Below are positions 1-64,000 of a stretch of DNA of 64,000 nt, one piece after another (the stretch's first letter is position 1; each line of letters begins with the position of its first letter). Made by a program: the position numbers and the translations under genes. The stretch spans positions 685,281-749,280 of the forward strand of contig NZ_KK020675.1 of the NCBI RefSeq assembly GCF_000307775.2, read 5' to 3'. Source of the stretch: Stutzerimonas stutzeri KOS6 (GTDB lineage Bacteria; Pseudomonadota; Gammaproteobacteria; Pseudomonadales; Pseudomonadaceae). Under the pieces are notes generated by a model, which worked only from the letters and a program-made list of their open reading frames with translations, was not told the DNA's origin and made no database searches.

Positions 1-386
1 CCCTGCACCGGACAAAATTTTGTAGTGGAAACACAGCCAATAGAATTGAAAACAACCGTAAAGGGAGCAGCGCCAACCTTTATGACCTGCTGCGGATTAG
101 CAACTGCATAACCGCCAAGCACAGTTTCACCTGAATTCTTATCTCCACAATTATTAAAATAATGCAATTCGGTCCCAGTCGCACTAACCTGGACCTGTAT
201 ATAACACCCACTTGCCACCGCCAATTTCTGCGCATAGCGAACAGACGAAAGAACCTCTTCGAAATAGAAGCGTTCATCGAAGTTGCTTTTACTAAAGAAG
301 CGCGGCCCCACCACGGCGGCGAGGATGCCGATGATTACGATCACCATGATCAACTCGACGATTGTAAAACCGCGCTGTTCAACCAT
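1..386 (-). CDS. mshC: MSHA minor pseudopilin MshC-like (partial, C-terminus outside window)
   Basis: The reading frame starts at 386 (ATG, with AAAGGG about 8 nt upstream) and stays open to base 1, so the C-terminus is missing. The first 128 codons encode MVEQRGFTIVELIMVIVII and onwards, a class III prepilin leader of six residues cut after Gly6, followed by the hydrophobic pilin helix. Three cysteines lie further on. It follows mshA on the same strand, the place of mshC in the Vibrio MSHA locus; the general GspH/FimT-like look fits a minor pilin. The mshC name rests on position; the pilin assignment is secure. Confidence 0.8.
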   Translation of the reverse strand, partial: MVEQRGFTIVELIMVIVIIGILAAVVGPRFFSKSNFDERFYFEEVLSSVRYAQKLAVASGCYIQVQVSATGTELHYFNNCGDKNSGETVLGGYAVANPQQVIKVGAAPFTVVFNSIGCVSTTKFCPVQ

Positions 387-447
387 TGGCCAGCCCTTTG
401 TTCAAGCGGGTTGGAGGCGGGAATTGACCAGCCTCCAGAAATTCGTG

Positions 448-472
448 GCAACCCGGCCAAAAGCCGGGTTGC
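448..472. promoter_or_regulatory. perfect 10-bp stem-loop between mshA and mshC
   Basis: GCAACCCGGC and GCCGGGTTGC pair perfectly around a CAAAA loop. No T-run follows on the minus (transcribed) strand, so this is not an ordinary intrinsic terminator. Its place just behind the major pilin gene suggests an mRNA 3'-stabilising or processing structure that would let mshA outproduce the downstream minor pilins. That role is inferred. Confidence 0.55.
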
Positions 473-480
473 GATGCAGC

Positions 481-552
481 GTAGGGCGGATGAAACCCGC
501 CGACTATGAGTTGTCGTCAGGTTTCGACATCCGTGAATTGCAACCGCCCTAC
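481..552. repeat. palindromic intergenic repeat, GTAGGGCGG type
   Basis: GTAGGGCGG at 481 is mirrored by CCGCCCTAC at 544, with further partial complementarity inside (GATGAAACC against GGTTTCGACATC). It belongs to the GTAGGG-type palindromes scattered in many proteobacterial genomes; a related element lies at 23741-23803. Confidence 0.6.
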
Positions 553-564
553 ATAACTACATAG

Positions 565-1008
565 TTAGCAATCACCAGTTGCTGGAGTAATATCGGAAAT
601 ATCCACACCACTCGTTGCACTTGTTGCTGGCGTGTAGTCAAAACTACAAGAACCGAGCGTTACTTTTACATCTGTCCCATCGAGAGCGACAGTATAGTCG
701 TTGCTAAGCTGAGCCGCCTCCCTAACATCAGCGACCGTCCCGGAAATATATCCATATGCCAAATTTATTTCCTGCCCCTCAAGTTCGACTGACTCGCCGG
801 TCGCAGCTATGTTGTTTTCAACCAAAGCAGCCGAATGGACAATAGCACTAGCTGAACGAAGGGCGCCTTGAGCTGCTTCCAAGCTGGCCCGTCGCGCATC
901 CGCCCCAAAATCCGCAAACCTCGGCAACGCAAACGCCGCCAAAATTCCCAATATCACGATAACCATAATCAACTCGATCATGGTGAAGCCGCTTTGTTGC
1001 TTTTTCAT
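565..1008 (-). CDS. mshA: MSHA major pilin MshA
   Basis: 147 residues. The start at 1008 (MKKQQSG then FTMIEL) is chosen over upstream starts because AGGAG sits 7 nt before it and it gives a normal 7-residue prepilin leader cut at Gly7-Phe8. The helix FTMIELIMVIVILGIL is followed by the ADARRASLEAAQGALRSA region typical of MshA, and two C-terminal cysteines (the second is the last residue) define a disulfide-bonded D-region. The mature pilin would form the MSHA fibre used for surface attachment. It follows mshB by 19 nt, and a strong hairpin follows the gene. Confidence 0.88.
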   Translation of the reverse strand: MKKQQSGFTMIELIMVIVILGILAAFALPRFADFGADARRASLEAAQGALRSASAIVHSAALVENNIAATGESVELEGQEINLAYGYISGTVADVREAAQLSNDYTVALDGTDVKVTLGSCSFDYTPATSATSGVDISDITPATGDC

Positions 1009-1027
1009 GGTGTTGCTCCTTTTTGCC

Positions 1028-1570
1028 TTATTCAAAAGTGACGGCGACTTCGCCGGTGTTGCTGTTGTACTCGATGAAATCGTTGTTTCCATCAAGGGTG
1101 TAGCGATAGAGGCAGCGGTGGCCCTGGGCCTCGGCGCGGAAGGTGGGGTTGGTGCCGGTGACGCTGGCCGCCGAGGCTTGCAGCAGGTTGGCCCAGAGGT
1201 TCATGCATTCCTGCTGGCTCATGCTGGTGATGGCACCGGGGTTGCCGCTGCGTTCGGTACCGACGGGCCAGCCGAGGGTGTTGACGTCAACGGTGCCGTT
1301 GCCATAGCCCAGCACGTCGATCTGGCAGTTGCCGGCCACGCAGCTGTTGCGGTTGAGTTCGTATTGGCCGCGCACCAGAGAGACGGCCGACGTGAAGGCG
1401 CCGCCGGCGCTGCGCACGGTGGCGCGGTGGGCGTCCTTGGCCGAGTCGATGAAGTGCGGTAGCGCCACCGCGGCGAGGATGCCGAGGATGGCGATGACCA
1501 CCACCAGCTCGATCATGGTGAAGCCCTGGTTCTTCTGCATTACATGCGCTCGCTGCTGGTTTTCATTCAT
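1028..1570 (-). CDS. mshB: MSHA pilin-like protein MshB
   Basis: 180 residues. The start at 1570 (MNENQQRAHV) has AAGGTGAG about 5 nt upstream; this gives an unusual 16-residue leader before the Gly-Phe cleavage site. The internal ATG at 1540 would give a short standard leader (MQKNQG) and is the alternative. After the site comes FTMIELVVVIAILGIL, then a globular domain with five cysteines (NSCVAGNC early, later single ones). It sits between mshG and mshA as in Vibrio. Likely an accessory pilin, perhaps at the tip or in initiation. Confidence 0.78.
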   Translation of the reverse strand: MNENQQRAHVMQKNQGFTMIELVVVIAILGILAAVALPHFIDSAKDAHRATVRSAGGAFTSAVSLVRGQYELNRNSCVAGNCQIDVLGYGNGTVDVNTLGWPVGTERSGNPGAITSMSQQECMNLWANLLQASAASVTGTNPTFRAEAQGHRCLYRYTLDGNNDFIEYNSNTGEVAVTFE

Positions 1571-1641
1571 CTGCTCACCTTTCGTGTCGGCACAGGCGTA
1601 CCGCCCTGCCCTTCGCGTTTCGTTGTTCGCTGCTTCAGTCA

Positions 1642-2880
1642 TCACCCCCTCCCCTGCGCCGCGTTGCCCAGCTCCCACATCGGCAGGAACACGCCCAGCG
1701 CCAGCACCAGCACCATCACGCCCATGCAGACGATAAGGATCGGCTCGATGGCGTCGGCCAGTTGCTTGAGGTCGTAGTCGACCTCCTGTTCGTAGAAATC
1801 GGCGACCTCGATGAAGAGGTCATCCAGTGCGCCGGTCTCTTCACCAACCGCCATCATCTGCAAGACCAGCGGGGTGAACAGGCCACTGTTGTAGGCCGAG
1901 CGCGTCAAGGCCTCGCCGCGCTCGACGCTTTCGCGGATAGAGAGGATCGCCTCGCCGATATGGCGGTTGCCGACGCTGGCGCTGTTGATCGAGAGGGTTT
2001 GCAGCAGCGGCACGCCGGCGCGGTACATCATGGCGAAGGTACGGGTGAAGCGCGCCAGGGCGATGCGCTCGAAAATGCCGCCGACGATGGGCAGGCGCAG
2101 CTTGATGCGGTCCCAGCGAAGTCGGCCAGCGTCGGTCTCGATCCACTTGAAGAAGGCGTAGAGCCCGCCAACGATGCCCAGCAGCAACAGCCACCACCAG
2201 TCGCGCATGAAGTTGGAAGTGCCGATGAGAATGCGCGTGGCCAGGGGTAGCTGGGCATGGAACTGGGCGAAGACCTTGGCGAAGGCCGGGATCACCAGCA
2301 AGTTGATCACGCCCAGCGCGACGGCCATGGCCGCCATGACGAAGATCGGATAGCGGGTGGCCTGCTTGATGCGCTTGCGGGTTTCGCGTTCGAGCTCGAG
2401 ATAGGCGGACAGCTGCTTGAACGCCTGATCCAGCTGGCCGGTGTTTTCGCCGACGCTGACCATGCTGACGAACAGGTTGTTGAACACCTTGGGATGGGCA
2501 TTGAGGGCAACCGCCATCGACATGCCGCTTTCCAGGCTGGCGCGCACGTCCTGCAGAATCCCGCGGAAGTAGAGGTTGCGGTTGGATTCGGCGAGGCCGC
2601 CGATGGCACGGATGATCGGCACGCCGGCTTTGCTCAGGCTGTACATCTGGCGGCTGAAAATGATCAGTTCGTCCAGGTCGACGCGCTTGCGCCGCAGCTT
2701 TTCGCGCAGCTGCGCCAACACATCGTTGTCAGCCGTCTCGACCCTGCCCGCTTCGATGGTCAGCGGGATGATCTGCCGGGACAGCAGTTCACCGGCGACG
2801 GCATCGGCGCTCATACCCTCGAGCTCACCACTGACCTTGGCGCCCTGGGCGTTGCGGCCGGTGTAGCGGAAGCTAGGCAT
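1642..2880 (-). CDS. mshG: MSHA biogenesis inner-membrane platform protein MshG
   Basis: 412 residues, PilC/GspF family, the usual length. Two repeated GspF domains are visible: residues about 60-190 (FSRQMYSLSKAGVPIIRAI) and about 265-390 (FARTFAMMYRAGVPLLQTL is a close repeat), each followed by hydrophobic segments, with a final membrane segment near the C-terminus (VCMGVMVLVLALGVFLPMW). The start at 2880 (MPSFRYTGRNA) is preferred to the GTG at 2904 because GGGAGG lies 9 nt before it and family members start there. It would couple the MshE motor to pilin assembly. Confidence 0.9.
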   Translation of the reverse strand: MPSFRYTGRNAQGAKVSGELEGMSADAVAGELLSRQIIPLTIEAGRVETADNDVLAQLREKLRRKRVDLDELIIFSRQMYSLSKAGVPIIRAIGGLAESNRNLYFRGILQDVRASLESGMSMAVALNAHPKVFNNLFVSMVSVGENTGQLDQAFKQLSAYLELERETRKRIKQATRYPIFVMAAMAVALGVINLLVIPAFAKVFAQFHAQLPLATRILIGTSNFMRDWWWLLLLGIVGGLYAFFKWIETDAGRLRWDRIKLRLPIVGGIFERIALARFTRTFAMMYRAGVPLLQTLSINSASVGNRHIGEAILSIRESVERGEALTRSAYNSGLFTPLVLQMMAVGEETGALDDLFIEVADFYEQEVDYDLKQLADAIEPILIVCMGVMVLVLALGVFLPMWELGNAAQGRG

Positions 2881-2969
2881 CGGCACGGGCCTCCCTGTCG
2901 CCACCAGTCGCCGTGTTCCGGCCCATCGCCAATGGCCACGAGAAGTTCATTCGTTCTGCCGCGCTAAAA

Positions 2970-3051
2970 GCATCGCCCCGGGGTCGGGCCTCCCACAACA
3001 GCAGGCTGCGCACACCGAACCCTGTGGGAGGCGCGCCCACGCGGCGATTGC
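2970..3051. repeat. paired inverted REP element (between mshE and mshG)
   Basis: GCATCGCCCCGGGGTCGGGC at 2970 and its inverted partner TGTGGGAGGCGCGCCCACGC at 3023 form a hairpin-capable pair of the REP family seen nine times in the window. It fills most of the only long gap inside the msh operon (2881-3129), which otherwise holds no gene; mshF, expected around here in Vibrio, is not present. Confidence 0.8.
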
Positions 3052-3129
3052 CGGCGCAGAGCGGGTACGACCCGCCGATGGGGCGTTGGCGCCTGGTCCG
3101 TTCGGCGGGCGCGGCGCAGCACTGGACGA

Positions 3130-4857
3130 TCACGCGGCCACCTCGTCGTCGGCCAGCGTGGCGCAGACCTTCAACACCTCGTCGACGCTGGTGACGCCGG
3201 CGATGGCGTAATCCAGCGCACAGGCCGCCAACGGGCGGTAGTGCACCTGCTGGCGCGCAGCCTCGGCGAAGCCCTGCGGATCGCCCCGGCGCAGCGCGGC
3301 GATCATCGGTTCGTCCAGTTCCAGCAATTCGTAGACACCGACGCGGCCGGCATAACCGGTGTTGTGGCAATGGTGGCAACCGCTGCCGCGCTTGAAGCTG
3401 CGCCCTTCCAGCGAGCCGCCATGCAGGGTTTCCAGCCAGGCCAGTTGGCGCGGATCGGGCCGGTGGTCTTCCAGGCAGTTCTCGCAGACCCGGCGTACCA
3501 GGCGCTGGGCCAGCACGGCATTCAGTGCGGTGGCGACCAGGAAGGGTTCGACGCCCATGTCGATCAGGCGCATGGCCGAGGTCAAGGCGTCGTTGGTGTG
3601 CAGGGTCGACAGCACCAGGTGGCCGGTGAGCGCGGCACGCAGGCCGATCTCGGCGGTTTCCTGGTCGCGGATCTCGCCCACCAGCACGATGTCCGGGTCC
3701 TGGCGCAGGGCAGCGCGCAGCACGCGGGCGAAGGTCAGTTCGATCTTGGCGTTGACCTGCACCTGATTGATGCGCGGCAGCCGATACTCCACCGGGTCTT
3801 CCACGGTGATGATCTTCTTCTCCGGGCTGTTCAGCTCGGACAGGCCGGCATAGAGCGTGGTGGTCTTGCCCGAGCCGGTGGGGCCGGTGACCAACACCAT
3901 GCCGTGCGGGCGATGCAGCAGGCGGCGGAAGCGTTCGAGCATGGCCGCCGGCATGCCGGTGCCGTCGAGCTGGAACATCGCCCCGCTCTGGTCGAGCAGA
4001 CGCATGACCACCGATTCGCCGAACTGCACCGGCATGGTCGAGACCCGCACGTCGAGGTTGCGGTTCTTGACGCGGATATTGAAGCGGCCGTCCTGCGGCA
4101 GACGCTTCTCGGAGATGTCCAGGCCGGACATGATCTTCAGACGCATGACCAACGCCGAAGCGACCCGCTGCTCCTTCATTACCTGCTCGTTGAGCACGCC
4201 ATCGATCCGCTGGCGGATGCGCACCACGCCTTCGTCCGGTTCGATGTGGATATCCGAGGCCTTCATCTGCACGGCATCTTCGAACAGCGTCTGCAGCAGG
4301 CGCACCACAGGCGCGTCGCTGTTGCTCTCGGCGCCCAGGCGCGACAGGTCGAAGTCGCTGTCCTGCAGTTCGCCTTCGAGCTCGCCGGCCAGCGAGGCGA
4401 TCTCGCTGGTACGCCGGTAGAGCTGGTCGAGCGCGCCGAGCAGTTCACTTTCGCGCACCACGGCAGGGAACACGCGCTTGCCCAGCAGGCGCTCCATCTC
4501 GTCCTGGGCGAACAGGTCGAGCGGATCGGTCATGCCCACCAGCAGCCCTTCACCCTGGCGTGACAGCACGAGCACCCGGAAGCGCCGCGCCACCGCCTCG
4601 GGCAGGCTTTGGGTGAGCTGGTTGTCGAACTTGTAGTGCTTGAGCTCGACGAAGGGGATTTGCAGCTGCTCGGAAAGCGCACGCAGCAGGCGACCCTCGT
4701 CGATGAAGCCGAGGTCCAGTACCGTGCGACCGAGCTTGGAGCCAGTGCGTTTCTGGTCCTGCAGCGCCAGCTGTAGCTGGGCCTCACTGATCAGGCCGGC
4801 CTGGACCAGCAGGTCGCCTAGACGAATCTTGCGCTGACGCATGTCTTGCTGGGTCAT
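3130..4857 (-). CDS. mshE: MSHA pilus extension ATPase MshE
   Basis: 575 residues, GspE/PilB family. The N-terminus holds two tandem 24-residue MshEN motifs, residues 12-35 (RLGDLLVQAGLISEAQLQLA start) and 41-64 (KLGRTVLDLGFIDEGRLLRA start), joined by the 5-residue KRTGS; this is the described c-di-GMP-binding arrangement. The ATPase domain follows with Walker A GPTGSGKTTT (about residue 325), Asp box and Walker B (DIVLVGEIRD), and a CENC...CHHC zinc site (about 459-492). It powers pilus extension in the cytoplasm. The gene overlaps mshN by 4 bp (ATGA). Regulation by c-di-GMP is expected from the motifs. Confidence 0.93.
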   Translation of the reverse strand: MTQQDMRQRKIRLGDLLVQAGLISEAQLQLALQDQKRTGSKLGRTVLDLGFIDEGRLLRALSEQLQIPFVELKHYKFDNQLTQSLPEAVARRFRVLVLSRQGEGLLVGMTDPLDLFAQDEMERLLGKRVFPAVVRESELLGALDQLYRRTSEIASLAGELEGELQDSDFDLSRLGAESNSDAPVVRLLQTLFEDAVQMKASDIHIEPDEGVVRIRQRIDGVLNEQVMKEQRVASALVMRLKIMSGLDISEKRLPQDGRFNIRVKNRNLDVRVSTMPVQFGESVVMRLLDQSGAMFQLDGTGMPAAMLERFRRLLHRPHGMVLVTGPTGSGKTTTLYAGLSELNSPEKKIITVEDPVEYRLPRINQVQVNAKIELTFARVLRAALRQDPDIVLVGEIRDQETAEIGLRAALTGHLVLSTLHTNDALTSAMRLIDMGVEPFLVATALNAVLAQRLVRRVCENCLEDHRPDPRQLAWLETLHGGSLEGRSFKRGSGCHHCHNTGYAGRVGVYELLELDEPMIAALRRGDPQGFAEAARQQVHYRPLAACALDYAIAGVTSVDEVLKVCATLADDEVAA

Positions 4858-6245
4858 CGACCAACTCCCAGGGCAGCGGCCCGTTCAACGGCAAAGCGCC
4901 GTGCATTTCCATCCAGCCCCTGCCCTTGCGCAGCCAAGCGATAATGATCAGCCGCGAGCGCGGGCTGATCGAGCTGCTCCAGCGCGATGGCCAGGCCCAG
5001 TTGCCAGGATGCCTGCTGCGGCCGGAGACCGACCAGTTGGCGGTAGATGGCTGCGCTGCCCGCCCAGTCGCCGACCTGCTGCCGCAGTGCGGCCAGTAGC
5101 GCGTGATACGCCGAATTGCTCGCCAGGGCCGGCAAGCTCTGTTCGAGGGTGGCGAGGGCGGCAGGCTTGTCGCCGCCCAGCAGTTGGCCGCGAGCCAGCA
5201 ACATGCGCAGCTCGGCATCCCGGGGCCGGGTTTGCAGCTGGCCAGGCAGCCAGGCGAGCAGCGTATCGATCTGTCCGCTGGCCAGATAGGCTCGCGCCAG
5301 CCAGCGAATCGCTTGCGGATTGTCCGGTTGTGTAGCGTGCAGCGATTGCAGCAACTGGATGGCTCGCGGGTAATTCTGCTGCCGCAGGGCGTCCTGGGCC
5401 TGCGCCAACGGCTCGGGCCGGTGACTGCCGATCTGCACCGACTGCTTCGCCGAAACCTCGGGAGCTGCAACCTGCGCGGCAACCGGCTCGGCAGGATTGC
5501 GGACTTCCGGCGCGGGTGCGGCCGCGCGTGGCTCGTCCGGCACGCTGCGAGTCACCCAGTCGGGCCAGTCCGCTTCGTCCCTTACCGCTTCGGCGACCGG
5601 CAGAACCAGCTCATCGGCCGGCGCCGACGGTTCGCCCCCCAGGCGCGCCTCCAGCCAGAGCTGGACGTGACCACCAGCCGGCTCGAGCCGGTCGCGAATG
5701 TCGAGACGATCGGTCATGCCGATCAGCAGCACCCGCACCTCATCATCATGCGGTTCCACGCGCCAGGACAGGGTCAGGCCGTTTTGCTCGATGCGCCCGG
5801 TAAGCGCCTCGCCGGCAAGCACGACGCCAGGCAGACGCAGGCTGACCACGCCGCTTTCATCGGTACGCTGGTAACTGACCGAGCGATCCAGCAGCAACTG
5901 CAGCACGAAGCGGCCTTCCTCTTCGTGAGGCAGGACATCCAGCAGCCGCACAGCCGTCGCTGCCGGCGGCGCCGGTACGACGGCGGGTGCGGCGGGTGCG
6001 GCGGGTGCGGCGGGTGCTTCGACCTGGCGGCTACCGAACGGCAGCCGCTCGAACATAAGCCCCACGCCAAGCGCGACAAGCAGCACCGCAACCAGCGGCA
6101 GCAGCCAGCGTTTCGCCCGTGCCGAGCGCTGGCGGCGAAGCAACGCGGCCTCATCGACCGTACGCACGCCGTTCAGTGAACTCTGCCCGCCGGAAGCCGC
6201 ACCGCGCGCCTCCAGATCCCGCAGCATGTCGTTGACCAGGCTCAT
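4854..6245 (-). CDS. mshN: MSHA biogenesis protein MshN, TPR
   Basis: 463 residues. The start at 6245 (MSLVNDMLRDLEARGA) overlaps the mshM stop as ATGA and is preferred over an upstream frame extension. A cytoplasmic stretch of about 45 residues precedes one membrane segment (WLLPLVAVLLVALGVGLMF), then an Ala/Pro-rich linker with (PAA) repeats, and a C-terminal half (about 280-463) of tetratricopeptide-like helices (AIQLLQSLHATQPDNPQAIR and following). Probably a periplasmic scaffold linking platform and secretin. Called from domain layout and operon position. Confidence 0.85.
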   Translation of the reverse strand: MSLVNDMLRDLEARGAASGGQSSLNGVRTVDEAALLRRQRSARAKRWLLPLVAVLLVALGVGLMFERLPFGSRQVEAPAAPAAPAAPAVVPAPPAATAVRLLDVLPHEEEGRFVLQLLLDRSVSYQRTDESGVVSLRLPGVVLAGEALTGRIEQNGLTLSWRVEPHDDEVRVLLIGMTDRLDIRDRLEPAGGHVQLWLEARLGGEPSAPADELVLPVAEAVRDEADWPDWVTRSVPDEPRAAAPAPEVRNPAEPVAAQVAAPEVSAKQSVQIGSHRPEPLAQAQDALRQQNYPRAIQLLQSLHATQPDNPQAIRWLARAYLASGQIDTLLAWLPGQLQTRPRDAELRMLLARGQLLGGDKPAALATLEQSLPALASNSAYHALLAALRQQVGDWAGSAAIYRQLVGLRPQQASWQLGLAIALEQLDQPALAADHYRLAAQGQGLDGNARRFAVERAAALGVGR

Positions 6246-7171
6246 GGCTGCGCCTCGATGAACTGCGAGAGCCATGGCCAGGCGCCGAGCAGCAAGCTCA
6301 AGGTGATGCCTCCCGCGAGCATGGCCCAGCGCACCGGCGAAGCCGTTCGAAGGAAGGGACGGGCGCCTTCCGTATCAGCGACGGCCCGCTGTACATGACG
6401 ACGGGTGATCCGCGGTCGCCCCTCACCGAAGGCCGCCATCAGGCATTTATTGGCAAGAATGTTGAGCAGCCGCGGGATACCACCGCTGCCCTTGACCAAC
6501 AGCCGCACCGCGGCGGGTCCGAACAGCGGGGGGCCCTGATAACCGGCGACGGCGAGGCGTTCGTGCAGGTAGCGACCGACATCACTGGCATCCAGCGGTT
6601 GGAGCCGATAGGAAAAGGTGATGCGCTGGCGCAACTGGCGAAAATTTTCACTGCTCAAGGTTGCATCCAGCTCAGGCTGACCGAACAACACCACCTGAAG
6701 CAGCTTGCGCCGTTCCGTTTCCAGGTTGGTCAGCAACCGCAGGGCCTCCAGCGTCGTGGGCGGCAAGGCTTGCGCCTCGTCGATCAGCAGCACGGTGCTT
6801 TTGCCGGCCGTAGCCAGCTCGATCAGACGATGATGCAGCACCGTGAGCAAGCCATGGTTGTCCAGACGATCGACATGCCGCACGTGCAGCTCGTGCGCCA
6901 GCGCCTGGTGCAACGCCATCGGGCCGAGCGCGGGATTCGGCAGCCAGGCGACCTGATAGTGCTCGGCATCCAGCTGCTTGAGCAGCTCGCGGCAGAGCAG
7001 TGTCTTGCCCGTGCCCACTTCACCGGTCACCTTGATGAAGCCTTCACCCTCGGCCAGCGCCACCCGCAACAGGTTCAGACACGCCTGATAAGACGGCAGC
7101 CGCACCATGAAGCCGGTGTTGGGCGTCAGCGCGAACGGCTTCTCGCGCAGACCGAAGAATGCCTCGTACAT
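6242..7171 (-). CDS. mshM: MSHA biogenesis ExeA-like ATPase MshM
   Basis: 309 residues, AAA/ExeA-family. Starts MYEAFFGLREKPFALTPN, the typical ExeA N-terminus. Walker A GEVGTGKT is at residues 50-57 and Walker B/DEAQ (LLIDEAQALP) near 128; sensor regions follow (QRITFSYRLQPL). One C-terminal membrane segment (WAMLAGGITLSLLLGAWPW) anchors it. It lies 8 nt after mshL and overlaps mshN by 4 bp. By analogy with ExeAB/GspAB it may help assemble the secretin. Confidence 0.88.
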   Translation of the reverse strand: MYEAFFGLREKPFALTPNTGFMVRLPSYQACLNLLRVALAEGEGFIKVTGEVGTGKTLLCRELLKQLDAEHYQVAWLPNPALGPMALHQALAHELHVRHVDRLDNHGLLTVLHHRLIELATAGKSTVLLIDEAQALPPTTLEALRLLTNLETERRKLLQVVLFGQPELDATLSSENFRQLRQRITFSYRLQPLDASDVGRYLHERLAVAGYQGPPLFGPAAVRLLVKGSGGIPRLLNILANKCLMAAFGEGRPRITRRHVQRAVADTEGARPFLRTASPVRWAMLAGGITLSLLLGAWPWLSQFIEAQP

Positions 7172-7179
7172 GCGGCGGC

Positions 7180-8862
7180 CTACCTCACCTGCCGAAACGA
7201 ATCGGCGCTGCGGCGCAACTCGTCGACCCAGACCTGATCAGTGATCACCTGCGGACGCACCAGAATGACCAGCTCGGTCTGCTGGAGCGATTTGCTTTGC
7301 TGCTGAAACAGCGGTCCCACGATTGGCAGCTTCGAAACCCAAGGTAAATTCGCATCGTTGTTGGTGTTGCGGTTTTCCAGCAGGCCGCCGATGACCACCA
7401 CCTGGCCGCTGCGCGCACGCACGATGGAGTCGGACTGACGCGTGGTGGACAGCGCCAGTGGCAGGTTGAACACGTTGTCGGCGCCACCCAGCTGGATGCT
7501 CTTGTTCTGGTCCTGTACGCGACTGACGGTAGGCCGCACATGCAGGGTGACCTGGTCGTTCTCGTCGATCTGCGGCGTCACGTCCAGCGAGATGCCGGAG
7601 AAGAACGGCGTTAGCGTGATATCGAGGTCGGGCGCGGTGGTGCCGCCGGCCAGCGAGGTGGTGGTGGTCGAAACGTCGGTGACGAAGAACTCGTCGGTGC
7701 CGACCTTGATCACCGCCTTCTGGTTGTTCAGCGTGGAAATGCGCGGACTGGAGAGCACACGCACATCGCCCTGGGTTTCCAGAAGCTGAACTACCCCCTC
7801 AAAGTTTCCGAAATCAAACGTGGCACCGAACACGCCGCCAACCCCGCTGGGACCGCTTAACGGGATACTGGGAATATTCACGCCTTGTGGCAAGCCGCTC
7901 TGAACATTGGTCCCGTTAGTGAGAGTGCTATCGACATTGTTGCCGGTCGTAGTGATGAAGCTGCCGAGGCTAAGTCCTTTCTGGCCCTGCAAAAAACTCC
8001 AGTTAATCCCCGACTGGAAACCATCGGATAGACTCACCTCGAGAATCTTGGTTTCCAGAATCACCTGGCGCTGCAGGTTGCGCTGTGCCTGTTGCAGGAA
8101 GCGCTCGACGCTCTGCTGGTCGCCGGTCGATGCGCGCACCACCAGCAGGCCGGCCTGCGGGTTGACCACCACGCTGTTGCCCGCCTCGCTGCCGATCATC
8201 ATCGCCACCACGTCGCGCACTTCGCTCCAGAAGTCGACGTTGCTGCTGGTCAGCAACTGGCTGGCATTGACGGTGCTGGAGGTCGTGCTGGTAGTGGTGC
8301 CGCTCGCCCCCGTGCCGGTATTGTCGCTGGTGGAGACCTGGCCCGAGCTGACCCGTGTATCGCTCATGCCCTGGCGCTGCAGGTTGAGGTAATTCAGGTC
8401 ATAGGTTCGCGTCACCGCGGTATTGGCCTGGATCTGGTAGCCATAGCTGGTGCGACGATAGTCATAACCATAGCTGTCACGCACCGCCGCCAGCACCTCC
8501 TCCAACGTCACATTGCGCAGGCTGAAAGTGATGTTGCCGGTCACCCCGGGATGCACCAGCAGGTTCTGCCCGGCGCTGTCCATGAGGCTGAGGAAGAACT
8601 CGCGGGCCGGCATGTCGTTGGCCACCACATCGAAACGCGGGCCGTTGGCAATGGTGCCGCCATCGACATCCAGAGGCGGGATCAGGGCCGCCTGCACCGA
8701 AGGCGGCGGCTCGGCCTTGACCTGGCTCTGCTGCAGACTCTCCTCGAACAAGCGATTGCTCTGCTCATACAGGCGCTGGTCGCCGTCCTTGAAGGTCTGA
8801 CAGGCAGCCAGAAGGCTGAACAGGCTCAGCAGGACGAGGCGCGGCAGAAGGATCGGCATCAT
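7180..8862 (-). CDS. mshL: MSHA outer-membrane secretin MshL (lipoprotein)
   Basis: 560 residues. The N-terminus is a lipoprotein signal (LVLLSLFSLLAAC, lipobox LAAC, Cys about 21). A periplasmic STN-like domain (about 85-140) and secretin N-domain precede a Ser/Thr-rich linker (about 180-205), and the C-terminal secretin channel domain contains VLSSPRISTLNNQKAVIKVG and the late GQVVVIGGLLENR signature. Forms the outer-membrane pore for the pilus. Overlaps mshK by ATGA. Confidence 0.92.
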   Translation of the reverse strand: MMPILLPRLVLLSLFSLLAACQTFKDGDQRLYEQSNRLFEESLQQSQVKAEPPPSVQAALIPPLDVDGGTIANGPRFDVVANDMPAREFFLSLMDSAGQNLLVHPGVTGNITFSLRNVTLEEVLAAVRDSYGYDYRRTSYGYQIQANTAVTRTYDLNYLNLQRQGMSDTRVSSGQVSTSDNTGTGASGTTTSTTSSTVNASQLLTSSNVDFWSEVRDVVAMMIGSEAGNSVVVNPQAGLLVVRASTGDQQSVERFLQQAQRNLQRQVILETKILEVSLSDGFQSGINWSFLQGQKGLSLGSFITTTGNNVDSTLTNGTNVQSGLPQGVNIPSIPLSGPSGVGGVFGATFDFGNFEGVVQLLETQGDVRVLSSPRISTLNNQKAVIKVGTDEFFVTDVSTTTTSLAGGTTAPDLDITLTPFFSGISLDVTPQIDENDQVTLHVRPTVSRVQDQNKSIQLGGADNVFNLPLALSTTRQSDSIVRARSGQVVVIGGLLENRNTNNDANLPWVSKLPIVGPLFQQQSKSLQQTELVILVRPQVITDQVWVDELRRSADSFRQVR

Positions 8863-9200
8863 GGTCGGGATTGGCTCGAAGTGATGATCGGCGCAGCCAG
8901 ACGCAGCTGTTGCCGCTGTCCGTCACGCTCGATCAGGACGGAGTTCGTGTTGATCGCCAGGACTCGCGCCCCGGCAAGGCTTTCGCCGACTTGCAACGAC
9001 TGGCCGTTGAGCACGGCGCGTGAGCCCTGGGCGCTGCGGAAGATCGCCTGGAGCTGCAAGGTGGCCAAAGGCTGGCGCTCGGGCGTCGCAGACGCGAACG
9101 CAGCAGGCGGTCGCGTCGGGTCGAGCGCGAATGCCGAAGCGGGCAGCAACAGCACGAGCCAGGCAGCACGAAGAAAATTAGACACCGACCCACCCCGCAT
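8859..9200 (-). CDS. mshK: MSHA biogenesis protein MshK
   Basis: 113 residues with an N-terminal signal peptide (FLRAAWLVLLLPASAFA) followed by DPTRPP, which is typical of MshK/PilP-like proteins, and a small beta-rich domain (AVLNGQSLQVGESLAGARVL). The ATG at 9200 overlaps mshJ by 23 bp; a GTG at 9185 with GGGGTGG upstream would overlap by only 8 bp and may be the true start. Probably a periplasmic link between the inner-membrane complex and MshL. Confidence 0.8.
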   Translation of the reverse strand: MRGGSVSNFLRAAWLVLLLPASAFALDPTRPPAAFASATPERQPLATLQLQAIFRSAQGSRAVLNGQSLQVGESLAGARVLAINTNSVLIERDGQRQQLRLAAPIITSSQSRP

Positions 9201-9855
9201 GACGACTCAAGGTATGCAGTTCGAGCGTGACCCGCGCCTTGTCCGGCCCGGCATCCTCGACCTGGTAGTCGAGGCTGTCCCAATGCAGACGCCAGCCACT
9301 GTTCTGCACCGATTGCAGGTAGGCGAGCAGGTCGAAATAGCCGCCCTGCAAGGTCATACGCACGCCGTGACGATAGAAATCCGGTGTCGCAGGTGAAGCC
9401 TCGTCTTTTTTGCTCGTCGCGGAAGCCGGCAGCTCGAGGGGGGCTGTGAAGCTCTCCACCCCGACCAGTTGCAGGCGCGGCTGGCGACGCAACAGGTCCT
9501 GCAGCAGCGCCTTCATGCGGGACGGAGATACCAGCGAACTGGTCTGCTCATCGATGCGCCGCAGGATCTGCTCGCGACTGGCCTCGGCGGCGGCGATGGC
9601 TTGCCGGTAAGGGCGATTGGGGTCGGCAGCGAGTCTCGCCTGCAGCTCGAGCCGCGCATTGTCCGCTTCCATCTGGCGCGCCTCGGCGAGACGGCGCTGG
9701 TTTTCCTGGGCAGAGATACGCTGCGCCAGAGGCTCGGCAACCAGCAGTACGTAGAGCATCAGCAGCAGCGCCAGGCCGACGAGGAAACACAGCCACTGCT
9801 CTCGCGGCGCGAGTGCTTGCCAGCGCTTGCGCAGGCTATCCACGGCATTACTCAT
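9178..9855 (-). CDS. mshJ: MSHA biogenesis protein MshJ (PilO-like)
   Basis: 225 residues. The start at 9855 (MSNAVDSLRKRWQAL) has AAGGAG 7 nt upstream and overlaps the previous stop by 8 bp. A short cytoplasmic segment, one membrane helix (LCFLVGLALLLMLYVLLVA), a coiled-coil (about 60-120, QENQRRLAEARQMEADNARL) and a periplasmic ferredoxin-like domain match PilO/GspM-like alignment proteins. Confidence 0.85.
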   Translation of the reverse strand: MSNAVDSLRKRWQALAPREQWLCFLVGLALLLMLYVLLVAEPLAQRISAQENQRRLAEARQMEADNARLELQARLAADPNRPYRQAIAAAEASREQILRRIDEQTSSLVSPSRMKALLQDLLRRQPRLQLVGVESFTAPLELPASATSKKDEASPATPDFYRHGVRMTLQGGYFDLLAYLQSVQNSGWRLHWDSLDYQVEDAGPDKARVTLELHTLSRHAGWVGV

Positions 9856-10453
9856 TGTCGTTCTCCTTGACGGCACGTGACGACAGCAGGAAAAGCAGCA
9901 GGCCATCGTCGTCACGCTGCAGGTCGAAGTTGCCGAACTCGCGTCCGCGCAAGGCAGCGCTGCGCCCCAGACTTTCCAGATAAAGCGGCAGCAGCTCCTG
10001 ATCCTGACTCAGGCCCCGCAACAGCATGTCGCTGCCGCCCGCCTGCAGCCGAATGCGCGTAAGCCACAGCCCACTGGGCGGGTGTCGGTCGGCAAGCGCG
10101 GTGAGCAACGGCGCGAACCCGCCACGTAGCTGGCTATCGAGTGTTTGCAAATGGCTGGCCAGATTCTGCAGCTTCAGGTTTTCCGCTTCACGCTCGGCCA
10201 ATTGCGTGGGCAGCCGACTGTCGAGTTTCGGCTCGCGGTAGCTCGCCTTGAATGTCGCCAGCTCGGACTCCGCGCTTGTCGCCTGGGCCTCGGCCAATTG
10301 CCGAGCCCCCTCGCCCTGTTGCAGAACCCAGCTCTGCCAGACGGCATGCGCCAGCAGCGCCACCAATAGCGCACTTAGACCAAGCAGCATGCTGCGCGGC
10401 CGCGGTCCACCCTGCTGGCGTCGTTCATGCTGATAAAGGTTGACGTTCTGCAT
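9848..10453 (-). CDS. MSHA biogenesis PilN-like protein (MshI C-terminal half equivalent)
   Basis: 201 residues, starting MQNVNLYQHERRQQGG; the NVNLY motif is the PilM-binding N-terminus of PilN proteins. One membrane helix (MLLGLSALLVALLAHAVW), a coiled-coil and a periplasmic domain follow. The stop of the preceding gene and this ATG overlap as TGATG. A GTG one codon earlier (10456) is possible. In some genomes this part is called mshI2. Confidence 0.82.
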   Translation of the reverse strand: MQNVNLYQHERRQQGGPRPRSMLLGLSALLVALLAHAVWQSWVLQQGEGARQLAEAQATSAESELATFKASYREPKLDSRLPTQLAEREAENLKLQNLASHLQTLDSQLRGGFAPLLTALADRHPPSGLWLTRIRLQAGGSDMLLRGLSQDQELLPLYLESLGRSAALRGREFGNFDLQRDDDGLLLFLLSSRAVKENDNE

Positions 10454-11373
10454 CACGGCGCTTCCTGACGCAAAGCGGCGCCCACTGCGCCGAGGCAGAA
10501 GGCCTGCTCGGCTTCGGTCAGATCGGCGGCCGGCTGCCCTGGAAACAGCTCACGCAAGTCGAGCCGCTGCAGATTCACGGCCAGCCCGCTGGCGAGCCCT
10601 TGATAGGTTCGCTCGCCGTCCTGTTTCATCGGCAGCAGCAACAGACGCTTGATATAGCCTTTGCCCAGCTGGCTCTCGAAATAGTCCAGCGAACGCTGGA
10701 TCTCCAGCGTCATGCTGCTCTGCTCCTGAGCCGCACGGGCCAGGCCGTGCTCGATGCGCCGCGCCATGTACAGGTCAACGCCATTCTGTATGCAAATGAG
10801 GCCTTCGCTGGTGCGCAAGCGCAGCAACGCGACATTCGCCCCCTCGGCCCCGGCGAGCGCCCCAAGATTGCGGAGCGCCATTTCGGTGATGTCGATGCTC
10901 GACATGCGCAGACCGGCCTGCCGTACGAGCTGGGCGTGATGCTGCATACGGCTCTTTTCGAGCACGGCGCAGTAGACCATGCGGGTACGCCCGCGATAAG
11001 CATCCTCAGGCAGGGCGAAACAATCGATCACCACCTCATCCAGCGATTGGCTGATCATGTCCTTGACCCGCCAGCGCATGGCATCGCGAAGCTCCTGAGG
11101 CGGAACATCCGGGGCTTCGAGCAGGAACATCTGGTATTCGGAAGGGTGCAGCAGAAGGTTTACCGGCAAGCCTTGCAAGGCATATTCGGTGACGGCCTTT
11201 TCCAACAGGGCCGAATGCGTATCGGGAGGGCCGTCGAGATGTTCGCAGCAAAGCAATGCGGGTCGCTTGCCCGGCGATCGCATCAAGTGCGCCACGGCTA
11301 CGCCCTGCGGACCCGCCTCGATCCCCAGCATGCCAGCCGGCTTGGATTTCTTGGATTTGGAAAACAGATCCAC
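10453..11373 (-). CDS. mshI: MSHA biogenesis actin-like protein MshI (PilM-like)
   Basis: About 306 residues of the PilM/MshI actin-like fold (LGIEAGPQGVAVAHL phosphate-1-like, later LEIQRSLDYFESQLGKGYI and the end GAVGAALR). No ATG is available: the frame opens at TTG 11391, but GAGGGAG sits 6 nt before the GTG at 11373 (MVDLFSKSKKSKPAG), which is chosen. It is the first gene of the msh operon and would bind the PilN-like protein at the inner membrane. Confidence 0.82.
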   Translation of the reverse strand: MDLFSKSKKSKPAGMLGIEAGPQGVAVAHLMRSPGKRPALLCCEHLDGPPDTHSALLEKAVTEYALQGLPVNLLLHPSEYQMFLLEAPDVPPQELRDAMRWRVKDMISQSLDEVVIDCFALPEDAYRGRTRMVYCAVLEKSRMQHHAQLVRQAGLRMSSIDITEMALRNLGALAGAEGANVALLRLRTSEGLICIQNGVDLYMARRIEHGLARAAQEQSSMTLEIQRSLDYFESQLGKGYIKRLLLLPMKQDGERTYQGLASGLAVNLQRLDLRELFPGQPAADLTEAEQAFCLGAVGAALRQEAP

Positions 11374-11668
11374 CACTGGCTCCCTCGCCAAGAACGTCGG
11401 TGTTCGACCACTGTCGAGCAGCAGTCGATACTGAGGGCGTCAATAGATAGCACATCGCTATCGCGCTGGACTCTAACAATATTCAGCGATTGCGTCCAAA
11501 TATTGTCACAAGTCAATCAAGCAACCAATAACCGTCAATTCAACCACGCCAACATTTAACACATTCTCAAGCAAAAGAAATGAATGCGCTATGGAAGCAC
11601 CCGTCCTTTCGTCGCCCGACATCAGGCGACGGACGGACGGCGAACTCTGTGACGAGCCCTGCGGCAGG
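11374..11668. promoter_or_regulatory. AT-rich leader/promoter region of the msh operon
   Basis: No gene is seen here. Part of it (about 11470-11570) is much more AT-rich than its surroundings, and on the minus strand it contains TTGACT and TTGACG hexamers that could serve as -35 boxes; no convincing matching -10 was settled. An interrupted dyad GATAGC-N5-GCTATC lies at 11446-11462, about 75 bp before the mshI start, a candidate operator. Confidence 0.35.
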
Positions 11669-12733
11669 CTAGAACAGGCTAAGTTGCTCGAAACCGCCAC
11701 GCAGATCGATCAGACGCACGCCGACGCCGATCAGCCGTACCGGGCGCGCTCCCCGCGCGTAAGCGCTGGCGAGCAGATCTGCGTAGTCGCCAAGCTCCAG
11801 CCCGGCACCGGCCTGTTCGAGAGTGGTCTGTGTAAAGTCATGGAACTTCAGCTTGACGAACGGTTTGCCGGGCCGATATCCGCTGTCCAGCCGGGCCAGG
11901 CGCGTACCAAGTTGCTGCAGCAACGGCGGCAGACGCTCGAGGCACGCCGGCAGATCAGGCAAATCCTGGTCATAGGTCTGCTCGACACTCACGGACTGCC
12001 GCCGGCTCTCCACCCGTACCGGACGCTCGTCCACTCCACGAGCCAGCCCCCAGAGTCGCTCGCCGAATGCACCGAACTCCCGAACGAGCTCCAGCCGCCC
12101 CCACTCACGCAGATCGCTGCAGGTACGAATCCCCAGGCGCCCGAGCTTTTCGGCAGTAACCCGACCAACCCCGTGCAGCCGACCGACATCCAGCGCCTTG
12201 ACGAATTCATCCATTTGTCCTGGCGTGATGACGTAAAGCCCATCAGGCTTATTCCATTCACTGGCGATCTTGGCCAGGAACTTGTTCGGCGCCACTCCCG
12301 CCGACACCGTGATGCGCAACTGCTGCCAGACACGCCGACGGATGTCTTCGGCGATCCGCGTGGCACTACCGGAAAAGTGCTCGCAGGCGGACACGTCGAG
12401 ATAGGCCTCATCCAGTGATAGCGGCTCGATCTGCTCGGTATAGGTGCGAAAGATGTCGTGAATCTCTCGTGATGCCTCCCGATACGCCTCCATGCGCGGC
12501 CGCAGTATCAGGAGATCCGGGCACAACTTGAGCGCGTGCCCCGACGCCATGGCCGACCGTACGCCGTATGCGCGCGCCTCGTAGTTGCAGGTGGCGATGA
12601 CCCCGCGCCTGTCCGCCGCCCCGCCCACCGCTATCGGCCGCCGGGCCAGACTCGGGTCGTCGCGCATTTCGATGGCTGCGTAGAAGCAGTCACAGTCAAT
12701 ATGAATGATCTTGCGGGAACTGGCCTGAGTCAC
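11669..12733 (-). CDS. dinB: DNA polymerase IV (Y-family, translesion)
   Basis: 354 residues. Catalytic residues are in HIDCDCFYAAIEMRDDP (N-terminal Asp) and SLDEAYLDVS (Asp-Glu, about residue 105); the steric area RRGVIATCNYEARAYGVRSA is typical. Helix-hairpin-helix LHGVGRVTAEKLGRLGI is near 190. The C-terminal QLSLF is a beta-clamp-binding motif. The start is GTG at 12733 with a poor ribosome site; no ATG fits. No LexA box was seen upstream. It ends about 275 bp before the msh leader region. Confidence 0.95.
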   Translation of the reverse strand: MTQASSRKIIHIDCDCFYAAIEMRDDPSLARRPIAVGGAADRRGVIATCNYEARAYGVRSAMASGHALKLCPDLLILRPRMEAYREASREIHDIFRTYTEQIEPLSLDEAYLDVSACEHFSGSATRIAEDIRRRVWQQLRITVSAGVAPNKFLAKIASEWNKPDGLYVITPGQMDEFVKALDVGRLHGVGRVTAEKLGRLGIRTCSDLREWGRLELVREFGAFGERLWGLARGVDERPVRVESRRQSVSVEQTYDQDLPDLPACLERLPPLLQQLGTRLARLDSGYRPGKPFVKLKFHDFTQTTLEQAGAGLELGDYADLLASAYARGARPVRLIGVGVRLIDLRGGFEQLSLF

Positions 12734-12830
12734 GAAAACGGCTACCGGGATGAATGAACGAATCGTCAGCGCAACGGGTCGGTAATTGAGATGGTAAGTC
12801 CTTTTTACACCCCGACAACCGGAGGTTCAG

Positions 12831-13082
12831 ATGAAAATCTTGTACGCAGGCACCATCGCTCTGTGCAGCTTGCTTTCCACAGTCGCGACAGCCGACCAGG
12901 ACATGATGAACACCCAGCCGCAAGGCACCAATATCCAGCAGGAAAAGCACGGCGAGGATCAGGTCCGCGAAAACGAAGACGGTGCCGATCCGAAGATGAA
13001 AGAGGAAATTCAGGAGGATTGGCGCGAAGACGCCAAAAAGCGCCGTGAGAGCGACGTCATGAAGCCCGAGCAGCGCGGCTGA
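12831..13082 (+). CDS. small exported charged protein, unknown function
   Basis: 83 residues with CGGAGG 5 nt before the ATG. A clear signal peptide (ILYAGTIALCSLLSTVATA, cut before DQ) is followed by a very hydrophilic, Glu/Lys/Asp-rich mature part of about 62 residues without cysteines. Family not recognised. It is divergent from dinB and ends 13 bp from the convergent thioesterase gene. Probably a small periplasmic protein. Confidence 0.65.
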   Translation: MKILYAGTIALCSLLSTVATADQDMMNTQPQGTNIQQEKHGEDQVRENEDGADPKMKEEIQEDWREDAKKRRESDVMKPEQRG

Positions 13083-13095
13083 GCCGAACGCGCCG

Positions 13096-13539
13096 TCAAA
13101 GCTCCAGCGGCTGCACCAGCGCCTTGCCGTAGCCGTCGACGAATTCCGGGGGCATGCGCTTGGGCTTCCCGCTGGAGAGCTCGATGCAGACGAAGGTCGT
13201 CTGCGCACGCAGCAAGGTCGCGCCATCGGCAGGCCTGATCAGCTGAAAAGTGCGCTTCATCTTCAACCGGCGGTCGGATTCGCAAATCCAGGTACCCAAC
13301 TGCAGCTGATCGCCCTCGTAGGCCGCTGCCAGATAATCGATTTCATGTCGCAATACCGCCATGGCGCGATCCAGCCGGCGGTAGTCACCGATACCCAGTC
13401 CCAGGCTCTGCGAGTGCTGCCACGCACACTGCTCGAGCCACGTCACGTAGGCAGCGTTATTGGCATGGCCGAGCGCGTCGATATGCTCGGGCTGCACCTG
13501 CAGGTCGATGATGAATGCCTGCGCCTGATCCCAGCTCAT
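13096..13539 (-). CDS. hotdog-fold acyl-CoA thioesterase
   Basis: 147 residues, about the normal length for the 4-hydroxybenzoyl-CoA thioesterase/YbgC-FadM group. The active-site helix region HIDALGHANNAAYVTWLE carries the Asp/His/Asn pattern of the family; RAQTTFVCIEL and SGKPKRMPPEF mark the C-terminal strand and tail. Likely hydrolyses an acyl-CoA in the cytoplasm; substrate unknown. Monocistronic and convergent with the small exported protein gene. Confidence 0.85.
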   Translation of the reverse strand: MSWDQAQAFIIDLQVQPEHIDALGHANNAAYVTWLEQCAWQHSQSLGLGIGDYRRLDRAMAVLRHEIDYLAAAYEGDQLQLGTWICESDRRLKMKRTFQLIRPADGATLLRAQTTFVCIELSSGKPKRMPPEFVDGYGKALVQPLEL

Positions 13540-13667
13540 TCGTTAGATACCTCGATGGCTGATTGCAATGGTTTATGAAACCGCAGCGAACCCGGCAAGT
13601 CACGCACGTTGCCCAGCGCTATGGCTCGGCATTCAGCGAGCGAGCACCCGCTATCTTTTCCATGCGC

Positions 13668-13701
13668 AAAACAAAAAGGGCCATCTTATGAAAGATGACC
13701 C
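13668..13701 (-). terminator. intrinsic terminator of the tRNA cluster
   Basis: On the minus strand GGGTCATCTT pairs with AAGATGGCCC around TCAT (one G-T wobble), followed by TTTTTGTTTT. It lies 27 bp past the last tRNA-Glu. Confidence 0.88.
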
Positions 13702-13728
13702 CTTGAAGCCCAAAACGGGCAATAAAAA

Positions 13729-13804
13729 TGGCGTCCCCTAGGGGACTCGAACCCCTGTTACCGCCGTGAAAGGGCGGTGTCCTAGGCCACTAGACGAAGG
13801 GGAC
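13729..13804 (-). tRNA. tRNA-Glu (TTC), copy 2
   Basis: 76 nt including encoded CCA. Reads GTCCCCTTCGTCTAGTGGCC at the 5' end, anticodon loop CTTTCAC (TTC), T-arm GGTTCGAGTCC and a paired acceptor stem. Identical to the copy at 13970-14045. Confidence 0.97.
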
Positions 13805-13849
13805 GAAACCTTCGTACGAACCACAGTGCATCTGCGGATCGCTGGAAAT

Positions 13850-13925
<76 letters not shown>

Positions 13926-13969
13926 GGATTTATCGTCTCTCGACGCGCGATGCAAGCATCACTGAATAA

Positions 13970-14045
13970 TGGCGTCCCCTAGGGGACTCGAACCCCTGTT
14001 ACCGCCGTGAAAGGGCGGTGTCCTAGGCCACTAGACGAAGGGGAC
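13970..14045 (-). tRNA. tRNA-Glu (TTC), copy 1
   Basis: Same 76-nt sequence as the copy at 13729-13804; anticodon TTC, encoded CCA. Second gene of the four-tRNA transcript. Confidence 0.97.
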
Positions 14046-14105
14046 GCAAACCCTTCAAGCGCAACCTGTAAATACAGGCTGGTGGCAAATTCTGCTCTTC
14101 GAGAT

Positions 14106-14181
<76 letters not shown>

Positions 14182-14199
14182 ATCTCGAGGACGGGGCGC

Positions 14200-14228
14200 A
14201 TATTAGGGGCGCCCCTTGGCAGTGTCAA
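14200..14228 (-). promoter_or_regulatory. strong sigma70 promoter of the tRNA Ala-Glu-Ala-Glu cluster
   Basis: On the minus strand TTGACA, a 17-nt spacer and TAATAT. Directly after the -10 comes the G+C-rich GCGCCCC discriminator, the hallmark of stringently controlled stable-RNA promoters. The tRNA 5' end is 18 nt past the -10. Confidence 0.92.
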
Positions 14229-14348
14229 CAATAATTTCGACCGAGCCGTAGATTTTTTGGCATTAGGAACAATTACTTACCGCCGACCAGTGGTAACCGT
14301 GCGCCATCATGACGACACGGCCCCAGACCGACTCCCCTGCCCGTCTAC

Positions 14349-15830
14349 TCAGGCAATCGTCGCCAGCAGCTTCTCCCACTCCTTGACTTCCTTCTTCGAC
14401 GCACCACCGAGCAGCTCCAGTGCGTTGCGCAGACGGAAACGGGTCAGGTCCGGGCCGAGGATTTCCATGGCATCGAGCACCGATACCGAACTGGCCTGGC
14501 CGGTGATGGCCGCAAACATCAGCGGCATCACGTCGCGCAGCTTGAGACCGAGTTGCCCCGCCACCTGGGTGATGCAGGCCGTGATGCGCTCTTTTTCCCA
14601 CTGGCGCAGCGCCTCCAGCTTCCAGAGGATCAGCTGCATCACCTGGCGCACCTGCGTATTGTCCAGCTTCTTGTGTGCGAACAGCGCAGGATCGAGCGGT
14701 AGCGCACCGGAGAAGAAGAAGCCAGCCAGCGGCGTGATCTGGCTGAAGGTTTCCACGCGCTGCTGCACGTGCGGCGCGATCTGCATCATGTACTCAGGAT
14801 TGAACGCCCACTTTCGCACTTCGGCAGCGAACTGATCGACCGAAAGCTCGCGCAGCCACTGACCGTTCAGCCAGGACAGCTTCTCCAGATCGAAGATCGG
14901 CCCGCCGAGGGACACGCGATTGATATCGAAGTGTTCGATCATCTCGTCCAGCGTGAACTTCTCGCGCTCGTCGGGCATGGACCAGCCCATACGGCCCAGG
15001 TAGTTGAGCATGGCCTGCGGCAGGAAGCCCATGCGCTCGTAGAAAGTCACCGAGGTCGGGTTCTTGCGCTTGGACAGCTTGCTCTTGTCCGGATTGCGCA
15101 GCAGTGGCATGTAGCACAGCTGCGGTTGCTCCCAGCCGAAATACTCGTACAGCTTGATCAGTTTGGGTGCCGACGGCAGCCACTCCTCGCCGCGTAGCAC
15201 GTGAGTGATACCCATCAGGTGGTCATCGACCACATTGGCGAGGAAGTAGGTCGGCAGGCCATCGGCCTTCATCAGCACCTGCATGTCCATGCGATCCCAG
15301 CCGATCTCGACGGTGCCGCGCAGCATGTCGTTGACCTGGCACACACCTTCGCTCGGCACCTTCATGCGGATCACATGGGATTCGCCGGCAGCGATGCGAC
15401 GCTGCGCCTCGGCTGGTTCGAGGTGCATGCAGTGGCCGTCGTAGCGCGGCGTTTCCTTGTTGGCCATCTGCTCGGCGCGGACCTGATCCAGGCGCTCGGC
15501 GCTGCAGAAGCACGCAAAGGCGTGACCCTTGTCGACCAGCTCATCCGAGTATTTCTTGTAGATCTCGCCGCGCTCGCTCTGCCGATACGGGCCATGCGGG
15601 CCGCCTACGTCGGGACCCTCGTCCCACTCGATACCGAGCCAGCGCAGGGCATCATAGATCTGCTGCTCCGATTCGCGAGTCGAACGCAGCTGATCGGTGT
15701 CCTCGATGCGCAGAATGAACTGACCGCCGTGCTGTCGGGCGAAGCACAGGTTGAACAGCGCGATGTAGGCGGTGCCAACATGGGGATCACCGGTGGGAGA
15801 TGGCGCGATGCGGGTGCGAACCGTGGTCAT
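14349..15830 (-). CDS. gltX: glutamyl-tRNA synthetase
   Basis: 493 residues, class I. The start at 15830 ([20 protein letters not shown]) is the family start; the long upstream open frame is REP-containing spacer and is not coding. Signatures: [12 protein letters not shown] (HIGH-like) and the KLSKRK (KMSKS-like) motif near residue 245; the zinc-region cysteines CFCSAERL...YDGHC are present. Charges tRNA-Glu in the cytoplasm. Two of its tRNA-Glu substrates are encoded directly downstream on the same strand. Confidence 0.97.
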
Positions 15831-15938
15831 GGATGCTCTCGGACGAATAGGACGAACGGAAATCGAAGAGGCGAATGGTAGCAGGCGCGCAGCAATGGGC
15901 TCCAGCCGCACACCGCCGACGACGCTTTCTACCCGAAA

Positions 15939-16018
15939 GCATCGCCCCGAGGTCGGGCCTCCCACAAAGGCGGCGAGGGCACACAGGCCTCGTGGGAGGC
16001 GCGCCCTCGCGGCGATGC
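15939..16018. repeat. paired inverted REP element
   Basis: GCATCGCCCCGAGGTCGGGC at 15939-15966 and inverted CGTGGGAGGCGCGCCCTCGC at 15991-16018 flank GGCGAGGGCACACAGG. Almost identical to the pair at 16248-16327. Part of a three-element cluster filling the 517-bp gltX-uvrB gap, which has no gene. Confidence 0.88.
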
Positions 16019-16096
16019 AGGTCGGAGGACGATTCAAACCCGCGACCAACAGCCCAAAGACCGGACCTCACACCAAGCATCAGCCCCCACCACACC

Positions 16097-16124
16097 CGTG
16101 GGAGGCGCGCCCTCGCGGCGATGC
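16097..16124. repeat. single REP element
   Basis: CGTGGGAGGCGCGCCCTCGC then GGCGATGC, the same unit as the right half of the neighbouring pairs, without its inverted partner. Confidence 0.8.
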
Positions 16125-16247
16125 AGGCCGCAGGGCTGCCTGTTCAAAGGCAAGCCATCGGTCTTGCAGACGCCTCGGAGCATGTGGCCGCGGCCTTGCA
16201 TAAGGCTTCTATTGCGCAGCTGAATACGCACTCCAGGCCCAACAAGA

Positions 16248-16327
16248 GCATCGCCCCGAGGTCGGGCCTCCCACAAAGGCGGCAAGGGCACACAGGCCTC
16301 GTGGGAGGCGCGCCCTCGCGGCGATGC
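16248..16327. repeat. paired inverted REP element
   Basis: About 80 bp, differing from the 15939-16018 pair at only one or two positions, which indicates recent copying. It sits directly after the uvrB stop and may act as its transcription end or mRNA stabiliser. Confidence 0.88.
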
Positions 16328-16347
16328 AGGCCGGAGGACTGCTCCTC

Positions 16348-18363
16348 TCAGACCTGCAGCAGCCGCTCGCGCAGCTTGTGGATTTCGTCGCGCGCCTCGG
16401 CCGCAGCTTCGAATTCGAGGTCGCGCGCCAGGCTCAGCATTTTCTCTTCCAACTGACGAATCCGTTTGGTGATCTCGCTCGGCGAACGCAGCTCGTTCTC
16501 GTAGCGCGCGCTCTCCTCTGCCGCCTTGGCCTCGCCGCGCCGCTTCTTGCTGCGCGAGCCCGGCACGGTGGCGCCCTCGAGGATATCCTGCACGTCTTTC
16601 TTCACGCCCTTGGGCACGATGCCGTTGGCCTCGTTGAAGGCAAGCTGCTTGTTGCGCCGCCGCTCGGTTTCGTCCATGGCGCGCTGCATCGAGCCGGTGA
16701 TGTTGTCGGCGTAGAGAATGGCCCGCCCATTGAGGTTGCGCGCAGCGCGGCCGATGGTCTGGATCAGCGAACGCTCCGAGCGCAGGAAGCCTTCCTTGTC
16801 CGCATCGAGGATCGCCACCAGCGACACTTCGGGCATGTCCAGGCCTTCGCGCAGCAGGTTGATGCCCACCAGCACGTCGAAGGCCCCCAAGCGCAGGTCA
16901 CGGATGATTTCGACGCGTTCCACGGTATCGATATCCGAATGCAGGTAACGCACCCGCACATCGTGGTCGCCCAGGTAATCGGTGAGGTCCTCGGACATGC
17001 GCTTGGTCAGGGTGGTGACCAGCACGCGCTCTTCCTTGGCTACGCACTTGCGGATCTCCGACAGCAGATCGTCGACCTGGGTCAGCGCCGGGCGCACCTC
17101 GATCTGCGGATCGACCAAGCCGGTCGGACGCACCACCTGTTCGACCACCCGCCCGGCATGTTCGGCCTCGTAGGGTCCCGGCGTCGCGGAAACGAAGATG
17201 GTCTGCGGGCTGATCGCCTCCCATTCGTCGAAGCGCATCGGCCGGTTGTCCAGCGCCGACGGCAGGCGGAAGCCGTACTCCACCAGAGTTTCCTTGCGCG
17301 AACGGTCACCCTTGTACATCGCCCCGACCTGCGGCACCGAAACGTGGGATTCGTCGATCACCAGCAGCGCGTCGGCAGGCAGGTAGTCGAACAGGGTCGG
17401 CGGCGGCTCGCCGGCATCGCGCCCGGACAGGTAGCGCGAGTAGTTCTCGATGCCGTTGCAGTACCCCAGCTCCATGATCATTTCCAGATCGAAACGCGTG
17501 CGCTGCTCCAGCCGCTGCGCCTCCACCAGCTTGTTTTGGCTGCGCAGGTAGTCGAGTCGCTCGCGCAGTTCGTCCTTGATCTTCTCGATGGCGTCGAGCA
17601 GGGTTTCACGCGGGGTCACGTAGTGGCTCTTGGGGTAGAAGGTGAAGCGCGGCAGCTTGCGGATCACCTCCCCGGTCAGCGGATCGAAGGCCGACAGGCT
17701 TTCCACCTCGTCATCGAACAGCTCGATGCGCACCGCTTCCAGGTCCGATTCCGCCGGGAAGATGTCGATCACGTCGCCACGCACGCGGAAGGTGGCGCGG
17801 GCGAAATCCATGTCGTTGCGGGTGTACTGCAGGCCGGTTAGCCGGCGCAGCAGCTCGCGCTGGTCGAGCCGGTCGCCGCGGTCGACGTGCAACACCATCT
17901 TCAGGTACGACTGCGGATCGCCAAGACCGTAGATGCACGAAACCGTGGTGACGATAATCGCATCCGACCGCTCCAGCAGTGCCTTGGTCGCCGACAGGCG
18001 CATCTGCTCGATGTGATCATTGATCGAGGCATCCTTCTCGATGAAGGTGTCCGACGACGGCACATAGGCTTCCGGCTGATAGTAGTCGTAGTAGGAAACG
18101 AAATACTCCACGGCGTTGTTCGGGAAGAACGCCTTGAACTCGCCATAGAGCTGCGCGGCCAGCGTCTTGTTCGGCGCCAGCACCAGCGTCGGCCGCTGCA
18201 CATGGGCAATGACGTTGGCGATGCTGAAGGTCTTGCCCGAGCCGGTGACGCCCAGCAGGGTCTGGTGCGACAGCCCCGCCTCGATGCCTTCGATCATCTG
18301 CCGAATGGCCTCGGGCTGATCGCCGGCCGGCTTGAAACGGGTGACCAGTTCGAACTTGGACAT
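16348..18363 (-). CDS. uvrB: excinuclease ABC subunit B
   Basis: 671 residues, full length. Walker A GVTGSGKT at residues 38-45, the DNA-strand-inserting beta-hairpin region [21 protein letters not shown]-like around 92, helicase motifs (DEFHV-like box [19 protein letters not shown]), and a C-terminal UVR motif for UvrC binding (REKL-like, last 40 residues). AGAGAGG lies just before the ATG. Nucleotide excision repair. No clear LexA box was found upstream. Confidence 0.97.
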
Positions 18364-18656
18364 TTCGCCTCTCTAGATAAGGTGTGCGAGCTTGGCAGCC
18401 GGACCTTCGACAGCCATCCAGCGATTTGCGCGACGGCGAGCGGATTTTGAAATCGCTGCCTGAGATGGGCGCGCAAAGCAGAGAAACGGCCCATCTTTCC
18501 AGTACGCAAAACGCACCGAAAGTGATCAGAAAACCGCGGTAGCATATCGCAGGCAACAGGTATGACCGCTATACTACCGCCCCGTTTGCGCATCACCCTG
18601 CGCGCCGACGCGAGGGGTGGTGAACCAGTCACTCTTCTCTTTCGAGCCCCCTCACC
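18364..18656. promoter_or_regulatory. divergent promoter region uvrB / aminotransferase
   Basis: No gene seen. TATACT at 18570-18575 is a good -10 hexamer for the rightward aminotransferase gene but its -35 (TCGCAG at 17 bp) is poor. Nothing else certain. Confidence 0.35.
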
Positions 18657-19853
18657 ATGAGTTTGTTCTCTGCTGTCGAAATGGCGCCGCGTGATCCTAT
18701 TCTCGGCCTCAATGAAGCCTTCAACGCCGACACGCGGCCGAACAAGGTCAATCTCGGTGTCGGCGTCTATTACAACGAAGAAGGCCGCGTTCCGCTGCTG
18801 CGCGCCGTGGTCGAGGCTGAGCAGGCGCGCATCGCTGCACACGCGCCACGCGGCTACCTGCCGATCGAAGGCATCGCCGCCTATGACGCTGCCGTCCAGA
18901 AGCTGCTGTTCGGCAACGATTCTTCGCTGATCGCCGAAGGCCGGGTGGTGACTACCCAGGCGCTCGGCGGCACCGGCGCACTCAAGGTTGGCGCCGACTT
19001 CCTCAAGCGCCTGCTGCCGGACGCCGTGGTCGCGATCAGCAACCCGAGCTGGGAGAACCATCGCGCGCTGTTCGAATCGGCCGGATTCCCGGTGCAGAAC
19101 TACAGCTACTACGACGCGACCAGCCACGGCATCGATCGCGCCGGCCTGCTGCAGGACCTGAAGAATCTGCCGCCCCGCTCCATCGTCGTGCTGCATGCCT
19201 GCTGCCACAACCCCACCGGTGTCGACCTGAACCTGGATGACTGGAAGCAGATTCTCGATGTGCTCCGCGCGCAGGATCACGTGCCGTTCATCGACATCGC
19301 CTATCAGGGCTTCGGCGACAGCATCGAGGAAGATGCCGCCGCAGTGCGCCTGTTCGCCGAGTCAGGCATGACGTTCTTCGTCTCCAGCTCGTTCTCCAAG
19401 TCCTTCTCGCTGTATGGCGAACGCGTCGGCGCGCTGTCGATGGTCACCCAGAGCCGCGAGGAATCTGCGCGCGTGCTGTCGCAGGTCAAGCGCGTGATTC
19501 GCACCAACTACTCCAACCCGCCGACCCATGGCGCCACGATTGTCTCCGCTGTGCTCACCAGACCGGAACTGCGCGCGATGTGGGAAGCCGAGCTGGGCGA
19601 GATGCGCAGCCGGATCCGCGAGATGCGCCTGAGCATGGTCGAGCTACTGGCCGCCAAAGGGGCGAAGACGGACTTCAGTTTCGTTGCCGCGCAGCGCGGT
19701 ATGTTCTCCTACTCGGGCCTCACGGCCGAGCAGGTCGAACGACTGCGGATCGAGTTCGGCGTCTACGCCATCAGCACTGGCCGGATCTGCGCCGCCGCAT
19801 TGAACCGCAGCAACATCGGCCACGTCACTGACGCCATCGTTCAGGTGCTCTGA
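18657..19853 (+). CDS. aromatic/aspartate aminotransferase (class I, PLP)
   Basis: 398 residues, same length as AspC/TyrB. PLP-lysine motif SSSFSKSFSLYGERVGAL near residue 247-ff., substrate-carboxylate Arg in STGRICAAAL near 375, and CCHNPTGVDL with the conserved Asn. Transfers amino groups between aspartate/aromatic amino acids and 2-oxoglutarate. An aminotransferase next to uvrB is, as remembered, also the arrangement in P. aeruginosa. Which substrate it prefers cannot be read from sequence. Confidence 0.92.
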   Translation: MSLFSAVEMAPRDPILGLNEAFNADTRPNKVNLGVGVYYNEEGRVPLLRAVVEAEQARIAAHAPRGYLPIEGIAAYDAAVQKLLFGNDSSLIAEGRVVTTQALGGTGALKVGADFLKRLLPDAVVAISNPSWENHRALFESAGFPVQNYSYYDATSHGIDRAGLLQDLKNLPPRSIVVLHACCHNPTGVDLNLDDWKQILDVLRAQDHVPFIDIAYQGFGDSIEEDAAAVRLFAESGMTFFVSSSFSKSFSLYGERVGALSMVTQSREESARVLSQVKRVIRTNYSNPPTHGATIVSAVLTRPELRAMWEAELGEMRSRIREMRLSMVELLAAKGAKTDFSFVAAQRGMFSYSGLTAEQVERLRIEFGVYAISTGRICAAALNRSNIGHVTDAIVQVL

Positions 19854-19913
19854 TTCGATCCGCCCGGGCGCCGAAGGGCGCTCCGGACGGCCCGCGCCAC
19901 GCGCCCGAAGGGG

Positions 19914-19941
19914 TTGACTTCTCCTTTCCAAACAGTAGGAT
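19914..19941 (+). promoter_or_regulatory. promoter of tRNA-Asn
   Basis: TTGACT, 16-nt spacer, TAGGAT, 12 nt before the tRNA. Good match to sigma70 tRNA promoters. Confidence 0.8.
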
Positions 19942-19953
19942 ACGCACCGTTGT

Positions 19954-20029
19954 TCCGCGATAGCTCAGTCGGTAGAGCAAATGACTGTTAATCATTGGGT
20001 CCCTGGTTCGAGTCCAGGTCGCGGAGCCA
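19954..20029 (+). tRNA. tRNA-Asn (GTT)
   Basis: 76 nt with encoded CCA. TCCGCGATAGCTCAGTCGGT 5' part, anticodon loop CTGTTAA (GTT), T-arm GGTTCGAGTCC, acceptor stem TCCGCGA/TCGCGGA. Confidence 0.97.
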
Positions 20030-20076
20030 ATTTCGAAAGCCTCGGTTAATACCGGGGCTTTTTTGTGGCCACTGGA
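20008..20076 (+). repeat. direct repeat copy 1: 3' end of tRNA-Asn plus terminator
   Basis: 69 bp covering the last 22 nt of tRNA-Asn, its CCA, the terminator and 12 bp beyond. Repeated 149 bp downstream with two mismatches. Tyrosine integrases commonly use such tRNA 3' ends. Confidence 0.85.
20036..20064 (+). terminator. intrinsic terminator of tRNA-Asn
   Basis: AAAGCCTCGG pairs with CCGGGGCTTT around a TTAATA loop, followed by a T-run. Confidence 0.9.
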
Positions 20077-20156
20077 CTCTCACCAGGGACTGCGTCCCAG
20101 GTTATTCGCTTCGCTCACCCCTTCGGGGCCGCGCTGAAGCGCGTTCAGCTTCGCTG

Positions 20157-20225
20157 TCGAGTCCAGGGCGCGGAGCCAATTTCGAAAGCCTCGGTTTATA
20201 CCGGGGCTTTTTTGTGGCCACTGGA
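20157..20225 (+). repeat. direct repeat copy 2: decayed tRNA-Asn 3' end plus terminator
   Basis: Second 69-bp copy with two substitutions (GTCGCGG to GGCGCGG; TTAATA to TTTATA). It contains a second working-looking terminator (20185-20213). The 80 bp between the copies hold no gene. Looks like an att scar or a small tandem duplication. Confidence 0.82.
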
Positions 20226-20231
20226 TTGGTC

Positions 20232-20310
20232 TCGCCGCGAGGGCGCGCGCCGCCTACCGGGCTCGGTATGCACCGCCGGCTTCGTGGGAGGCCCGCCCCC
20301 GGGGCGATGC
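20232..20310. repeat. paired inverted REP-like element
   Basis: A degenerate left arm (TCGCCGCGAGGGCGCGCG) and right arm CGTGGGAGGCCCGCCCCCGG plus GGCGATGC at 20283. Followed by TTTTTGCGTCAGGCAGCGC, shared with the element at 20408-20487. Confidence 0.75.
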
Positions 20311-20407
20311 TTTTTGCGTCAGGCAGCGCCAGTCGCAGGCCCGATGAAACCGCACGAACGATGCCGGGCTGACACCGAACCGGCTGGTAACAGCCCCAGC
20401 CAGGCCT

Positions 20408-20487
20408 GCATCGCCACGAGCGCGCGCCGCCTACCGGGTTCGATATGCACCGCCTGCTTCGTGGGAGGCCCGCCCCCGGGGCGATGC
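20408..20487. repeat. paired inverted REP-like element, second copy
   Basis: GCATCGCCACGAGCGCGCGC left arm, same right arm at 20460-20487 and the same trailing GCGTCAGGCAGCGC. With the preceding copy it fills the gene-free stretch from 20226 to 20538. Confidence 0.75.
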
Positions 20488-20538
20488 TTTTGCGTCAGGC
20501 AGCGCTCGCAGGGACTGGAAGCGCAAAGGTAGCTGCAA

Positions 20539-20901
20539 TCATTCGGCCAACGGCTCACCCAGCCGCTGACGCCACCAGCCCTGCGCCAGCAGCGAGCAAC
20601 CCCAGCCCAACAGAACCCCCAGCACGTTGGCCAGCATGTCCCACTGCGAGGCCGTTCGAGACGGCAGCAGGCCCTGCCCCAGCTCGATCGATAAAGCCGC
20701 GACCAGGGTGACCCCAAGCCCCCACAGGAAGGGCACTCGCGGAAACGCGAGGCGCAGGGTGAACGCCAGCGCCGCGAAGCCCAGCAGATGATGCAGCTTG
20801 TCCTGCTGGTCGAACAGCTGTGGTACCGGCTCCGGCTTCAAGCCATTGAACAGTACGATCGCCAGCACGATCAGAAAGGACAGCATTCGCATATAGGGCA
20901 T
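20539..20901 (-). CDS. VanZ-like family small membrane protein
   Basis: 120 residues. Three to four membrane segments are visible (MLSFLIVLAIVLF; LLGFAALAFTLRLAF; FLWGLGVTLVAALSIELGQ; DMLANVLGVLLGWGCSLL). The KLHHLLGFAAL, SIELGQ and SQWDMLANVLGVLLG elements match the VanZ-like family. No cellular role is established for chromosomal relatives. The ATG at 20901 has a poor ribosome site; the ATG at 20886 (MLSFLIV) is possible. Confidence 0.8.
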   Translation of the reverse strand: MPYMRMLSFLIVLAIVLFNGLKPEPVPQLFDQQDKLHHLLGFAALAFTLRLAFPRVPFLWGLGVTLVAALSIELGQGLLPSRTASQWDMLANVLGVLLGWGCSLLAQGWWRQRLGEPLAE

Positions 20902-21032
20902 AAGGTGGCGTCTCTCGCTTCAAGGGGGTGCAACGGAACGGAGGGATACGCCCTCACCGCGATCTCTGACCCGCGAAAGCCCATAAAGATCAACGGCAAA
21001 CGCGGCCCTGCTTTTTGCCAACGTCGTGGCAC

Positions 21033-21066
21033 AAACAAAAATGCCCGCATCCTTCGACGCGGGCAT
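21033..21066 (-). terminator. intrinsic terminator of grxD
   Basis: Minus strand ATGCCCGC and GCGGGCAT pair around GTCGAAGGAT, followed by TTTTGTTT. It lies 33 bp past the grxD stop. Confidence 0.9.
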
Positions 21067-21099
21067 CCATGCAAAAGCCTTTGCTGCCGGGCTTTACGC

Positions 21100-21426
21100 T
21101 TACGCCTCGGTCTTGCCAACGGCGGACTTGATCAGCGTCTGCAGTTCACCCTTCTCGAACATCTCGAGGATGATGTCGCTGCCGCCGACCAGCTCACCGC
21201 TCACCCACAGCTGCGGGAAGGTCGGCCAGTTGGCGTAGGTCGGCAGATTGGCGCGAATCTCGGGGTTCTGCAGGATGTCGACGTAAGCGAACTTCTCGCC
21301 ACAGCCCATCACCGCCTGAGTCGCACGTGCGGAAAAACCACACTGCGGGGCGTTGGGCGAACCCTTCATGTAAAGCAGTACCGGGTTGTTGGCGATCTGT
21401 TCTTTGATGGTTTCGATGATATCCAT
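21100..21426 (-). CDS. grxD: monothiol glutaredoxin 4 (iron-sulfur cluster carrier)
   Basis: 108 residues with the CGFS active site at residues 29-32, the WPTFPQLWV and GGSDI glutathione-binding elements. Carries and transfers 2Fe-2S clusters in the cytoplasm. GAGG lies 6 nt before the ATG. Confidence 0.95.
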   Translation of the reverse strand: MDIIETIKEQIANNPVLLYMKGSPNAPQCGFSARATQAVMGCGEKFAYVDILQNPEIRANLPTYANWPTFPQLWVSGELVGGSDIILEMFEKGELQTLIKSAVGKTEA

Positions 21427-21700
21427 GGAGTACCTCGGCTAGACACGGTTGCCGCGCATTGTAACGGAAAACATCCGGGAAAGCCGAGCGGAGGAGTCGG
21501 CTTTGACCTGTCGCGAAGGCCGCCAATAGTGCGATTCAGCCACCTGCATCCCTGAGGAGGCCGGATTTGCGCCTGCGCTTGCTTTCTGGATAAGATCGCG
21601 CCTTTCCCGTTTTCGTCGCTCCCCGTGCGACCCCCAGTCGTCGGTTCCTCTTTTCCATCGAAAATGTGGATCGCGAGCTGCGGTAATAAAGGTAGTTGAT

Positions 21701-22621
21701 ATGAGCGCAAGGCATTTTCTCTCACTGATGGACTGCACGCCCCAGGAGCTGAACAGCCTGGTCCGCCGCGGCATCGAGCTGAAGGATCTGCGCGAGCGCG
21801 GCGTCCTGTTCGAGCCATTGAAGAACCGCGTGCTGGGCATGATTTTCGAGAAAGCCTCGACACGCACCCGGCTTTCTTTCGAAGCCGGCATGATCCAACT
21901 CGGCGGCCAGGCGATCTTCCTTTCTCCGCGCGACACCCAGCTGGGCCGTGGCGAACCCATCGGCGACTCGGCCATCGTCATGTCGCGCATGCTCGATGCG
22001 GTGATGATCCGCACCTTCGCTCATTCGACCCTGACCGATTTCGCGGCTCACTCCCGCGTGCCGGTGATCAACGGCCTGTCCGACGACCTGCATCCCTGCC
22101 AACTGCTGGCCGACATGCAGACCTTCCATGAGCACCGCGGCAGCATCGCCGGCAAGACGGTGGCCTGGATCGGCGACGGCAACAACATGTGCAATACCTA
22201 TATAGAAGCGGCCATTCAGTTCGACTTCCGGCTGAAAGTCGCCTGCCCCGAGGGCTACGAGCCCGACGCCGAGCTGATGGCACGCGCCGGCGATCGCGTA
22301 CAGGTATTGCGCGACCCGCGCGAGGCCGCCGCCGGCGCCCACCTGATCAGCACCGACGTCTGGGCCTCCATGGGTCAGGAAGACGAAGTCGCCGCACGCC
22401 TGGCCACATTCCGCCCCTATCAAGTCGACCGCGCCCTGCTCGATTGCGCCGCCGAAAACGTGCTGTTCATGCACTGCCTGCCGGCCCACCGTGGCGAGGA
22501 AATCAGCCACGACCTGCTCGATGATCCGCGCTCGGTTGCCTGGGATCAGGCCGAGAACCGCCTGCACGTGCAGAAGGCGCTGCTGGAGTTTCTCGTCGAA
22601 CCGGCCTATCACCACGCATGA
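21701..22621 (+). CDS. argF: ornithine carbamoyltransferase
   Basis: 306 residues. Carbamoyl phosphate motif STRTR at 53-57, HPCQ (ornithine domain: [14 protein letters not shown]), and [10 protein letters not shown] near 265. Makes citrulline from ornithine and carbamoyl phosphate in arginine synthesis. AAAGG is 8 nt before the ATG. It overlaps the following ABC ATPase gene by ATGA, so the two are co-translated. Confidence 0.97.
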
Positions 22622-23715
22622 AAGGCGAAGGGTCGCTGCTGCAACTGCGTGACCTGGCCTGCGGTTACGGCGAGCAGAGCATCGTTCAACATCTGAACCT
22701 GCACCTGAAGCGCGGCGATATCGGCTGCCTGCTCGGCCCCTCCGGCTGTGGCAAGACCACCACCCTGCGCGCCATCGCCGGCTTCGAGCCGGTGCACCAG
22801 GGCGAGATTCAACTGGCAGATGCCATCATCTCGCGCGCAGGCTTCACCCTGGCACCGGAAAAGCGCCGTATCGGCATGGTGTTTCAGGACTACGCCCTGT
22901 TCCCCCACCTGAGCGTGGCGGAAAACATTGCCTTCGGCATTCGCAAGCAGCCCGACTGCGCGCGCATCGTTGCCGAAATGCTCGAGCTGGTGCACCTGTC
23001 CGCGCTCGCCAAACGCTATCCGCACGAACTGTCCGGCGGTCAGCAGCAGCGCGTTGCGCTGGCCCGCGCACTGGCTCCGGAGCCGGAGCTGCTGCTGCTG
23101 GACGAGCCGTTCTCCAATCTCGACGTCGAGCTTCGTCGGCGCCTCAGCCACGAGGTGCGTGAAATCCTAAAGGCGCGCAACACCAGCGCGATACTGGTCA
23201 CCCACGATCAGGAGGAAGCGTTCGCCGTCAGCGATCAGGTCGGCGTATTCAAGGATGGGCGCCTGGAACAGTGGGATACCCCGTTCAACCTCTACCACGA
23301 GCCGCTGACGCCCTTCGTCGCCAGCTTCATCGGCCAAGGCTATTTTATCCGCGGGCAACTGCTGGAGCCGGAAACCGTGCAAACGGAACTCGGCCTGATT
23401 CGCGGCAACCGGGCCTACAACTGGCCGACCGGGAGTTCGGTGGACGTACTGCTGCGCCCTGACGACATTGTCTATCGGCCGGAAAGCCCACTGCGTGCGC
23501 TGATCGTCGGCAAGACTTTCCTCGGCGCGTCGACGCTGTACCGACTGCAGCTGCCCACCGGCAATCATCTGGTAGCGATCTTCACCAGCCACGCCGACTA
23601 CCCGACAGGGCAGGAAGTCGGTATCGCCATTGCGGCCGATCATCTGGTGGTGTTTCCGGCCCAGGGCAGCGTTGCCGCCCGCGACATACTCCCGTCAGCC
23701 GCAGCGGTCCGCTGA
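22618..23715 (+). CDS. ABC transporter ATP-binding protein, Fe3+/CUT-type
   Basis: 365 residues. Walker [11 protein letters not shown] near residue 40, Q-loop [12 protein letters not shown], signature LSGGQQQR, Walker [13 protein letters not shown], switch His in VTHDQEEA; a C-terminal TOBE region (about 240-350) as in FbpC/PotA-type ATPases. No permease or binding protein gene is adjacent, so the partner lies elsewhere. Translationally coupled to argF. Confidence 0.88.
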
Positions 23716-23740
23716 ACGCGACTCGCGGAGTTCATGTACC

Positions 23741-23803
23741 CGTAGGGTGGGCTTCAGCCCACCAGATCCCGCTCGAATCGTTGGGCTGAAGCCCACTCTA
23801 CGG
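23741..23803. repeat. palindromic intergenic repeat, GTAGGGTGGGCTTCAGCCCA type
   Basis: CGTAGGGTGGGCTTCAGCCC and, inverted, GGGCTGAAGCCCACTCTACG. Each arm contains its own small palindrome (GGGCTTCAGCCC). It sits between the convergent ABC ATPase and tadA genes, where a strong hairpin could end transcription from both sides. Confidence 0.8.
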
Positions 23804-23840
23804 CAAAGGCAGGACGTTTCCTGCCAACGGCATACCGGCA

Positions 23841-24335
23841 TCAGCCGTCCGCTCGCCCCTTCTGCCGGCGATGGCGGAAGAACTCGCTGAGCACCGCCCC
23901 GCACTCCTCGGCCAGCACGCCGCCCTCGACCAGAACCCGGTGATTGAGAAAGCCCTGTTCGAAGAACTGGCCGCGGCTGACCACCACGCCGGCTTTCGGC
24001 TCGCAGGCACCGTAGACGACGCGCTGGATGCGCGAGTGCACGATCAGCCCGGCACACATGCTGCACGGCTCCAGCGTCACATAGAGCGTCACGCCGGGCA
24101 GCCGATAGTTCTGCAGCGCTTGCGCCGCGTCACGTACCGCCACCATTTCCGCATGGGCGCTGGGGTCGTGCCGCGAGATCGGGCAGTTGTAGCCGCGCCC
24201 GATGATTTGTCCTTCCTGCACCAGCACCGCCCCCACCGGGACCTCGCCCAGCAACGCACCCTGCGCCGCCAGCGCGAGGGCTTCGCGCATGAAGCGCTCA
24301 TCCTGGCTGCGGTCGATGATCTGCGGCCGCTTCAT
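23841..24335 (-). CDS. tadA: tRNA-specific adenosine deaminase
   Basis: 164 residues. Zinc site and proton shuttle HAE at residues 61-63 and PCSMC at 90-94. Converts A34 to inosine in tRNA-Arg(ACG). Starts 19 nt after the multicopper oxidase stop, so probably co-transcribed with it. Confidence 0.96.
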   Translation of the reverse strand: MKRPQIIDRSQDERFMREALALAAQGALLGEVPVGAVLVQEGQIIGRGYNCPISRHDPSAHAEMVAVRDAAQALQNYRLPGVTLYVTLEPCSMCAGLIVHSRIQRVVYGACEPKAGVVVSRGQFFEQGFLNHRVLVEGGVLAEECGAVLSEFFRHRRQKGRADG

Positions 24336-24354
24336 CGCTCGATCCTGCCCCGTG

Positions 24355-25725
24355 TCATACCACCTCGATCGCAGCCATCAGGCCGGTTTCCATGTGATCG
24401 ATGACATGGCAGTGGAACATCCAGACGCCCGGATTATCCGCAACCAGAGCAATACGGGCGGTTTCGTTCTTGCCCAACAGATAGGTATCGGTAAACCAGG
24501 GGTCGATCCTGCGACGATTGGACGAGATCACCTTGAAGGTCATGCCGTGCAGATGGATCGGGTGCTGGTACTGGCTCAGGTTGCGCAGCTCGAAGATGTA
24601 GTGGCCGTCCTTCTTCAGCGTCGCGATCGGACGTTCGGCGCAGGTCTTGTCGTTGATGTCCCAGGCCTGGCCGTTGATCTGCCAGAAGGTAAAGGCGCCG
24701 CCCTGCCCGGCGTCGGTGGACAGGTTACCGGCCCACTCGAAATTGAAGCGCAGGGTTTCGGCACGCTGCAGGTCCGGTTCTGCGACCGGGTTGGCCGGCA
24801 AGGCCGGCGGCCAGTCGCCGGCCGCTTCCGCATGCGCCACCGAACGCAGCGTCGCCAGTCTCAGCGGGCCGTTGCGCAGGGACAGTTCGGTTCCGACCGC
24901 GGGCACCTTCAGCGCCAGGTCGATGCGCATGCCGGGGCCGAGCCAGTACGCCTTGCCCAGCGGACTGGGGGAAATCGGATGGCCGTCGAGCGCATAGATC
25001 CGCGCCTCGCCATCCGACAGGTTGAGCCTGTAGGTCAGCGTGTTGTCGAGATTCAGCACGCGCAGTCGTACGATCTGTCCGGCCGGCAGGTCGAGCACGG
25101 GCGCATGCCGGCCATTGACCGTCGACAGCACGCCGGGCGTGCCACCGCGGGCAGCCTCGCGCGGCACACTGAACTCGGTGAAGGCGCCCTGCTTGTCGAT
25201 GTGCCAGCTCTTCAGACTCAGCGTTCGCTCATGACGGAAACCGCTTGCTTCACGCTCCTCGACGATCAGCGGGCCAACCAGCCCGCGCCCCAGCTGCGCG
25301 GCGCTGCTGGTATGCGGGTGATACCAGAAGCTTCCGGCGTCATGCAGCTGGAAGCGATAGTCAAAGAACTCGCCGGGCAACACCGGCAGTTGCGATACAT
25401 AGGGAACGCCATCCATCTCCAGCGGCAGGCGAATGCCATGCCAGTGAATGGTGGTGGGCTCCGGCAGGTTGTTGATGAAACGCACGCGCAGCCAGTCGCC
25501 CTGGCGACCGCGCAGCTCGAGGCCTGGCGCCTGCCCGCCATAGGCCCAGGCGGGCGTCGCGTGACCGGGCACCAACTCCACGTCCAGTGGTGCGGCGATC
25601 AATTCATAATCGTGCGTGGCAGTGTCAACCGGCCGGCCTAGCCAGTAGCGCGCGCCACTGCCGGCAAGGCCGACGACACCGAGACCGGCCAGGCCGGTGA
25701 GCACTTGTCTACGGGTGAAACGCAT
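24355..25725 (-). CDS. multicopper oxidase, Tat-exported
   Basis: 456 residues. The start at 25725 gives MRFTRRQVLTGLAGLGVVGL, a twin-arginine signal. Three cupredoxin domains with the copper motifs IHWHGIRLP, WYHPHT, HPIHLHGM and FHCHVIDHMETGLM; the Met after the last motif indicates a type 1 copper with axial Met. Periplasmic oxidase of the CueO/laccase group, but shorter than CueO and without a Met-rich insert. A role in copper tolerance or phenol oxidation cannot be distinguished from sequence. Confidence 0.9.
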   Translation of the reverse strand: MRFTRRQVLTGLAGLGVVGLAGSGARYWLGRPVDTATHDYELIAAPLDVELVPGHATPAWAYGGQAPGLELRGRQGDWLRVRFINNLPEPTTIHWHGIRLPLEMDGVPYVSQLPVLPGEFFDYRFQLHDAGSFWYHPHTSSAAQLGRGLVGPLIVEEREASGFRHERTLSLKSWHIDKQGAFTEFSVPREAARGGTPGVLSTVNGRHAPVLDLPAGQIVRLRVLNLDNTLTYRLNLSDGEARIYALDGHPISPSPLGKAYWLGPGMRIDLALKVPAVGTELSLRNGPLRLATLRSVAHAEAAGDWPPALPANPVAEPDLQRAETLRFNFEWAGNLSTDAGQGGAFTFWQINGQAWDINDKTCAERPIATLKKDGHYIFELRNLSQYQHPIHLHGMTFKVISSNRRRIDPWFTDTYLLGKNETARIALVADNPGVWMFHCHVIDHMETGLMAAIEVV

Positions 25726-25900
25726 GAAAAACCTGCTCCTGCACGACAAAGATGGCTCATCAGGGCATCGGGAATCGAGCGCCTCGTCTGCGCGAGGTCG
25801 CGAGCGCGAACCGACGCGACTGCTCGTTGGCTTCGCCCGGTTCGATGGCGCGCAAGGTTAGCGGAATACACCCACAGCGGCCATAGCTCTGCCTTGGGCG

Positions 25901-26818
25901 TCACCGTGTCGGCTCGGCAACCCCGGCCTCCAGTCTTTCAAGGAACATCGCCTGTAACAGCGTCGCGAAGCGCGCACCCAGATTGTTCTGCGGCCGGTGA
26001 TCGGCGTACAGCAGGTAGCTGGTAAAACTGAAATCGGCGGCGAACGGGCGCATCTCGATGCCCGCATGCAGGTAGCCCTGCGCCACCAGAGGACTGACGA
26101 TGCTTACCCCGAGCCCCGTACCGACCATCGCACAGATGATCGCTGCATAGGGCGCCTCGAGGCTCAGCTTGCGACGATCGCCGTGCTGCAGGAACAGCCG
26201 ATCGATGCGCCGCCGAGTGCCGTCGTCGTGCGCCAGCGAGACGAACTCCTCCCCCGCAAGATCATCGATCCCGACGCGCTCCAGCGCCGCCAGGCGATGC
26301 CCTTTCGGAAAGATGCACACCGCGGGCAAGTCACCAATCAGACGAGCCCGCACCCCGGGGGTTTCCTCGCCGATGAACGACACCAGGCCGAAGTCGCAGA
26401 ACTGCGAAGCGACCCAGCGGGCGACCGTCGTCGAGTCGCTGGTGTGCAGCGAGATGGCGACCTGCTCATGGCCTTCGCGAAAGCGCTGGATGGCCCGTGG
26501 CAGCACCGAAAGGGAAAGCGACGGCACAGCGCCTATGCGTATCCGCCCGGTGCCGAGCTGGCGGATATGCCGCGCCGAATGCTCGAGGTTGCGCAGGCCG
26601 ATGAACGCTCTGTCCACTTCGTTGAAGAATGCCGTGCCCTCATCGGTGGGGACCAACCGGCTGCCTATACGCTCGAACAGGGCAAAACCGTTGAGGCGCT
26701 CCAGTTGCGCGATCAGCCGGCTGATATTGGGCTGTGACGTATGCAGCGCTTCGGCCGCAGCGGTCATGGAGCCGGACAGCATCACGGCTCGGAAGGCTTC
26801 CACCTGCTTGAAGTTCAC
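25901..26818 (-). CDS. LysR-type regulator, OccR/NocR-like
   Basis: 305 residues starting at a GTG (MNFKQVEAFRAVMLSGSMTA) with GGTGA 4 nt upstream. The winged helix at 1-60 and the MNxxQVEAFRAVM opening resemble the opine regulators OccR/NocR; an inducer-binding domain follows (about 90-295). It is divergent from the ABC transport operon at 27026, 207 bp apart, and is the natural candidate for its control. Confidence 0.88.
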   Translation of the reverse strand: MNFKQVEAFRAVMLSGSMTAAAEALHTSQPNISRLIAQLERLNGFALFERIGSRLVPTDEGTAFFNEVDRAFIGLRNLEHSARHIRQLGTGRIRIGAVPSLSLSVLPRAIQRFREGHEQVAISLHTSDSTTVARWVASQFCDFGLVSFIGEETPGVRARLIGDLPAVCIFPKGHRLAALERVGIDDLAGEEFVSLAHDDGTRRRIDRLFLQHGDRRKLSLEAPYAAIICAMVGTGLGVSIVSPLVAQGYLHAGIEMRPFAADFSFTSYLLYADHRPQNNLGARFATLLQAMFLERLEAGVAEPTR

Positions 26819-27025
26819 GGCATCACCATATCATTTACGCATGGACACGTGGCGTATTGGCATTTGTCAGTATGAGCCATTCCCTTTAAAACTTCAGCCA
26901 AGGCCCGCGTCAATGTGATCGGAACGCACAGCGAGGCTCATACCAACGTTCCGCTACTCCTAACTGCCATGGTTCCGCTCGAGCTCAGGCTCACCCATTG
27001 CGATAACAACAAACAGGAGACACCC

Positions 27026-27868
27026 ATGCCATTGTTCCCCAAGCTTTCGCTCGCCCTTGTCGTCGCCGCTTCGCTCGGCTTCGCCGCCCATTCGGTGGCC
27101 GCTGAGGGCATGCCGCCCGTGCCGTCATCCATCAGCAAGCAGGACAAGTTGCGCGCAGGCGTGCGCTGCGACCAACCACCTTACGGCTACCAGGACAACA
27201 ACGGCGACTTCGCCGGAGTCGAAGTGGAAATGTCCCGGCAGATCGCCGAATGGGCCCTCGGCTCCAAGGACAGCGTGACCTTTACCTGCGTGACCGCGGA
27301 AAACCGCGTGCCTCAGCTACTCGGCCGCAAGGTCGACCTGCTGATCGCCACCCTGGGCGTCACCCCGGAGCGCCAGCGCGTGATCGCCTTCACCCAGCCC
27401 TATCGCTGGGGTGCCAGTGACGTGCTGGTGCGCAAGGACAGCGGCATCGAAAAGATCGACGACCTCAAGGGCAAGACCCTGGCAACGCTCAAGGGCTCGG
27501 TGCAGGCCAAGTGGTTCGAAGAGCGCATGCCCGAAGTCAAGACCCTGCGCCTGAACAGCGCCGCCGATGCGCTGCAGAGCTTCCGCCAGGGCCGCGCCGA
27601 CGCCTACACCCACGACGCCGCAACCCTGGTGGTGGTGACCGGCAACGACGATTCGCTGCGCTTGGTCCAGGAGCCGTTCCAGATTTCCGACGCCGCCATC
27701 GGCCTGCGCAAGGGCGAGGACGAGTGGCAAACCTACCTCTCCGCCGCCGTCGAGCGCATGCACGAGGAACGGCTCTTCCGCCCTTGGATCGAGCAATACG
27801 TGCCGGAAGCCATCCGCGGCTACTACCTGAGCGTGTTCGAGCAGCCCAAGCCCGAAGAATCCCACTGA
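27026..27868 (+). CDS. amino-acid ABC transporter solute-binding protein
   Basis: 280 residues. AGGAGA lies 6 nt before the ATG; a signal peptide (LSLALVVAASLGFAAHSVAA) precedes a cluster-3 periplasmic binding domain with LRAGVRCDQPPYGYQDNNGD, LLIATLGVTPERQRVIAFT and the C-terminal GLRKGEDEW. Binds a polar amino acid or derivative for the two permeases that follow directly. Long in-frame upstream extension lacks signal character and is rejected. Confidence 0.9.
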   Translation: MPLFPKLSLALVVAASLGFAAHSVAAEGMPPVPSSISKQDKLRAGVRCDQPPYGYQDNNGDFAGVEVEMSRQIAEWALGSKDSVTFTCVTAENRVPQLLGRKVDLLIATLGVTPERQRVIAFTQPYRWGASDVLVRKDSGIEKIDDLKGKTLATLKGSVQAKWFEERMPEVKTLRLNSAADALQSFRQGRADAYTHDAATLVVVTGNDDSLRLVQEPFQISDAAIGLRKGEDEWQTYLSAAVERMHEERLFRPWIEQYVPEAIRGYYLSVFEQPKPEESH

Positions 27869-27881
27869 TCGGCGGTTTCCC

Positions 27882-28544
27882 ATGAGCTTCGATTTCGACT
27901 ACCTGCTCGCGCAGTGGCCTGCCTTGCTCGACGGGTTATGGATGACCCTCCAGGTTTCCGCACTGAGCATCGTGCTGTCGCTGATGATCGGCGTGCTGGG
28001 CGCCGGCGTCAGGCTGTTCAAGCTGCCAGTGCTGTCACAACTGGTGGTGCTCTATGTCGAACTGATCCGCAACACGCCGATTCTGGTACAGCTGTTCTTC
28101 ATCTTCTACGGCCTGCCCGCCGTCGGCATGAAGCTGTCGCTGTACTGGTCGGGCGTGCTGTGCCTGTCGCTCTGGGCGGGCGCCTACCAGATCGAGAATC
28201 TGCGCGGGGGCCTGGCCACAATCGACAAAGGGCTGCGGGAGGCCGGCATGGCGCTCAACCTGCAGTCGCGTCAGTTCTTCCGCCTGATCGCGGTGCCTAT
28301 CGCCTTTCGCATCAGCCTGCCGGCCATGCTCAACACGGCCATCTCGCTGCTGAAGAACTCGGCGTACCTGCAGACCATCGGACTGGCCGAGCTGACCTTT
28401 GTCGCGGTGGACCGTATCGCCACGGATTTCCGCGCCATCGAGATGTTCGCTGCCATCTGCGTGATCTACCTCGCCCTGGTGGCGGTCCTGGCCCTGCTTG
28501 CGGGGCGCCTCGAAGCGCGCCTGCAACGCCCCTTCCAACAATGA
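27882..28544 (+). CDS. amino-acid ABC transporter permease 1
   Basis: 220 residues, HisM/GlnP type, about five membrane segments; the family signature VELIRNTPILVQLFF and the EAA loop (REAGMALNLQSRQFFRLIAV) are clear. Starts 13 nt after the binding protein gene. Confidence 0.92.
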   Translation: MSFDFDYLLAQWPALLDGLWMTLQVSALSIVLSLMIGVLGAGVRLFKLPVLSQLVVLYVELIRNTPILVQLFFIFYGLPAVGMKLSLYWSGVLCLSLWAGAYQIENLRGGLATIDKGLREAGMALNLQSRQFFRLIAVPIAFRISLPAMLNTAISLLKNSAYLQTIGLAELTFVAVDRIATDFRAIEMFAAICVIYLALVAVLALLAGRLEARLQRPFQQ

Positions 28545-28551
28545 GGCCGTC

Positions 28552-29238
28552 ATGGAATTCGTGATCGAGAACTGGGGATTCATCTCCAAGGGCCTGCTCA
28601 TGACCCTGAAGCTGGCGCTGGTGATCCTGTTGTTCACCACGCTGATTTCAGTCGTGCTCGGCACCCTGGCGACGGTGAAGAACCGCCCGCTAAGCTGGGC
28701 GATCCACGGTTACGTCGAGCTGTTCCGCTCGATCCCGCTGATCGTCAACGTGTTCTTCATCTTCTTCGGCGCGCCGCTGTTGGGCGTCAACCTTAGCCCC
28801 TTCGCCGCGGTGACCCTTGGCCTGACCTTGTGGGGCAGCGCCAACGGCATCGAAATCGTCCGCGGCGGCCTGCTCTCGGTGCCCCGGCACCAGTGGAAGA
28901 GCGCCTGGGCGCTCGGCCTGCGACCCTGGCACATCTATGTGTACATCGTCGTCCCACAGTCACTCAAGGCCATCCTGCCAGCCTATACCGGCCTGCTGAC
29001 CCTGCTGGTGCAGGCCACCTCGCTGGGCGCCCTGGTCGGTGTCAGCGAGTTCCTCAAGGTCGGTCAGATCATCGTCGAGCGCAGCACCATGATGGGCGGC
29101 GTAAACCCCGCCTTCACCGTCTACAGCGTCGTGCTGCTCGTCTACTTCGTCATCTGCAGCGCGCTGACCTGGCTCAGCCGCTACCTCGAACGTCGCCTGG
29201 GCCGCAATGCGTCCCGGCTCACCCAACCTCAGCCCTGA
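28552..29238 (+). CDS. amino-acid ABC transporter permease 2
   Basis: 228 residues, five membrane segments; VELFRSIPLIVNVFF signature and the EAA-like loop (SAWALGLRPWHIYVYIVVPQ). Start chosen at 28552 (MEFVIENWGF), 7 nt after permease 1. Forms a heterodimeric channel with permease 1. Confidence 0.92.
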   Translation: MEFVIENWGFISKGLLMTLKLALVILLFTTLISVVLGTLATVKNRPLSWAIHGYVELFRSIPLIVNVFFIFFGAPLLGVNLSPFAAVTLGLTLWGSANGIEIVRGGLLSVPRHQWKSAWALGLRPWHIYVYIVVPQSLKAILPAYTGLLTLLVQATSLGALVGVSEFLKVGQIIVERSTMMGGVNPAFTVYSVVLLVYFVICSALTWLSRYLERRLGRNASRLTQPQP

Positions 29239-29258
29239 TGTCCAGAAGGCCTACCCTC

Positions 29259-30761
29259 ATGCTCGAATCCAAAGTCAGCCGCCGACTCAAGGAACCCACC
29301 GCAGCGGAAGTCTGCGACCTCATCTACGCACCGCGCCTCGCCGGGTTCGCCGACGGCTTCGGCTACCTCGGTGACGTCAACAAGGCGCATATCGTCATGC
29401 TCGCCGAGTGCGGCCTGATCGCCCCGGCGGTAGCCGTCGCCCTGGCCCGCGGCGTTCTCGAGATGGAGCGGGTCGGCCCGCAGGCCGTGGCCCTCGACCC
29501 GCTGCGCGAAGATGCCTATTTCAACTACGAGGCGCACCTGATCGACAAGGTCGGCACCGACATCGGCGGACGCCTGCACATCGGCCGCAGCCGCAACGAC
29601 CTGCTGGCCACCCTCGACCGCCTGCGCGGCCGCGAGGTACTGATGGACCTGCTCGATGGCCTCTTCCGGGTGCGCCAGAGTGCCCTGGACGGCGCGGCGC
29701 AGCATAGCGCAGCGATCATGCCGGGCTATACCCACCTGCAGCCGGCACAGCCGATCACCTATGGCTTCTACCTGTCCGGCGTGGCCCAGGCGCTGGAGCG
29801 CGACTGCAAACGCCTGGCCGCCACGCTCGACAACATGAACCGCAGCCCGATGGGCGCCGCCGCATTCGCCGGCACACCGTTCGCCATCGACCGTGCACGC
29901 ACCGCGGAGCTGCTGGGCTTCGATGGCTTCCTGGAGAACACGCTGGATGCCGTCGGCTCACGCGACTTCGCCCTGGAAAGCATGGCGCAGATGACCCTGC
30001 TGGCGGTGTTCTGGAGCCGTGTGGCGCAGGATTTCTTCGTCTGGTCGACCCATGAGTTCGCCCTCATCGACTTCCCGGACAGCGTCGCCGGCACCTCCAG
30101 CATCATGCCGCAGAAGAAGAATCCGGTCGTTCTCGAGTACCTCAAGGGACGTACCGGCCAGGTGCTCGGCTCGCTGGTCGCATCGGCCGTCACCATCAAG
30201 GGCACCAATTTCACCCATACCGGCGACGGCAACCGCGAGAGCATGCGCGGCTTCTGGGAATCAGCGCAGGAGTGCCAGCAATGCCTGACCCTGCTGGACC
30301 TGGTGCTGCGCACCGCGACTCCCAACCTCGAGGCAGGTCTGCGCAAAGCCGCCGAAGACTTCTCCACGGCCACCGGCCTGGCGGACCTGATGGTCAGCGA
30401 GGCCAACCTGTCCTTCCGCGAAGCCCACCATGTAGTCGGGGCCGTGGTGCGCCAGGCGATGGATGACGGGCTGCCGGCAAGTCGCATCGACAGCGCGATG
30501 GTCGAACACGCCGCCCAGCAGCAGCTCGGCCGTTCCCTCGGACTGGACGAGCAGCAGGTTCGCCAGGCGCTGGACCCGGTGACAAACGTCAGTTCGCGCA
30601 GTCTGCCCGGAGGTCCGGCGGCCAGTGCCCAAGCCGTGCACATCGACGCCGCACGCCTGCGCCTGGAGCAGGAGCGCGCCACCCACGCCAAGCGTCGCCA
30701 GCGCCAGGCCGAGGCTCGCCAGGTATTGCAGGACGCCACCGAGAGGCTCGCACAATCATGA
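29259..30761 (+). CDS. argininosuccinate lyase / fumarase-superfamily lyase paralogue
   Basis: 500 residues, longer than typical ArgH (about 460) because of a Gln/Arg-rich C-terminal tail. Superfamily regions: [10 protein letters not shown] (ArgH has NDQ here), [12 protein letters not shown] and [12 protein letters not shown], which carries the catalytic Ser loop. AGAAGG lies about 9 nt before the ATG; an ATG at 29238 overlapping the permease stop (TGATG) is possible. Being inside a transporter operon, it probably cleaves an imported N-substituted aspartate into fumarate plus an amine, as ArgH and EDDS lyase do; substrate unknown. Confidence 0.82.
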
Positions 30762-31486
30762 CCAGCCTGATGACCGTACGCGGACTGCGCAAACGCTTCG
30801 GCGACACCGAGGTCATCCAGGGTGTCGATCTCGACATCTCCGAAGGCGAAGTGGTGGTGGTAATCGGGCCCAGCGGTTCGGGCAAATCCACCCTGATCCG
30901 CTGCCTGAACAATCTGGAACCGGCGACGGCCGACGACATCGTACTGACCGGCTCGGCCAGCAGCCGCGAATCGATGGCCCGGCTACGCGACGAAGTCGGC
31001 ATGGTGTTCCAGGACTACACCCTGTTTCCGCACCTCAGCATCCTGCGCAACATGACCCTGGCACCGATGAAGTTGCGCGGTCTGAGCCGCGCTGATGCCG
31101 AAGCCCAGGCCATGAAGCTGCTCGAACGGGTCGGCCTCGCGCACAAGGCGCAGGCCATGCCCGCCGAACTTTCGGGTGGCCAGCAGCAACGGGTGGCCAT
31201 CGTCCGGGCGCTGGCCATGCAACCCAGGCTGATGCTGTTCGACGAGCCGACCTCGGCGCTCGACCCCGAGACGGTCAATGAGGTGCTGCTGGTGATGAAG
31301 GAACTGGCCGCCGAGGGCATGACCATGGTGGTGGTCACCCACGAGATGGGCTTCGCCCGGGAAGTGGCCGACCGGGTGATCTTCTTCGACGGCGGCAGGA
31401 TCATCGAATGCGCACCGCCCGCCCAGCTGTTCGCCCAACCTGGCGAGGCGCGCACGCGCCAGTTTCTCACCCACGTATTGAAGTGA
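30758..31486 (+). CDS. amino-acid ABC transporter ATPase 1
   Basis: 242 residues, GlnQ/HisP type. Walker [11 protein letters not shown]-loop [13 protein letters not shown], signature LSGGQQQR, Walker [14 protein letters not shown], His switch VTHEMGFA. Overlaps the lyase stop by ATGA. Confidence 0.92.
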
Positions 31487-31494
31487 GCCCTCCC

Positions 31495-32235
31495 ATGCCC
31501 GATACCCCCATCATCCAGATCGATGGCTTGAACAAGTGGTACGACTCCTTCCATGCCCTCAGCGACGTGAGCCTTCAGGTGGCCGCCGGCGAACGGCTGG
31601 TGATCTGCGGCCCCAGCGGCTCGGGCAAATCGACGCTGATTCGCTGCATCAACGCGCTGGAGCCCTTCCAGGATGGCCGCCTCGATGTAGCCGGCATCGC
31701 ACTCGATACATCGCCCACGAGCATCACCCGAGTCAGGGAGCACGTCGGCATGGTGTTCCAGAACTTTCATCTGTTCCCGCACCTGAGCATCGCCGACAAC
31801 TGCGCCCTGGCCCCCGTCCACGTGCTTGGCATGGACAAGCGCAAGGCCCGCGAACGAGCCATGCAACACCTGGACAAACTGCGCATCGCCGACAAAGCCG
31901 ACTGTTATCCGGCACAGCTTTCGGGCGGCCAGCAACAGCGCGCCGCCATAGCCAGGGCGCTGTGCCTGGAACCCAGAATCATGCTGTTCGACGAGCCGAC
32001 CTCTGCACTCGATCCGGAGATGGTCGGCGAAGTGCTCGACTCCATGGTCGCGCTGGCCGAATCGGGCATGACCATGCTGGTGGTGACCCACGAAATGGGC
32101 TTCGCCCGGCAGGTCGCCGACCGCGTGGTGTTCATGGATGCCGGCGCGATTGTCGAAACCGCCGTGCCAGAAGACTTCTTCGCTCACGCGCAAAGCGAGC
32201 GGGCGCGGCAGTTTCTCTCGAAGATCATTCACTAA
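31495..32235 (+). CDS. amino-acid ABC transporter ATPase 2
   Basis: 246 residues, a second complete GlnQ-type ATPase ([50 protein letters not shown]) only 8 nt after the first. All motifs intact. With two permease genes, the transporter may use an ATPase heterodimer, which is unusual for this family. Confidence 0.9.
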
Positions 32236-32264
32236 AGAGCGATACGTCCAGCATCACACCGAAT

Positions 32265-32294
32265 GACCCCGGCCAGGCCGGGGTCTTTTCGTTT
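32265..32294 (+). terminator. intrinsic terminator of the ABC-lyase operon
   Basis: GACCCCGGCC and GGCCGGGGTC pair perfectly around a single A, followed by TTTTCGTTT. Confidence 0.93.
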
Positions 32295-32431
32295 GGGCTG
32301 GCATATCGGCCGGTCGCTCGCACGGTCCACGGCGACCCAAAGTACTCGGGCGAATCACTCGATCAGACTCAAAGGCAAATTTTCGGACTCAAGCGCATAA
32401 ACGAATAGCGTTGGGCAAAGCGATGGGAGGG

Positions 32432-32459
32432 GCGATTGCCGAGAATCGGTGGCAATCGC
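32432..32459 (+). promoter_or_regulatory. perfect 9-bp inverted repeat in the leader of the hmf operon
   Basis: GCGATTGCC, 10 nt, GGCAATCGC; it ends 24 nt before the hmfA-like start codon. It may be a repressor/activator site or an mRNA hairpin. No clear sigma70 or sigma54 promoter was found between the terminator at 32294 and here. Confidence 0.55.
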
Positions 32460-32483
32460 TTCGCAGAACAACAAGAGCCGCCC

Positions 32484-35459
32484 ATGAACATGCATCAGAG
32501 CTCTCCCGAGGCCGCCACCGGTCATATCGGAAAGTCCCAGCGCCGCGTCGAGGACACCGCCCTGCTGCGCGGGCTTGGCCGTTATGCCGATGATGTCGCC
32601 ACGCCGCCCGGCACGCTGCACGCCGCTATCGTCCGCTCGCCTCACGCCCACGCCCGGGTGCTTTCCGTCGATGCCTCCGTCGCGCTGACCATGCCCGGCG
32701 TGCACGGCGTGCTGACCGGCGAGGACGTCAAGCGCTGGGCCAATCCGTTCCCGGTCGGTGTGCGCGCACCGATGGAGCATTGGTGCCTGGCGGTGGACAA
32801 GGTGCGCTACGTCGGCGAACCGGTCTGCGTGGTGATCGCCGATGACCGCTATCTGGCTGAAGACGCACTGGATGCGGTGAAGGTGGAATACGAGCCGCTG
32901 CCGGCCATCGTCGATCCGGAAGCCGCCACTGCCGAAGACGCGCCGGTGCTGCACGAGGCGGTCGGCAGCAACGTGGTCAACGAGCGCCACTTCCGCTACG
33001 GCGAGCCCGAGGAGGCCTTCGCCAAAGCCGCAAAGCGGGTCTCGATCAAGGTTCACTTCCCGCGCAATTCCTGCACGCCCATCGAGTGCTACGTGGTGCT
33101 CGGCCAGTACCAGCCGGCCACCGGGACCTACGACGTGCTGTCCAATTTCCAGGGCCCCTACGCCCTGCACTCGGTCATGTCGCGCGCGCTGAACGTGCCC
33201 GCCAATCGCCTGCGCCTGCGCACCCCGCCGGATTCGGGCGGCAGTTTCGGCATCAAGCAGGGCGTGTTCCCCTATGTCGTGCTCATGGGGCTGGCGGCGC
33301 GCAAGGTCGGCGCCCCGGTGAAATGGGTGGAGGACCGCCTGGAACACCTGCAAGCGAGCTCCAGCGCGACCAACCGGGTCTGCGAAATCGAGGCGGCGGT
33401 GGAAGCCGACGGCCGCGTAGTGGCGCTCCGGTACGACCAGATCGACGACTGCGGCGGCTACCTGCGCGCCCCGGAGCCGGCCACCTTCTATCGCATGCAC
33501 GGCAACCTGACCGGCGCCTACGCGATCCGCAACCTGCTGGTGCGTAACCGCGTGGTGCTGACGAACAAGGTGCCGAGCGGCCTGAACCGCGGTTTTGGCG
33601 GTGGTCAGGTGTATTTTTCGCTGGAGCGGCTGATGCATCAGGTCGCCGTGGAGCTGGGCCTCGATCCGCTCGAGGTGATCCGCCGCAACCTCGTCCCCGC
33701 CGGCGTGTTTCCCTACCGCGCCGCGGCCGGTGCGCTACTCGATTCCGGCGATTACCCGGCCACGGTCGACCTGGCGGTACGCGAAGGCGGTCTCGACGAA
33801 CTGCTGCGCCGCCGCGAGCAGGCGCGCGCCGAGGGTCGCATCTATGGCATCGGCTACACCGCCGTGGTCGAGCCATCGATCTCCAACATGGGCTACATCA
33901 CCGTCGCGATGACGCCCGAAGAGCGGCGCAAGGCCGGACCGAAGAACGGCGCGGTGAGCACCGCCACGGTAAGCGTCGACCCGCTGGGTAGTGTCAGCGT
34001 GCTCGTCGCCTCGACGCCGCAGGGCCAGGGTCATCAGACGGTGGCCGCGCAGATCGTCGCCGAAGTACTCGGCGTGGCGCTCGAAGGCATCAGCGTCAAT
34101 GTCGAGCTGGACACCGGCAAGGACGCCTGGTCGATCGCCTCGGGCAACTATTCCAGCCGCTTCGCCGGCGCTGTCGCCGGGGCCGTCTACAACGCGGCGC
34201 TGCGCATCCGCGAGCGCATGGCCGGCATCGCCGCGGCCATGTGGAACGTGCAGGCCGAAGAGGTGCGCTTCGCCGGCGGCAAGGTGTTCGTCGAGGACGG
34301 GCCGAGCCAGCCGTTCCACCGCATCGCCGGGGCCACCCACTGGTCGCCCGGGCTGCTGCCCGACGGCGAGCTCGGCGGCCTGCGCGAGACTGCATTCTGG
34401 ACCCCGCCGCAGCTGGCCGCACCGAGCGACGAAGACTGCATCAACAGCTCGCTGTGCTACGGCTTCATCTTCGACATCTGCGCGGTGGAAATCGACCGGA
34501 TCACCGGCGAAGTACACATCGATCGTTACGTCACCTGCCACGATGCCGGGCGCATCCTCAATCCGATGCTGGTCGACGGGCAGATCCGCGGCGGCTTCAC
34601 CCAGGGACTGGGCGTGGCGCTGATGGAAGAGTTCGCCTATGCCAACGATGGCAGCTTCCTCTCCGGTACCTTCGCCGACTACCTGGTGCCGACCGCGCCG
34701 GAAGCGATCGAACCGCTGATCCTGCACATGGAAACGCCCTCCCCGTTCACCCCGCTGGGCGCCAAGGGCGTCGGCGAAGGCAACAACATGAGCACGCCGG
34801 TGTGCGTCGCCAATGCCGTGGCCGATGCGCTCGGCCGCTCGGACATCCGCCTGCCACTGACGCCGTCGCGGGTGCGCACGATGATCGGCATCGACGAGCC
34901 CCCGGCGCCCGAGGGCATGGTGCTCGAGGCGCCCAAGGTGGCGGGCGGCTCCAGCCTGCAAGCCGAGGATTCGGTGGAAATCCCCGCCTCGCCGCAGGAG
35001 GTCTACGACGCCCTGCTCGACCCGGAAACACTGAAGGCGATCATCCCCGGCTGCCACGCCCTGGAGCTGGAGAGCGAGAACCACTACCGCGCCGACGTTA
35101 CCGTGGGCGTCGGCATGATCCGCGCGCGCTTCGCCGCCCGGGTCGGCCTGACCGACCTCGACCCGCCCCGTTCGCTGAAGCTGTCCGGCTCGGGCAACAG
35201 CCCCATGGGCTCGGCCACCGGCAGTGCCAGGGTGCGCTTCGTCGAGCTGGACAACGGTCACACACGCCTCGAATACGTCTATGACGCCGCAGTCAGCGGC
35301 AAGGTCGCCGCGGTCGGCGGGCGCATGCTGCAAAGCGCCTCGAAGGTGATCATCGGGCAGATCTTCAGCCGCCTGGCGCAGCGCCTGACCGGCGCGCCGG
35401 TACGCAGCGGCCTGTGGCAGCGCCTGCTCGGGCTGTTCGGCAAAGGAGGTGCACAATGA
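32484..35459 (+). CDS. hmfA: molybdenum hydroxylase large subunit (2-furoyl-CoA dehydrogenase HmfA-like) with C-terminal CoxG-like domain
   Basis: 991 residues from the ATG at 32484 (AAGAG upstream). Residues about 20-815 are a xanthine-dehydrogenase-family molybdopterin subunit: RVEDTALLRGLGRYADDV at the start, molybdopterin loops (PPDSGGSFGIKQG; STPQGQGHQTVAAQI) and the base Glu in GAKGVGEG near 764. From about 830 to 975 a second domain (SVEIPASPQEVYDALLDPET; IPGCHALE) is of the SRPBCC/CoxG type, normally a separate protein. Probably hydroxylates 2-furoyl-CoA at C5 with the next two subunits. A thiophene- or other aryl-CoA substrate is possible. The family call is firm; the substrate is inferred from context. 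Confidence 0.78.
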   Translation: MNMHQSSPEAATGHIGKSQRRVEDTALLRGLGRYADDVATPPGTLHAAIVRSPHAHARVLSVDASVALTMPGVHGVLTGEDVKRWANPFPVGVRAPMEHWCLAVDKVRYVGEPVCVVIADDRYLAEDALDAVKVEYEPLPAIVDPEAATAEDAPVLHEAVGSNVVNERHFRYGEPEEAFAKAAKRVSIKVHFPRNSCTPIECYVVLGQYQPATGTYDVLSNFQGPYALHSVMSRALNVPANRLRLRTPPDSGGSFGIKQGVFPYVVLMGLAARKVGAPVKWVEDRLEHLQASSSATNRVCEIEAAVEADGRVVALRYDQIDDCGGYLRAPEPATFYRMHGNLTGAYAIRNLLVRNRVVLTNKVPSGLNRGFGGGQVYFSLERLMHQVAVELGLDPLEVIRRNLVPAGVFPYRAAAGALLDSGDYPATVDLAVREGGLDELLRRREQARAEGRIYGIGYTAVVEPSISNMGYITVAMTPEERRKAGPKNGAVSTATVSVDPLGSVSVLVASTPQGQGHQTVAAQIVAEVLGVALEGISVNVELDTGKDAWSIASGNYSSRFAGAVAGAVYNAALRIRERMAGIAAAMWNVQAEEVRFAGGKVFVEDGPSQPFHRIAGATHWSPGLLPDGELGGLRETAFWTPPQLAAPSDEDCINSSLCYGFIFDICAVEIDRITGEVHIDRYVTCHDAGRILNPMLVDGQIRGGFTQGLGVALMEEFAYANDGSFLSGTFADYLVPTAPEAIEPLILHMETPSPFTPLGAKGVGEGNNMSTPVCVANAVADALGRSDIRLPLTPSRVRTMIGIDEPPAPEGMVLEAPKVAGGSSLQAEDSVEIPASPQEVYDALLDPETLKAIIPGCHALELESENHYRADVTVGVGMIRARFAARVGLTDLDPPRSLKLSGSGNSPMGSATGSARVRFVELDNGHTRLEYVYDAAVSGKVAAVGGRMLQSASKVIIGQIFSRLAQRLTGAPVRSGLWQRLLGLFGKGGAQ

Positions 35460-36283
35460 AACCGGCCGCATTCGAATACGTTCGCGTCGCCAACAAGCGC
35501 GAGGCGCTGGAAATCCTCGCCGAGCACGGCGAACAGGCACGGATCATCGCCGGCGGCCAGTCGCTGATGGCGGTGTTGAACATGCGCCTGACACAGCCGA
35601 AGGTGCTGATCGACATCAACCACACCGACGACCTGCATGGCCTCACGGTCGAGCGCGGCCACCTGAAGGTCAGTGCCGCGGTGCGCCAGGTCGAGCTGAT
35701 GGACCGCGCCAGCCTCGCCGACGAAGTGCCGCTGCTGGCCCGCGCACTGCCGTGGATCGGCCACTTCCAGACGCGCAACCGCGGCACCGTGTGTGGCTCG
35801 GTGGCACACGCCGACCCCAGCGCCGAAATTCCGCTGTGCCTGGTCACCCTTGGCGGCCGGGTGGTGCTCGAGTCGCTCAAGGGCAAGCGGCGCGAGGTGC
35901 CCGCCGCAGAATTCTTCCAGGGCGTACTGACCACCGCCCGGCGCCCGGACGAGCTGGTCAGCGAGGTGCACTTCCCGCTGGCCGATCCGACGGTGCGCTA
36001 CCGCTTCCGCGAAGTGGCCATGCGACACGGCGACTTCGCCCTGGTGGCTCTCGCTGCCTGCATCCGCGAGGACGCGGTCGAACTCGGCATCGGCGGCGTC
36101 TCCGACCGCCCGGTGCTGCGCCGCCTGCCGCGCGGTGAGGGTTTGCCCGACGCACTCAACGCTTTCGCCTGGTCGCTGGGCGCCCAGGACGATGTACACG
36201 CCAGCGCGGCGTACCGGCGCCATCTGGTGCGCGAGCTCGGCCAGCAACTCATCGAGGAACAAGACCATGCGCGCGCCAGCTGA
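35456..36283 (+). CDS. hmfB: molybdenum hydroxylase FAD subunit (HmfB-like)
   Basis: 275 residues, CoxM family. AAAGGAGGT precedes the ATG, which overlaps the large-subunit stop (ATGA). FAD pyrophosphate loop IIAGGQSLMAVLNMRL near residue 30 and TRNRGTVCGSVAHADP near 105. It lacks the extra 4Fe-4S-binding insertion of 4-hydroxybenzoyl-CoA reductase, which speaks for an oxidative hydroxylase. Transfers electrons from the Fe-S subunit to the acceptor. Confidence 0.8.
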   Translation: MKPAAFEYVRVANKREALEILAEHGEQARIIAGGQSLMAVLNMRLTQPKVLIDINHTDDLHGLTVERGHLKVSAAVRQVELMDRASLADEVPLLARALPWIGHFQTRNRGTVCGSVAHADPSAEIPLCLVTLGGRVVLESLKGKRREVPAAEFFQGVLTTARRPDELVSEVHFPLADPTVRYRFREVAMRHGDFALVALAACIREDAVELGIGGVSDRPVLRRLPRGEGLPDALNAFAWSLGAQDDVHASAAYRRHLVRELGQQLIEEQDHARAS

Positions 36284-36806
36284 CCAACGTTTTCCCGTCC
36301 GCCTGAAGCTCAACGGGCGCGACCGCCAGGGCCATGCCGAGCCGCGCATGCAACTGTGCGACTTCCTTCGTCACGAGTTGGGCGCCACCGGTGTGCATGT
36401 CGGCTGCGAGCACGGCGTCTGCGGCGCCTGCACGGTGCTGGTCGACGGTGTCGCCTCGCGCTCCTGCCTGATGCTTGCGGTGCAGGCCCACGAGCGGTGC
36501 ATCGACACCGTCGAGTCGCTGGCCCGCGATGACGTGATGAACGACCTGCAGCAGGCCTTCAGCCGTCATCACGCGCTGCAATGCGGCTTCTGCACCAGCG
36601 GCATCCTGATGTCCTGCGTGGAATTCCTCGAGCGCGTGGCCGAGCCGGACGAGGCCCAGGTACGCGACATGCTGTCCGGCCACCTGTGCCGCTGCACCGG
36701 CTACACCGGCATGGTCCAGGCGGTGCTCGAAGTGGCGCAACAACGCCAGGCTTCGCGACAGCAAGCCCCACAACAACAAGAACCATCGGAGAGCACTCAT
36801 GTTTGA
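36267..36806 (+). CDS. hmfC: molybdenum hydroxylase 2Fe-2S subunit (HmfC-like)
   Basis: 179 residues, CoxS family. Plant-type 2Fe-2S motif CEHGVCGACTVLVDG and the second, helical cluster CGFCTSGI...CRCTGYTG. Overlaps the FAD-subunit gene by 17 bp and the ligase gene by 8 bp. C-terminal tail is Gln-rich (QQAPQQQEP). Confidence 0.82.
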   Translation: MRAPADQRFPVRLKLNGRDRQGHAEPRMQLCDFLRHELGATGVHVGCEHGVCGACTVLVDGVASRSCLMLAVQAHERCIDTVESLARDDVMNDLQQAFSRHHALQCGFCTSGILMSCVEFLERVAEPDEAQVRDMLSGHLCRCTGYTGMVQAVLEVAQQRQASRQQAPQQQEPSESTHV

Positions 36807-38331
36807 TTTGGGACGCAGCTTTCTCGCCGCGGTGGAGCGCCGCCCCGAGGCGGTAGCAATCAGTGACGGCGAACTGAAGAAGACCTATGCGGCCTGGTTC
36901 GACGACATCCAGCGCACAGCCCACGGGCTCGAGCGTCTCGGCCTCGGCCAGGGCGACCACCTGGTGGCCGTGATGCAGAACCGCTGGCAGATGGCGACGC
37001 TGCACTGGGCCTGCCAGTTCAGCGGCATCGTCATGACCCCGCTGAACTGGCGCTGCACGGCCGAAGACCTGGCCTGGTGCCTGGCCGATGCCGATGCCCG
37101 TGCGCTGGTCCACGACGACTCCGCCGCCGAAGCGGTAATGGCCTGCGGCGAACTGCAGATTCCGTGCATCGCCGTGGGCGCGTCGCTGGCCGGCGGCGCG
37201 CTGAGCTTCGAACAGCTGTGCGCCGAGGCGCCGGCCGAAACCATCCTGCGCGCCGGTCCCGAGGACTGGTCGCTGATGCTCTATACCTCCGGCACCACCA
37301 GCCGGCCCAAGGGCGTGCCGCGCCGGCACCGCGCCGAACGCGCGGCGGCGGTGGCGCACGTGGCGCAGAACCTCTATGGCCACGAGGAATGCACCCTCGG
37401 CGTGATGCCGCTGTATCACACCATGGGCGTGCGCTCGCTGCTGTCGATGGCCCTCATCGACGGACACTTCGTCTGCGTGCCGAAATTCGACGTCGAAGCC
37501 ACGCTGGAGGCCATCGAGCGTGAAAAGATCAGCAATCTGTACCTGGTGCCGACCCTCTATCACATGCTCATCGAGCACCCGGCGTTCAGCGCCGAGCGGG
37601 TCGCCAGCGTACGCAAGATCGGCTTCGCCGGCGCGCCCATGAGCGATGGCCTGATGCGCCGGGTCGAGGCGGCCTTCCAGCCCGAACTGTTCGTCAACCA
37701 TTACGGCAGCTCGGAGATCTACACCTTCACCATCGACCAGCTCGCGGCACGCAAGCCCGGCTCGTCGGGCCGCTGCGCACTGAACCAGCGGATTCGCGTG
37801 GTCGGCCTCGATGCCCAGTCGCCGTCCCAGTTCGCCAAGCCCAACGAGGAAGGCCAGATCATCGCCGACCTGGCCAGCGACGAAGCCTTCGAGGGCTACT
37901 GGAAGCGCCCCGACGCCGATGCCAAGTCGCTGCGCGAGGGCTGGTACTTCACCGGCGACACCGGCTATTTCGATGACGACGGCGACCTCTTCGTCACCGG
38001 CCGGGTCGACGACCTGATCATCACCGGCGGCGAGAACGTCAGCCCGGCGGAGATCGAGAACACGCTCTCGCTGCATCCCGCGGTCGAGGAAGTCGCGGTG
38101 GTCGGCCTGCCCGACGAACAGTGGGGCAAGCTGATCGCCGCCTTCATCAAGCTGCGCTACCCGGTCAGCGAAGAAGAACTCGACGCGCACTGCGTCGCCT
38201 CCGGCCTGGCGCGCTTCAAGCGCCCGCGCCGCTACGAATTCATCGAGCAGATTCCCAAATCCCCCGTCGGCAAGATCCTGCGCCGCGTGCTGGTGGCCCA
38301 GTACGGAGACGTACTCAAGGCCGCCAATTGA
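36799..38331 (+). CDS. hmfD: acyl-CoA ligase (2-furoate-CoA ligase HmfD-like)
   Basis: 510 residues, ANL superfamily. A3 motif LYTSGTTSRPKGVPRRH near 158, A5 YGSSE near 302, A8 hinge GRVDDLIITGGENVSPAEIE near 406, A10 lysine in PKSPVGKILRR near 490. Close in overall sequence style to 4-chlorobenzoate/benzoate-CoA ligases. Would activate furoate (or a similar ring acid) to its CoA thioester with ATP. Position directly behind a Mo-hydroxylase and before an ECH enzyme is the hmfABCDE order. Confidence 0.78.
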   Translation: MFDLGRSFLAAVERRPEAVAISDGELKKTYAAWFDDIQRTAHGLERLGLGQGDHLVAVMQNRWQMATLHWACQFSGIVMTPLNWRCTAEDLAWCLADADARALVHDDSAAEAVMACGELQIPCIAVGASLAGGALSFEQLCAEAPAETILRAGPEDWSLMLYTSGTTSRPKGVPRRHRAERAAAVAHVAQNLYGHEECTLGVMPLYHTMGVRSLLSMALIDGHFVCVPKFDVEATLEAIEREKISNLYLVPTLYHMLIEHPAFSAERVASVRKIGFAGAPMSDGLMRRVEAAFQPELFVNHYGSSEIYTFTIDQLAARKPGSSGRCALNQRIRVVGLDAQSPSQFAKPNEEGQIIADLASDEAFEGYWKRPDADAKSLREGWYFTGDTGYFDDDGDLFVTGRVDDLIITGGENVSPAEIENTLSLHPAVEEVAVVGLPDEQWGKLIAAFIKLRYPVSEEELDAHCVASGLARFKRPRRYEFIEQIPKSPVGKILRRVLVAQYGDVLKAAN

Positions 38332-38356
38332 AGCCCATTCGACAAGAGGAAAGACC

Positions 38357-39160
38357 ATGAACGACAGCAACCTCGAACAGTTTCTCGCCAGCGAATTCGA
38401 CGGCTTCACCGTTGAACTGGATACCGCTCGCGAGCGCGCCGACATCATTCTCGGGCGCCCGCCGTATAACGTCATCGCCATGAGCCAGCGCGAGACGCTG
38501 CGCCAGGTATTCGAGGCGCTCGATGCGCATCCCGGCGTGCGTGTGATCGTGCTGCGTGCCCAGGGTGAGCATTTCTCCAGCGGCGGGGACATCAGGGGCT
38601 TCCTCGAGGCCTCGCCGGAGCACGTCTCCAAACTGGCCTGGAACGTCGCCGCGCCGGAGCGCTGCAGCAAGCCGGTGATCGTCGCCAACCGCGGCTACAC
38701 CTTTGGCGTCGGCTTCGAACTGTCGCTGGCCTGCGACTTCCGCATCGCCTCGGAAACCGCCCGCTACGCACTGCCCGAGCAGAATCTGGGGCAGATCCCC
38801 GGCTCCGGCGGTTCGGCACGCCTGCAGAAGATGATCGGCATCACCCGCACCAAGCACATGGTCATGCGCGCCAAGCGGGTCACCGGCCAACAGGCCTATG
38901 ACTGGGGCTTCGTCACCGAATGCGTGCCGGACGCCGAGCTGGAAAGCACGGTCGATGCGCTGGTCGACGAACTGCGCCGCTTCTCGCCGCTGGCCCAGCG
39001 CACCGCGAAGAAGCTGATCAACGACAACGAGGATGCGCCGCTGAAGGTCGCCATCGAGATGGAAGGCCACTGCTACAGCCGCCTGCGCAGCTCGGCCGAC
39101 TTCAAGGAAGGCGTCGAGGCATTCCACGGCAAGCGGCCAGCGGTTTTCCGCGGCGAATAA
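38357..39160 (+). CDS. hmfE: enoyl-CoA-hydratase-family enzyme (2-oxoglutaroyl-CoA hydrolase HmfE-like)
   Basis: 267 residues, crotonase fold. Oxyanion-hole strands GEHFSSGGDIRGF and GYTFGVGFELSLACDFRIAS are conserved; the C-terminus HCYSRLRSSADFKEGVEAF is typical of ring-processing crotonases. In the furoate pathway HmfE handles the ring-opened/lactone product of 5-hydroxy-2-furoyl-CoA and releases 2-oxoglutarate. AGAGGAAAG lies shortly before the ATG. Confidence 0.76.
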   Translation: MNDSNLEQFLASEFDGFTVELDTARERADIILGRPPYNVIAMSQRETLRQVFEALDAHPGVRVIVLRAQGEHFSSGGDIRGFLEASPEHVSKLAWNVAAPERCSKPVIVANRGYTFGVGFELSLACDFRIASETARYALPEQNLGQIPGSGGSARLQKMIGITRTKHMVMRAKRVTGQQAYDWGFVTECVPDAELESTVDALVDELRRFSPLAQRTAKKLINDNEDAPLKVAIEMEGHCYSRLRSSADFKEGVEAFHGKRPAVFRGE

Positions 39161-39260
39161 GCCCCGCGGCGGATGACCGCCGCCTGCACGCGTGCCACCC
39201 GGCCCCGGGTGGCACGCGGCGAACGAGCGAACGCAAACAACAACAAGCGAAGGCGTTGCC

Positions 39261-40487
39261 ATGACCCAGAATCTCTCCCACCCAGCCGTGGGCAAATCCC
39301 CCGCCACCGGCGAGCCCACGCTGCGCCGGGCGTTCAATTCCAAGTCCATCAGTGCCGGCGTGGTGGCCGCGCTGTTCGGTTGCACCGGGCCGGCCCTGGT
39401 GGTGATCAACGCCGCCGAAGCCGGACGCCTGAGCAATGCCCAGACGGTCGCCTGGCTGTTCGCGATCTACGTGCTCGGTGGGTTGATCAGCCTGTTCCTG
39501 GCGCTGCGCTACCGGCAACCGATCTGTGGCGCCTACACCATTCCCGGCGCCGCGATTCTCGCGGCCTCGCTCACCGTCATTCCTTTCAGCGATGCAGTAG
39601 GCGCGTTCATCATGAGCGGCTTGCTGGTCTTCGTGCTGGGTATCACCGGGTTGATCGGCCGACTGATGCGCTGGCTGCCGATGCCGATCGTGATGGCGAT
39701 GATCGCCGGGGCGTTGATCCGCTTCGCCACGGGTGCCATCGACGCCATCGTCAGCGCGCCGCTGATTGCCGGTGTCGCCGCACTGAGCTTCTTTGTGGTC
39801 ACACGACTCACTCGCGCCGTGCCGCCGGTGCTGGTCGCCGGTGTGGTCGGGCTGGTGATGGCCTTCGCCCTCGGCCAGCTACAGCCGGCCGATGTGAACA
39901 TCGCCTGGGTGATGCCCGCACTCACCGCACCGAGCTTTTCGCTCGATGCCTTCCTGGCCATCACCATTCCGCTCACGGCGCTGGTGATCGGTGCGGAAAA
40001 CGCCCAGGCCACCGGCGTGCTGATGGCCGAAGGGTATCGTCCGCCGGTCAATGCGATGACCGTCATCAGCGGCATCGGCGGCGTGCTGGCCGGCCTGCTG
40101 GGGGGCCACAACGCCAATATCGCCGGGCCGATGACGGCGATCTGCTCGTCCGAGCAGGCCGGCGACGATCCGCGGTTGCGTTATGGCGCGGCGCTGGTCA
40201 ACGGCGTGCTGTTTGCCCTCTTCGGTCTGTTCGCCGGTCTCGCGGTGCCGTTCATCCTGGCTTTCCCGAAGGCGTTGATCGTGGTGGTGGCCGGGCTGGC
40301 CATGATCGGAGTGCTGCTCGGCTCGCTGCAGCAGGCGTTCCAGAAAGGCGGTGCCTGTCAGATCGGCGCTTTCGTGGCGCTGGCAGTGGCCATGAGCCAA
40401 TTCTCGCTGCTGGGCATCAGCTCGCCGTTCTGGGCGCTGCTGTCCGGCGTCGCGGTGTCCTGGTTGCTCGGCGAGATCGAACGCTGA
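39261..40487 (+). CDS. BenE-family benzoate/H+ symporter
   Basis: 408 residues, about 11-12 membrane segments, BenE family (FGCTGPALVVINAAEAG; PICGAYTIPGAAILAAS; GGHNANIAGPMTAICSS). Probably imports the ring carboxylic acid degraded here; benzoate itself is possible, but no benzoate dioxygenase is nearby. GAAGG lies 8 nt before the ATG. Its last 13 codons and the REP element behind it are tandemly duplicated. Confidence 0.85.
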   Translation: MTQNLSHPAVGKSPATGEPTLRRAFNSKSISAGVVAALFGCTGPALVVINAAEAGRLSNAQTVAWLFAIYVLGGLISLFLALRYRQPICGAYTIPGAAILAASLTVIPFSDAVGAFIMSGLLVFVLGITGLIGRLMRWLPMPIVMAMIAGALIRFATGAIDAIVSAPLIAGVAALSFFVVTRLTRAVPPVLVAGVVGLVMAFALGQLQPADVNIAWVMPALTAPSFSLDAFLAITIPLTALVIGAENAQATGVLMAEGYRPPVNAMTVISGIGGVLAGLLGGHNANIAGPMTAICSSEQAGDDPRLRYGAALVNGVLFALFGLFAGLAVPFILAFPKALIVVVAGLAMIGVLLGSLQQAFQKGGACQIGAFVALAVAMSQFSLLGISSPFWALLSGVAVSWLLGEIER

Positions 40488-40609
40488 GCGACAGGGTGGG
40501 CGCCCAGGAATCGCCGCCAGGGGGCGCCTCCCACAGGGTGCAGTGTGCACCGGCTGCTTCTTTGGGAGGCCCGACCTCGGGGCGATTCGGCCGAGTCTGC
40601 TTCGTAGCT
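40450..40609 (+). repeat. tandem duplication unit 1 (3' end of benE-like gene plus REP)
   Basis: About 160 bp from the last benE codons (TCGCGGTGTCCTGGTTGCTC) to TTCGTAGCT, repeated at 40617-40775 with a 167-bp period and a few substitutions. Contains the REP-like pair 40508-40588. Confidence 0.92.
40508..40588. repeat. paired inverted REP-like element
   Basis: GAATCGCCGCCAGGGGGCGC against TGGGAGGCCCGACCTCGGGG and GCGATTC; a variant of the window's REP family ending in GCGATTC instead of GCGATGC. Confidence 0.8.
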
Positions 40610-40616
40610 TCGGGCA

Positions 40617-40775
40617 TCGCGGTGTCCTGGTTGCTCGGCGAGATCGAACGCTGAGCGACAGGGTGGGCGCCCAGGGTCGCCGCCAGGGGGCGCCTCCCAC
40701 AAGGTTAAGTGTGCACCGGCTGCTTCTGTGGGAGACCCGACCTCGGGGCGATTCGGCCGAGTCTGCTTCGTAGCT
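40617..40775 (+). repeat. tandem duplication unit 2
   Basis: Second copy, including a non-translated copy of the benE 3' end with its TGA and the REP-like pair 40675-40754 (GTGGGAGACCCGACCTCGGG). Outside any reading frame that makes sense. Confidence 0.92.
40675..40754. repeat. paired inverted REP-like element, duplicated copy
   Basis: Copy of the preceding element produced by the 167-bp tandem duplication, with small changes in its loop (AAGGTTAAG). Confidence 0.8.
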
Positions 40776-41115
40776 AGAGCAGCACCTGATGACGCGTATC
40801 AAAATTCGTTAATGGCCAGGCACTTCGGCAGGCCCATAAGATGAACCTACCGAAGCACTCTGGTCCGGCGAGCCCCGGCCCCGAGACAACCGACAAAAAC
40901 AACAACGGTGATCATCATGAACAGCCACCCGCCCCGTGGGTTCATCCCCCGCCTTGCCATTGCCCCACCGGTGAGACCGCCGCGCCCGCATATGGGCCAC
41001 ACGCCCCTGCGCATCCGCACCGCCGAAGACCACTGACTGCCCAGCGCGGCACGCTCGCCGTGTAGCGCAGCACTCCGACTTCGGCCCCGGCCCTCACCCG
41101 ATACGGCAGACAATC
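40776..41115. promoter_or_regulatory. leader of the TRAP-TAXI operon with an inverted repeat
   Basis: No certain gene in these 340 bp. CTTCGGCAGG at 40823-40832 is matched by CCTACCGAAG at 40846-40855 (one mismatch, 13-nt spacer), a candidate operator or hairpin. A 39-codon frame at 40917-41036 is probably not a gene. Confidence 0.35.
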
Positions 41116-43074
41116 ATGAAAAACCTTGCCAACCCCGCCTCGTTCGTCGCGCTCTGCTGGGCGGCTTTCCAGATCTACATGGTCTACGGCACGCCGCTCG
41201 ACCTGATCGTCGCAGTGCCCATCCATATCATGTTCGGCGTCGTGCTGACGTTCATCACCCACCCGCTGCGCAAGGGCGAGGTCGGTCGCTTCACCTTCGC
41301 GCGGCTATCGGACTACCTGCTGGCTGCGGTCGCGGTCGCCATCGCGCTTCACTACCTGCGCAGCGGCGAGATGCTGAACATGCGCATCGCCATGGTCGAC
41401 CCCCTGACCACGCTGGACATGGTGGTCGGCATCGCCACCATCGTACTGGTGATCGAGGCCGTACGCCGCGCGCTGGGCATGGGCCTGACGGTGGTGATCC
41501 TGGTGTTCCTGGCCTACCAGTTCATCGGCCCGCAACTGCGCGAGATCCCGATGCTGGGCATCATCGGCCACGACGGTGAACCGAGCCGGCTGTTCTTCGA
41601 GACTTTCCTCGACATGCAAACGATGCAGAACGAGGGTGTGTTCGGCATTCCCAGCATCGTCTCCTACAACCAGGTCTTCTACTTCCTGCTGTTCGGTGCC
41701 TTCCTCCAGCTGTTCGGTGGCGGGCAGCTGTTCATGGACCTTTCGGTGCTGCTGGTAGGTCGTTTCCGTGGTGGCATGGCCAAGGTATCGATCGTGTCCT
41801 CCACGCTGTTCGGCTCGGTGAGCGGCAGTGCGACAGCGAATGCCGCGGTGATGGGCATGTTCACCATCCCGGCGATGAAGAAGTCCGGCATGAGCGCCGA
41901 AGAAGCCGCGGCAGTCGAGGCGACGTCCTCCACCGGCGGGCAGATCATGCCGCCGGTCATGGGAGCGGCGGCATTCCTGATCGCCCAGTTCATGGGCATC
42001 CCCTATGCCGAGGTGGCGATCGCCGCACTGATCCCGGCGCTGCTGTTCTACGTCGCGCTGTATTTCGTCGTCGACCTGCTGGCGCGGCGCAAGGGCCTGG
42101 CCGGACTGAAGCGTACGGAACTGGGCACCACCTGGGGCAGCGTGCTCAAGCGGTTGTACCTGTTGATTCCGGTATTCGTGCTGGTCTACCAGATCATGGC
42201 CGGCCGCGCACTGAGCTCGGCGACTCTGCAGGCAATCTGGATCACCTTGGTATTCGGCCTCTGCACCCGAGCCTGGGATGGCCTGCGGGCAGAAGGCGGC
42301 AGCGGCGTGCTGAAGGCCGCCGGATCGGTGTTCAGCGACTCGTTGCAGGCGCTGGACTCAGGTGCGCGCGGCGCTATCGCCGTGGCCATTCCCTGCGCCG
42401 GGGCCGGCATCGTGGTCGGCATCGCCTCGATCACCAACCTCGGTCTGACCTTCGGCAGCTTCGTCACGGCAATGTCCGGCGGCATGCTGATCCCGGCACT
42501 GCTGCTGGTGATGTTCATGGTCATCGTGATGGGCATGGGCATGCCGACCACCGCGGCCTACATCATGGGCGCGATCCTGGCGATCCCGGCCCTGGACAAA
42601 CTCGGCGTGCCAGCCCTCTCGGCGCATTTCTTCGTGCTTTATTTCGCGGCGCTGTCGATGGTCACGCCGCCAGTAGCACTGGCCGCTTTCGTCGCTGGAG
42701 GCATCGCCAAGGCCAATGTGTGGAAAACCGGCTGGGTAGCGTTCCGCTACAGCCTGGCCGGCTTTCTCGTCGCCTTCGCCTTCGTCTTCAGCCCGGCACT
42801 GCTGCTGCAGGGCGACTGGCAGGCAATCGTTCCGGCAGTGATCACTGCGCTGATCGGCTGCTACGCACTGGCCGGCTGCGTGGTGGGCTACCTGCGCGCC
42901 CGTAGCTCGCTGATCGAAACGCTGATTCTGTTCGTCGCCGCGGCGCTATTGATCACTCCGGTGATCAAGGCCTCGCTGGGCGGGCTGGTGCTGCTCTGCG
43001 CGGTCTGGGCCTGGCAAAGCCGCAAGGCCAGATCCACGCGGGCCGAATGTGTGCTGGGAAGGTCGGGCGCCTGA
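41116..43074 (+). CDS. TRAP transporter fused permease (4TM + 12TM)
   Basis: 652 residues, with about 16 or more membrane segments: small-subunit (DctQ-like) part at about 1-150 fused to a DctM-like large part. GSVSGSATANAAVMGMFTIP, ATSSTGGQIMPPVMGAAAFL and MGMGMPTTAAYIM are signatures of the TAXI-type fused permeases. Works with the TAXI binding protein that follows. Probably imports an organic acid using an ion gradient. Confidence 0.9.
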   Translation: MKNLANPASFVALCWAAFQIYMVYGTPLDLIVAVPIHIMFGVVLTFITHPLRKGEVGRFTFARLSDYLLAAVAVAIALHYLRSGEMLNMRIAMVDPLTTLDMVVGIATIVLVIEAVRRALGMGLTVVILVFLAYQFIGPQLREIPMLGIIGHDGEPSRLFFETFLDMQTMQNEGVFGIPSIVSYNQVFYFLLFGAFLQLFGGGQLFMDLSVLLVGRFRGGMAKVSIVSSTLFGSVSGSATANAAVMGMFTIPAMKKSGMSAEEAAAVEATSSTGGQIMPPVMGAAAFLIAQFMGIPYAEVAIAALIPALLFYVALYFVVDLLARRKGLAGLKRTELGTTWGSVLKRLYLLIPVFVLVYQIMAGRALSSATLQAIWITLVFGLCTRAWDGLRAEGGSGVLKAAGSVFSDSLQALDSGARGAIAVAIPCAGAGIVVGIASITNLGLTFGSFVTAMSGGMLIPALLLVMFMVIVMGMGMPTTAAYIMGAILAIPALDKLGVPALSAHFFVLYFAALSMVTPPVALAAFVAGGIAKANVWKTGWVAFRYSLAGFLVAFAFVFSPALLLQGDWQAIVPAVITALIGCYALAGCVVGYLRARSSLIETLILFVAAALLITPVIKASLGGLVLLCAVWAWQSRKARSTRAECVLGRSGA

Positions 43075-43112
43075 TGGCCCGGCCTCCAAAATCAACCGAG
43101 GAGAACAACAAA

Positions 43113-44105
43113 ATGATCAAAGCACTGAAGAAACACGCAGCGGTTGCGCTGCTGGGAACCATCGGACTGTGCGGCAGCGCGCTCGCCGCCGAACCGGTGA
43201 ACGTCAAATTCGCCGCCGGACCGACCGGCACCACCTGGTACGCCTATGCCGGCGCCCTGCGCGGCGAAATGCTCCAGCGCCTGCCGCAAGGCTCCACGGT
43301 GGACATCCAGGGCACCCCGATGGCGATCGCCAATACCAAGCTGCTGGCGGCCAAGCGCGCCGACATCGGGCTGATCTTCCCGCCAGTCGCCGCCTGGGCC
43401 CAGCAACCGTTCGGCCCGTTCCAACGCAAGATCGAGAACGTCCGCGGCCTGGTTGGCGGCCTCGACCAGTACTACCAGCGCATCACGGTGCAGAATGACA
43501 GCCCCATCCAGTCGATCGCCGAGATCAAGGAGAAAAAGCTGCCGGTGCGCATCGGTACCGGCCCACAGGGCAGCCTCAACGAATACATCGCCAAGCTGAT
43601 CCTCGAGGCCAACGGCCTGAGCTACGAGGCGATCGAGTCCTTTGGCGGCAGCATCAGCAAGTCCAGCCTGAGCATCCTGCAGGACCAGTTCGGCGACCGG
43701 AAGATCGACATGATCATCGGCATCACCACCGCTGGCCATCCGAATACCGCGCAGTTGTCGATCACCCCCGGGCAGCGCTTCCTCGACCTCAGCGACGAGG
43801 CCGTCACCTACCTCGAAAAGTTCGGTTTCGTCCGCGCCACCATGCCGTCCGGCATGTTCGAGAAGCAGGACAAGCCGGTCCGAGGCGTAGGCTTCAGCAC
43901 CTCGCTGTATGCCAATGACCAGGTTTCCGAAGACGATGCCTACGCCATCACCAAGGCCGTCATGGAAGGCCGTGAAGCGCTGCAGCGCTCGTTCGGCTCG
44001 ATGAAGGGCTGGACCGTCGAGGGCTCGGTCGAGCCGGTCAATCTTGCCGCGCCACTGCACCCGGGCGCCGAGAAGTTCTACCGCGAAGCCGGCCTGCTGA
44101 AGTAA
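43113..44105 (+). CDS. TAXI-family TRAP solute-binding protein
   Basis: 330 residues with GAGGAG upstream. Signal peptide (AAVALLGTIGLCGSALA), then the TAXI pattern VKFAAGPTGTTWYAYAGALR and VRIGTGPQGSLNEYIAKLIL. Periplasmic receptor for the fused permease encoded directly before it. A terminator follows immediately. Confidence 0.9.
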   Translation: MIKALKKHAAVALLGTIGLCGSALAAEPVNVKFAAGPTGTTWYAYAGALRGEMLQRLPQGSTVDIQGTPMAIANTKLLAAKRADIGLIFPPVAAWAQQPFGPFQRKIENVRGLVGGLDQYYQRITVQNDSPIQSIAEIKEKKLPVRIGTGPQGSLNEYIAKLILEANGLSYEAIESFGGSISKSSLSILQDQFGDRKIDMIIGITTAGHPNTAQLSITPGQRFLDLSDEAVTYLEKFGFVRATMPSGMFEKQDKPVRGVGFSTSLYANDQVSEDDAYAITKAVMEGREALQRSFGSMKGWTVEGSVEPVNLAAPLHPGAEKFYREAGLLK

Positions 44106-44113
44106 CCCCCCTT

Positions 44114-44146
44114 GCCGCGCGGCGACCGCCGCGTGGCTTTTTTTTT
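44114..44146 (+). terminator. intrinsic terminator after the TAXI gene
   Basis: GCCGCGCGGC and GCCGCGTGGC pair (one wobble) around GACC, followed by nine T. Confidence 0.92.
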
Positions 44147-44169
44147 GCCCGAGCTCAGTGAGGGATCAG

Positions 44170-45807
44170 ATGACAGCCGACAAGCGATCCGATGGCGGCC
44201 AGGCCATCGTCGAACTGCTCAGACGCAATGGCGTGGACAGGGTGTTCACGGTGCCCGGCGAAAGCTTCCTGCCGGTACTCGACGCGCTGCACGACGCCCC
44301 CGACATTGCCCTGGTGGTGTGTCGCCAGGAAGGCGGGGCGTCGATGATGGCCGAGGCCTATGCCAAGACCACCGGCCGCCCGGGCGTCTGCTTCGTCACC
44401 CGCGGGCCGGGCAGCGCCAACGCACTTGCGGGCCTGCATGTCGCCGCGCAGGACTCCACGCCGCTGCTGGTGTTCGTCGGTCAGGTGCCGCGCGGCTTCC
44501 AGCAACGCGAGGCCTGGCAGGAAGTCGATGTCGGTGCGCTGTTCGGCTCGGTGGCCAAGTGGGCCGCCGATATCCAGGATGCCGGGCGCCTTCCCGAGTT
44601 GCTTTCACGCGCCTTCACCACTGCCCGATCCGGTCGTCAGGGCCCGGTCGTGCTCGGGCTGCCGGAAGACCTGCTGTTCGAAACCGTAGATCCGCTGCCA
44701 CTGGCACCGGCGCCGGTCAATCAGGGCTACCCAGCGCCGTCGGCGATGGCGCAACTGCAGCAAATGGTGCATGAGGCACAACGGCCACTGGCGATTTTCG
44801 GTGGTTCTGGCTGGAGCGCCGACTGCCGCCAACAGCTGCAGCGCTTCGCCGAAGCGCAGGGCCTGCCGGTGGCCACCGCCTTCCGCCGCCAGGACCGCTT
44901 CGACAACCAGCACCCGAACTACGCTGGCGACGCCGGTCTGGGCATGAACCCCGCGCTCGCCACCATGATCCGGGAAGCCGACCTGCTGATCGCAGTCGGA
45001 ACCCGCCTGGGCGACATCACCACCCGCCACTACGAGCTGGTCGATGCGCCGCAGCCGCAGCAGCGACTGATACACATCCATCCGGATGCGCAGGAACCTG
45101 GCCGTGTGTACCGGCCGGACCTGGCCCTTTGCGCCTCGGTGGCAAATTTCGCCGAAGCCGCAGCCGAGCTGGCAGCGCCTCCCATACGGACCGACGAGCG
45201 CCAGACCTGGCTGACGCGAGCCCGCGAAATCCGTCAGGCCTGGCAGCAGCCGACCGCACTGCCAGGCCCACTCCAGCTCGGCGAGATCGTCGCCTGGATC
45301 GGTGACCGTTTGCCGGCCGATGCGGTTATCAGCAACGGCGCCGGTAACTACACACTCTGGGTCCACCGTTTCTACCCGTTCCGCGAGTGGGGCAGCCAAC
45401 TGGCACCGACCTCGGGCTCGATGGGCTACGGACTGCCTGCCGCGATTGCCGCCAAGCTTGCCGAGCCGTCGCGCCCGGCGGTGTGCTTCGCCGGCGACGG
45501 CTGCTTCCAGATGACCTGCCAGGAGCTGGCGACCGCCGTGCAGTACGCTGCCAACATCATCGTGATAGTGGTGAACAACGGCTCCTACGGCTCGATCCGT
45601 ATGCATCAGGACAAGCACTACCCTGGCCGGCGCTATGGCACCGACCTGGTCAACCCGGACATGGTCGCCCTCGCCCGGGCCTATGGCGCCGCTGCCGCTC
45701 GGGTGGAGCGCACCGAACAGTTCGCCGAAGTGTTCGAGCAGGCGCTGGCTTCCGACCGTCCGTTCCTCATCGAGGTAATGATCGACCCGGCGATCCTGCG
45801 GCCCTGA
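44170..45807 (+). CDS. thiamine-diphosphate-dependent enzyme (acetolactate synthase / benzoylformate decarboxylase type)
   Basis: 545 residues from the ATG at 44170 (GAGGGA 5 nt upstream; the GTG at 44158 is less likely). Catalytic Glu in VVCRQEGGASMMAEAYAKTT (E54), central domain FGGSGWSADCRQQL, and ThDP/Mg motif GDGCFQM...NNGSYGS near 440-467. The family includes acetolactate synthase, oxalyl-CoA, benzoylformate and related 2-oxoacid decarboxylases. In this locus a 2-oxoacid decarboxylase or carboligase making a furan aldehyde is plausible; substrate not readable. Confidence 0.82.
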   Translation: MTADKRSDGGQAIVELLRRNGVDRVFTVPGESFLPVLDALHDAPDIALVVCRQEGGASMMAEAYAKTTGRPGVCFVTRGPGSANALAGLHVAAQDSTPLLVFVGQVPRGFQQREAWQEVDVGALFGSVAKWAADIQDAGRLPELLSRAFTTARSGRQGPVVLGLPEDLLFETVDPLPLAPAPVNQGYPAPSAMAQLQQMVHEAQRPLAIFGGSGWSADCRQQLQRFAEAQGLPVATAFRRQDRFDNQHPNYAGDAGLGMNPALATMIREADLLIAVGTRLGDITTRHYELVDAPQPQQRLIHIHPDAQEPGRVYRPDLALCASVANFAEAAAELAAPPIRTDERQTWLTRAREIRQAWQQPTALPGPLQLGEIVAWIGDRLPADAVISNGAGNYTLWVHRFYPFREWGSQLAPTSGSMGYGLPAAIAAKLAEPSRPAVCFAGDGCFQMTCQELATAVQYAANIIVIVVNNGSYGSIRMHQDKHYPGRRYGTDLVNPDMVALARAYGAAAARVERTEQFAEVFEQALASDRPFLIEVMIDPAILRP

Positions 45808-45809
45808 GC

Positions 45810-45890
45810 GCATCGCCTCGAGGTCGGGCCTGGCCTCCCACAAAACCGTCAGTGCCCGACTTCTGGGAAGCGCGCCTCGCGGCGACTGGC
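45810..45890. repeat. degenerate paired REP element
   Basis: GCATCGCCTCGAGGTCGGGC with a 6-bp insertion, and CTGGGAAGCGCGCCTCGCGG inverted. It lies between the convergent ThDP-enzyme and SDR genes; the rest of 45891-46021 shows nothing. Confidence 0.7.
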
Positions 45891-46021
45891 GTGTAGGTGG
45901 GCTTGGCCACTTACCCCAACCGAGGGACGGTCTCGACCGCGCAGAGACTTCCACTGTACCGAGTCCATCGCGAACAAGGCTCCTTCATCCGGAGCCTACC
46001 CGCCCGTGGGCATCTGCCCGC

Positions 46022-46780
46022 TCAGTGCATCACCGAGCCGCCATCCACAACCACGGTTTCCCCGGTCATGAAGGCGCTGTCGTCGCAGGCGAGGAACAGC
46101 AGCGGGCCGATCAGGTCGCCGGGCATCTGGTCACGCTTGATCGCGCGGCTGGCGATCACCGGCGCGGTCAGCCGTTCGCGCATCTCGGCGTTGGCCACCA
46201 CGCCTTCGCTCAGCACCAGACCCGGTGCCAGCGTATTGACCGAGATGCCGTAATCGCCCAGCTCACGTGCCAGCGCGCGGGTCAGCGCGAGGACGGCACC
46301 TTTCGAGGTGACGTAATGCAGCAGGTTCGGCGTGCCCTTGAAGGGCGTGCCGGAGGAGATGTTGATGATCCGCCCGTAACCGCGCTGCTTCATGTAGGGC
46401 GCCACCGCACGGGCGCAAATGAACGGACCGCGCACGTTCACCGCCATGACCTTGTCCCACTCAGCGAGGTCGATGTCCTCGAAGCCCTTCATCTTTAGCG
46501 AAGCGTAGATCGCGGCATTGTTCACCAGCACGTCGATTTGCCCAAAACGCTCCATCGCCGCCGCAGCCATTGCCGCGGCCGAGGACTCGTCGGACACGTC
46601 GGTTTTCAACGCCATTGCAGCGCTTCCCATGCCCTCCAGTTCGGCCACCAGCGACGAGCCATCGAGCACGTCGGCGATGACGATGCGCGCACCCTCGGCC
46701 GCCAAAGCGCGGGCGTAGGTCGCCCCGATGCCCTGAGCTGCGCCGGTGATGATCACGACCTTGTCTTTCATTCGATTCAT
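46022..46780 (-). CDS. short-chain dehydrogenase/reductase (SDR)
   Basis: 252 residues, classical SDR. NAD(P) motif TGAAQGIG near residue 13, NNAA near 87, Ser in NISSGTP and YVTSK (Tyr-x3-Lys, about 157-161). Asp in IVIADV after beta-2 suggests NAD+ preference. GGAGACGTCT precedes the ATG. First-encoded protein left of the TRAP genes on the same strand (61 bp after dctM). May oxidise an alcohol such as a furfuryl or hydroxy-acid substrate. Confidence 0.86.
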   Translation of the reverse strand: MNRMKDKVVIITGAAQGIGATYARALAAEGARIVIADVLDGSSLVAELEGMGSAAMALKTDVSDESSAAAMAAAAMERFGQIDVLVNNAAIYASLKMKGFEDIDLAEWDKVMAVNVRGPFICARAVAPYMKQRGYGRIINISSGTPFKGTPNLLHYVTSKGAVLALTRALARELGDYGISVNTLAPGLVLSEGVVANAEMRERLTAPVIASRAIKRDQMPGDLIGPLLFLACDDSAFMTGETVVVDGGSVMH

Positions 46781-46841
46781 AGACGTCTCCAGTCAGACCC
46801 GGCCACAGGGCCGGGGTATGCATAGCGACCTTGCACAGGCC

Positions 46842-48104
46842 TCATGAGATAAACGCGGTCACCAGGTCCGGCTGCCAGGCGATCAGAATCATCACCAGCA
46901 GGGTGACCAGCAGGAACGGCAGCAGTGGCCGCATGATGTCGCCCGGCCGGCAGCCGGTGACACGGGACGCGACGTAGAGCGCCGCACCCACCGGCGGGGT
47001 GAGCAGGCCAAGGGTCAGGTTGATGCACATGATCACGCCTAGATGGTAGGCGTTGATGCCATAGACCGACTCGGCCACCGGCAACACGATCGGCACCAGC
47101 AGGATCAGCGCCGCGATGCCGTCGAGTACCATGCCCACCACCAGAAGGAGTGCGATCAGCAACAACAGATAGATGAAGGGATCGGACGTCATTCCCTGCA
47201 TGATCGCGCCGAGCTGCTGCGGGATTTGCTCGTAGACGATGACCCAGCCGAAAACCGCCGCCGCGGCGACCAGCGCCAGTACCACACCGCTGTTGATCCC
47301 CACTCGCAGCAGCATGTCTCCCATGCGATCGAGCTTCATCTCGCCATGCGCGAAGCGACCGACCAGCACCGCCATGGCCGCGCCCACCGCAGCGGCCTCG
47401 GTCGGCGTCGCGATGCCGCCAATGATCGAACCGATCATCACCACCGGCACGCTGAGCGACGGTACGCTCCGCACCACATTGCGCACCATCTGCGCGCGGG
47501 TCAGGCGCTCGTTTGGGGGGTACTGGTAAAAGAAGCCAAGCAATGCGATGACCAGGATGAAGCCACCGGCCATCAACAGGCCGGGAACGATGCCGGCGAT
47601 GAACAGGTCGCCGATGGATATCTGCGCCAGCACGCCAAAGATCACGAACAGCATCGACGGCGGAATTACCGGCGCCAGCAGCGCCCCGGCTGCCGTGGTC
47701 GCGGTGGCGAAATTGCGGTCGTAGCCCTTCTGATGCATCTCCGGCACCATCACCTGGGCCATGACCGCCACCTGGGCGTTGGCCGAACCGACGATCGAGG
47801 CCAACATCATATTGGCGAGGATGTTGATGTAAGCCAGACCGCCGCGGACCGAACCGAGAAACACCGACGCGAAGGCGACCAGGCGGCGGGTGATGCCGCC
47901 CTCGTTCATCAGTTCACCGACCAGCATGAACAGCGGGATGGCGAGCAGCCCGTAGTTGTCCAGCCCGCCGAAGAACTGCTGCGGGTAGGAGAGAAACAGC
48001 ACGCTATTGCCGCTGGACTGGATGTAGATCATGGCGCTGACCGCCAGCACCAGCGCGATCGGCACGCCGATGAACAGCAGCACGGCGAAGAGTCCGATAA
48101 TCAT
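46842..48104 (-). CDS. TRAP transporter large permease (DctM family)
   Basis: 420 residues, about 12 membrane segments; DctM signatures VGSANAQVAVMAQVMVPEM, APVIPPSMLFVIFGV and GLLTPPVGAALYVASRV. The start at 48104 (MIIGLFAVLLFIGVPI) lies 4 nt after the DctQ stop. Confidence 0.92.
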   Translation of the reverse strand: MIIGLFAVLLFIGVPIALVLAVSAMIYIQSSGNSVLFLSYPQQFFGGLDNYGLLAIPLFMLVGELMNEGGITRRLVAFASVFLGSVRGGLAYINILANMMLASIVGSANAQVAVMAQVMVPEMHQKGYDRNFATATTAAGALLAPVIPPSMLFVIFGVLAQISIGDLFIAGIVPGLLMAGGFILVIALLGFFYQYPPNERLTRAQMVRNVVRSVPSLSVPVVMIGSIIGGIATPTEAAAVGAAMAVLVGRFAHGEMKLDRMGDMLLRVGINSGVVLALVAAAAVFGWVIVYEQIPQQLGAIMQGMTSDPFIYLLLLIALLLVVGMVLDGIAALILLVPIVLPVAESVYGINAYHLGVIMCINLTLGLLTPPVGAALYVASRVTGCRPGDIMRPLLPFLLVTLLVMILIAWQPDLVTAFIS

Positions 48105-48108
48105 TGCG

Positions 48109-48687
48109 CTATTCCCCCGAGCCGGTGGCGGCCGCAGGCCCGGCACCCGGCGCCGGATGCGGCGCGCGCAGGCTATCGAGCAGGTTGGCCAGTGCATGGA
48201 TGGAGCTGGTGAAGGCCACCAACGGAAGAATCAGCCAGAACCAGAACTTGGCGACGCCGAGCGTTGCGGTCGGTTCCTGGTAGATGAAATTGAAGGACTG
48301 CGCGGCAAACGCGTCGAAGTCGAAACCGTGGCGCCATAACGACAGCGGGTCGAACCACAGGTAGCAAAGCACCAGCAGCGCCACGGCAAAGCCAAGCACC
48401 ACCAGATCGGCGGTGCAGCGCAGCACCTTGCAGGCAGTCTCCGGCACTGCGTCGGTGAGCAGGGTCACGGCGACGGCTTCGCGTGTCTGCAAGGTGACCG
48501 ACAGGCCCAGCATCGCCAACCAGACCATGGTCAGCACCGCCAATTCGTCCAGCCAGAAGATCGGCGCCTTCAGCGCGCGCCCGGCGACGTTGACCAGGAT
48601 CATCAGCGGCAGAACCAGCACCAACGCGCGCAAGGCGGCGCGTTCACCGCGACCAATCAGGTTACTCAGCGCCCGGATCATAGGCAT
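48109..48687 (-). CDS. TRAP transporter small permease (DctQ family)
   Basis: 192 residues with four membrane segments (ALVLVLPLMILVNVAGR; LAVLTMVWLAMLGLSVTL; VVLGFAVALLVLCYL; FWFWLILPLVAFTSSIHAL) and the FWLDELAVLTMVWLA signature. An ATG at 48681 is an alternative start. Confidence 0.9.
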   Translation of the reverse strand: MPMIRALSNLIGRGERAALRALVLVLPLMILVNVAGRALKAPIFWLDELAVLTMVWLAMLGLSVTLQTREAVAVTLLTDAVPETACKVLRCTADLVVLGFAVALLVLCYLWFDPLSLWRHGFDFDAFAAQSFNFIYQEPTATLGVAKFWFWLILPLVAFTSSIHALANLLDSLRAPHPAPGAGPAAATGSGE

Positions 48688-48744
48688 TCTCCCGAACAGC
48701 TTATGCAGGTGCCCCGCGCGCCTGTCACGCCACGGGGCTCGGAA

Positions 48745-49728
48745 TCAAGGTTTGAGATCGGCCGCTTCCCGGCGCAGATCAGCCAGCGCCGGGGCCTTCT
48801 TCAGCCAGATTTCTTCCCACTGCTGCAGCGTGTCGCCGAAGAATTCGGGCCCCACCGGAGTGACCTTGACGCCGGCCTGCTCGATGCTCGCCTGGGTGTC
48901 GGCCTCCGATTTTTCGTAGTCCGCCGTCAGCGTATCGAGGTGCTTGCGGGTCAGTTCACGAATCATCGAGCGGTCCTCTTGCGGCAACTGCGCCCAGACC
49001 CGCCCGGACATCAGTCCGATCACCGGGAACATCATGTGATTGCTCTGCAACACCGTTTTGGCACGCTCGTAGAGGCGCAGCTTCCAGATCAGCTCGAGAT
49101 CGGCATCGACGCCGTCGACCTGGCCGTTGGCCAGGGCGTCATACACGTCTGTAACCGGCATCGGCGTCGAGGCAGCGCCGAGCAGGCGGTAAAAATCCTG
49201 TACCGGCGGGAACGGCGTGATACGGATTTTGCGGCCATTGATCGCCTTGACGTCGTCGGTGGGGAAGGCATTGAGCATCAGCCGCATGCCGGCCACGCCA
49301 TAACCGAGCCCGACGACACCCGCCTTGGCCGGTAGCTGATCAAGCATCCCCTGGGCGGTCTTGCCATTGAGCAACTGACCGGCCTGTGCCACGTCATGCA
49401 CAAGATAGGGGGCGAACAAGGCACCGAAGTCGGGCACCCGGTTCGCCACTTCGGCGGTGGTCATGAAGGCCATGTCCAGCGCACCGGTCTGCAACTGCTG
49501 CAGCATGCGCGCCTCACTGCCGAGCTGGCCGGCGGGAAAGACCACCACATCGTATTTGCCGCCGGAGCGTTCCTTGAGTTCCTCGCCCATGGCCTGTGCC
49601 GCCTGCGACCAGGCATGGGTGCCAGGGACGATCAGCCCCAGCCGCAGGTCCTTGGCCATCGCACCGGCACTGAGCAATAAGGCGGCGGCAGAACATAGCG
49701 CACACAACAATTTCGTTGTCTTCTTCAT
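48745..49728 (-). CDS. TRAP transporter solute-binding protein (DctP family)
   Basis: 327 residues. AAAGGTGAG before the ATG; signal peptide (LLCALCSAAALLLSAGAMA) then DctP pattern (ARMLQQLQTGALDMAFM; GRKIRITPFPPVQDFYRLLG; NGQVDGVDADLELIWKL). The Arg in GRKIRI is the usual carboxylate-binding residue, so the ligand is probably an organic acid. First gene of the leftward dctP-Q-M-SDR operon. Confidence 0.92.
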   Translation of the reverse strand: MKKTTKLLCALCSAAALLLSAGAMAKDLRLGLIVPGTHAWSQAAQAMGEELKERSGGKYDVVVFPAGQLGSEARMLQQLQTGALDMAFMTTAEVANRVPDFGALFAPYLVHDVAQAGQLLNGKTAQGMLDQLPAKAGVVGLGYGVAGMRLMLNAFPTDDVKAINGRKIRITPFPPVQDFYRLLGAASTPMPVTDVYDALANGQVDGVDADLELIWKLRLYERAKTVLQSNHMMFPVIGLMSGRVWAQLPQEDRSMIRELTRKHLDTLTADYEKSEADTQASIEQAGVKVTPVGPEFFGDTLQQWEEIWLKKAPALADLRREAADLKP

Positions 49729-50346
49729 GACTCACCTTTCTTGTTGTTATCGAACAAATGACCGGGCGAAACGGACAGCACCGCTGTCACGCACAGGCGA
49801 TTTTTCACGCGGCGCCAACTGCGATACGCGAACCACGAATGGCCTTCGTCTGCCTCCTCGGCATTTAGCAGGGCATCAAGCGATGCACGGATGACGCTTT
49901 ATTCGCGCAGGGATGTTTATCGCGGGCATACGACTGACGAGCGCGGCCTGGCAGCCGCGACCGCGACGAGAATGGGCAAAAGCATGCGCGCGGTGACATG
50001 AAAGGTTTGCAGGCGCTCGGCGAACGTCCATACACGGGCCTCATTTATTGTTCTTGTGGCCGACCCGGCGACCTTCGACAACTGCGGGCTCGGCTATCTA
50101 TCGCTGGGCATGAACGTAGCGCAAGGCCTCTATCTCGGCCATTAGGGAATAATGATGCAGAGGATCACGGATCGTTATGGGGTGCGCGGACGATTTCCGA
50201 AATCGATGAAAGCCGGTGCCGACGAATCTTCAAATCAATAGCGCGGGACATCGCCGGTTCTGATGGCGCGCATCAGAAAACCTTAATAGGCAGACCTGCG
50301 TGACGCTCCTAGCATGGCCAAAACAATAACCACGAGAGAACTCGCC
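49729..50346. promoter_or_regulatory. 618-bp divergent control region (dctP operon / ubiD operon)
   Basis: No convincing gene. The perfect palindrome CGATTTC-C-GAAATCG at 50191-50205 lies about 140 bp before the UbiD start and is a good candidate regulator site. The region separates the leftward TRAP operon from the rightward decarboxylase operon and is the likely target of the LysR (53417) or AraC (57477) regulator. No clear -10/-35 pair was identified. Confidence 0.4.
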
Positions 50347-51783
50347 ATGCCGTCCATGCCCTCTTCCTCGGCCGAGCCCGCTACCGCTGCCCTGCCTGTC
50401 GGCGCCACCCTGCGCGGCTGGCTGGATCATCTGCAGAACACTCAGCGACTGAGCGTGATCCGCCCAGGCACCGCGCTGCGCTTCGGCGTTGCAGCCATCG
50501 CCAACCGCCTGGACGGTCAGAGTGCGTCGCTGTTCCTGCAGCCCGAAGGGCATCCGATTCCGGTGATTTCGGGACTGCTTTCGGACCGTCAGTGGATGGC
50601 CGAGGCGATGGGTGTCGAACCAGGCCAGGTACTCGCCCGCTTCGAGCATGCCAGCCTCGAGCCGCTGCCCTGGCAGGAAGTGACCGAAGCCGCTTGCCAA
50701 CAGGTGGTGCACCGCGAGGTCGACCTCCTCGCGCAGTTGCCGATCCCCACGCATAACGAACACGACAGCGGCGCCTACATCACCGCCGGTCTGCTGATCA
50801 CCCGCAACCCGCGTACCGGCGTACAGAACGTGTCGATTCACCGCCTGCAGGTCAGTGGCCCCAACCGCCTCGGCGCGCTGCTGCTGCCGCGCCATACCCT
50901 GGCTTACTTTCAGGAAACCGAGCGCAACAACGAGGACCTCGAAGTCGCCGTGGTGGTCGGCTGTGACCCGCTGACACTGATGGCCTCGCAGGCGATCGTG
51001 CCGATTGACCATGATGAGTTGGAAATCGCTGGTGCGCTCCATGGCCGGCCACTGCCGGTAGCCAAGTGCGTCACCAATCGTATTCGTGTACCGGCGGAAG
51101 CCGAGATCGTCATCGAGGGGCGCCTGCTGGCCAACGCACGCGAGGCTGAGGGGCCTTTCGGCGAGTTCCCGCAGTATTACGGTGAGCGCGCCGAGCGGCA
51201 TGTGATCGAGGTCGATGCCGTCACCCACCGCCAGGCGCCGATGTTCCATACCATCGTCGGCGGCGGCCTGGAGCACCTGCTGCTGGGCGGCATTCCGCGG
51301 GAGGCGACCATGCTCGCGCACCTGCGCCGCAGTTTCCCTTGCGTGCGTGACGTCCATCTGGCGCGCGGCGGCGTGTGTCGCTATCACCTGTACGTGCAGA
51401 TCGACAAGCGCTCGGAAGGCGAGGCGAAGAACGTCATCCTCGGTGCCCTTGGGGGCCATTACGACATCAAGCACGTGGTGGTGGTCGACACCGATGTCGA
51501 CATCCACAACCCCACCGAAGTCGAGTGGGCAGTGGCGACGCGTTTCCAGGCCGACCGCGATCTGGTGCTCATCCACGAATCCCAGGGTTCCAAGCTCGAC
51601 CCGTCGACCCGCGACGGCGTTGGCTCGAAGATGGGCTTCGACGCCACCGTGCCGCTGGCCGCACCGCCGATGCGCTTCAAGCGCATCCGCGTGCCGGGGG
51701 AGACCGAAGTGGACCTCGCCGCGGTCAGTCAGCCGGCCGACGCCGACTGGCAGCAACTGTTCGGCCAGCCAAACGATCGCTGA
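50347..51783 (+). CDS. hmfF: UbiD-family prenylated-FMN decarboxylase (HmfF-like)
   Basis: 478 residues from ATG 50347 (GAGAA 7 nt upstream); ATG 50314 is a weaker alternative. The UbiD catalytic Arg-Glu-Glu set is visible: Arg in VSIHRLQVSG (about 165) and the two Glu of EGPFGEFPQYY (about 268 and 273). The family decarboxylates unsaturated or aromatic acids with prFMN, which the UbiX homologue at 54354 would make. In furan loci HmfF turns 2,5-furandicarboxylate into 2-furoate. Other UbiD substrates (pyrrole-2-carboxylate, hydroxybenzoates) cannot be excluded. Confidence 0.75.
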   Translation: MPSMPSSSAEPATAALPVGATLRGWLDHLQNTQRLSVIRPGTALRFGVAAIANRLDGQSASLFLQPEGHPIPVISGLLSDRQWMAEAMGVEPGQVLARFEHASLEPLPWQEVTEAACQQVVHREVDLLAQLPIPTHNEHDSGAYITAGLLITRNPRTGVQNVSIHRLQVSGPNRLGALLLPRHTLAYFQETERNNEDLEVAVVVGCDPLTLMASQAIVPIDHDELEIAGALHGRPLPVAKCVTNRIRVPAEAEIVIEGRLLANAREAEGPFGEFPQYYGERAERHVIEVDAVTHRQAPMFHTIVGGGLEHLLLGGIPREATMLAHLRRSFPCVRDVHLARGGVCRYHLYVQIDKRSEGEAKNVILGALGGHYDIKHVVVVDTDVDIHNPTEVEWAVATRFQADRDLVLIHESQGSKLDPSTRDGVGSKMGFDATVPLAAPPMRFKRIRVPGETEVDLAAVSQPADADWQQLFGQPNDR

Positions 51784-51952
51784 CCGACTCAACGCGCAGG
51801 TGTCGGACACGCACCCCGGGCCCGTGGGCGATCCCGACCTGCAGCCCGCCAGGCTGTTCCGGGATAGGCCCAGCAGGTCATGACCGATAGGGTCGCAGCG
51901 CCTTTTCCAGCGGCAGAACAAATACAAACAGAGCGCCGGACAGGAGATTCAG

Positions 51953-53395
51953 ATGCAGCAGGCACGACATTTCATCGACGGACAGTGGTGCGACGACGGC
52001 CAATGGGCTGACAGTCTCGATCCCGCCAACAGCGAGCTGATCGGGCGCTTCGCCGACGGCGGCGAACAACAGGCCCGCGCCGCGGTCGAGGCCGCCGCAC
52101 GGGCCTTCGAGAACCCGCAATGGTCGCAAAATCCACGCGTGCGTCAGCAGGTAATGCTGGACTGGGCGGCTGCGCTGAAGAGCCACCAGGACGAACTGGC
52201 GAGCCTGCTCACCCGCGAGAATGGCAAGCCGCTGGCGCAATCGCGCGGTGAGATCGGCGGCGCCATATCGGAAATCCTCTATTACGCCGGCCTTGCGCGG
52301 CACAACCCCGGCCATGTGCTGGAAGTCGCCCCCGGCGAGTTCTCCACCATGCTGCGTGAACCGGCCGGCGTGGCCGGGCTGATTATTCCGTGGAATGCCC
52401 CGGCGGTGCTCCTGGCCCGCGCACTGGCGCCGGCGCTGGCGGCCGGCTGCACCTGCGTAGTCAAGCCGGCACCGCAGACGGCACTGTTCAACGCCGCCTT
52501 CCTCACCCCGCTGCTGGAATTGCCGAGCCTGGCGCCCGGGGTGGTCAACCTGTTCGCCGAGACCGGGCACGCCGGGGCCGCTTTTCTTGCCGCCACGCCC
52601 AAGGTCGACGTGCTCAGCTTCACCGGCTCTACCGCGACTGGCACGCAGATCATGCGTGATGCCGCGCCGACCATGAAGAAACTGTCGCTTGAGCTGGGTG
52701 GCAAATCCTGTTGTGTGGTGCTGGAGGACGCGGACATCGCCGCGGTGGCGCCGAAGCTCGCTGCCGCTGCGACCATCATCTCCGGGCAGCAGTGCACCGC
52801 CGCCCGCCGTGTGCTGGTGCATGCCAGCCGCGCAGCGGAAATGAAGCAGGCGCTGGCCGCGGCGCTGGGCGAAGTGCGCCTGGGCCACGGGCTCGAGGTG
52901 GCCACACAGATGGGCCCGCTGATCGACTGGCGTTCGCGCGATCTCGTCGAGCAACGCATTCGCGAGTCGATGGACTGCTGCGACGAGGTGTTGCTGGCAG
53001 GCGCTCGGCCAGGCGATGCGCTGGGCCGCGGCGCTTTCCTCTCGCCAACGCTGATCGCGCATCAGGACAGCGGCGCATTCTTCTGCCAGGAGGAAATTTT
53101 CGGCCCTCTGCTGGTGCTGGAAACATTCGAAGATGAGGCCGAGGCTGTGCGCCGGGCCAACCACAGCGAGTTCGGCCTCTCGGCAAGCGTCTGGACCCGC
53201 GACGGTGCGCGGGCCATGCGCCTGGCCCGCGCCCTGCGCAACGGCACCGTGTGGATCAACGATCACAACAAGCTGTTCGCCGAGGCGGAAACCGGCGGCT
53301 ATCGCAAAAGCGGGCTGGGGCGCCTGCACGGCTACGACGCACTGCTGGATTTTACAGAGCTCAAGCACGTCTACCAGAATGTCGGCACTCTATAG
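51953..53395 (+). CDS. NAD(P)-dependent aldehyde dehydrogenase
   Basis: 480 residues, full length. AGGAG 6 nt before the ATG. Catalytic Glu in LELGGKSCCV and Cys in SGQQCTAARR (about 280), Asn in IIPWNAPA, and EEIFGPLL. Oxidises an aldehyde to the acid; furfural, 5-formylfuroate or an aromatic aldehyde would fit the locus. The preceding 169 bp (51784-51952) show no other feature. Confidence 0.88.
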   Translation: MQQARHFIDGQWCDDGQWADSLDPANSELIGRFADGGEQQARAAVEAAARAFENPQWSQNPRVRQQVMLDWAAALKSHQDELASLLTRENGKPLAQSRGEIGGAISEILYYAGLARHNPGHVLEVAPGEFSTMLREPAGVAGLIIPWNAPAVLLARALAPALAAGCTCVVKPAPQTALFNAAFLTPLLELPSLAPGVVNLFAETGHAGAAFLAATPKVDVLSFTGSTATGTQIMRDAAPTMKKLSLELGGKSCCVVLEDADIAAVAPKLAAAATIISGQQCTAARRVLVHASRAAEMKQALAAALGEVRLGHGLEVATQMGPLIDWRSRDLVEQRIRESMDCCDEVLLAGARPGDALGRGAFLSPTLIAHQDSGAFFCQEEIFGPLLVLETFEDEAEAVRRANHSEFGLSASVWTRDGARAMRLARALRNGTVWINDHNKLFAEAETGGYRKSGLGRLHGYDALLDFTELKHVYQNVGTL

Positions 53396-53416
53396 GTCGG
53401 TATCGACGAGGTTGAA

Positions 53417-54367
53417 ATGGAACTGCGCCAGCTGAAGTACTTCACCTGCCTGTTCGAAGAAGGGTCCGTGACCAGGGCGGCGCAGCGGCTGAATATCGTG
53501 CAGCCGGCCCTGTCGATGCAGATCGCCAAGCTGGAGGAGGAACTCGGCCAGCCATTGTTCGAGCGCACCCCCAAGGGCATGACCCCGACCGAGGCCGGCG
53601 TACAGGCCTATCGCCTGTTCATGCCGATCCTCGGCGAGCTGCTCGAAGCGCGGCAGACGCTGATCGATCGCAGCGGCCAGATCGGCGGGAGGATCAACGC
53701 CGGGCTGATCGCCTCGGCCGCCAACCAGGCACTGGCCAGCACCCTGGCCTACTTCGTCGAGCACCACCCGGACGTCGAGCTGCAGGTCAGCTACGGCTAC
53801 AGCCAGGACCTGATCGACCGCGTGTTGTCCGGCGCGCTGGATTTCGCGGTGATCAACCAGAGTTTTCAGCAGGAACACTTGCACCGTACCGACATCCTCG
53901 ACGAGGAACTGCTGGTGGCGACCGGTGCCACGACCCGGCTGCGGCTGCCCACGCCGATTCCGCTCAGCGCACTGGGTGGCCTCAAGTTGGTGCTGCCTTC
54001 GCGCCGTCATGGTTTGCGTATGGTCATCGACCAGGCGCTTGCCGCGCAGAGCCTGGAGCTGACGCCGCACCTGGAGCTCGACGACCTCACGGTGATCGAG
54101 AGCTTTCTGCGCCGCAGCGACTGGATCAGCGTACTGCCGGCCACCGTGCTGCAACGCGGTCTGGAAGAAGGCGCCTTGCGCGCCTATCCGCTGGCGGCCC
54201 CCGGGATCACGCGGCGCATGGTCTGCGTGCACGACAGCCGTCGCCCGCTGACCCCTGCCGCGACGCTGTTCATCGACATCATCAGCAAGACGCTGGCCAC
54301 TGCACTCAATGCCATCCACTTCTACAAGGAAGGCGCCATTCAGGAATCCGACCATGATCTCAACTAG
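53417..54367 (+). CDS. LysR-type transcriptional regulator of the hmf-like locus
   Basis: 316 residues. Winged helix at 1-60 (MELRQLKYFTCLFEEGSVTR; RLNIVQPALSMQIAKLEEEL), then the effector domain. Opens like the GbpR/CbbR-type aromatic-acid regulators. Unusually it lies in the same direction as, and within, the operon it probably controls (21 nt after the ALDH stop, 14 bp overlap with the UbiX gene). Confidence 0.88.
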   Translation: MELRQLKYFTCLFEEGSVTRAAQRLNIVQPALSMQIAKLEEELGQPLFERTPKGMTPTEAGVQAYRLFMPILGELLEARQTLIDRSGQIGGRINAGLIASAANQALASTLAYFVEHHPDVELQVSYGYSQDLIDRVLSGALDFAVINQSFQQEHLHRTDILDEELLVATGATTRLRLPTPIPLSALGGLKLVLPSRRHGLRMVIDQALAAQSLELTPHLELDDLTVIESFLRRSDWISVLPATVLQRGLEEGALRAYPLAAPGITRRMVCVHDSRRPLTPAATLFIDIISKTLATALNAIHFYKEGAIQESDHDLN

Positions 54368-54986
54368 CCCCCGTCCGCAGCGACTCGTCATCGGCATCTC
54401 CGGCGCGTCCGGCGCAATCTACGGGGTGCGCCTGCTTGAGCTGCTGCGCGACACGCCAATCGAGACCCACCTGGTAGTCTCGAAGTCGGCGCTGATCACG
54501 CTGTCCCACGAAACCGGGCTGACCTGGTCGCAGCTCAAGCCGATGGCCACCGTGTGCTACTCCAATCAGGACATCGGCGCGGCCATCGCCAGCGGCTCGT
54601 TCAAGACCATGGGCATGATCGTCGCGCCCTGCTCGGTGCGTTCGATGTCGGAGATCGCCAGCGGCGTGACATCCACTCTGCTGACGCGAGCCGCCGATGT
54701 GATGCTCAAGGAGCGTCGGCGCCTGGTATTGATGGTGCGCGAGACGCCGCTGCACCGAAATCACCTGCGCACAATGACCGAGCTGGCCGAGCTCGGCGCC
54801 ATCATCGCTCCGCCCGTGCCGGCTTTCTATGCCAGACCGGCGTCATTGGCAGAGATGGTCGACCACACGCTCGGCCGCGTGCTCGACATGTTCGATATCG
54901 AACTCGGGGTGGTCAGGCGCTGGCGCGAGACGCCGGAAGACCTGCCTACCCTCGACGAGGTCGAGGCGATGACCTGCGAGCGCTGA
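54354..54986 (+). CDS. UbiX-family flavin prenyltransferase (HmfG-like)
   Basis: 210 residues. Flavin site VIGISGASGAIYGVRLLELL, MIVAPCSVRSMSEIASGV and MVRETPLHRNHLRTM are the UbiX signatures. Prenylates FMN with dimethylallyl phosphate for the UbiD enzyme encoded upstream in the same operon. The start at 54354 overlaps the LysR gene. A dedicated UbiX beside UbiD argues the decarboxylase is the active pathway enzyme and not the ubiquinone one. Confidence 0.85.
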   Translation: MISTSPRPQRLVIGISGASGAIYGVRLLELLRDTPIETHLVVSKSALITLSHETGLTWSQLKPMATVCYSNQDIGAAIASGSFKTMGMIVAPCSVRSMSEIASGVTSTLLTRAADVMLKERRRLVLMVRETPLHRNHLRTMTELAELGAIIAPPVPAFYARPASLAEMVDHTLGRVLDMFDIELGVVRRWRETPEDLPTLDEVEAMTCER

Positions 54987-55027
54987 TGACCATGCCTGCG
55001 GCCGTCATCAACCAGTCGTTCCCTGGC

Positions 55028-55807
55028 TCAGCGGGCCAGCGTCGCCTGGAACTCGCCGATCAGTTCCAGTACGCGTGCGCGGGCCTGGTTCTGCGGGAAG
55101 TGCCGACAGTGCTCGAGCAAAAGCGTCCGGCAAGGGCCGCCAACCTTGCGGGCGATGGTTTCCAGCTGTGCCGCGGTGGCGAACTCGTCATCCTGGCCCT
55201 GGATGGCGAGCACCGGCACCTGGATGCGGGGCAGTGCCGGATAGAGATTCCAGCTAGCAAAGTCCGGCTCGAGCCAGGTTTCGCTCCAGCCGCGGAAGGC
55301 GCCGTCGAGGTTGTCGCCATGGTAGGCGTGCAGCCGTTCACGCAGGTCGCCACGGGCGTAGGCCTTCACCGTGCGACGCACGCCTTCGATACTCGCCGGT
55401 TCGACATCGACATGCGGAGCGAGTACCACGACGCCGACGATGCGAGGGTCCTGACGCGCAGCATAGGCGAGCGCGATGGAGGCACCGTCGCTGTGACCGA
55501 TCAGAATCACCGGTTCGAGCGCCAGGCCGTCGAGTACGCGCTCGAGCTCGTCCGGCCCGTCCTGGCTCAGGTAGTCGAGCGGGCGCGGCAGCGTCACCGG
55601 GCTGGAGCGACCGTAGCCCTGCCGGCTGTAGGCCAGTACCGGGGCGGCACAGGCGTCGGCCAGCTGCGCAGGAAAGTCCTTCCACAGGTCGAGGCTGCCG
55701 AGCCCCTCGTGCAACAACACGAGCACGGGGCCGGTCGAATGCCGCGGACGCAGAAGCTGATATTCGAGCCTGGCAACGGCGGTCTCGATAAACTGTCGGT
55801 GCGTCAT
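55028..55807 (-). CDS. alpha/beta hydrolase
   Basis: 259 residues. Oxyanion loop HEGLGSLDLW, nucleophile GHSDGAS (Ser about 98), Asp in GQDDEF and His in EHCRHFP complete the triad. The start at 55807 (MTHRQFIETAV) is taken over the longer frame; its ribosome site is weak. Convergent with UbiX and divergent from XdhC. An ester or lactone hydrolase role is possible. Confidence 0.82.
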   Translation of the reverse strand: MTHRQFIETAVARLEYQLLRPRHSTGPVLVLLHEGLGSLDLWKDFPAQLADACAAPVLAYSRQGYGRSSPVTLPRPLDYLSQDGPDELERVLDGLALEPVILIGHSDGASIALAYAARQDPRIVGVVVLAPHVDVEPASIEGVRRTVKAYARGDLRERLHAYHGDNLDGAFRGWSETWLEPDFASWNLYPALPRIQVPVLAIQGQDDEFATAAQLETIARKVGGPCRTLLLEHCRHFPQNQARARVLELIGEFQATLAR

Positions 55808-55895
55808 CACATGGGAACCTGTCTGCCTGAGGGTTCGAAGGTTAACCGATTTGCGTGGCGCGTCCGGCGACCGCGCATGCCAGAGGAACTCGCAC

Positions 55896-56861
55896 ATGCG
55901 CCAGCTTGATCTTCAGGTGCTGGATACCGCCTTGCAGTGGGGCCTTGAAGGCCACGCGCTCTGGCTGTGTACCGTACTCTCCACTTATGGCTCGGCGCCG
56001 CGCGCGCCCGGCGCGATGCTGGTGGCGCGCGCCGACGGCCAGTTCGTCGGTTCGCTGTCCGGCGGCTGTGTCGAGGAAGCCTTCCTCGAGGCGCTGGCTG
56101 GCGGCGAACTGCGGGCGCCGGCGCAGATCGTTCGCTACGGCGAGAGCGATGACGAACGCCAGCGGCTGCGGCTGCCGTGCGGTGGCATTCTCCAGGTGCT
56201 GGTCGAACACCGTACAGCGGACGAGGCCTGGATCGATCACCTGCGCGATCTGCACGATGCCCTGCTCGGGCAGCGTCGGCTGGTCCGCGACCTCGATCTC
56301 ACCAGCGGCGCATTCAGGCTGGTACCCGATCAGGGCGGCGAAGTAACCCAAGTCCAGGCAGAGCACGTGCGTGTACGTATCGGTCCGGCACTGCGCCTGG
56401 TATTAGCCGGCCTGTCGCCAGTAGCCGAGTACTGCGCCAGCTTCGCCCGCGCCATCGGCTGCGAGGTGATCGCCTGTGACCCGCGAGAGGAAATGAATGG
56501 GCGCGCGCCCGACGGTGTCCGATTCCATCCGCAGATGCCGTCGGAATTCATCGCCGCCGGGCACTGCCACGAGGCTACCGCCGTGGTCGCCCTTACCCAC
56601 GACCCGCGCATCGATGACCTGGCCCTGATGGAAGCGGTGCGCACTCCCGCCTTCTATATCGGTGCCATGGGTTCGCTGCAGACCTCCACGCGGCGTGCCG
56701 AACGGCTGGCGCGAATCGGCGGCCTGAGTGAAGAACAGATCGCCCGCATCCACATGCCCATCGGCCTCGACCTCGGCAGCAAGACGCCGGCCGAGATTGC
56801 CCTGTCGGTGGTTGCCGACGTGCTGCGCGTCTACCACGGCAAGGCACGCGATGAACTCTGA
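55896..56861 (+). CDS. XdhC/CoxI-family molybdenum-cofactor maturation protein
   Basis: 321 residues; AGAGGA 8 nt before the ATG at 55896. N-terminal XdhC part (LCTVLSTYGSAPRAPGAMLV; SGGCVEEA) and C-terminal Rossmann part (LVLAGLSPVAEYCASFA; FYIGAMGSLQTSTRR). XdhC proteins bind the cofactor and supply its sulfurated form to xanthine-dehydrogenase-family enzymes; here the client should be the hmfABC-like hydroxylase. Confidence 0.9.
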   Translation: MRQLDLQVLDTALQWGLEGHALWLCTVLSTYGSAPRAPGAMLVARADGQFVGSLSGGCVEEAFLEALAGGELRAPAQIVRYGESDDERQRLRLPCGGILQVLVEHRTADEAWIDHLRDLHDALLGQRRLVRDLDLTSGAFRLVPDQGGEVTQVQAEHVRVRIGPALRLVLAGLSPVAEYCASFARAIGCEVIACDPREEMNGRAPDGVRFHPQMPSEFIAAGHCHEATAVVALTHDPRIDDLALMEAVRTPAFYIGAMGSLQTSTRRAERLARIGGLSEEQIARIHMPIGLDLGSKTPAEIALSVVADVLRVYHGKARDEL

Positions 56862-57474
56862 GCCGATGGTAGTGGGCCTGATGCTGGCCGCCGGGCGGGC
56901 CAGTCGCTTCGGCAGCGACAAGCGTCGCGCGCGCCTGGCCGACGGCCGCACGCTGCTGGAGGCGAGCCTGGCCAATGCCGCCGCCGCATTCGACGAGCTA
57001 CTGCTGGTGCTGCGTGATGGCGATGTCATCGACGACCTCTGTCTGCCGCCGCGGGTCCAGGTGCTTCACACGTCCTTGGCCGAACGCGGCCTCGGTGCAA
57101 GCCTGGCGGCCGGTGTCGAGGCCTTGTCGGAGCATCGAGCAGATGCGCTGGCGGTGTTGCTCGGCGACATGCCCTGGCTGGGCACAGAGACTTGTGCCCA
57201 GCTGATCGCCGAGGTCGGCGCCGGGCGCATCGTGCAGCCAGTGCACGACGGCCGCCCTGGACACCCGGTGCTGTTCGGCCGTGCCTTCTGGCCAGCATTG
57301 CGTACCCTCGACGGCGATGAGGGTGCGCGTGGCCTGATCCGCCGCCATGCCGAGCATTACCGGCCGGTGCCGGTCGACGACCCCGGCATCCTGCTTGACG
57401 TCGACCGCCCCACCGACCTCGACGGGCGCACGGCTGCGGCCCCGCCCCCAACCCATCGCCCTGCGAGGATCTAG
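56851..57474 (+). CDS. molybdenum cofactor cytidylyltransferase (MocA-like)
   Basis: 207 residues, MobA/MocA nucleotidyltransferase family. LMLAAGRASRFGSDKR is the nucleotide-binding loop, LLGDMPWL the metal-binding Asp strand, and RPGHPVLFGRAFWPAL a MocA-type motif. Makes the cytosine dinucleotide form of the cofactor used by this hydroxylase family. Overlaps the XdhC gene by 11 bp. Confidence 0.88.
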   Translation: MNSEPMVVGLMLAAGRASRFGSDKRRARLADGRTLLEASLANAAAAFDELLLVLRDGDVIDDLCLPPRVQVLHTSLAERGLGASLAAGVEALSEHRADALAVLLGDMPWLGTETCAQLIAEVGAGRIVQPVHDGRPGHPVLFGRAFWPALRTLDGDEGARGLIRRHAEHYRPVPVDDPGILLDVDRPTDLDGRTAAAPPPTHRPARI

Positions 57475-57476
57475 CC

Positions 57477-58340
57477 ATGTCCACCGCTCAACGTGTCTTT
57501 CACGGCAAATTCGGGCGGGTCGCCCTGCTCGATATGGACCGCCCCCTGGTGACCCACTCGCATCACGAATGCCACGTGCTGGTGAAAGCCTCCGGGGCGG
57601 ACACTTTCTTCAACGTCAATGGCCGCCAGGTGCCGCTGACTGATCGCTGCGCGGTGCTGGTCAACGCCTGGCAACCGCACTATTACGACTTCCAGCCGGG
57701 ATCCGAGCAGACACAGATCCTCGCGCTCTATATCGAACCGGCCTGGCTGGCCGAGGCGCAGCAGTCGCTGGCCCTGAGCGCCCACCCGGGGTTCTTTGCC
57801 CAGCCCTGCATCGAGCTCAGTGCCAAGAACCGGGCGATGGCCGACCAGTTGATCGCCGAGGCTTGCAGCGCCGGGCTGGTGCCGCGCGAGCGCATCGAGT
57901 TCATGCTGTTCGACTTCCTCATCGAGCTGATCGAAGACTACTCGCAGTGGAAACAGCTGCGCCGCCTCGGCGCACAGGTCCGTCAGGGCTTTGGCGATGC
58001 ACGTATCCGCCGCGCCTGTGAGTATCTGCAGACCCATCTGGATGACCCGGATTGCATCAGCAACGCAGCGCAAGCCGCCGGACTGTCGCGCGCGCACTTC
58101 TTCAGCCTGTTTCGCCAGGACACCGGCATGACCCCGACGCTCATGCTCAACGACGCGCGCATGCGCCGCGCCTTTATCTGGCTGGAGCGCGAGCGCAGCG
58201 GCACCCTCGGCCAGCTCGCCGAGAACCTCGGCTTCTCCGAGCAGGGCCACTTCACCCGCTTCTTCCGTCAGCATATAGGGGCGTCCCCAAGCCAGTATCG
58301 GCGAGTGGTGGATAGCTACGGCACGGGCAACAAGGGATGA
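57477..58340 (+). CDS. AraC-family transcriptional regulator
   Basis: 287 residues. N-terminal cupin domain (THSHHECHVLVKASG) and two C-terminal helix-turn-helix motifs (about 200-280; SNAAQAAGLSRAHFFSLFRQ and LGQLAENLGFSEQGHFTRFF). Starts 2 nt after the MocA stop, so co-transcribed with the cofactor genes. Second candidate regulator of the locus. Confidence 0.9.
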   Translation: MSTAQRVFHGKFGRVALLDMDRPLVTHSHHECHVLVKASGADTFFNVNGRQVPLTDRCAVLVNAWQPHYYDFQPGSEQTQILALYIEPAWLAEAQQSLALSAHPGFFAQPCIELSAKNRAMADQLIAEACSAGLVPRERIEFMLFDFLIELIEDYSQWKQLRRLGAQVRQGFGDARIRRACEYLQTHLDDPDCISNAAQAAGLSRAHFFSLFRQDTGMTPTLMLNDARMRRAFIWLERERSGTLGQLAENLGFSEQGHFTRFFRQHIGASPSQYRRVVDSYGTGNKG

Positions 58341-58670
58341 AGCGCGGCACGCTGGTGCGTACCACCTGCACCTCAAGGACGCCGCTGAGACCGGACGCAC
58401 GCCCTGCGAGGACTGGAAACGGCGGTAATCCGGACCTGCGACTGACGTTCCGGGCGCCTCAGGCTGGCATCGCTCGGTCCAGGCACGCCCAGACATCGGC
58501 GCAGCTTCGTCGCCAATCCATGCTGCCAGCGGGGCAACGCTCCCGGTGAGCACACAGGGCCGTCGCTTCAATCATCTGCCGCGCGATACCAGGGAGTTGG
58601 ATAGCATGCGCTGCCCCACCCAAACGCGCCTTTCGCCGCCAGGCATCGCCACCGGACTCTGAGGCACCAC
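58341..58670. other. 330-bp intergenic stretch without visible features
   Basis: No convincing gene, promoter or terminator was found; codon patterns are poor in all frames. Confidence 0.4.
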
Positions 58671-59435
58671 ATGCTGTCTGCCCTGCCTGCGATCGACATC
58701 GTTGTCATCGCTTACATCTTCGCCGTCTTTGTACTGGGCGGGCTGGTCAAGGGGGTTTGCGGATTCGGCATACCGCTGGTGACGGTGCCGCTCATCGCTC
58801 TGGTCGAGACGGTGCCGACAGCCATTGCCCTGGCGCTGCTGCCCATCATCATCTCCAACATCGCCCAAAGCTACGAATGCCGCCAGCATTACCGAGTGCT
58901 GGGCCTGATCTGGCCACTGCTGCTCAGCCTGGCGGTCTCGCTTGGCCTGGCGGTGCAGCTACTCGGCAGTTTCCGCCCGGAGATACTGGCCCTAATCATT
59001 GGCGTCATGATCCAGGTCTTCGTGATTTCCCAGCTCACTCCAGACCCACCGGCCATTCCGCAGCGCTGGCGTTTTGGCTCCTTGGTAGGTGCCGGCCTGA
59101 GCAGCGGTCTGTTCGGTGGCCTGACGTCCTTCTACGCATTCCCCGCGTTGCAGGCCCTGATGGCCCTGGGGCTGGGCCGCAACGAGTTCATCCTGGCGAC
59201 CAGCCTGTTCTTCCTGGCCGGCTCCTCGATCCTGGGCATAGGGCTATTGGCACAGGACATCGCCACACCCATCCACCTGCTGCTCTCGCTAGCCTGCGTG
59301 GTGCCAACCCAGTTGGGCATGTATCTGGGGGAACTCATTCGCGAACGTCTGTCGCAAGCCATGTTTCGTGGCATCACGCTGTCTGTGCTATCGGCCACCG
59401 GCCTGACAATGATTGCCCGCGCGATTACCGCCTGA
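58671..59435 (+). CDS. TauE/SafE-family sulfite/organic-anion permease
   Basis: 254 residues, about eight membrane segments; GGLVKGVCGFGIPLVTVP and SSGLFGGLTSFYAFPALQAL are the two inverted family motifs. GAGG is 6 nt before the ATG. Possibly an exporter or importer of an organic anion in the pathway, but its 330-bp separation leaves the link uncertain. Confidence 0.85.
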   Translation: MLSALPAIDIVVIAYIFAVFVLGGLVKGVCGFGIPLVTVPLIALVETVPTAIALALLPIIISNIAQSYECRQHYRVLGLIWPLLLSLAVSLGLAVQLLGSFRPEILALIIGVMIQVFVISQLTPDPPAIPQRWRFGSLVGAGLSSGLFGGLTSFYAFPALQALMALGLGRNEFILATSLFFLAGSSILGIGLLAQDIATPIHLLLSLACVVPTQLGMYLGELIRERLSQAMFRGITLSVLSATGLTMIARAITA

Positions 59436-59831
59436 TGCAGCCAGCGACGGCCATTGCGCCAACCGACGCACCTGATGACGGCGCGGCAGGACTATTCGGC
59501 ATGCCCGGCTTGTCTCATCGGCACCCTCAGGTTCGGGTAGTCGCCGAAATCGTGAAGTGCTGGTCAAGGCCCTGCTCGAGATCCAGGCGAGTGACATGGG
59601 CCTCGATCACCCGCACCAGATGATCCTCCAGTAGCCGCGTCATCACTGGCGCTATGGCGTGCCTAATATGCTGCACTACGATCCACTGAGAGAGCCGCTT
59701 GAGCGAGCAAGATGTGCTGCCCAGCTGCGCAGTTTTTTGCTCACCAGTACGGTGCCTTTCCGCGACTTAAAGCTCTGTAACCGGCGTCTTTTCTGGGCTA
59801 TAGGTCTTTGCGCAAAAACTTGCACAGCAGT
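59436..59831. other. intergenic stretch ahead of the T6SS promoter region
   Basis: No gene is supported. Composition drops in G+C from about 59690 onwards. TTGCGCAA at 59809 resembles half of the palindrome just downstream. Confidence 0.4.
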
Positions 59832-59847
59832 GCGCAACTTGTTGCGC
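59832..59847. promoter_or_regulatory. palindromic upstream activator site candidate
   Basis: GCGCAAC-TT-GTTGCGC, perfect 7-bp arms, 86 bp upstream of the -24 element of the sigma54 promoter. This is the usual distance for an enhancer-binding protein site. A related TTGCGCAA lies 20 bp further upstream. Confidence 0.55.
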
Positions 59848-59932
59848 GAAAATCTGTGCGACGCCGCTCAATATGACCATGGGTGATTTTATAGTCACTT
59901 CAAGTTATTGATCTTATTGAAATTTAAATATC

Positions 59933-59949
59933 TGGCACGCCGCTCGCTA
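59933..59949 (+). promoter_or_regulatory. sigma54 (-24/-12) promoter of hcp-vgrG
   Basis: TGGCACGCCGCTCGCTA has the invariant GG and GC exactly 10 nt apart (59934-59935 and 59946-59947) and matches TGGCAC-N5-TTGCT at all but one position. It lies 55 bp before the hcp start. RpoN control of hcp/vgrG genes is known in Vibrio and Pseudomonas. Confidence 0.75.
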
Positions 59950-60003
59950 TAGGTCTGGTTCCCGGATCGATCACGATCCATGACCCAGGCAAGGAGAGCA
60001 CTC

Positions 60004-60522
60004 ATGCCAACACCCGCGTATCTGTCCCTCGAAGGCACCAAACAAGGTCTGATAACCGCTGGCACCTTCACCGAGGACTCGGTCGGCAACATTTTCCAGG
60101 AAGGTCATGAAGACCAGATTCTGGTTCAGGCCTACAACCACCAGGTCATCATCCCGCGAGACCCGCAGTCCGGCCAACCGACCGGCCAGCGCGTGCACAA
60201 GCCGCTGATGATCACCAAGGTCTTCGACAAGTCCTCGCCGCTGATCTTCAACGCCCTGACCTCCGGTGAGCGTCTGAACAAGTGCCGCCTGGAGTGGTAC
60301 CGCACCTCCTCCACCGGTACCCAGGAGCACTACTTCACCATCGAACTGGAAGACGCCGTGATCGTCGACGTTCAGTCGCGCATGCCGAACTGCCAGGACC
60401 CGAACATGGCGCACTTCACTCACCTGGAAGACGTCTACTTCACCTACCGCAAGATCGTCTGGACCCACGAAGTCTCCGGCACTTCCGGCTCCGACGACTG
60501 GCGTACCCCGATCTCCGCCTAA
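60004..60522 (+). CDS. hcp: type VI secretion tube protein Hcp
   Basis: 172 residues; AGGAG 7 nt before the ATG at 60004 (MPTPAYLSLEGTKQGLIT). KPLMITKVFDKSSPLIFNAL and YRKIVWTHEVSGTSGSDDW are typical Hcp segments. Hexameric rings of Hcp form the tube expelled by the T6SS. No T6SS core genes are in the window, so this is an auxiliary hcp-vgrG island or the edge of the main cluster. Confidence 0.96.
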   Translation: MPTPAYLSLEGTKQGLITAGTFTEDSVGNIFQEGHEDQILVQAYNHQVIIPRDPQSGQPTGQRVHKPLMITKVFDKSSPLIFNALTSGERLNKCRLEWYRTSSTGTQEHYFTIELEDAVIVDVQSRMPNCQDPNMAHFTHLEDVYFTYRKIVWTHEVSGTSGSDDWRTPISA

Positions 60523-60548
60523 TCGCAGGCTGAGTTCGTGCGTCACCG

Positions 60549-60576
60549 CAGCGGCCAGGCATCGTCCTGGCCGCTG
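60549..60576 (+). promoter_or_regulatory. 11-bp perfect stem-loop between hcp and vgrG
   Basis: CAGCGGCCAGG, CATCGT, CCTGGCCGCTG; no T-run. Likely protects or marks the hcp mRNA end so that Hcp exceeds VgrG. Same layout as the hairpin after mshA. Confidence 0.65.
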
Positions 60577-60630
60577 TGCTTCACCCTGGAACGCAGCGCC
60601 CAATCACGGAATGATCGAGAGGAACAACGA

Positions 60631-62682
60631 ATGTTCGCCCAGGCCAACCAGAGCCATTTCAGCTTGAGCATCGAAGGCGTCGAACACGACCTGCAGGTGC
60701 TCGAATTCAGCGGGCGCGAGGCGATCAGTCAGCCTTACGCCTTTGCGGTGGAACTGATCAGCGAACGGCCTGACCTCGACCTGGAAAGCCTGCTGCACCA
60801 GCGTGCCTTCCTCGCCTTCGACCAGAACAGCGCCGGCATCCACGGCATCATCCACCGCATCACCCAGGGCGAATCCGGTAAGCGCATCACCCGCTATCGC
60901 CTGACCCTGGTGCCGCAACTGGCCTACCTGGCACACCGCACCAACCAGCGCATCTTCCAGCACCTGACGGTGGAGAAGATCATCGGCCAGGTGCTCGAAG
61001 AGCATGGAATCCAGGCCGACGCCTACCAATTTCAACTCGGCTCGATCTACCCCGAGCGCGAGTACTGCGTGCAGTACGACGAGACTGACCTGCACTTCGT
61101 CCAGCGCCTGTGCGAAGAGGAAGGCATCCACTACCACTTCCAGCACAGCAGCGACGGCCATGTACTGACCTTCGGCGACGACCAGACCCCGTTCCCGCGC
61201 CTGGCGCCGCTGACCTACCAGCAGGACAGCGGCCTGGTGGCCGACGACCCGGTGATCAAGCATTTCGGCGCCCGCCTGGAAACCCGCACCAGCCAGGTCA
61301 CCCGCCGCGACTACGACTTCGAGAAGCCGCGCCTGCAACTGGAAGCCAAGGCCGAAGGCGATGCCCAGCCCAAGCTGGAAGATTACGACTACCCCGGCCG
61401 CTACACCGACCGCGAGCGCGGCAAGCATCTGGCCAAGCGCGCGCTGGAGCGCCACCGCCACGACTTCGAACTGACCCAGGGCGACGGAGACTCGCCGACC
61501 CTGGTCAGCGGCCACTTCCTCGACCTGACCGAGCACCCGCGCAACGCCTGGAATCAGCTCTGGCTGCTCACCGAAGTGCTGCACGAAGGCAAGCAGCCGC
61601 AGGTGCTGGAAGAATCCGTCACCAGCGACACCCAGCCTGCCGACGGTTTCACCCAGGGCTACCGCAACCGTTTCACTGCCACGCCCTGGGACGTGCCCTA
61701 TCGCCCACCCCTGGCTCACCCGAAACCGCGCATCCTCGGCAGCCAGAGCGCCGTTGTCACAGGCCCGGCTGGCGAAGAAATCCACTGCGACCAATACGGC
61801 CGGGTCAAGGTGCAGTTCTTCTGGGATCGCGAAGGTCAGGCGGATGAGAAAACCAGCTGCTGGCTACGCGTCAGCTCCAGCTGGGCCGGTGATCGCTACG
61901 GCGCCATCACCATCCCGCGTATCGGCATGGAAGTGCTGGTCACCTTCCTCGAAGGCGACCCCGACCAACCGCTGGTCACCGGCTGCCTCTATCACGCCGA
62001 ACACGTGGTGCCCTACGACCTACCGGCGAACAAGACCCGCAGCGTGTTCAAGACCCTCAGCAGCCCCGGCGGTGGCGGCTACAACGAACTGCGCATCGAA
62101 GACCGCAAAGGTGCCGAACATATCTACGTTCACGCCCAGCGCGACTGGGACGAAAACATCGAGCACGACCAGAAGATCCGCGTCGGCCACGAACGCCACG
62201 ACACCGTCGAAGCCAACACCTACAGCCACTTCAAGGCCGAAGAACACCGCACCACCCACGCCGACCGCAAGACCGAGATCAAGGCCAACGACCACCTCAC
62301 GGTGGGCGCCAGCCAGCACATCAAGCTCGGCAACGGCCAGTTCATCCAGGCCGGCCAGGAAATTCACCTCAGCAGCGGCCTGAAAGTCGTGCTCGAAGCC
62401 GGCAGCGAACTGACCCTCAAGGGCGGCGGCAGCTTCATCAAACTCGACGGTGGCGGCGTGACCCTGGTGGGGCCGGTGATCAAGATCAACTCTGGCGGCG
62501 CGCCGGGCAACGGCTCGGGGGCAGCGCCCATCCTGCCGGGGGCGTCGAGGCCGGCGGATGCGGATATGCCGGGAATTCCACTGGAAGCCCTGGTAAAACA
62601 AAACATGCTGTTTCGCAGCACCCGAGCTGGCGTATGTGAAGTGTGCGAAGCCGCTAAGGCATCAAAGGGAGATAAGGCATGA
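60631..62682 (+). CDS. vgrG: type VI secretion tip protein VgrG
   Basis: 683 residues from ATG 60631 (GAGAGGAA upstream). gp27-like part at about 1-370 (YCVQYDETDLHFVQRLCEEE), gp5 OB fold at about 390-480 (CDQYGRVKVQFFWDREG; SWAGDRYGAITIPRIG) and a beta-helix spike region (KTEIKANDHLTVGASQHIKL and on). After the spike a short Gly/Pro-rich tail with CEVCEAA at the end. No enzymatic extension, so cargo is probably loaded through the DUF4123 adaptor. Confidence 0.95.
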   Translation: MFAQANQSHFSLSIEGVEHDLQVLEFSGREAISQPYAFAVELISERPDLDLESLLHQRAFLAFDQNSAGIHGIIHRITQGESGKRITRYRLTLVPQLAYLAHRTNQRIFQHLTVEKIIGQVLEEHGIQADAYQFQLGSIYPEREYCVQYDETDLHFVQRLCEEEGIHYHFQHSSDGHVLTFGDDQTPFPRLAPLTYQQDSGLVADDPVIKHFGARLETRTSQVTRRDYDFEKPRLQLEAKAEGDAQPKLEDYDYPGRYTDRERGKHLAKRALERHRHDFELTQGDGDSPTLVSGHFLDLTEHPRNAWNQLWLLTEVLHEGKQPQVLEESVTSDTQPADGFTQGYRNRFTATPWDVPYRPPLAHPKPRILGSQSAVVTGPAGEEIHCDQYGRVKVQFFWDREGQADEKTSCWLRVSSSWAGDRYGAITIPRIGMEVLVTFLEGDPDQPLVTGCLYHAEHVVPYDLPANKTRSVFKTLSSPGGGGYNELRIEDRKGAEHIYVHAQRDWDENIEHDQKIRVGHERHDTVEANTYSHFKAEEHRTTHADRKTEIKANDHLTVGASQHIKLGNGQFIQAGQEIHLSSGLKVVLEAGSELTLKGGGSFIKLDGGGVTLVGPVIKINSGGAPGNGSGAAPILPGASRPADADMPGIPLEALVKQNMLFRSTRAGVCEVCEAAKASKGDKA

Positions 62683-63254
62683 GCGCCCCGATGCCCGAAG
62701 GAAACGGTGCCGTTCTGCTAGACGGAGCTCGTTACGAGAGCGCGACGGCGTGGCTTTATCAGTGCTTCCCTGGCCATCAACCAAGACCGTTATTGCTCGG
62801 TACGGCGTATGAGCCCATAGCGGACGCTGGCCCTATTTTGCTGGATGCTCCGGTTGGCAGCATGGCCTATGACGCCTGGAGACACGGAACCGAAATCAAG
62901 GATGGTCTCTGGCTGGAAAGCGATGCTTCGATGGACGATCTGCAGCGCATACTGCAGCGCCGCCTGCGCATCTTCACCCCAGAACATCGCGAACTCTGGC
63001 TACGCCTGGGTGACGCCCGGTCTCTGCATCAGGCATGGCAGCGCGAAGGGCAATGGCCGGAGGGATTCTGGCACCGAATCTCACGCATCTGGCTTCATCA
63101 CGAAGGCACAATCTTCTGCGCCTGGCAGAACGAACAGCCCGAGAAAGACGACGCGCCAGCCACACTAGATCTCGCCGCGCAAATCACGCTCGACTGGCGA
63201 CTGCTGGAAGCACTTGCCGAACAGGACGACACGGCACAGGAGGCACTGCTATGA
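62679..63254 (+). CDS. DUF4123 T6SS effector-loading chaperone
   Basis: 191 residues, overlapping vgrG and the effector gene by ATGA each. LLLGTAYEPIADAGPILLDA and DLQRILQRRLRIFTP are DUF4123 (Tap/TEC) patterns. Such adaptors tether a specific effector to the VgrG encoded upstream. Confidence 0.87.
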   Translation: MSAPMPEGNGAVLLDGARYESATAWLYQCFPGHQPRPLLLGTAYEPIADAGPILLDAPVGSMAYDAWRHGTEIKDGLWLESDASMDDLQRILQRRLRIFTPEHRELWLRLGDARSLHQAWQREGQWPEGFWHRISRIWLHHEGTIFCAWQNEQPEKDDAPATLDLAAQITLDWRLLEALAEQDDTAQEALL

Positions 63255-64000
63255 CTGCTCAAACTCCCGCCCCATCCAGCTTGACGGTCGCTGGATGCCC
63301 GCTGCTCAGCGCTGTACTCCCGCTACGCTATGCGCTCGGCCCGACCCTGACAGTGGATACCAGCGCCTATGGCTTGCCAGCTGTACAGGGAGACTTTCCC
63401 GCAATAGGCGATTACTTCGAGCCCCTCCAGGGCCGTCCGCTGAACTACACCGCCCGCCTGTTACGCGATGGCTGGCTGTACGTCTGGCAGAGTGGCCTAA
63501 AACAACTGGTCGAGTACCGTGTCAGCGCGGCGGCTTTTACCCAGACAGCGCGCGGCGGCAAAGTCATCGACGGGCGTAGCCTGCCCTATTTACTCCTTCC
63601 CGCAGGAACACCGGCCATGTTGGCATGGTCGCCTCGCCAGTGGAGCGATAGCCAGTTCAACTCAGCCAAGGGAAAAGAGGATGTACGTCAGCGCGTGATG
63701 CGCACCATCACCCCTGGAGCAGCGCCATTCAGCGGTCAAGCCCGCACGATTCACGAACGTATCGGCGACTACATGGACGCCAACTGGTATGGCTGGAGTT
63801 GCGAGCCCTCTACCAGTCACCGCCCGGCATGGCCAAAGCTGCTCGACGACATGCAGCGCTGCGAGCAACAAGCCTATGCCTTGATCGACGACCCGTGGGG
63901 CGTATTGCTGGATCTGGCCAAGTTGCTTCGCGCTCGTCAGCAGGCGTTCAAAGTCACCCGGCAAGTGCACGGCGAAGATTGGGCAATGGCAGGAGTGCTC
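63251..64000 (+). CDS. T6SS effector with VasX-like N-terminus (partial, C-terminus outside window)
   Basis: The first 250 codons are open to the window end. SLTVAGCPLLSAVLPLRYAL, LLRDGWLYVWQSG and LPYLLLPAGTPAML resemble the conserved N-terminal region of VasX/BTH_I2691-type T6SS effectors, many of which carry C-terminal pore-forming membrane segments. Toxic part and any immunity gene are beyond the edge. Cognate to the preceding DUF4123 adaptor. Confidence 0.75.
   Translation, partial: MTAQTPAPSSLTVAGCPLLSAVLPLRYALGPTLTVDTSAYGLPAVQGDFPAIGDYFEPLQGRPLNYTARLLRDGWLYVWQSGLKQLVEYRVSAAAFTQTARGGKVIDGRSLPYLLLPAGTPAMLAWSPRQWSDSQFNSAKGKEDVRQRVMRTITPGAAPFSGQARTIHERIGDYMDANWYGWSCEPSTSHRPAWPKLLDDMQRCEQQAYALIDDPWGVLLDLAKLLRARQQAFKVTRQVHGEDWAMAGVL

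Follow-up and report, generated by a model that had tools for sequence, protein, structure and literature searches.

Positions 32484–58340 of the window, by which we mean the whole stretch of 64,000 nucleotides that we analyzed (Stutzerimonas stutzeri KOS6, GCF_000307775.2, NZ_KK020675.1 positions 685,281–749,280, forward strand), are, as judged from sequence, a complete hmf-type furan-acid cluster. We estimate a probability of about 87% that the hmf/psf furan-acid pathway is the best explanation of this island; this figure excludes the ThDP step discussed below. Each substrate that we assign is predicted from gene content, homology, gene order and co-occurrence, all of which we observed directly. 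This is a known kind of cluster, and its added parts are a ThDP enzyme and a TAXI uptake system. The gene arrangement is far beyond chance because eight other Stutzerimonas islands (one of them, G143, is spread over two contigs) and one Halomonas locus have their shared genes in the same order. The island's chromosomal site differs between species, and the best explanation for the island is a horizontally spread hmf/psf catabolic unit. A class-wide sample of 369 genomes contained one more genome with hmfD.

A first-pass annotation of this DNA had described a three-subunit Mo-hydroxylase, a ligase and a crotonase in the order hmfABCDE, and we confirmed this: all five genes are open reading frames on the plus strand. 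HmfA (32484–35459), the predicted molybdenum subunit of furoyl-CoA dehydrogenase, has Pfam matches, including a C-terminal CoxG domain, and is 57–62% identical, over nearly its full length, to HmfA of three annotated clusters. The putative FAD subunit HmfB (35456–36283; PF00941) and 2Fe-2S subunit HmfC (36270–36806, with an approximate start; Fer2 and Fer2_2) are 53–61% and 54–75% identical to their counterparts. HmfD (36799–38331; AMP-binding) is a predicted 2-furoyl-CoA synthetase that is 61–63% identical to those of three annotated clusters, while its next best match within its own genome is at 32%. HmfE (38357–39160; ECH_1), a predicted crotonase-family 2-oxoglutaroyl-CoA hydrolase, is 75–78% identical to those of annotated clusters. 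Overall, HmfA–E are 53–78% identical to proteins of the annotated hmf clusters of Cupriavidus, Paraburkholderia, and Paracoccus. We also considered that HmfA might be the large subunit of aerobic CO dehydrogenase (CoxL), but it scores just 460 bits against NF040766 (cut-off 950) and 429 bits against TIGR02416 (cut-off 991).

The UbiD-type protein (50314–51783, plus strand) is by sequence HmfF, the predicted FDCA decarboxylase. It matches PDB entry 6h6v, which we take to be HmfF, with 454 bits, and the next enzyme with 215. Its matches to chains of HudA, the pyrrole-2-carboxylate decarboxylase, are weak, with a maximum of 72 bits (4ip2, labelled PA0254, at 70 bits and 7abo at 72). His321 and Arg329 align to residues 296 and 304 of the 6h6v chain. 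The specificity histidine of HmfF, which is numbered H297 (PMC7976604), appears to be kept as His321, assuming a numbering offset of one. This match, together with the gene order and the identities of HmfA–E, backs the earlier hmf-type reading.

Could the island instead serve a different ring acid, for example pyrrole-2-carboxylate or thiophene-2-carboxylate, with a CoA ligase and a Mo-hydroxylase working on the same principle? HmfABCD-type enzymes could accept similar five-membered rings (thiophene-2-carboxylate is an example of such chemistry), and no curated model among those listed reaches its cut-off for HmfA–E. However, the UbiD is far closer to HmfF than to the HudA chains, and the core is accompanied by a PsfA-type aldehyde dehydrogenase, LysR, UbiX, a hydrolase, XdhC, and AraC, arranged as in the tested Pseudomonas umsongensis GO16 cluster. 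We therefore consider another ring acid to be very improbable.

The accompanying genes are all on the plus strand except for the hydrolase. The PsfA-type aldehyde dehydrogenase (51953–53395; Aldedh), which would convert FFCA to FDCA, is 77–82% identical to those of the three clusters with ubiD in genus g15. It is followed by a PsfB-type LysR regulator (53417–54367; identified by its domain and by its place, which is kept in other clusters) and by PsfC/HmfG, a UbiX flavin prenyltransferase (54354–54986; NF004685 above cut-off). The alpha/beta hydrolase (55028–55807, minus strand) is at the "hyd" place of the GO16 cluster; hydrolase models match it weakly, below their cut-offs, and its place is kept. 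Next are PsfD, an XdhC-type Mo cofactor maturation protein (55893–56861; XdhC domains, place kept), and a putative MocA-type Mo cofactor cytidylyltransferase (56851–57474; NTP_transf_3; TIGR03310 at 119 bits, below its cut-off of 186). The MocA gene is missing from three of the nine Stutzerimonas islands and from the Halomonas locus. An AraC-type regulator (57477–58340; domain match, place kept in other clusters) is last. The frames and domains of UbiD, UbiX, the aldehyde dehydrogenase, XdhC, MocA, and the two regulators are as originally claimed.

A BenE-type aromatic acid/H+ symporter (39252–40487, plus strand; PF03594, and TIGR00843 above cut-off) is a candidate furoate importer and is also present in the hmf cluster of Paracoccus yeei. 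The first-pass annotation did not name this transporter, which may have been among its "uptake systems," or the alpha/beta hydrolase; both are found in other hmf clusters.

The GMC oxidase HmfH of the Cupriavidus locus had been reported as missing from the island, and its absence extends to the entire genome: the sole GMC protein is outside the island, and tblastn at 1e-10 gave no hit to two GMC oxidases linked to such clusters. The short-chain dehydrogenase (SDR; 46022–46780, minus strand) is most likely a PsfG-type HMFCA dehydrogenase that replaces HmfH, as PsfG does in GO16 (PMC12064950). This assignment comes from its place in other clusters, its length (759 bp, 252 amino acids), and its 55–56% identity to the SDR at the psfG place in all three of the ubiD-bearing g15 clusters, which are positional counterparts rather than GO16 PsfG itself. 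Among 13 hmf clusters that we examined outside the genus, three have ubiD, and all three have the GO16 order with an SDR at the psfG place and an aldehyde dehydrogenase at the psfA place. In KOS6, the SDR is on the opposite strand from the aldehyde dehydrogenase and 5 kb away.

Also on the minus strand are DctM (46842–48107, approximate start; TIGR00786 above cut-off), DctQ (48109–48687; PF04290), and the solute-binding protein DctP (48745–49728; best PDB matches 4paf, 4pai and 4pbh at 360 bits, next at 137). The SDR and DctPQM form a variable cassette that is present in four of the nine Stutzerimonas islands; in Halomonas, the same slot holds a sodium symporter and an FMN dehydrogenase. The island points to an HMFCA step that is exchangeable as a cassette. 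A ThDP enzyme, the SDR, and several uptake systems had all been described as additions to the known locus. The ThDP enzyme and TAXI are indeed a standing addition, but the SDR is best read as a replacement for HmfH, and DctPQM goes with it.

The TAXI system comprises a TRAP-TAXI fused permease (41116–43074; TIGR02123 at 570 bits, cut-off 321) and a solute-binding protein (43107–44105; TIGR02122 above cut-off), both on the plus strand. PDB relatives of the binding protein reach at most 72 bits, which is too weak to name its substrate, and it had no plasmid matches at 1e-30. The ThDP enzyme (44170–45807, plus strand) belongs to subfamily NF006052 (804 bits, cut-off 539). In a set of 56 genomes, the nine that carry this ThDP enzyme are also the nine that carry hmfD. 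We rejected acetolactate synthase as its identity: NF006052 is its best model, and where models for that synthase appear among the matches listed (25 of 53), they are below their cut-offs.

Judging by what lies beside its relatives, we tentatively propose that the ThDP enzyme decarboxylates a 2-oxo acid; the simplest candidate is the 2-oxoglutarate that the pathway itself releases. In Pseudomonadaceae, the relatives are behind HglS in 5 of 20 loci and immediately ahead of a succinate-semialdehyde dehydrogenase (SSADH) in 5 of 20; the other 10 adjoin neither. An aldehyde dehydrogenase lies downstream in three of four annotated Azospirillum loci. In 74 further loci (L015–L088, mostly from Alphaproteobacteria), there was no HglS, no hmfA–E, and no clear partner, and only two had a weak downstream match to an aldehyde dehydrogenase (28 and 37%). 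In a phylogenetic tree, the hmf clade is on a long branch, separate from the HglS/SSADH clade, and has its own residue states (W120, R492, Y493), so its substrate may be different.

These residues could also suit an aromatic substrate. The enzyme might instead act on furan aldehydes as a carboligase or lyase (of the benzoin type, like benzaldehyde lyase) that guards against furfural or uses furoins. Its strict linkage to the island would fit, and it is distantly related to benzaldehyde lyase (159 bits). But acetolactate synthases are closer (249 bits), and the Pseudomonadaceae neighbors point toward 2-oxo dicarboxylic acids, so this role seems unlikely. (We rejected the SDR as the enzyme's partner, with a furil reductase acting alongside a furoin lyase, as the main reading: the SDR is in four of nine islands and the ThDP enzyme in all nine, so the two are not tied to each other.) It is also doubtful, if conceivable, that TAXI and the ThDP enzyme serve an unrelated 2-oxo acid and sit in the island only as a passenger cassette. 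They are missing from the other hmf clusters that we examined (for the ThDP enzyme, the 13 outside the genus and three annotated plasmid clusters), other cassettes enter the site directly behind them, and the ThDP frame is broken in two of the nine islands (one of these assemblies has further broken frames). Yet they hold their place in all nine Stutzerimonas islands and in Halomonas, unlike the SDR-DctPQM cassette, which comes and goes.

Returning to the furan-acid pathway, DctPQM would import HMFCA, which the SDR would oxidize to FFCA and the aldehyde dehydrogenase to FDCA. UbiD, with prenyl-FMN from UbiX, would then form 2-furoate, and BenE and TAXI would import furan acids. HmfD would convert 2-furoate to furoyl-CoA, HmfABC (matured via XdhC and MocA) would hydroxylate the ring, and the hydrolase and HmfE would open it and release 2-oxoglutarate. 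Of its possible roles, the ThDP enzyme would most likely decarboxylate a 2-oxo acid, and the pathway's end product may be succinate semialdehyde instead of 2-oxoglutarate. More speculatively, the furan pathway would continue past 2-oxoglutarate and bypass 2-oxoglutarate dehydrogenase with its own decarboxylase, much as enzymes of the same subfamily beside HglS might take 2-oxo dicarboxylic acids as substrates in lysine degradation. Two SSADHs encoded elsewhere in the KOS6 genome (both above cut-off) could finish succinate semialdehyde. Some NF006052 neighborhoods (furan acids, lysine breakdown, SSADH) converge upon 2-oxo dicarboxylic acids. FDCA serves as a monomer for plastics, and in biomass hydrolysates furans are major inhibitors.

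Among known systems, the cyanobacterial ThDP-dependent 2-oxoglutarate decarboxylase (PMC10418658) has the reaction that we propose for the KOS6 enzyme; none of 14 control genomes, including Synechococcus elongatus, had an NF006052 member above cut-off. The Cupriavidus hmf cluster (C. basilensis HMF14, as described in citing papers, and the annotated plasmid of C. necator NH9) shares the hmfABCDE order, UbiD, UbiX, the aldehyde dehydrogenase, and LysR. Unlike KOS6, it has a GMC oxidase (at the HmfH place), an MFS transporter, and a TTT-type binding protein, and the NH9 stretch had no matches to the SDR, the ThDP enzyme, TAXI or XdhC. The locus of Pseudomonas (Ectopseudomonas) pseudoalcaligenes CECT 5344 (PMC6678421) shares hmfABCDE, benE, psfD, and araC and is bordered by mobile elements, but it lacks hmfFG and hmfH, and this strain fails to grow on HMF. 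The GO16 cluster (PMC12064950) shares hmfABCDE, hmfF, PsfA, the LysR gene psfB, psfC, hyd, psfD, and araC with KOS6, and it has the short-chain PsfG, of which the KOS6 SDR is the probable counterpart; both are without hmfH. There, the roles of PsfG, PsfA, and HmfF were established by deletion. The listed transporters are HmfI and HmfT instead of BenE, TAXI, and DctPQM; the ThDP enzyme and MocA are absent from its Table 2; and only in KOS6 is the SDR on the opposite strand with DctMQP. The KOS6 island would give the HmfH-free route a second natural arrangement.

The island in the window consists of 21 open genes (32484 to 58340) and lies in a Stutzerimonas genome of 4.95 Mb. The left part contains hmfABCDE, benE, a TRAP-TAXI permease and binding protein (TAXI, 41116..44105), and a ThDP enzyme (44170..45807, plus strand). 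The middle, on the minus strand (46022..49728), contains an SDR, DctM, DctQ, and DctP. The right part contains UbiD, an aldehyde dehydrogenase (ALDH), LysR, UbiX, an alpha/beta hydrolase (minus strand), XdhC, MocA, and AraC. HmfA, B, C, D, and E are 62, 60, 75, 62, and 78% identical to the proteins of the annotated cluster in Cupriavidus necator NH9, 62, 61, 71, 61, and 75% identical to those of Paraburkholderia largidicola, and 57, 53, 54, 63, and 75% identical to those of Paracoccus yeei. UbiD is most similar to 6h6v (454 bits; the next enzyme scores 215, 7abo 72, and 4ip2, which is PA0254, 70). The record for 6h6v is titled "3-polyprenyl-4-hydroxybenzoate decarboxylase and related", and we take it to be the structure of HmfF. 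These similarities (53–78% for HmfA–E) bear out the first-pass annotation of the island as hmf-type: both the observation and the reading are sound, with two corrections to the reading. Furthermore, His321 of the window's UbiD aligns with a histidine at chain residue 296 of 6h6v. PMC7976604 ascribes the furan specificity of HmfF to H297; we treated this and the 6h6v histidine as one residue, their numbering differing by one.

Across 56 genomes of the genus, hmfD is found in nine, and the same nine carry the island's ThDP enzyme (77–100% identity). As these are linked genes, their co-occurrence is not independent evidence for a joint function. TAXI and ThDP are present in all nine Stutzerimonas islands and in a Halomonas island. 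The ThDP enzyme and the uptake systems had been described as additions; this holds for TAXI and ThDP as a standing part of the island; DctPQM is variable (4 of 9). MocA (56851-57474) is missing from three of the nine islands (G229, G129, and G064/L011) and from the Halomonas island, so its cofactor step must take place elsewhere in those genomes. In a scan of named genomes, the top 6 of the 80 ThDP loci kept (80–88% identity) all lie inside hmf islands; the other 74 (48–56%) have no hmfA–E in their flanks (up to 10 kb, often less). The named loci closest to the window's ThDP gene are from S. azotifigens, S. nosocomialis, and S. stutzeri, and those contigs group with the window in one genus, which is the basis for assigning it to Stutzerimonas. 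A search of plasmids found no ThDP relative at 60% or above, and G129 has a second relative (52%) elsewhere in its genome. In G129 (L150) and RM2 (G239, L152) the reading frame of the ThDP gene is interrupted, within one short stretch in both species; in RM2 this is likely a sequencing error, because ubiD and lysR are fragmented as well. In the literature searched, no title or opening of an abstract mentions an hmf island from Stutzerimonas, nor an hmf cluster with TAXI or ThDP genes. A 2021 survey by Donoso et al., cited in PMC12064950, may list these clusters.

What might the ThDP enzyme do? With 804 bits against a cut-off of 539, it is a member of NF006052, a subfamily whose name states no reaction. 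The family sample lists 47 relatives outside islands, and we analysed the neighbourhoods of 20 of these (51–56% identity). In five Pseudomonadaceae loci (L161, L162, L163, L165, and L180), the ThDP gene is directly behind HglS (2-oxoadipate dioxygenase/decarboxylase), with a 2-aminoadipate transaminase nearby in four and a D-2-hydroxyglutarate dehydrogenase in two. In another five, two of them from one genome, succinate-semialdehyde dehydrogenase (SSADH) follows directly; the remaining ten have neither beside the ThDP gene. An aldehyde dehydrogenase follows it in three of four annotated Azospirillum loci, once behind a short frame. Against such a pairing, HglS was found in none of 74 further, mostly alphaproteobacterial, loci, and a weak ALDH match (28 and 37%) in two. 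Overall, gene context points to a 2-oxo acid decarboxylase whose aldehyde product passes to a dehydrogenase; where it lies behind HglS in Pseudomonadaceae, the enzyme may catalyse a step in lysine breakdown that has been overlooked. In the island, 2-oxoglutarate, the end product of the hmf pathway, would be a candidate substrate, and the window's genome encodes two SSADHs over the cut-off. A further point against this reading is that the hmf ThDP proteins form a separate long branch (100/100) with fixed residues of its own: at 13 positions where at least 85% of the other 37 sequences share one residue, this clade has a different, fixed one (F120W among them), and R492 and Y493 are also confined to it. 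Glu58, presumably the catalytic Glu, is conserved in 44 of 44 sequences, as are Arg117, Lys134, Arg243, Arg404, and His483.

To the left of the island (21701-32235) are a carbamoyltransferase, ABC transporter parts, and a lyase; after a TauE gene behind it, there is a type VI secretion locus (59980-63254) with Hcp, VgrG, and DUF4123 genes. Eight genes flanking the window's island were not found in the flanks covered for the other eight Stutzerimonas islands (the downstream reach varies), except for VgrG at one and weak matches to an ABC ATPase at another. For the Halomonas copy, the individual proteins compared are 74–94% identical (only half of hmfA is covered). Because the flanking genes differ and Halomonas has a copy, the island was likely spread by horizontal transfer. 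We found no integrase in the scanned part of the window's genes.

The SDR-DctMQP cassette is present in the window, two S. azotifigens islands, and G129, and is missing from the other five Stutzerimonas islands. The window's cassette DNA is 87–90% identical to G129 and 81–90% identical to the S. azotifigens islands (dctM ties with one of these), and ubiD is also slightly closer to G129 (87% vs. 85–86%), but hmfABCD shares 91–92% with S. azotifigens and S. nosocomialis, compared with just 79–82% with G129. The mosaic pattern therefore takes in the middle of the island and not just the cassette, and we infer exchange through recombination. For the DctP beside the SDR, the best structures (4paf/4pai/4pbh, 360 bits; next 137) are ones we take to be a binding protein for aromatic acids, with ligands of the benzoate type; searching by gene name yielded nothing.

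The first-pass annotation correctly stated that the GMC oxidase HmfH is absent: a genome-wide search found none. It also listed the SDR as an addition; the SDR is indeed present, but it need not be unexplained. PMC12064950 describes deletions in Pseudomonas umsongensis GO16, whose hmf cluster lacks HmfH: PsfG converts HMFCA to FFCA, PsfA converts FFCA to FDCA, and HmfF converts FDCA to furoate. HmfH and PsfG are cited there as mutually exclusive. In our family sample, hmfD is found in 23 of 398 genomes, 9 from Stutzerimonas and 14 from genera g12 and g15 (g15 is presumably Pseudomonas). We looked at 13 of these 14, as one contig was too short. Three clusters, all from g15, include UbiD, and all three have an SDR that is 55–56% identical to the window's SDR, lies upstream of ALDH in the GO16 order, and is the best match in its genome. 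(Two of them have a further frame of 262 amino acids, or a gap of that size, between SDR and ALDH.) The other ten regions have no SDR match above 33%. Given the SDR in UbiD-bearing clusters, the GO16 order, and the absence of HmfH, the economical reading, from position and identity, is that the window's SDR would be PsfG.

Between the ThDP and UbiD genes, Halomonas dongshanensis has instead a sodium:solute symporter together with an FMN-dependent dehydrogenase (L012, 11784-14475); the dehydrogenase may represent a third type of enzyme that oxidises HMFCA. This symporter is 71–74% identical to those of two g15 clusters. In the G248 cluster, it lies between hmfE and hmfF, which is the place that HmfI occupies in GO16, according to PMC12064950.
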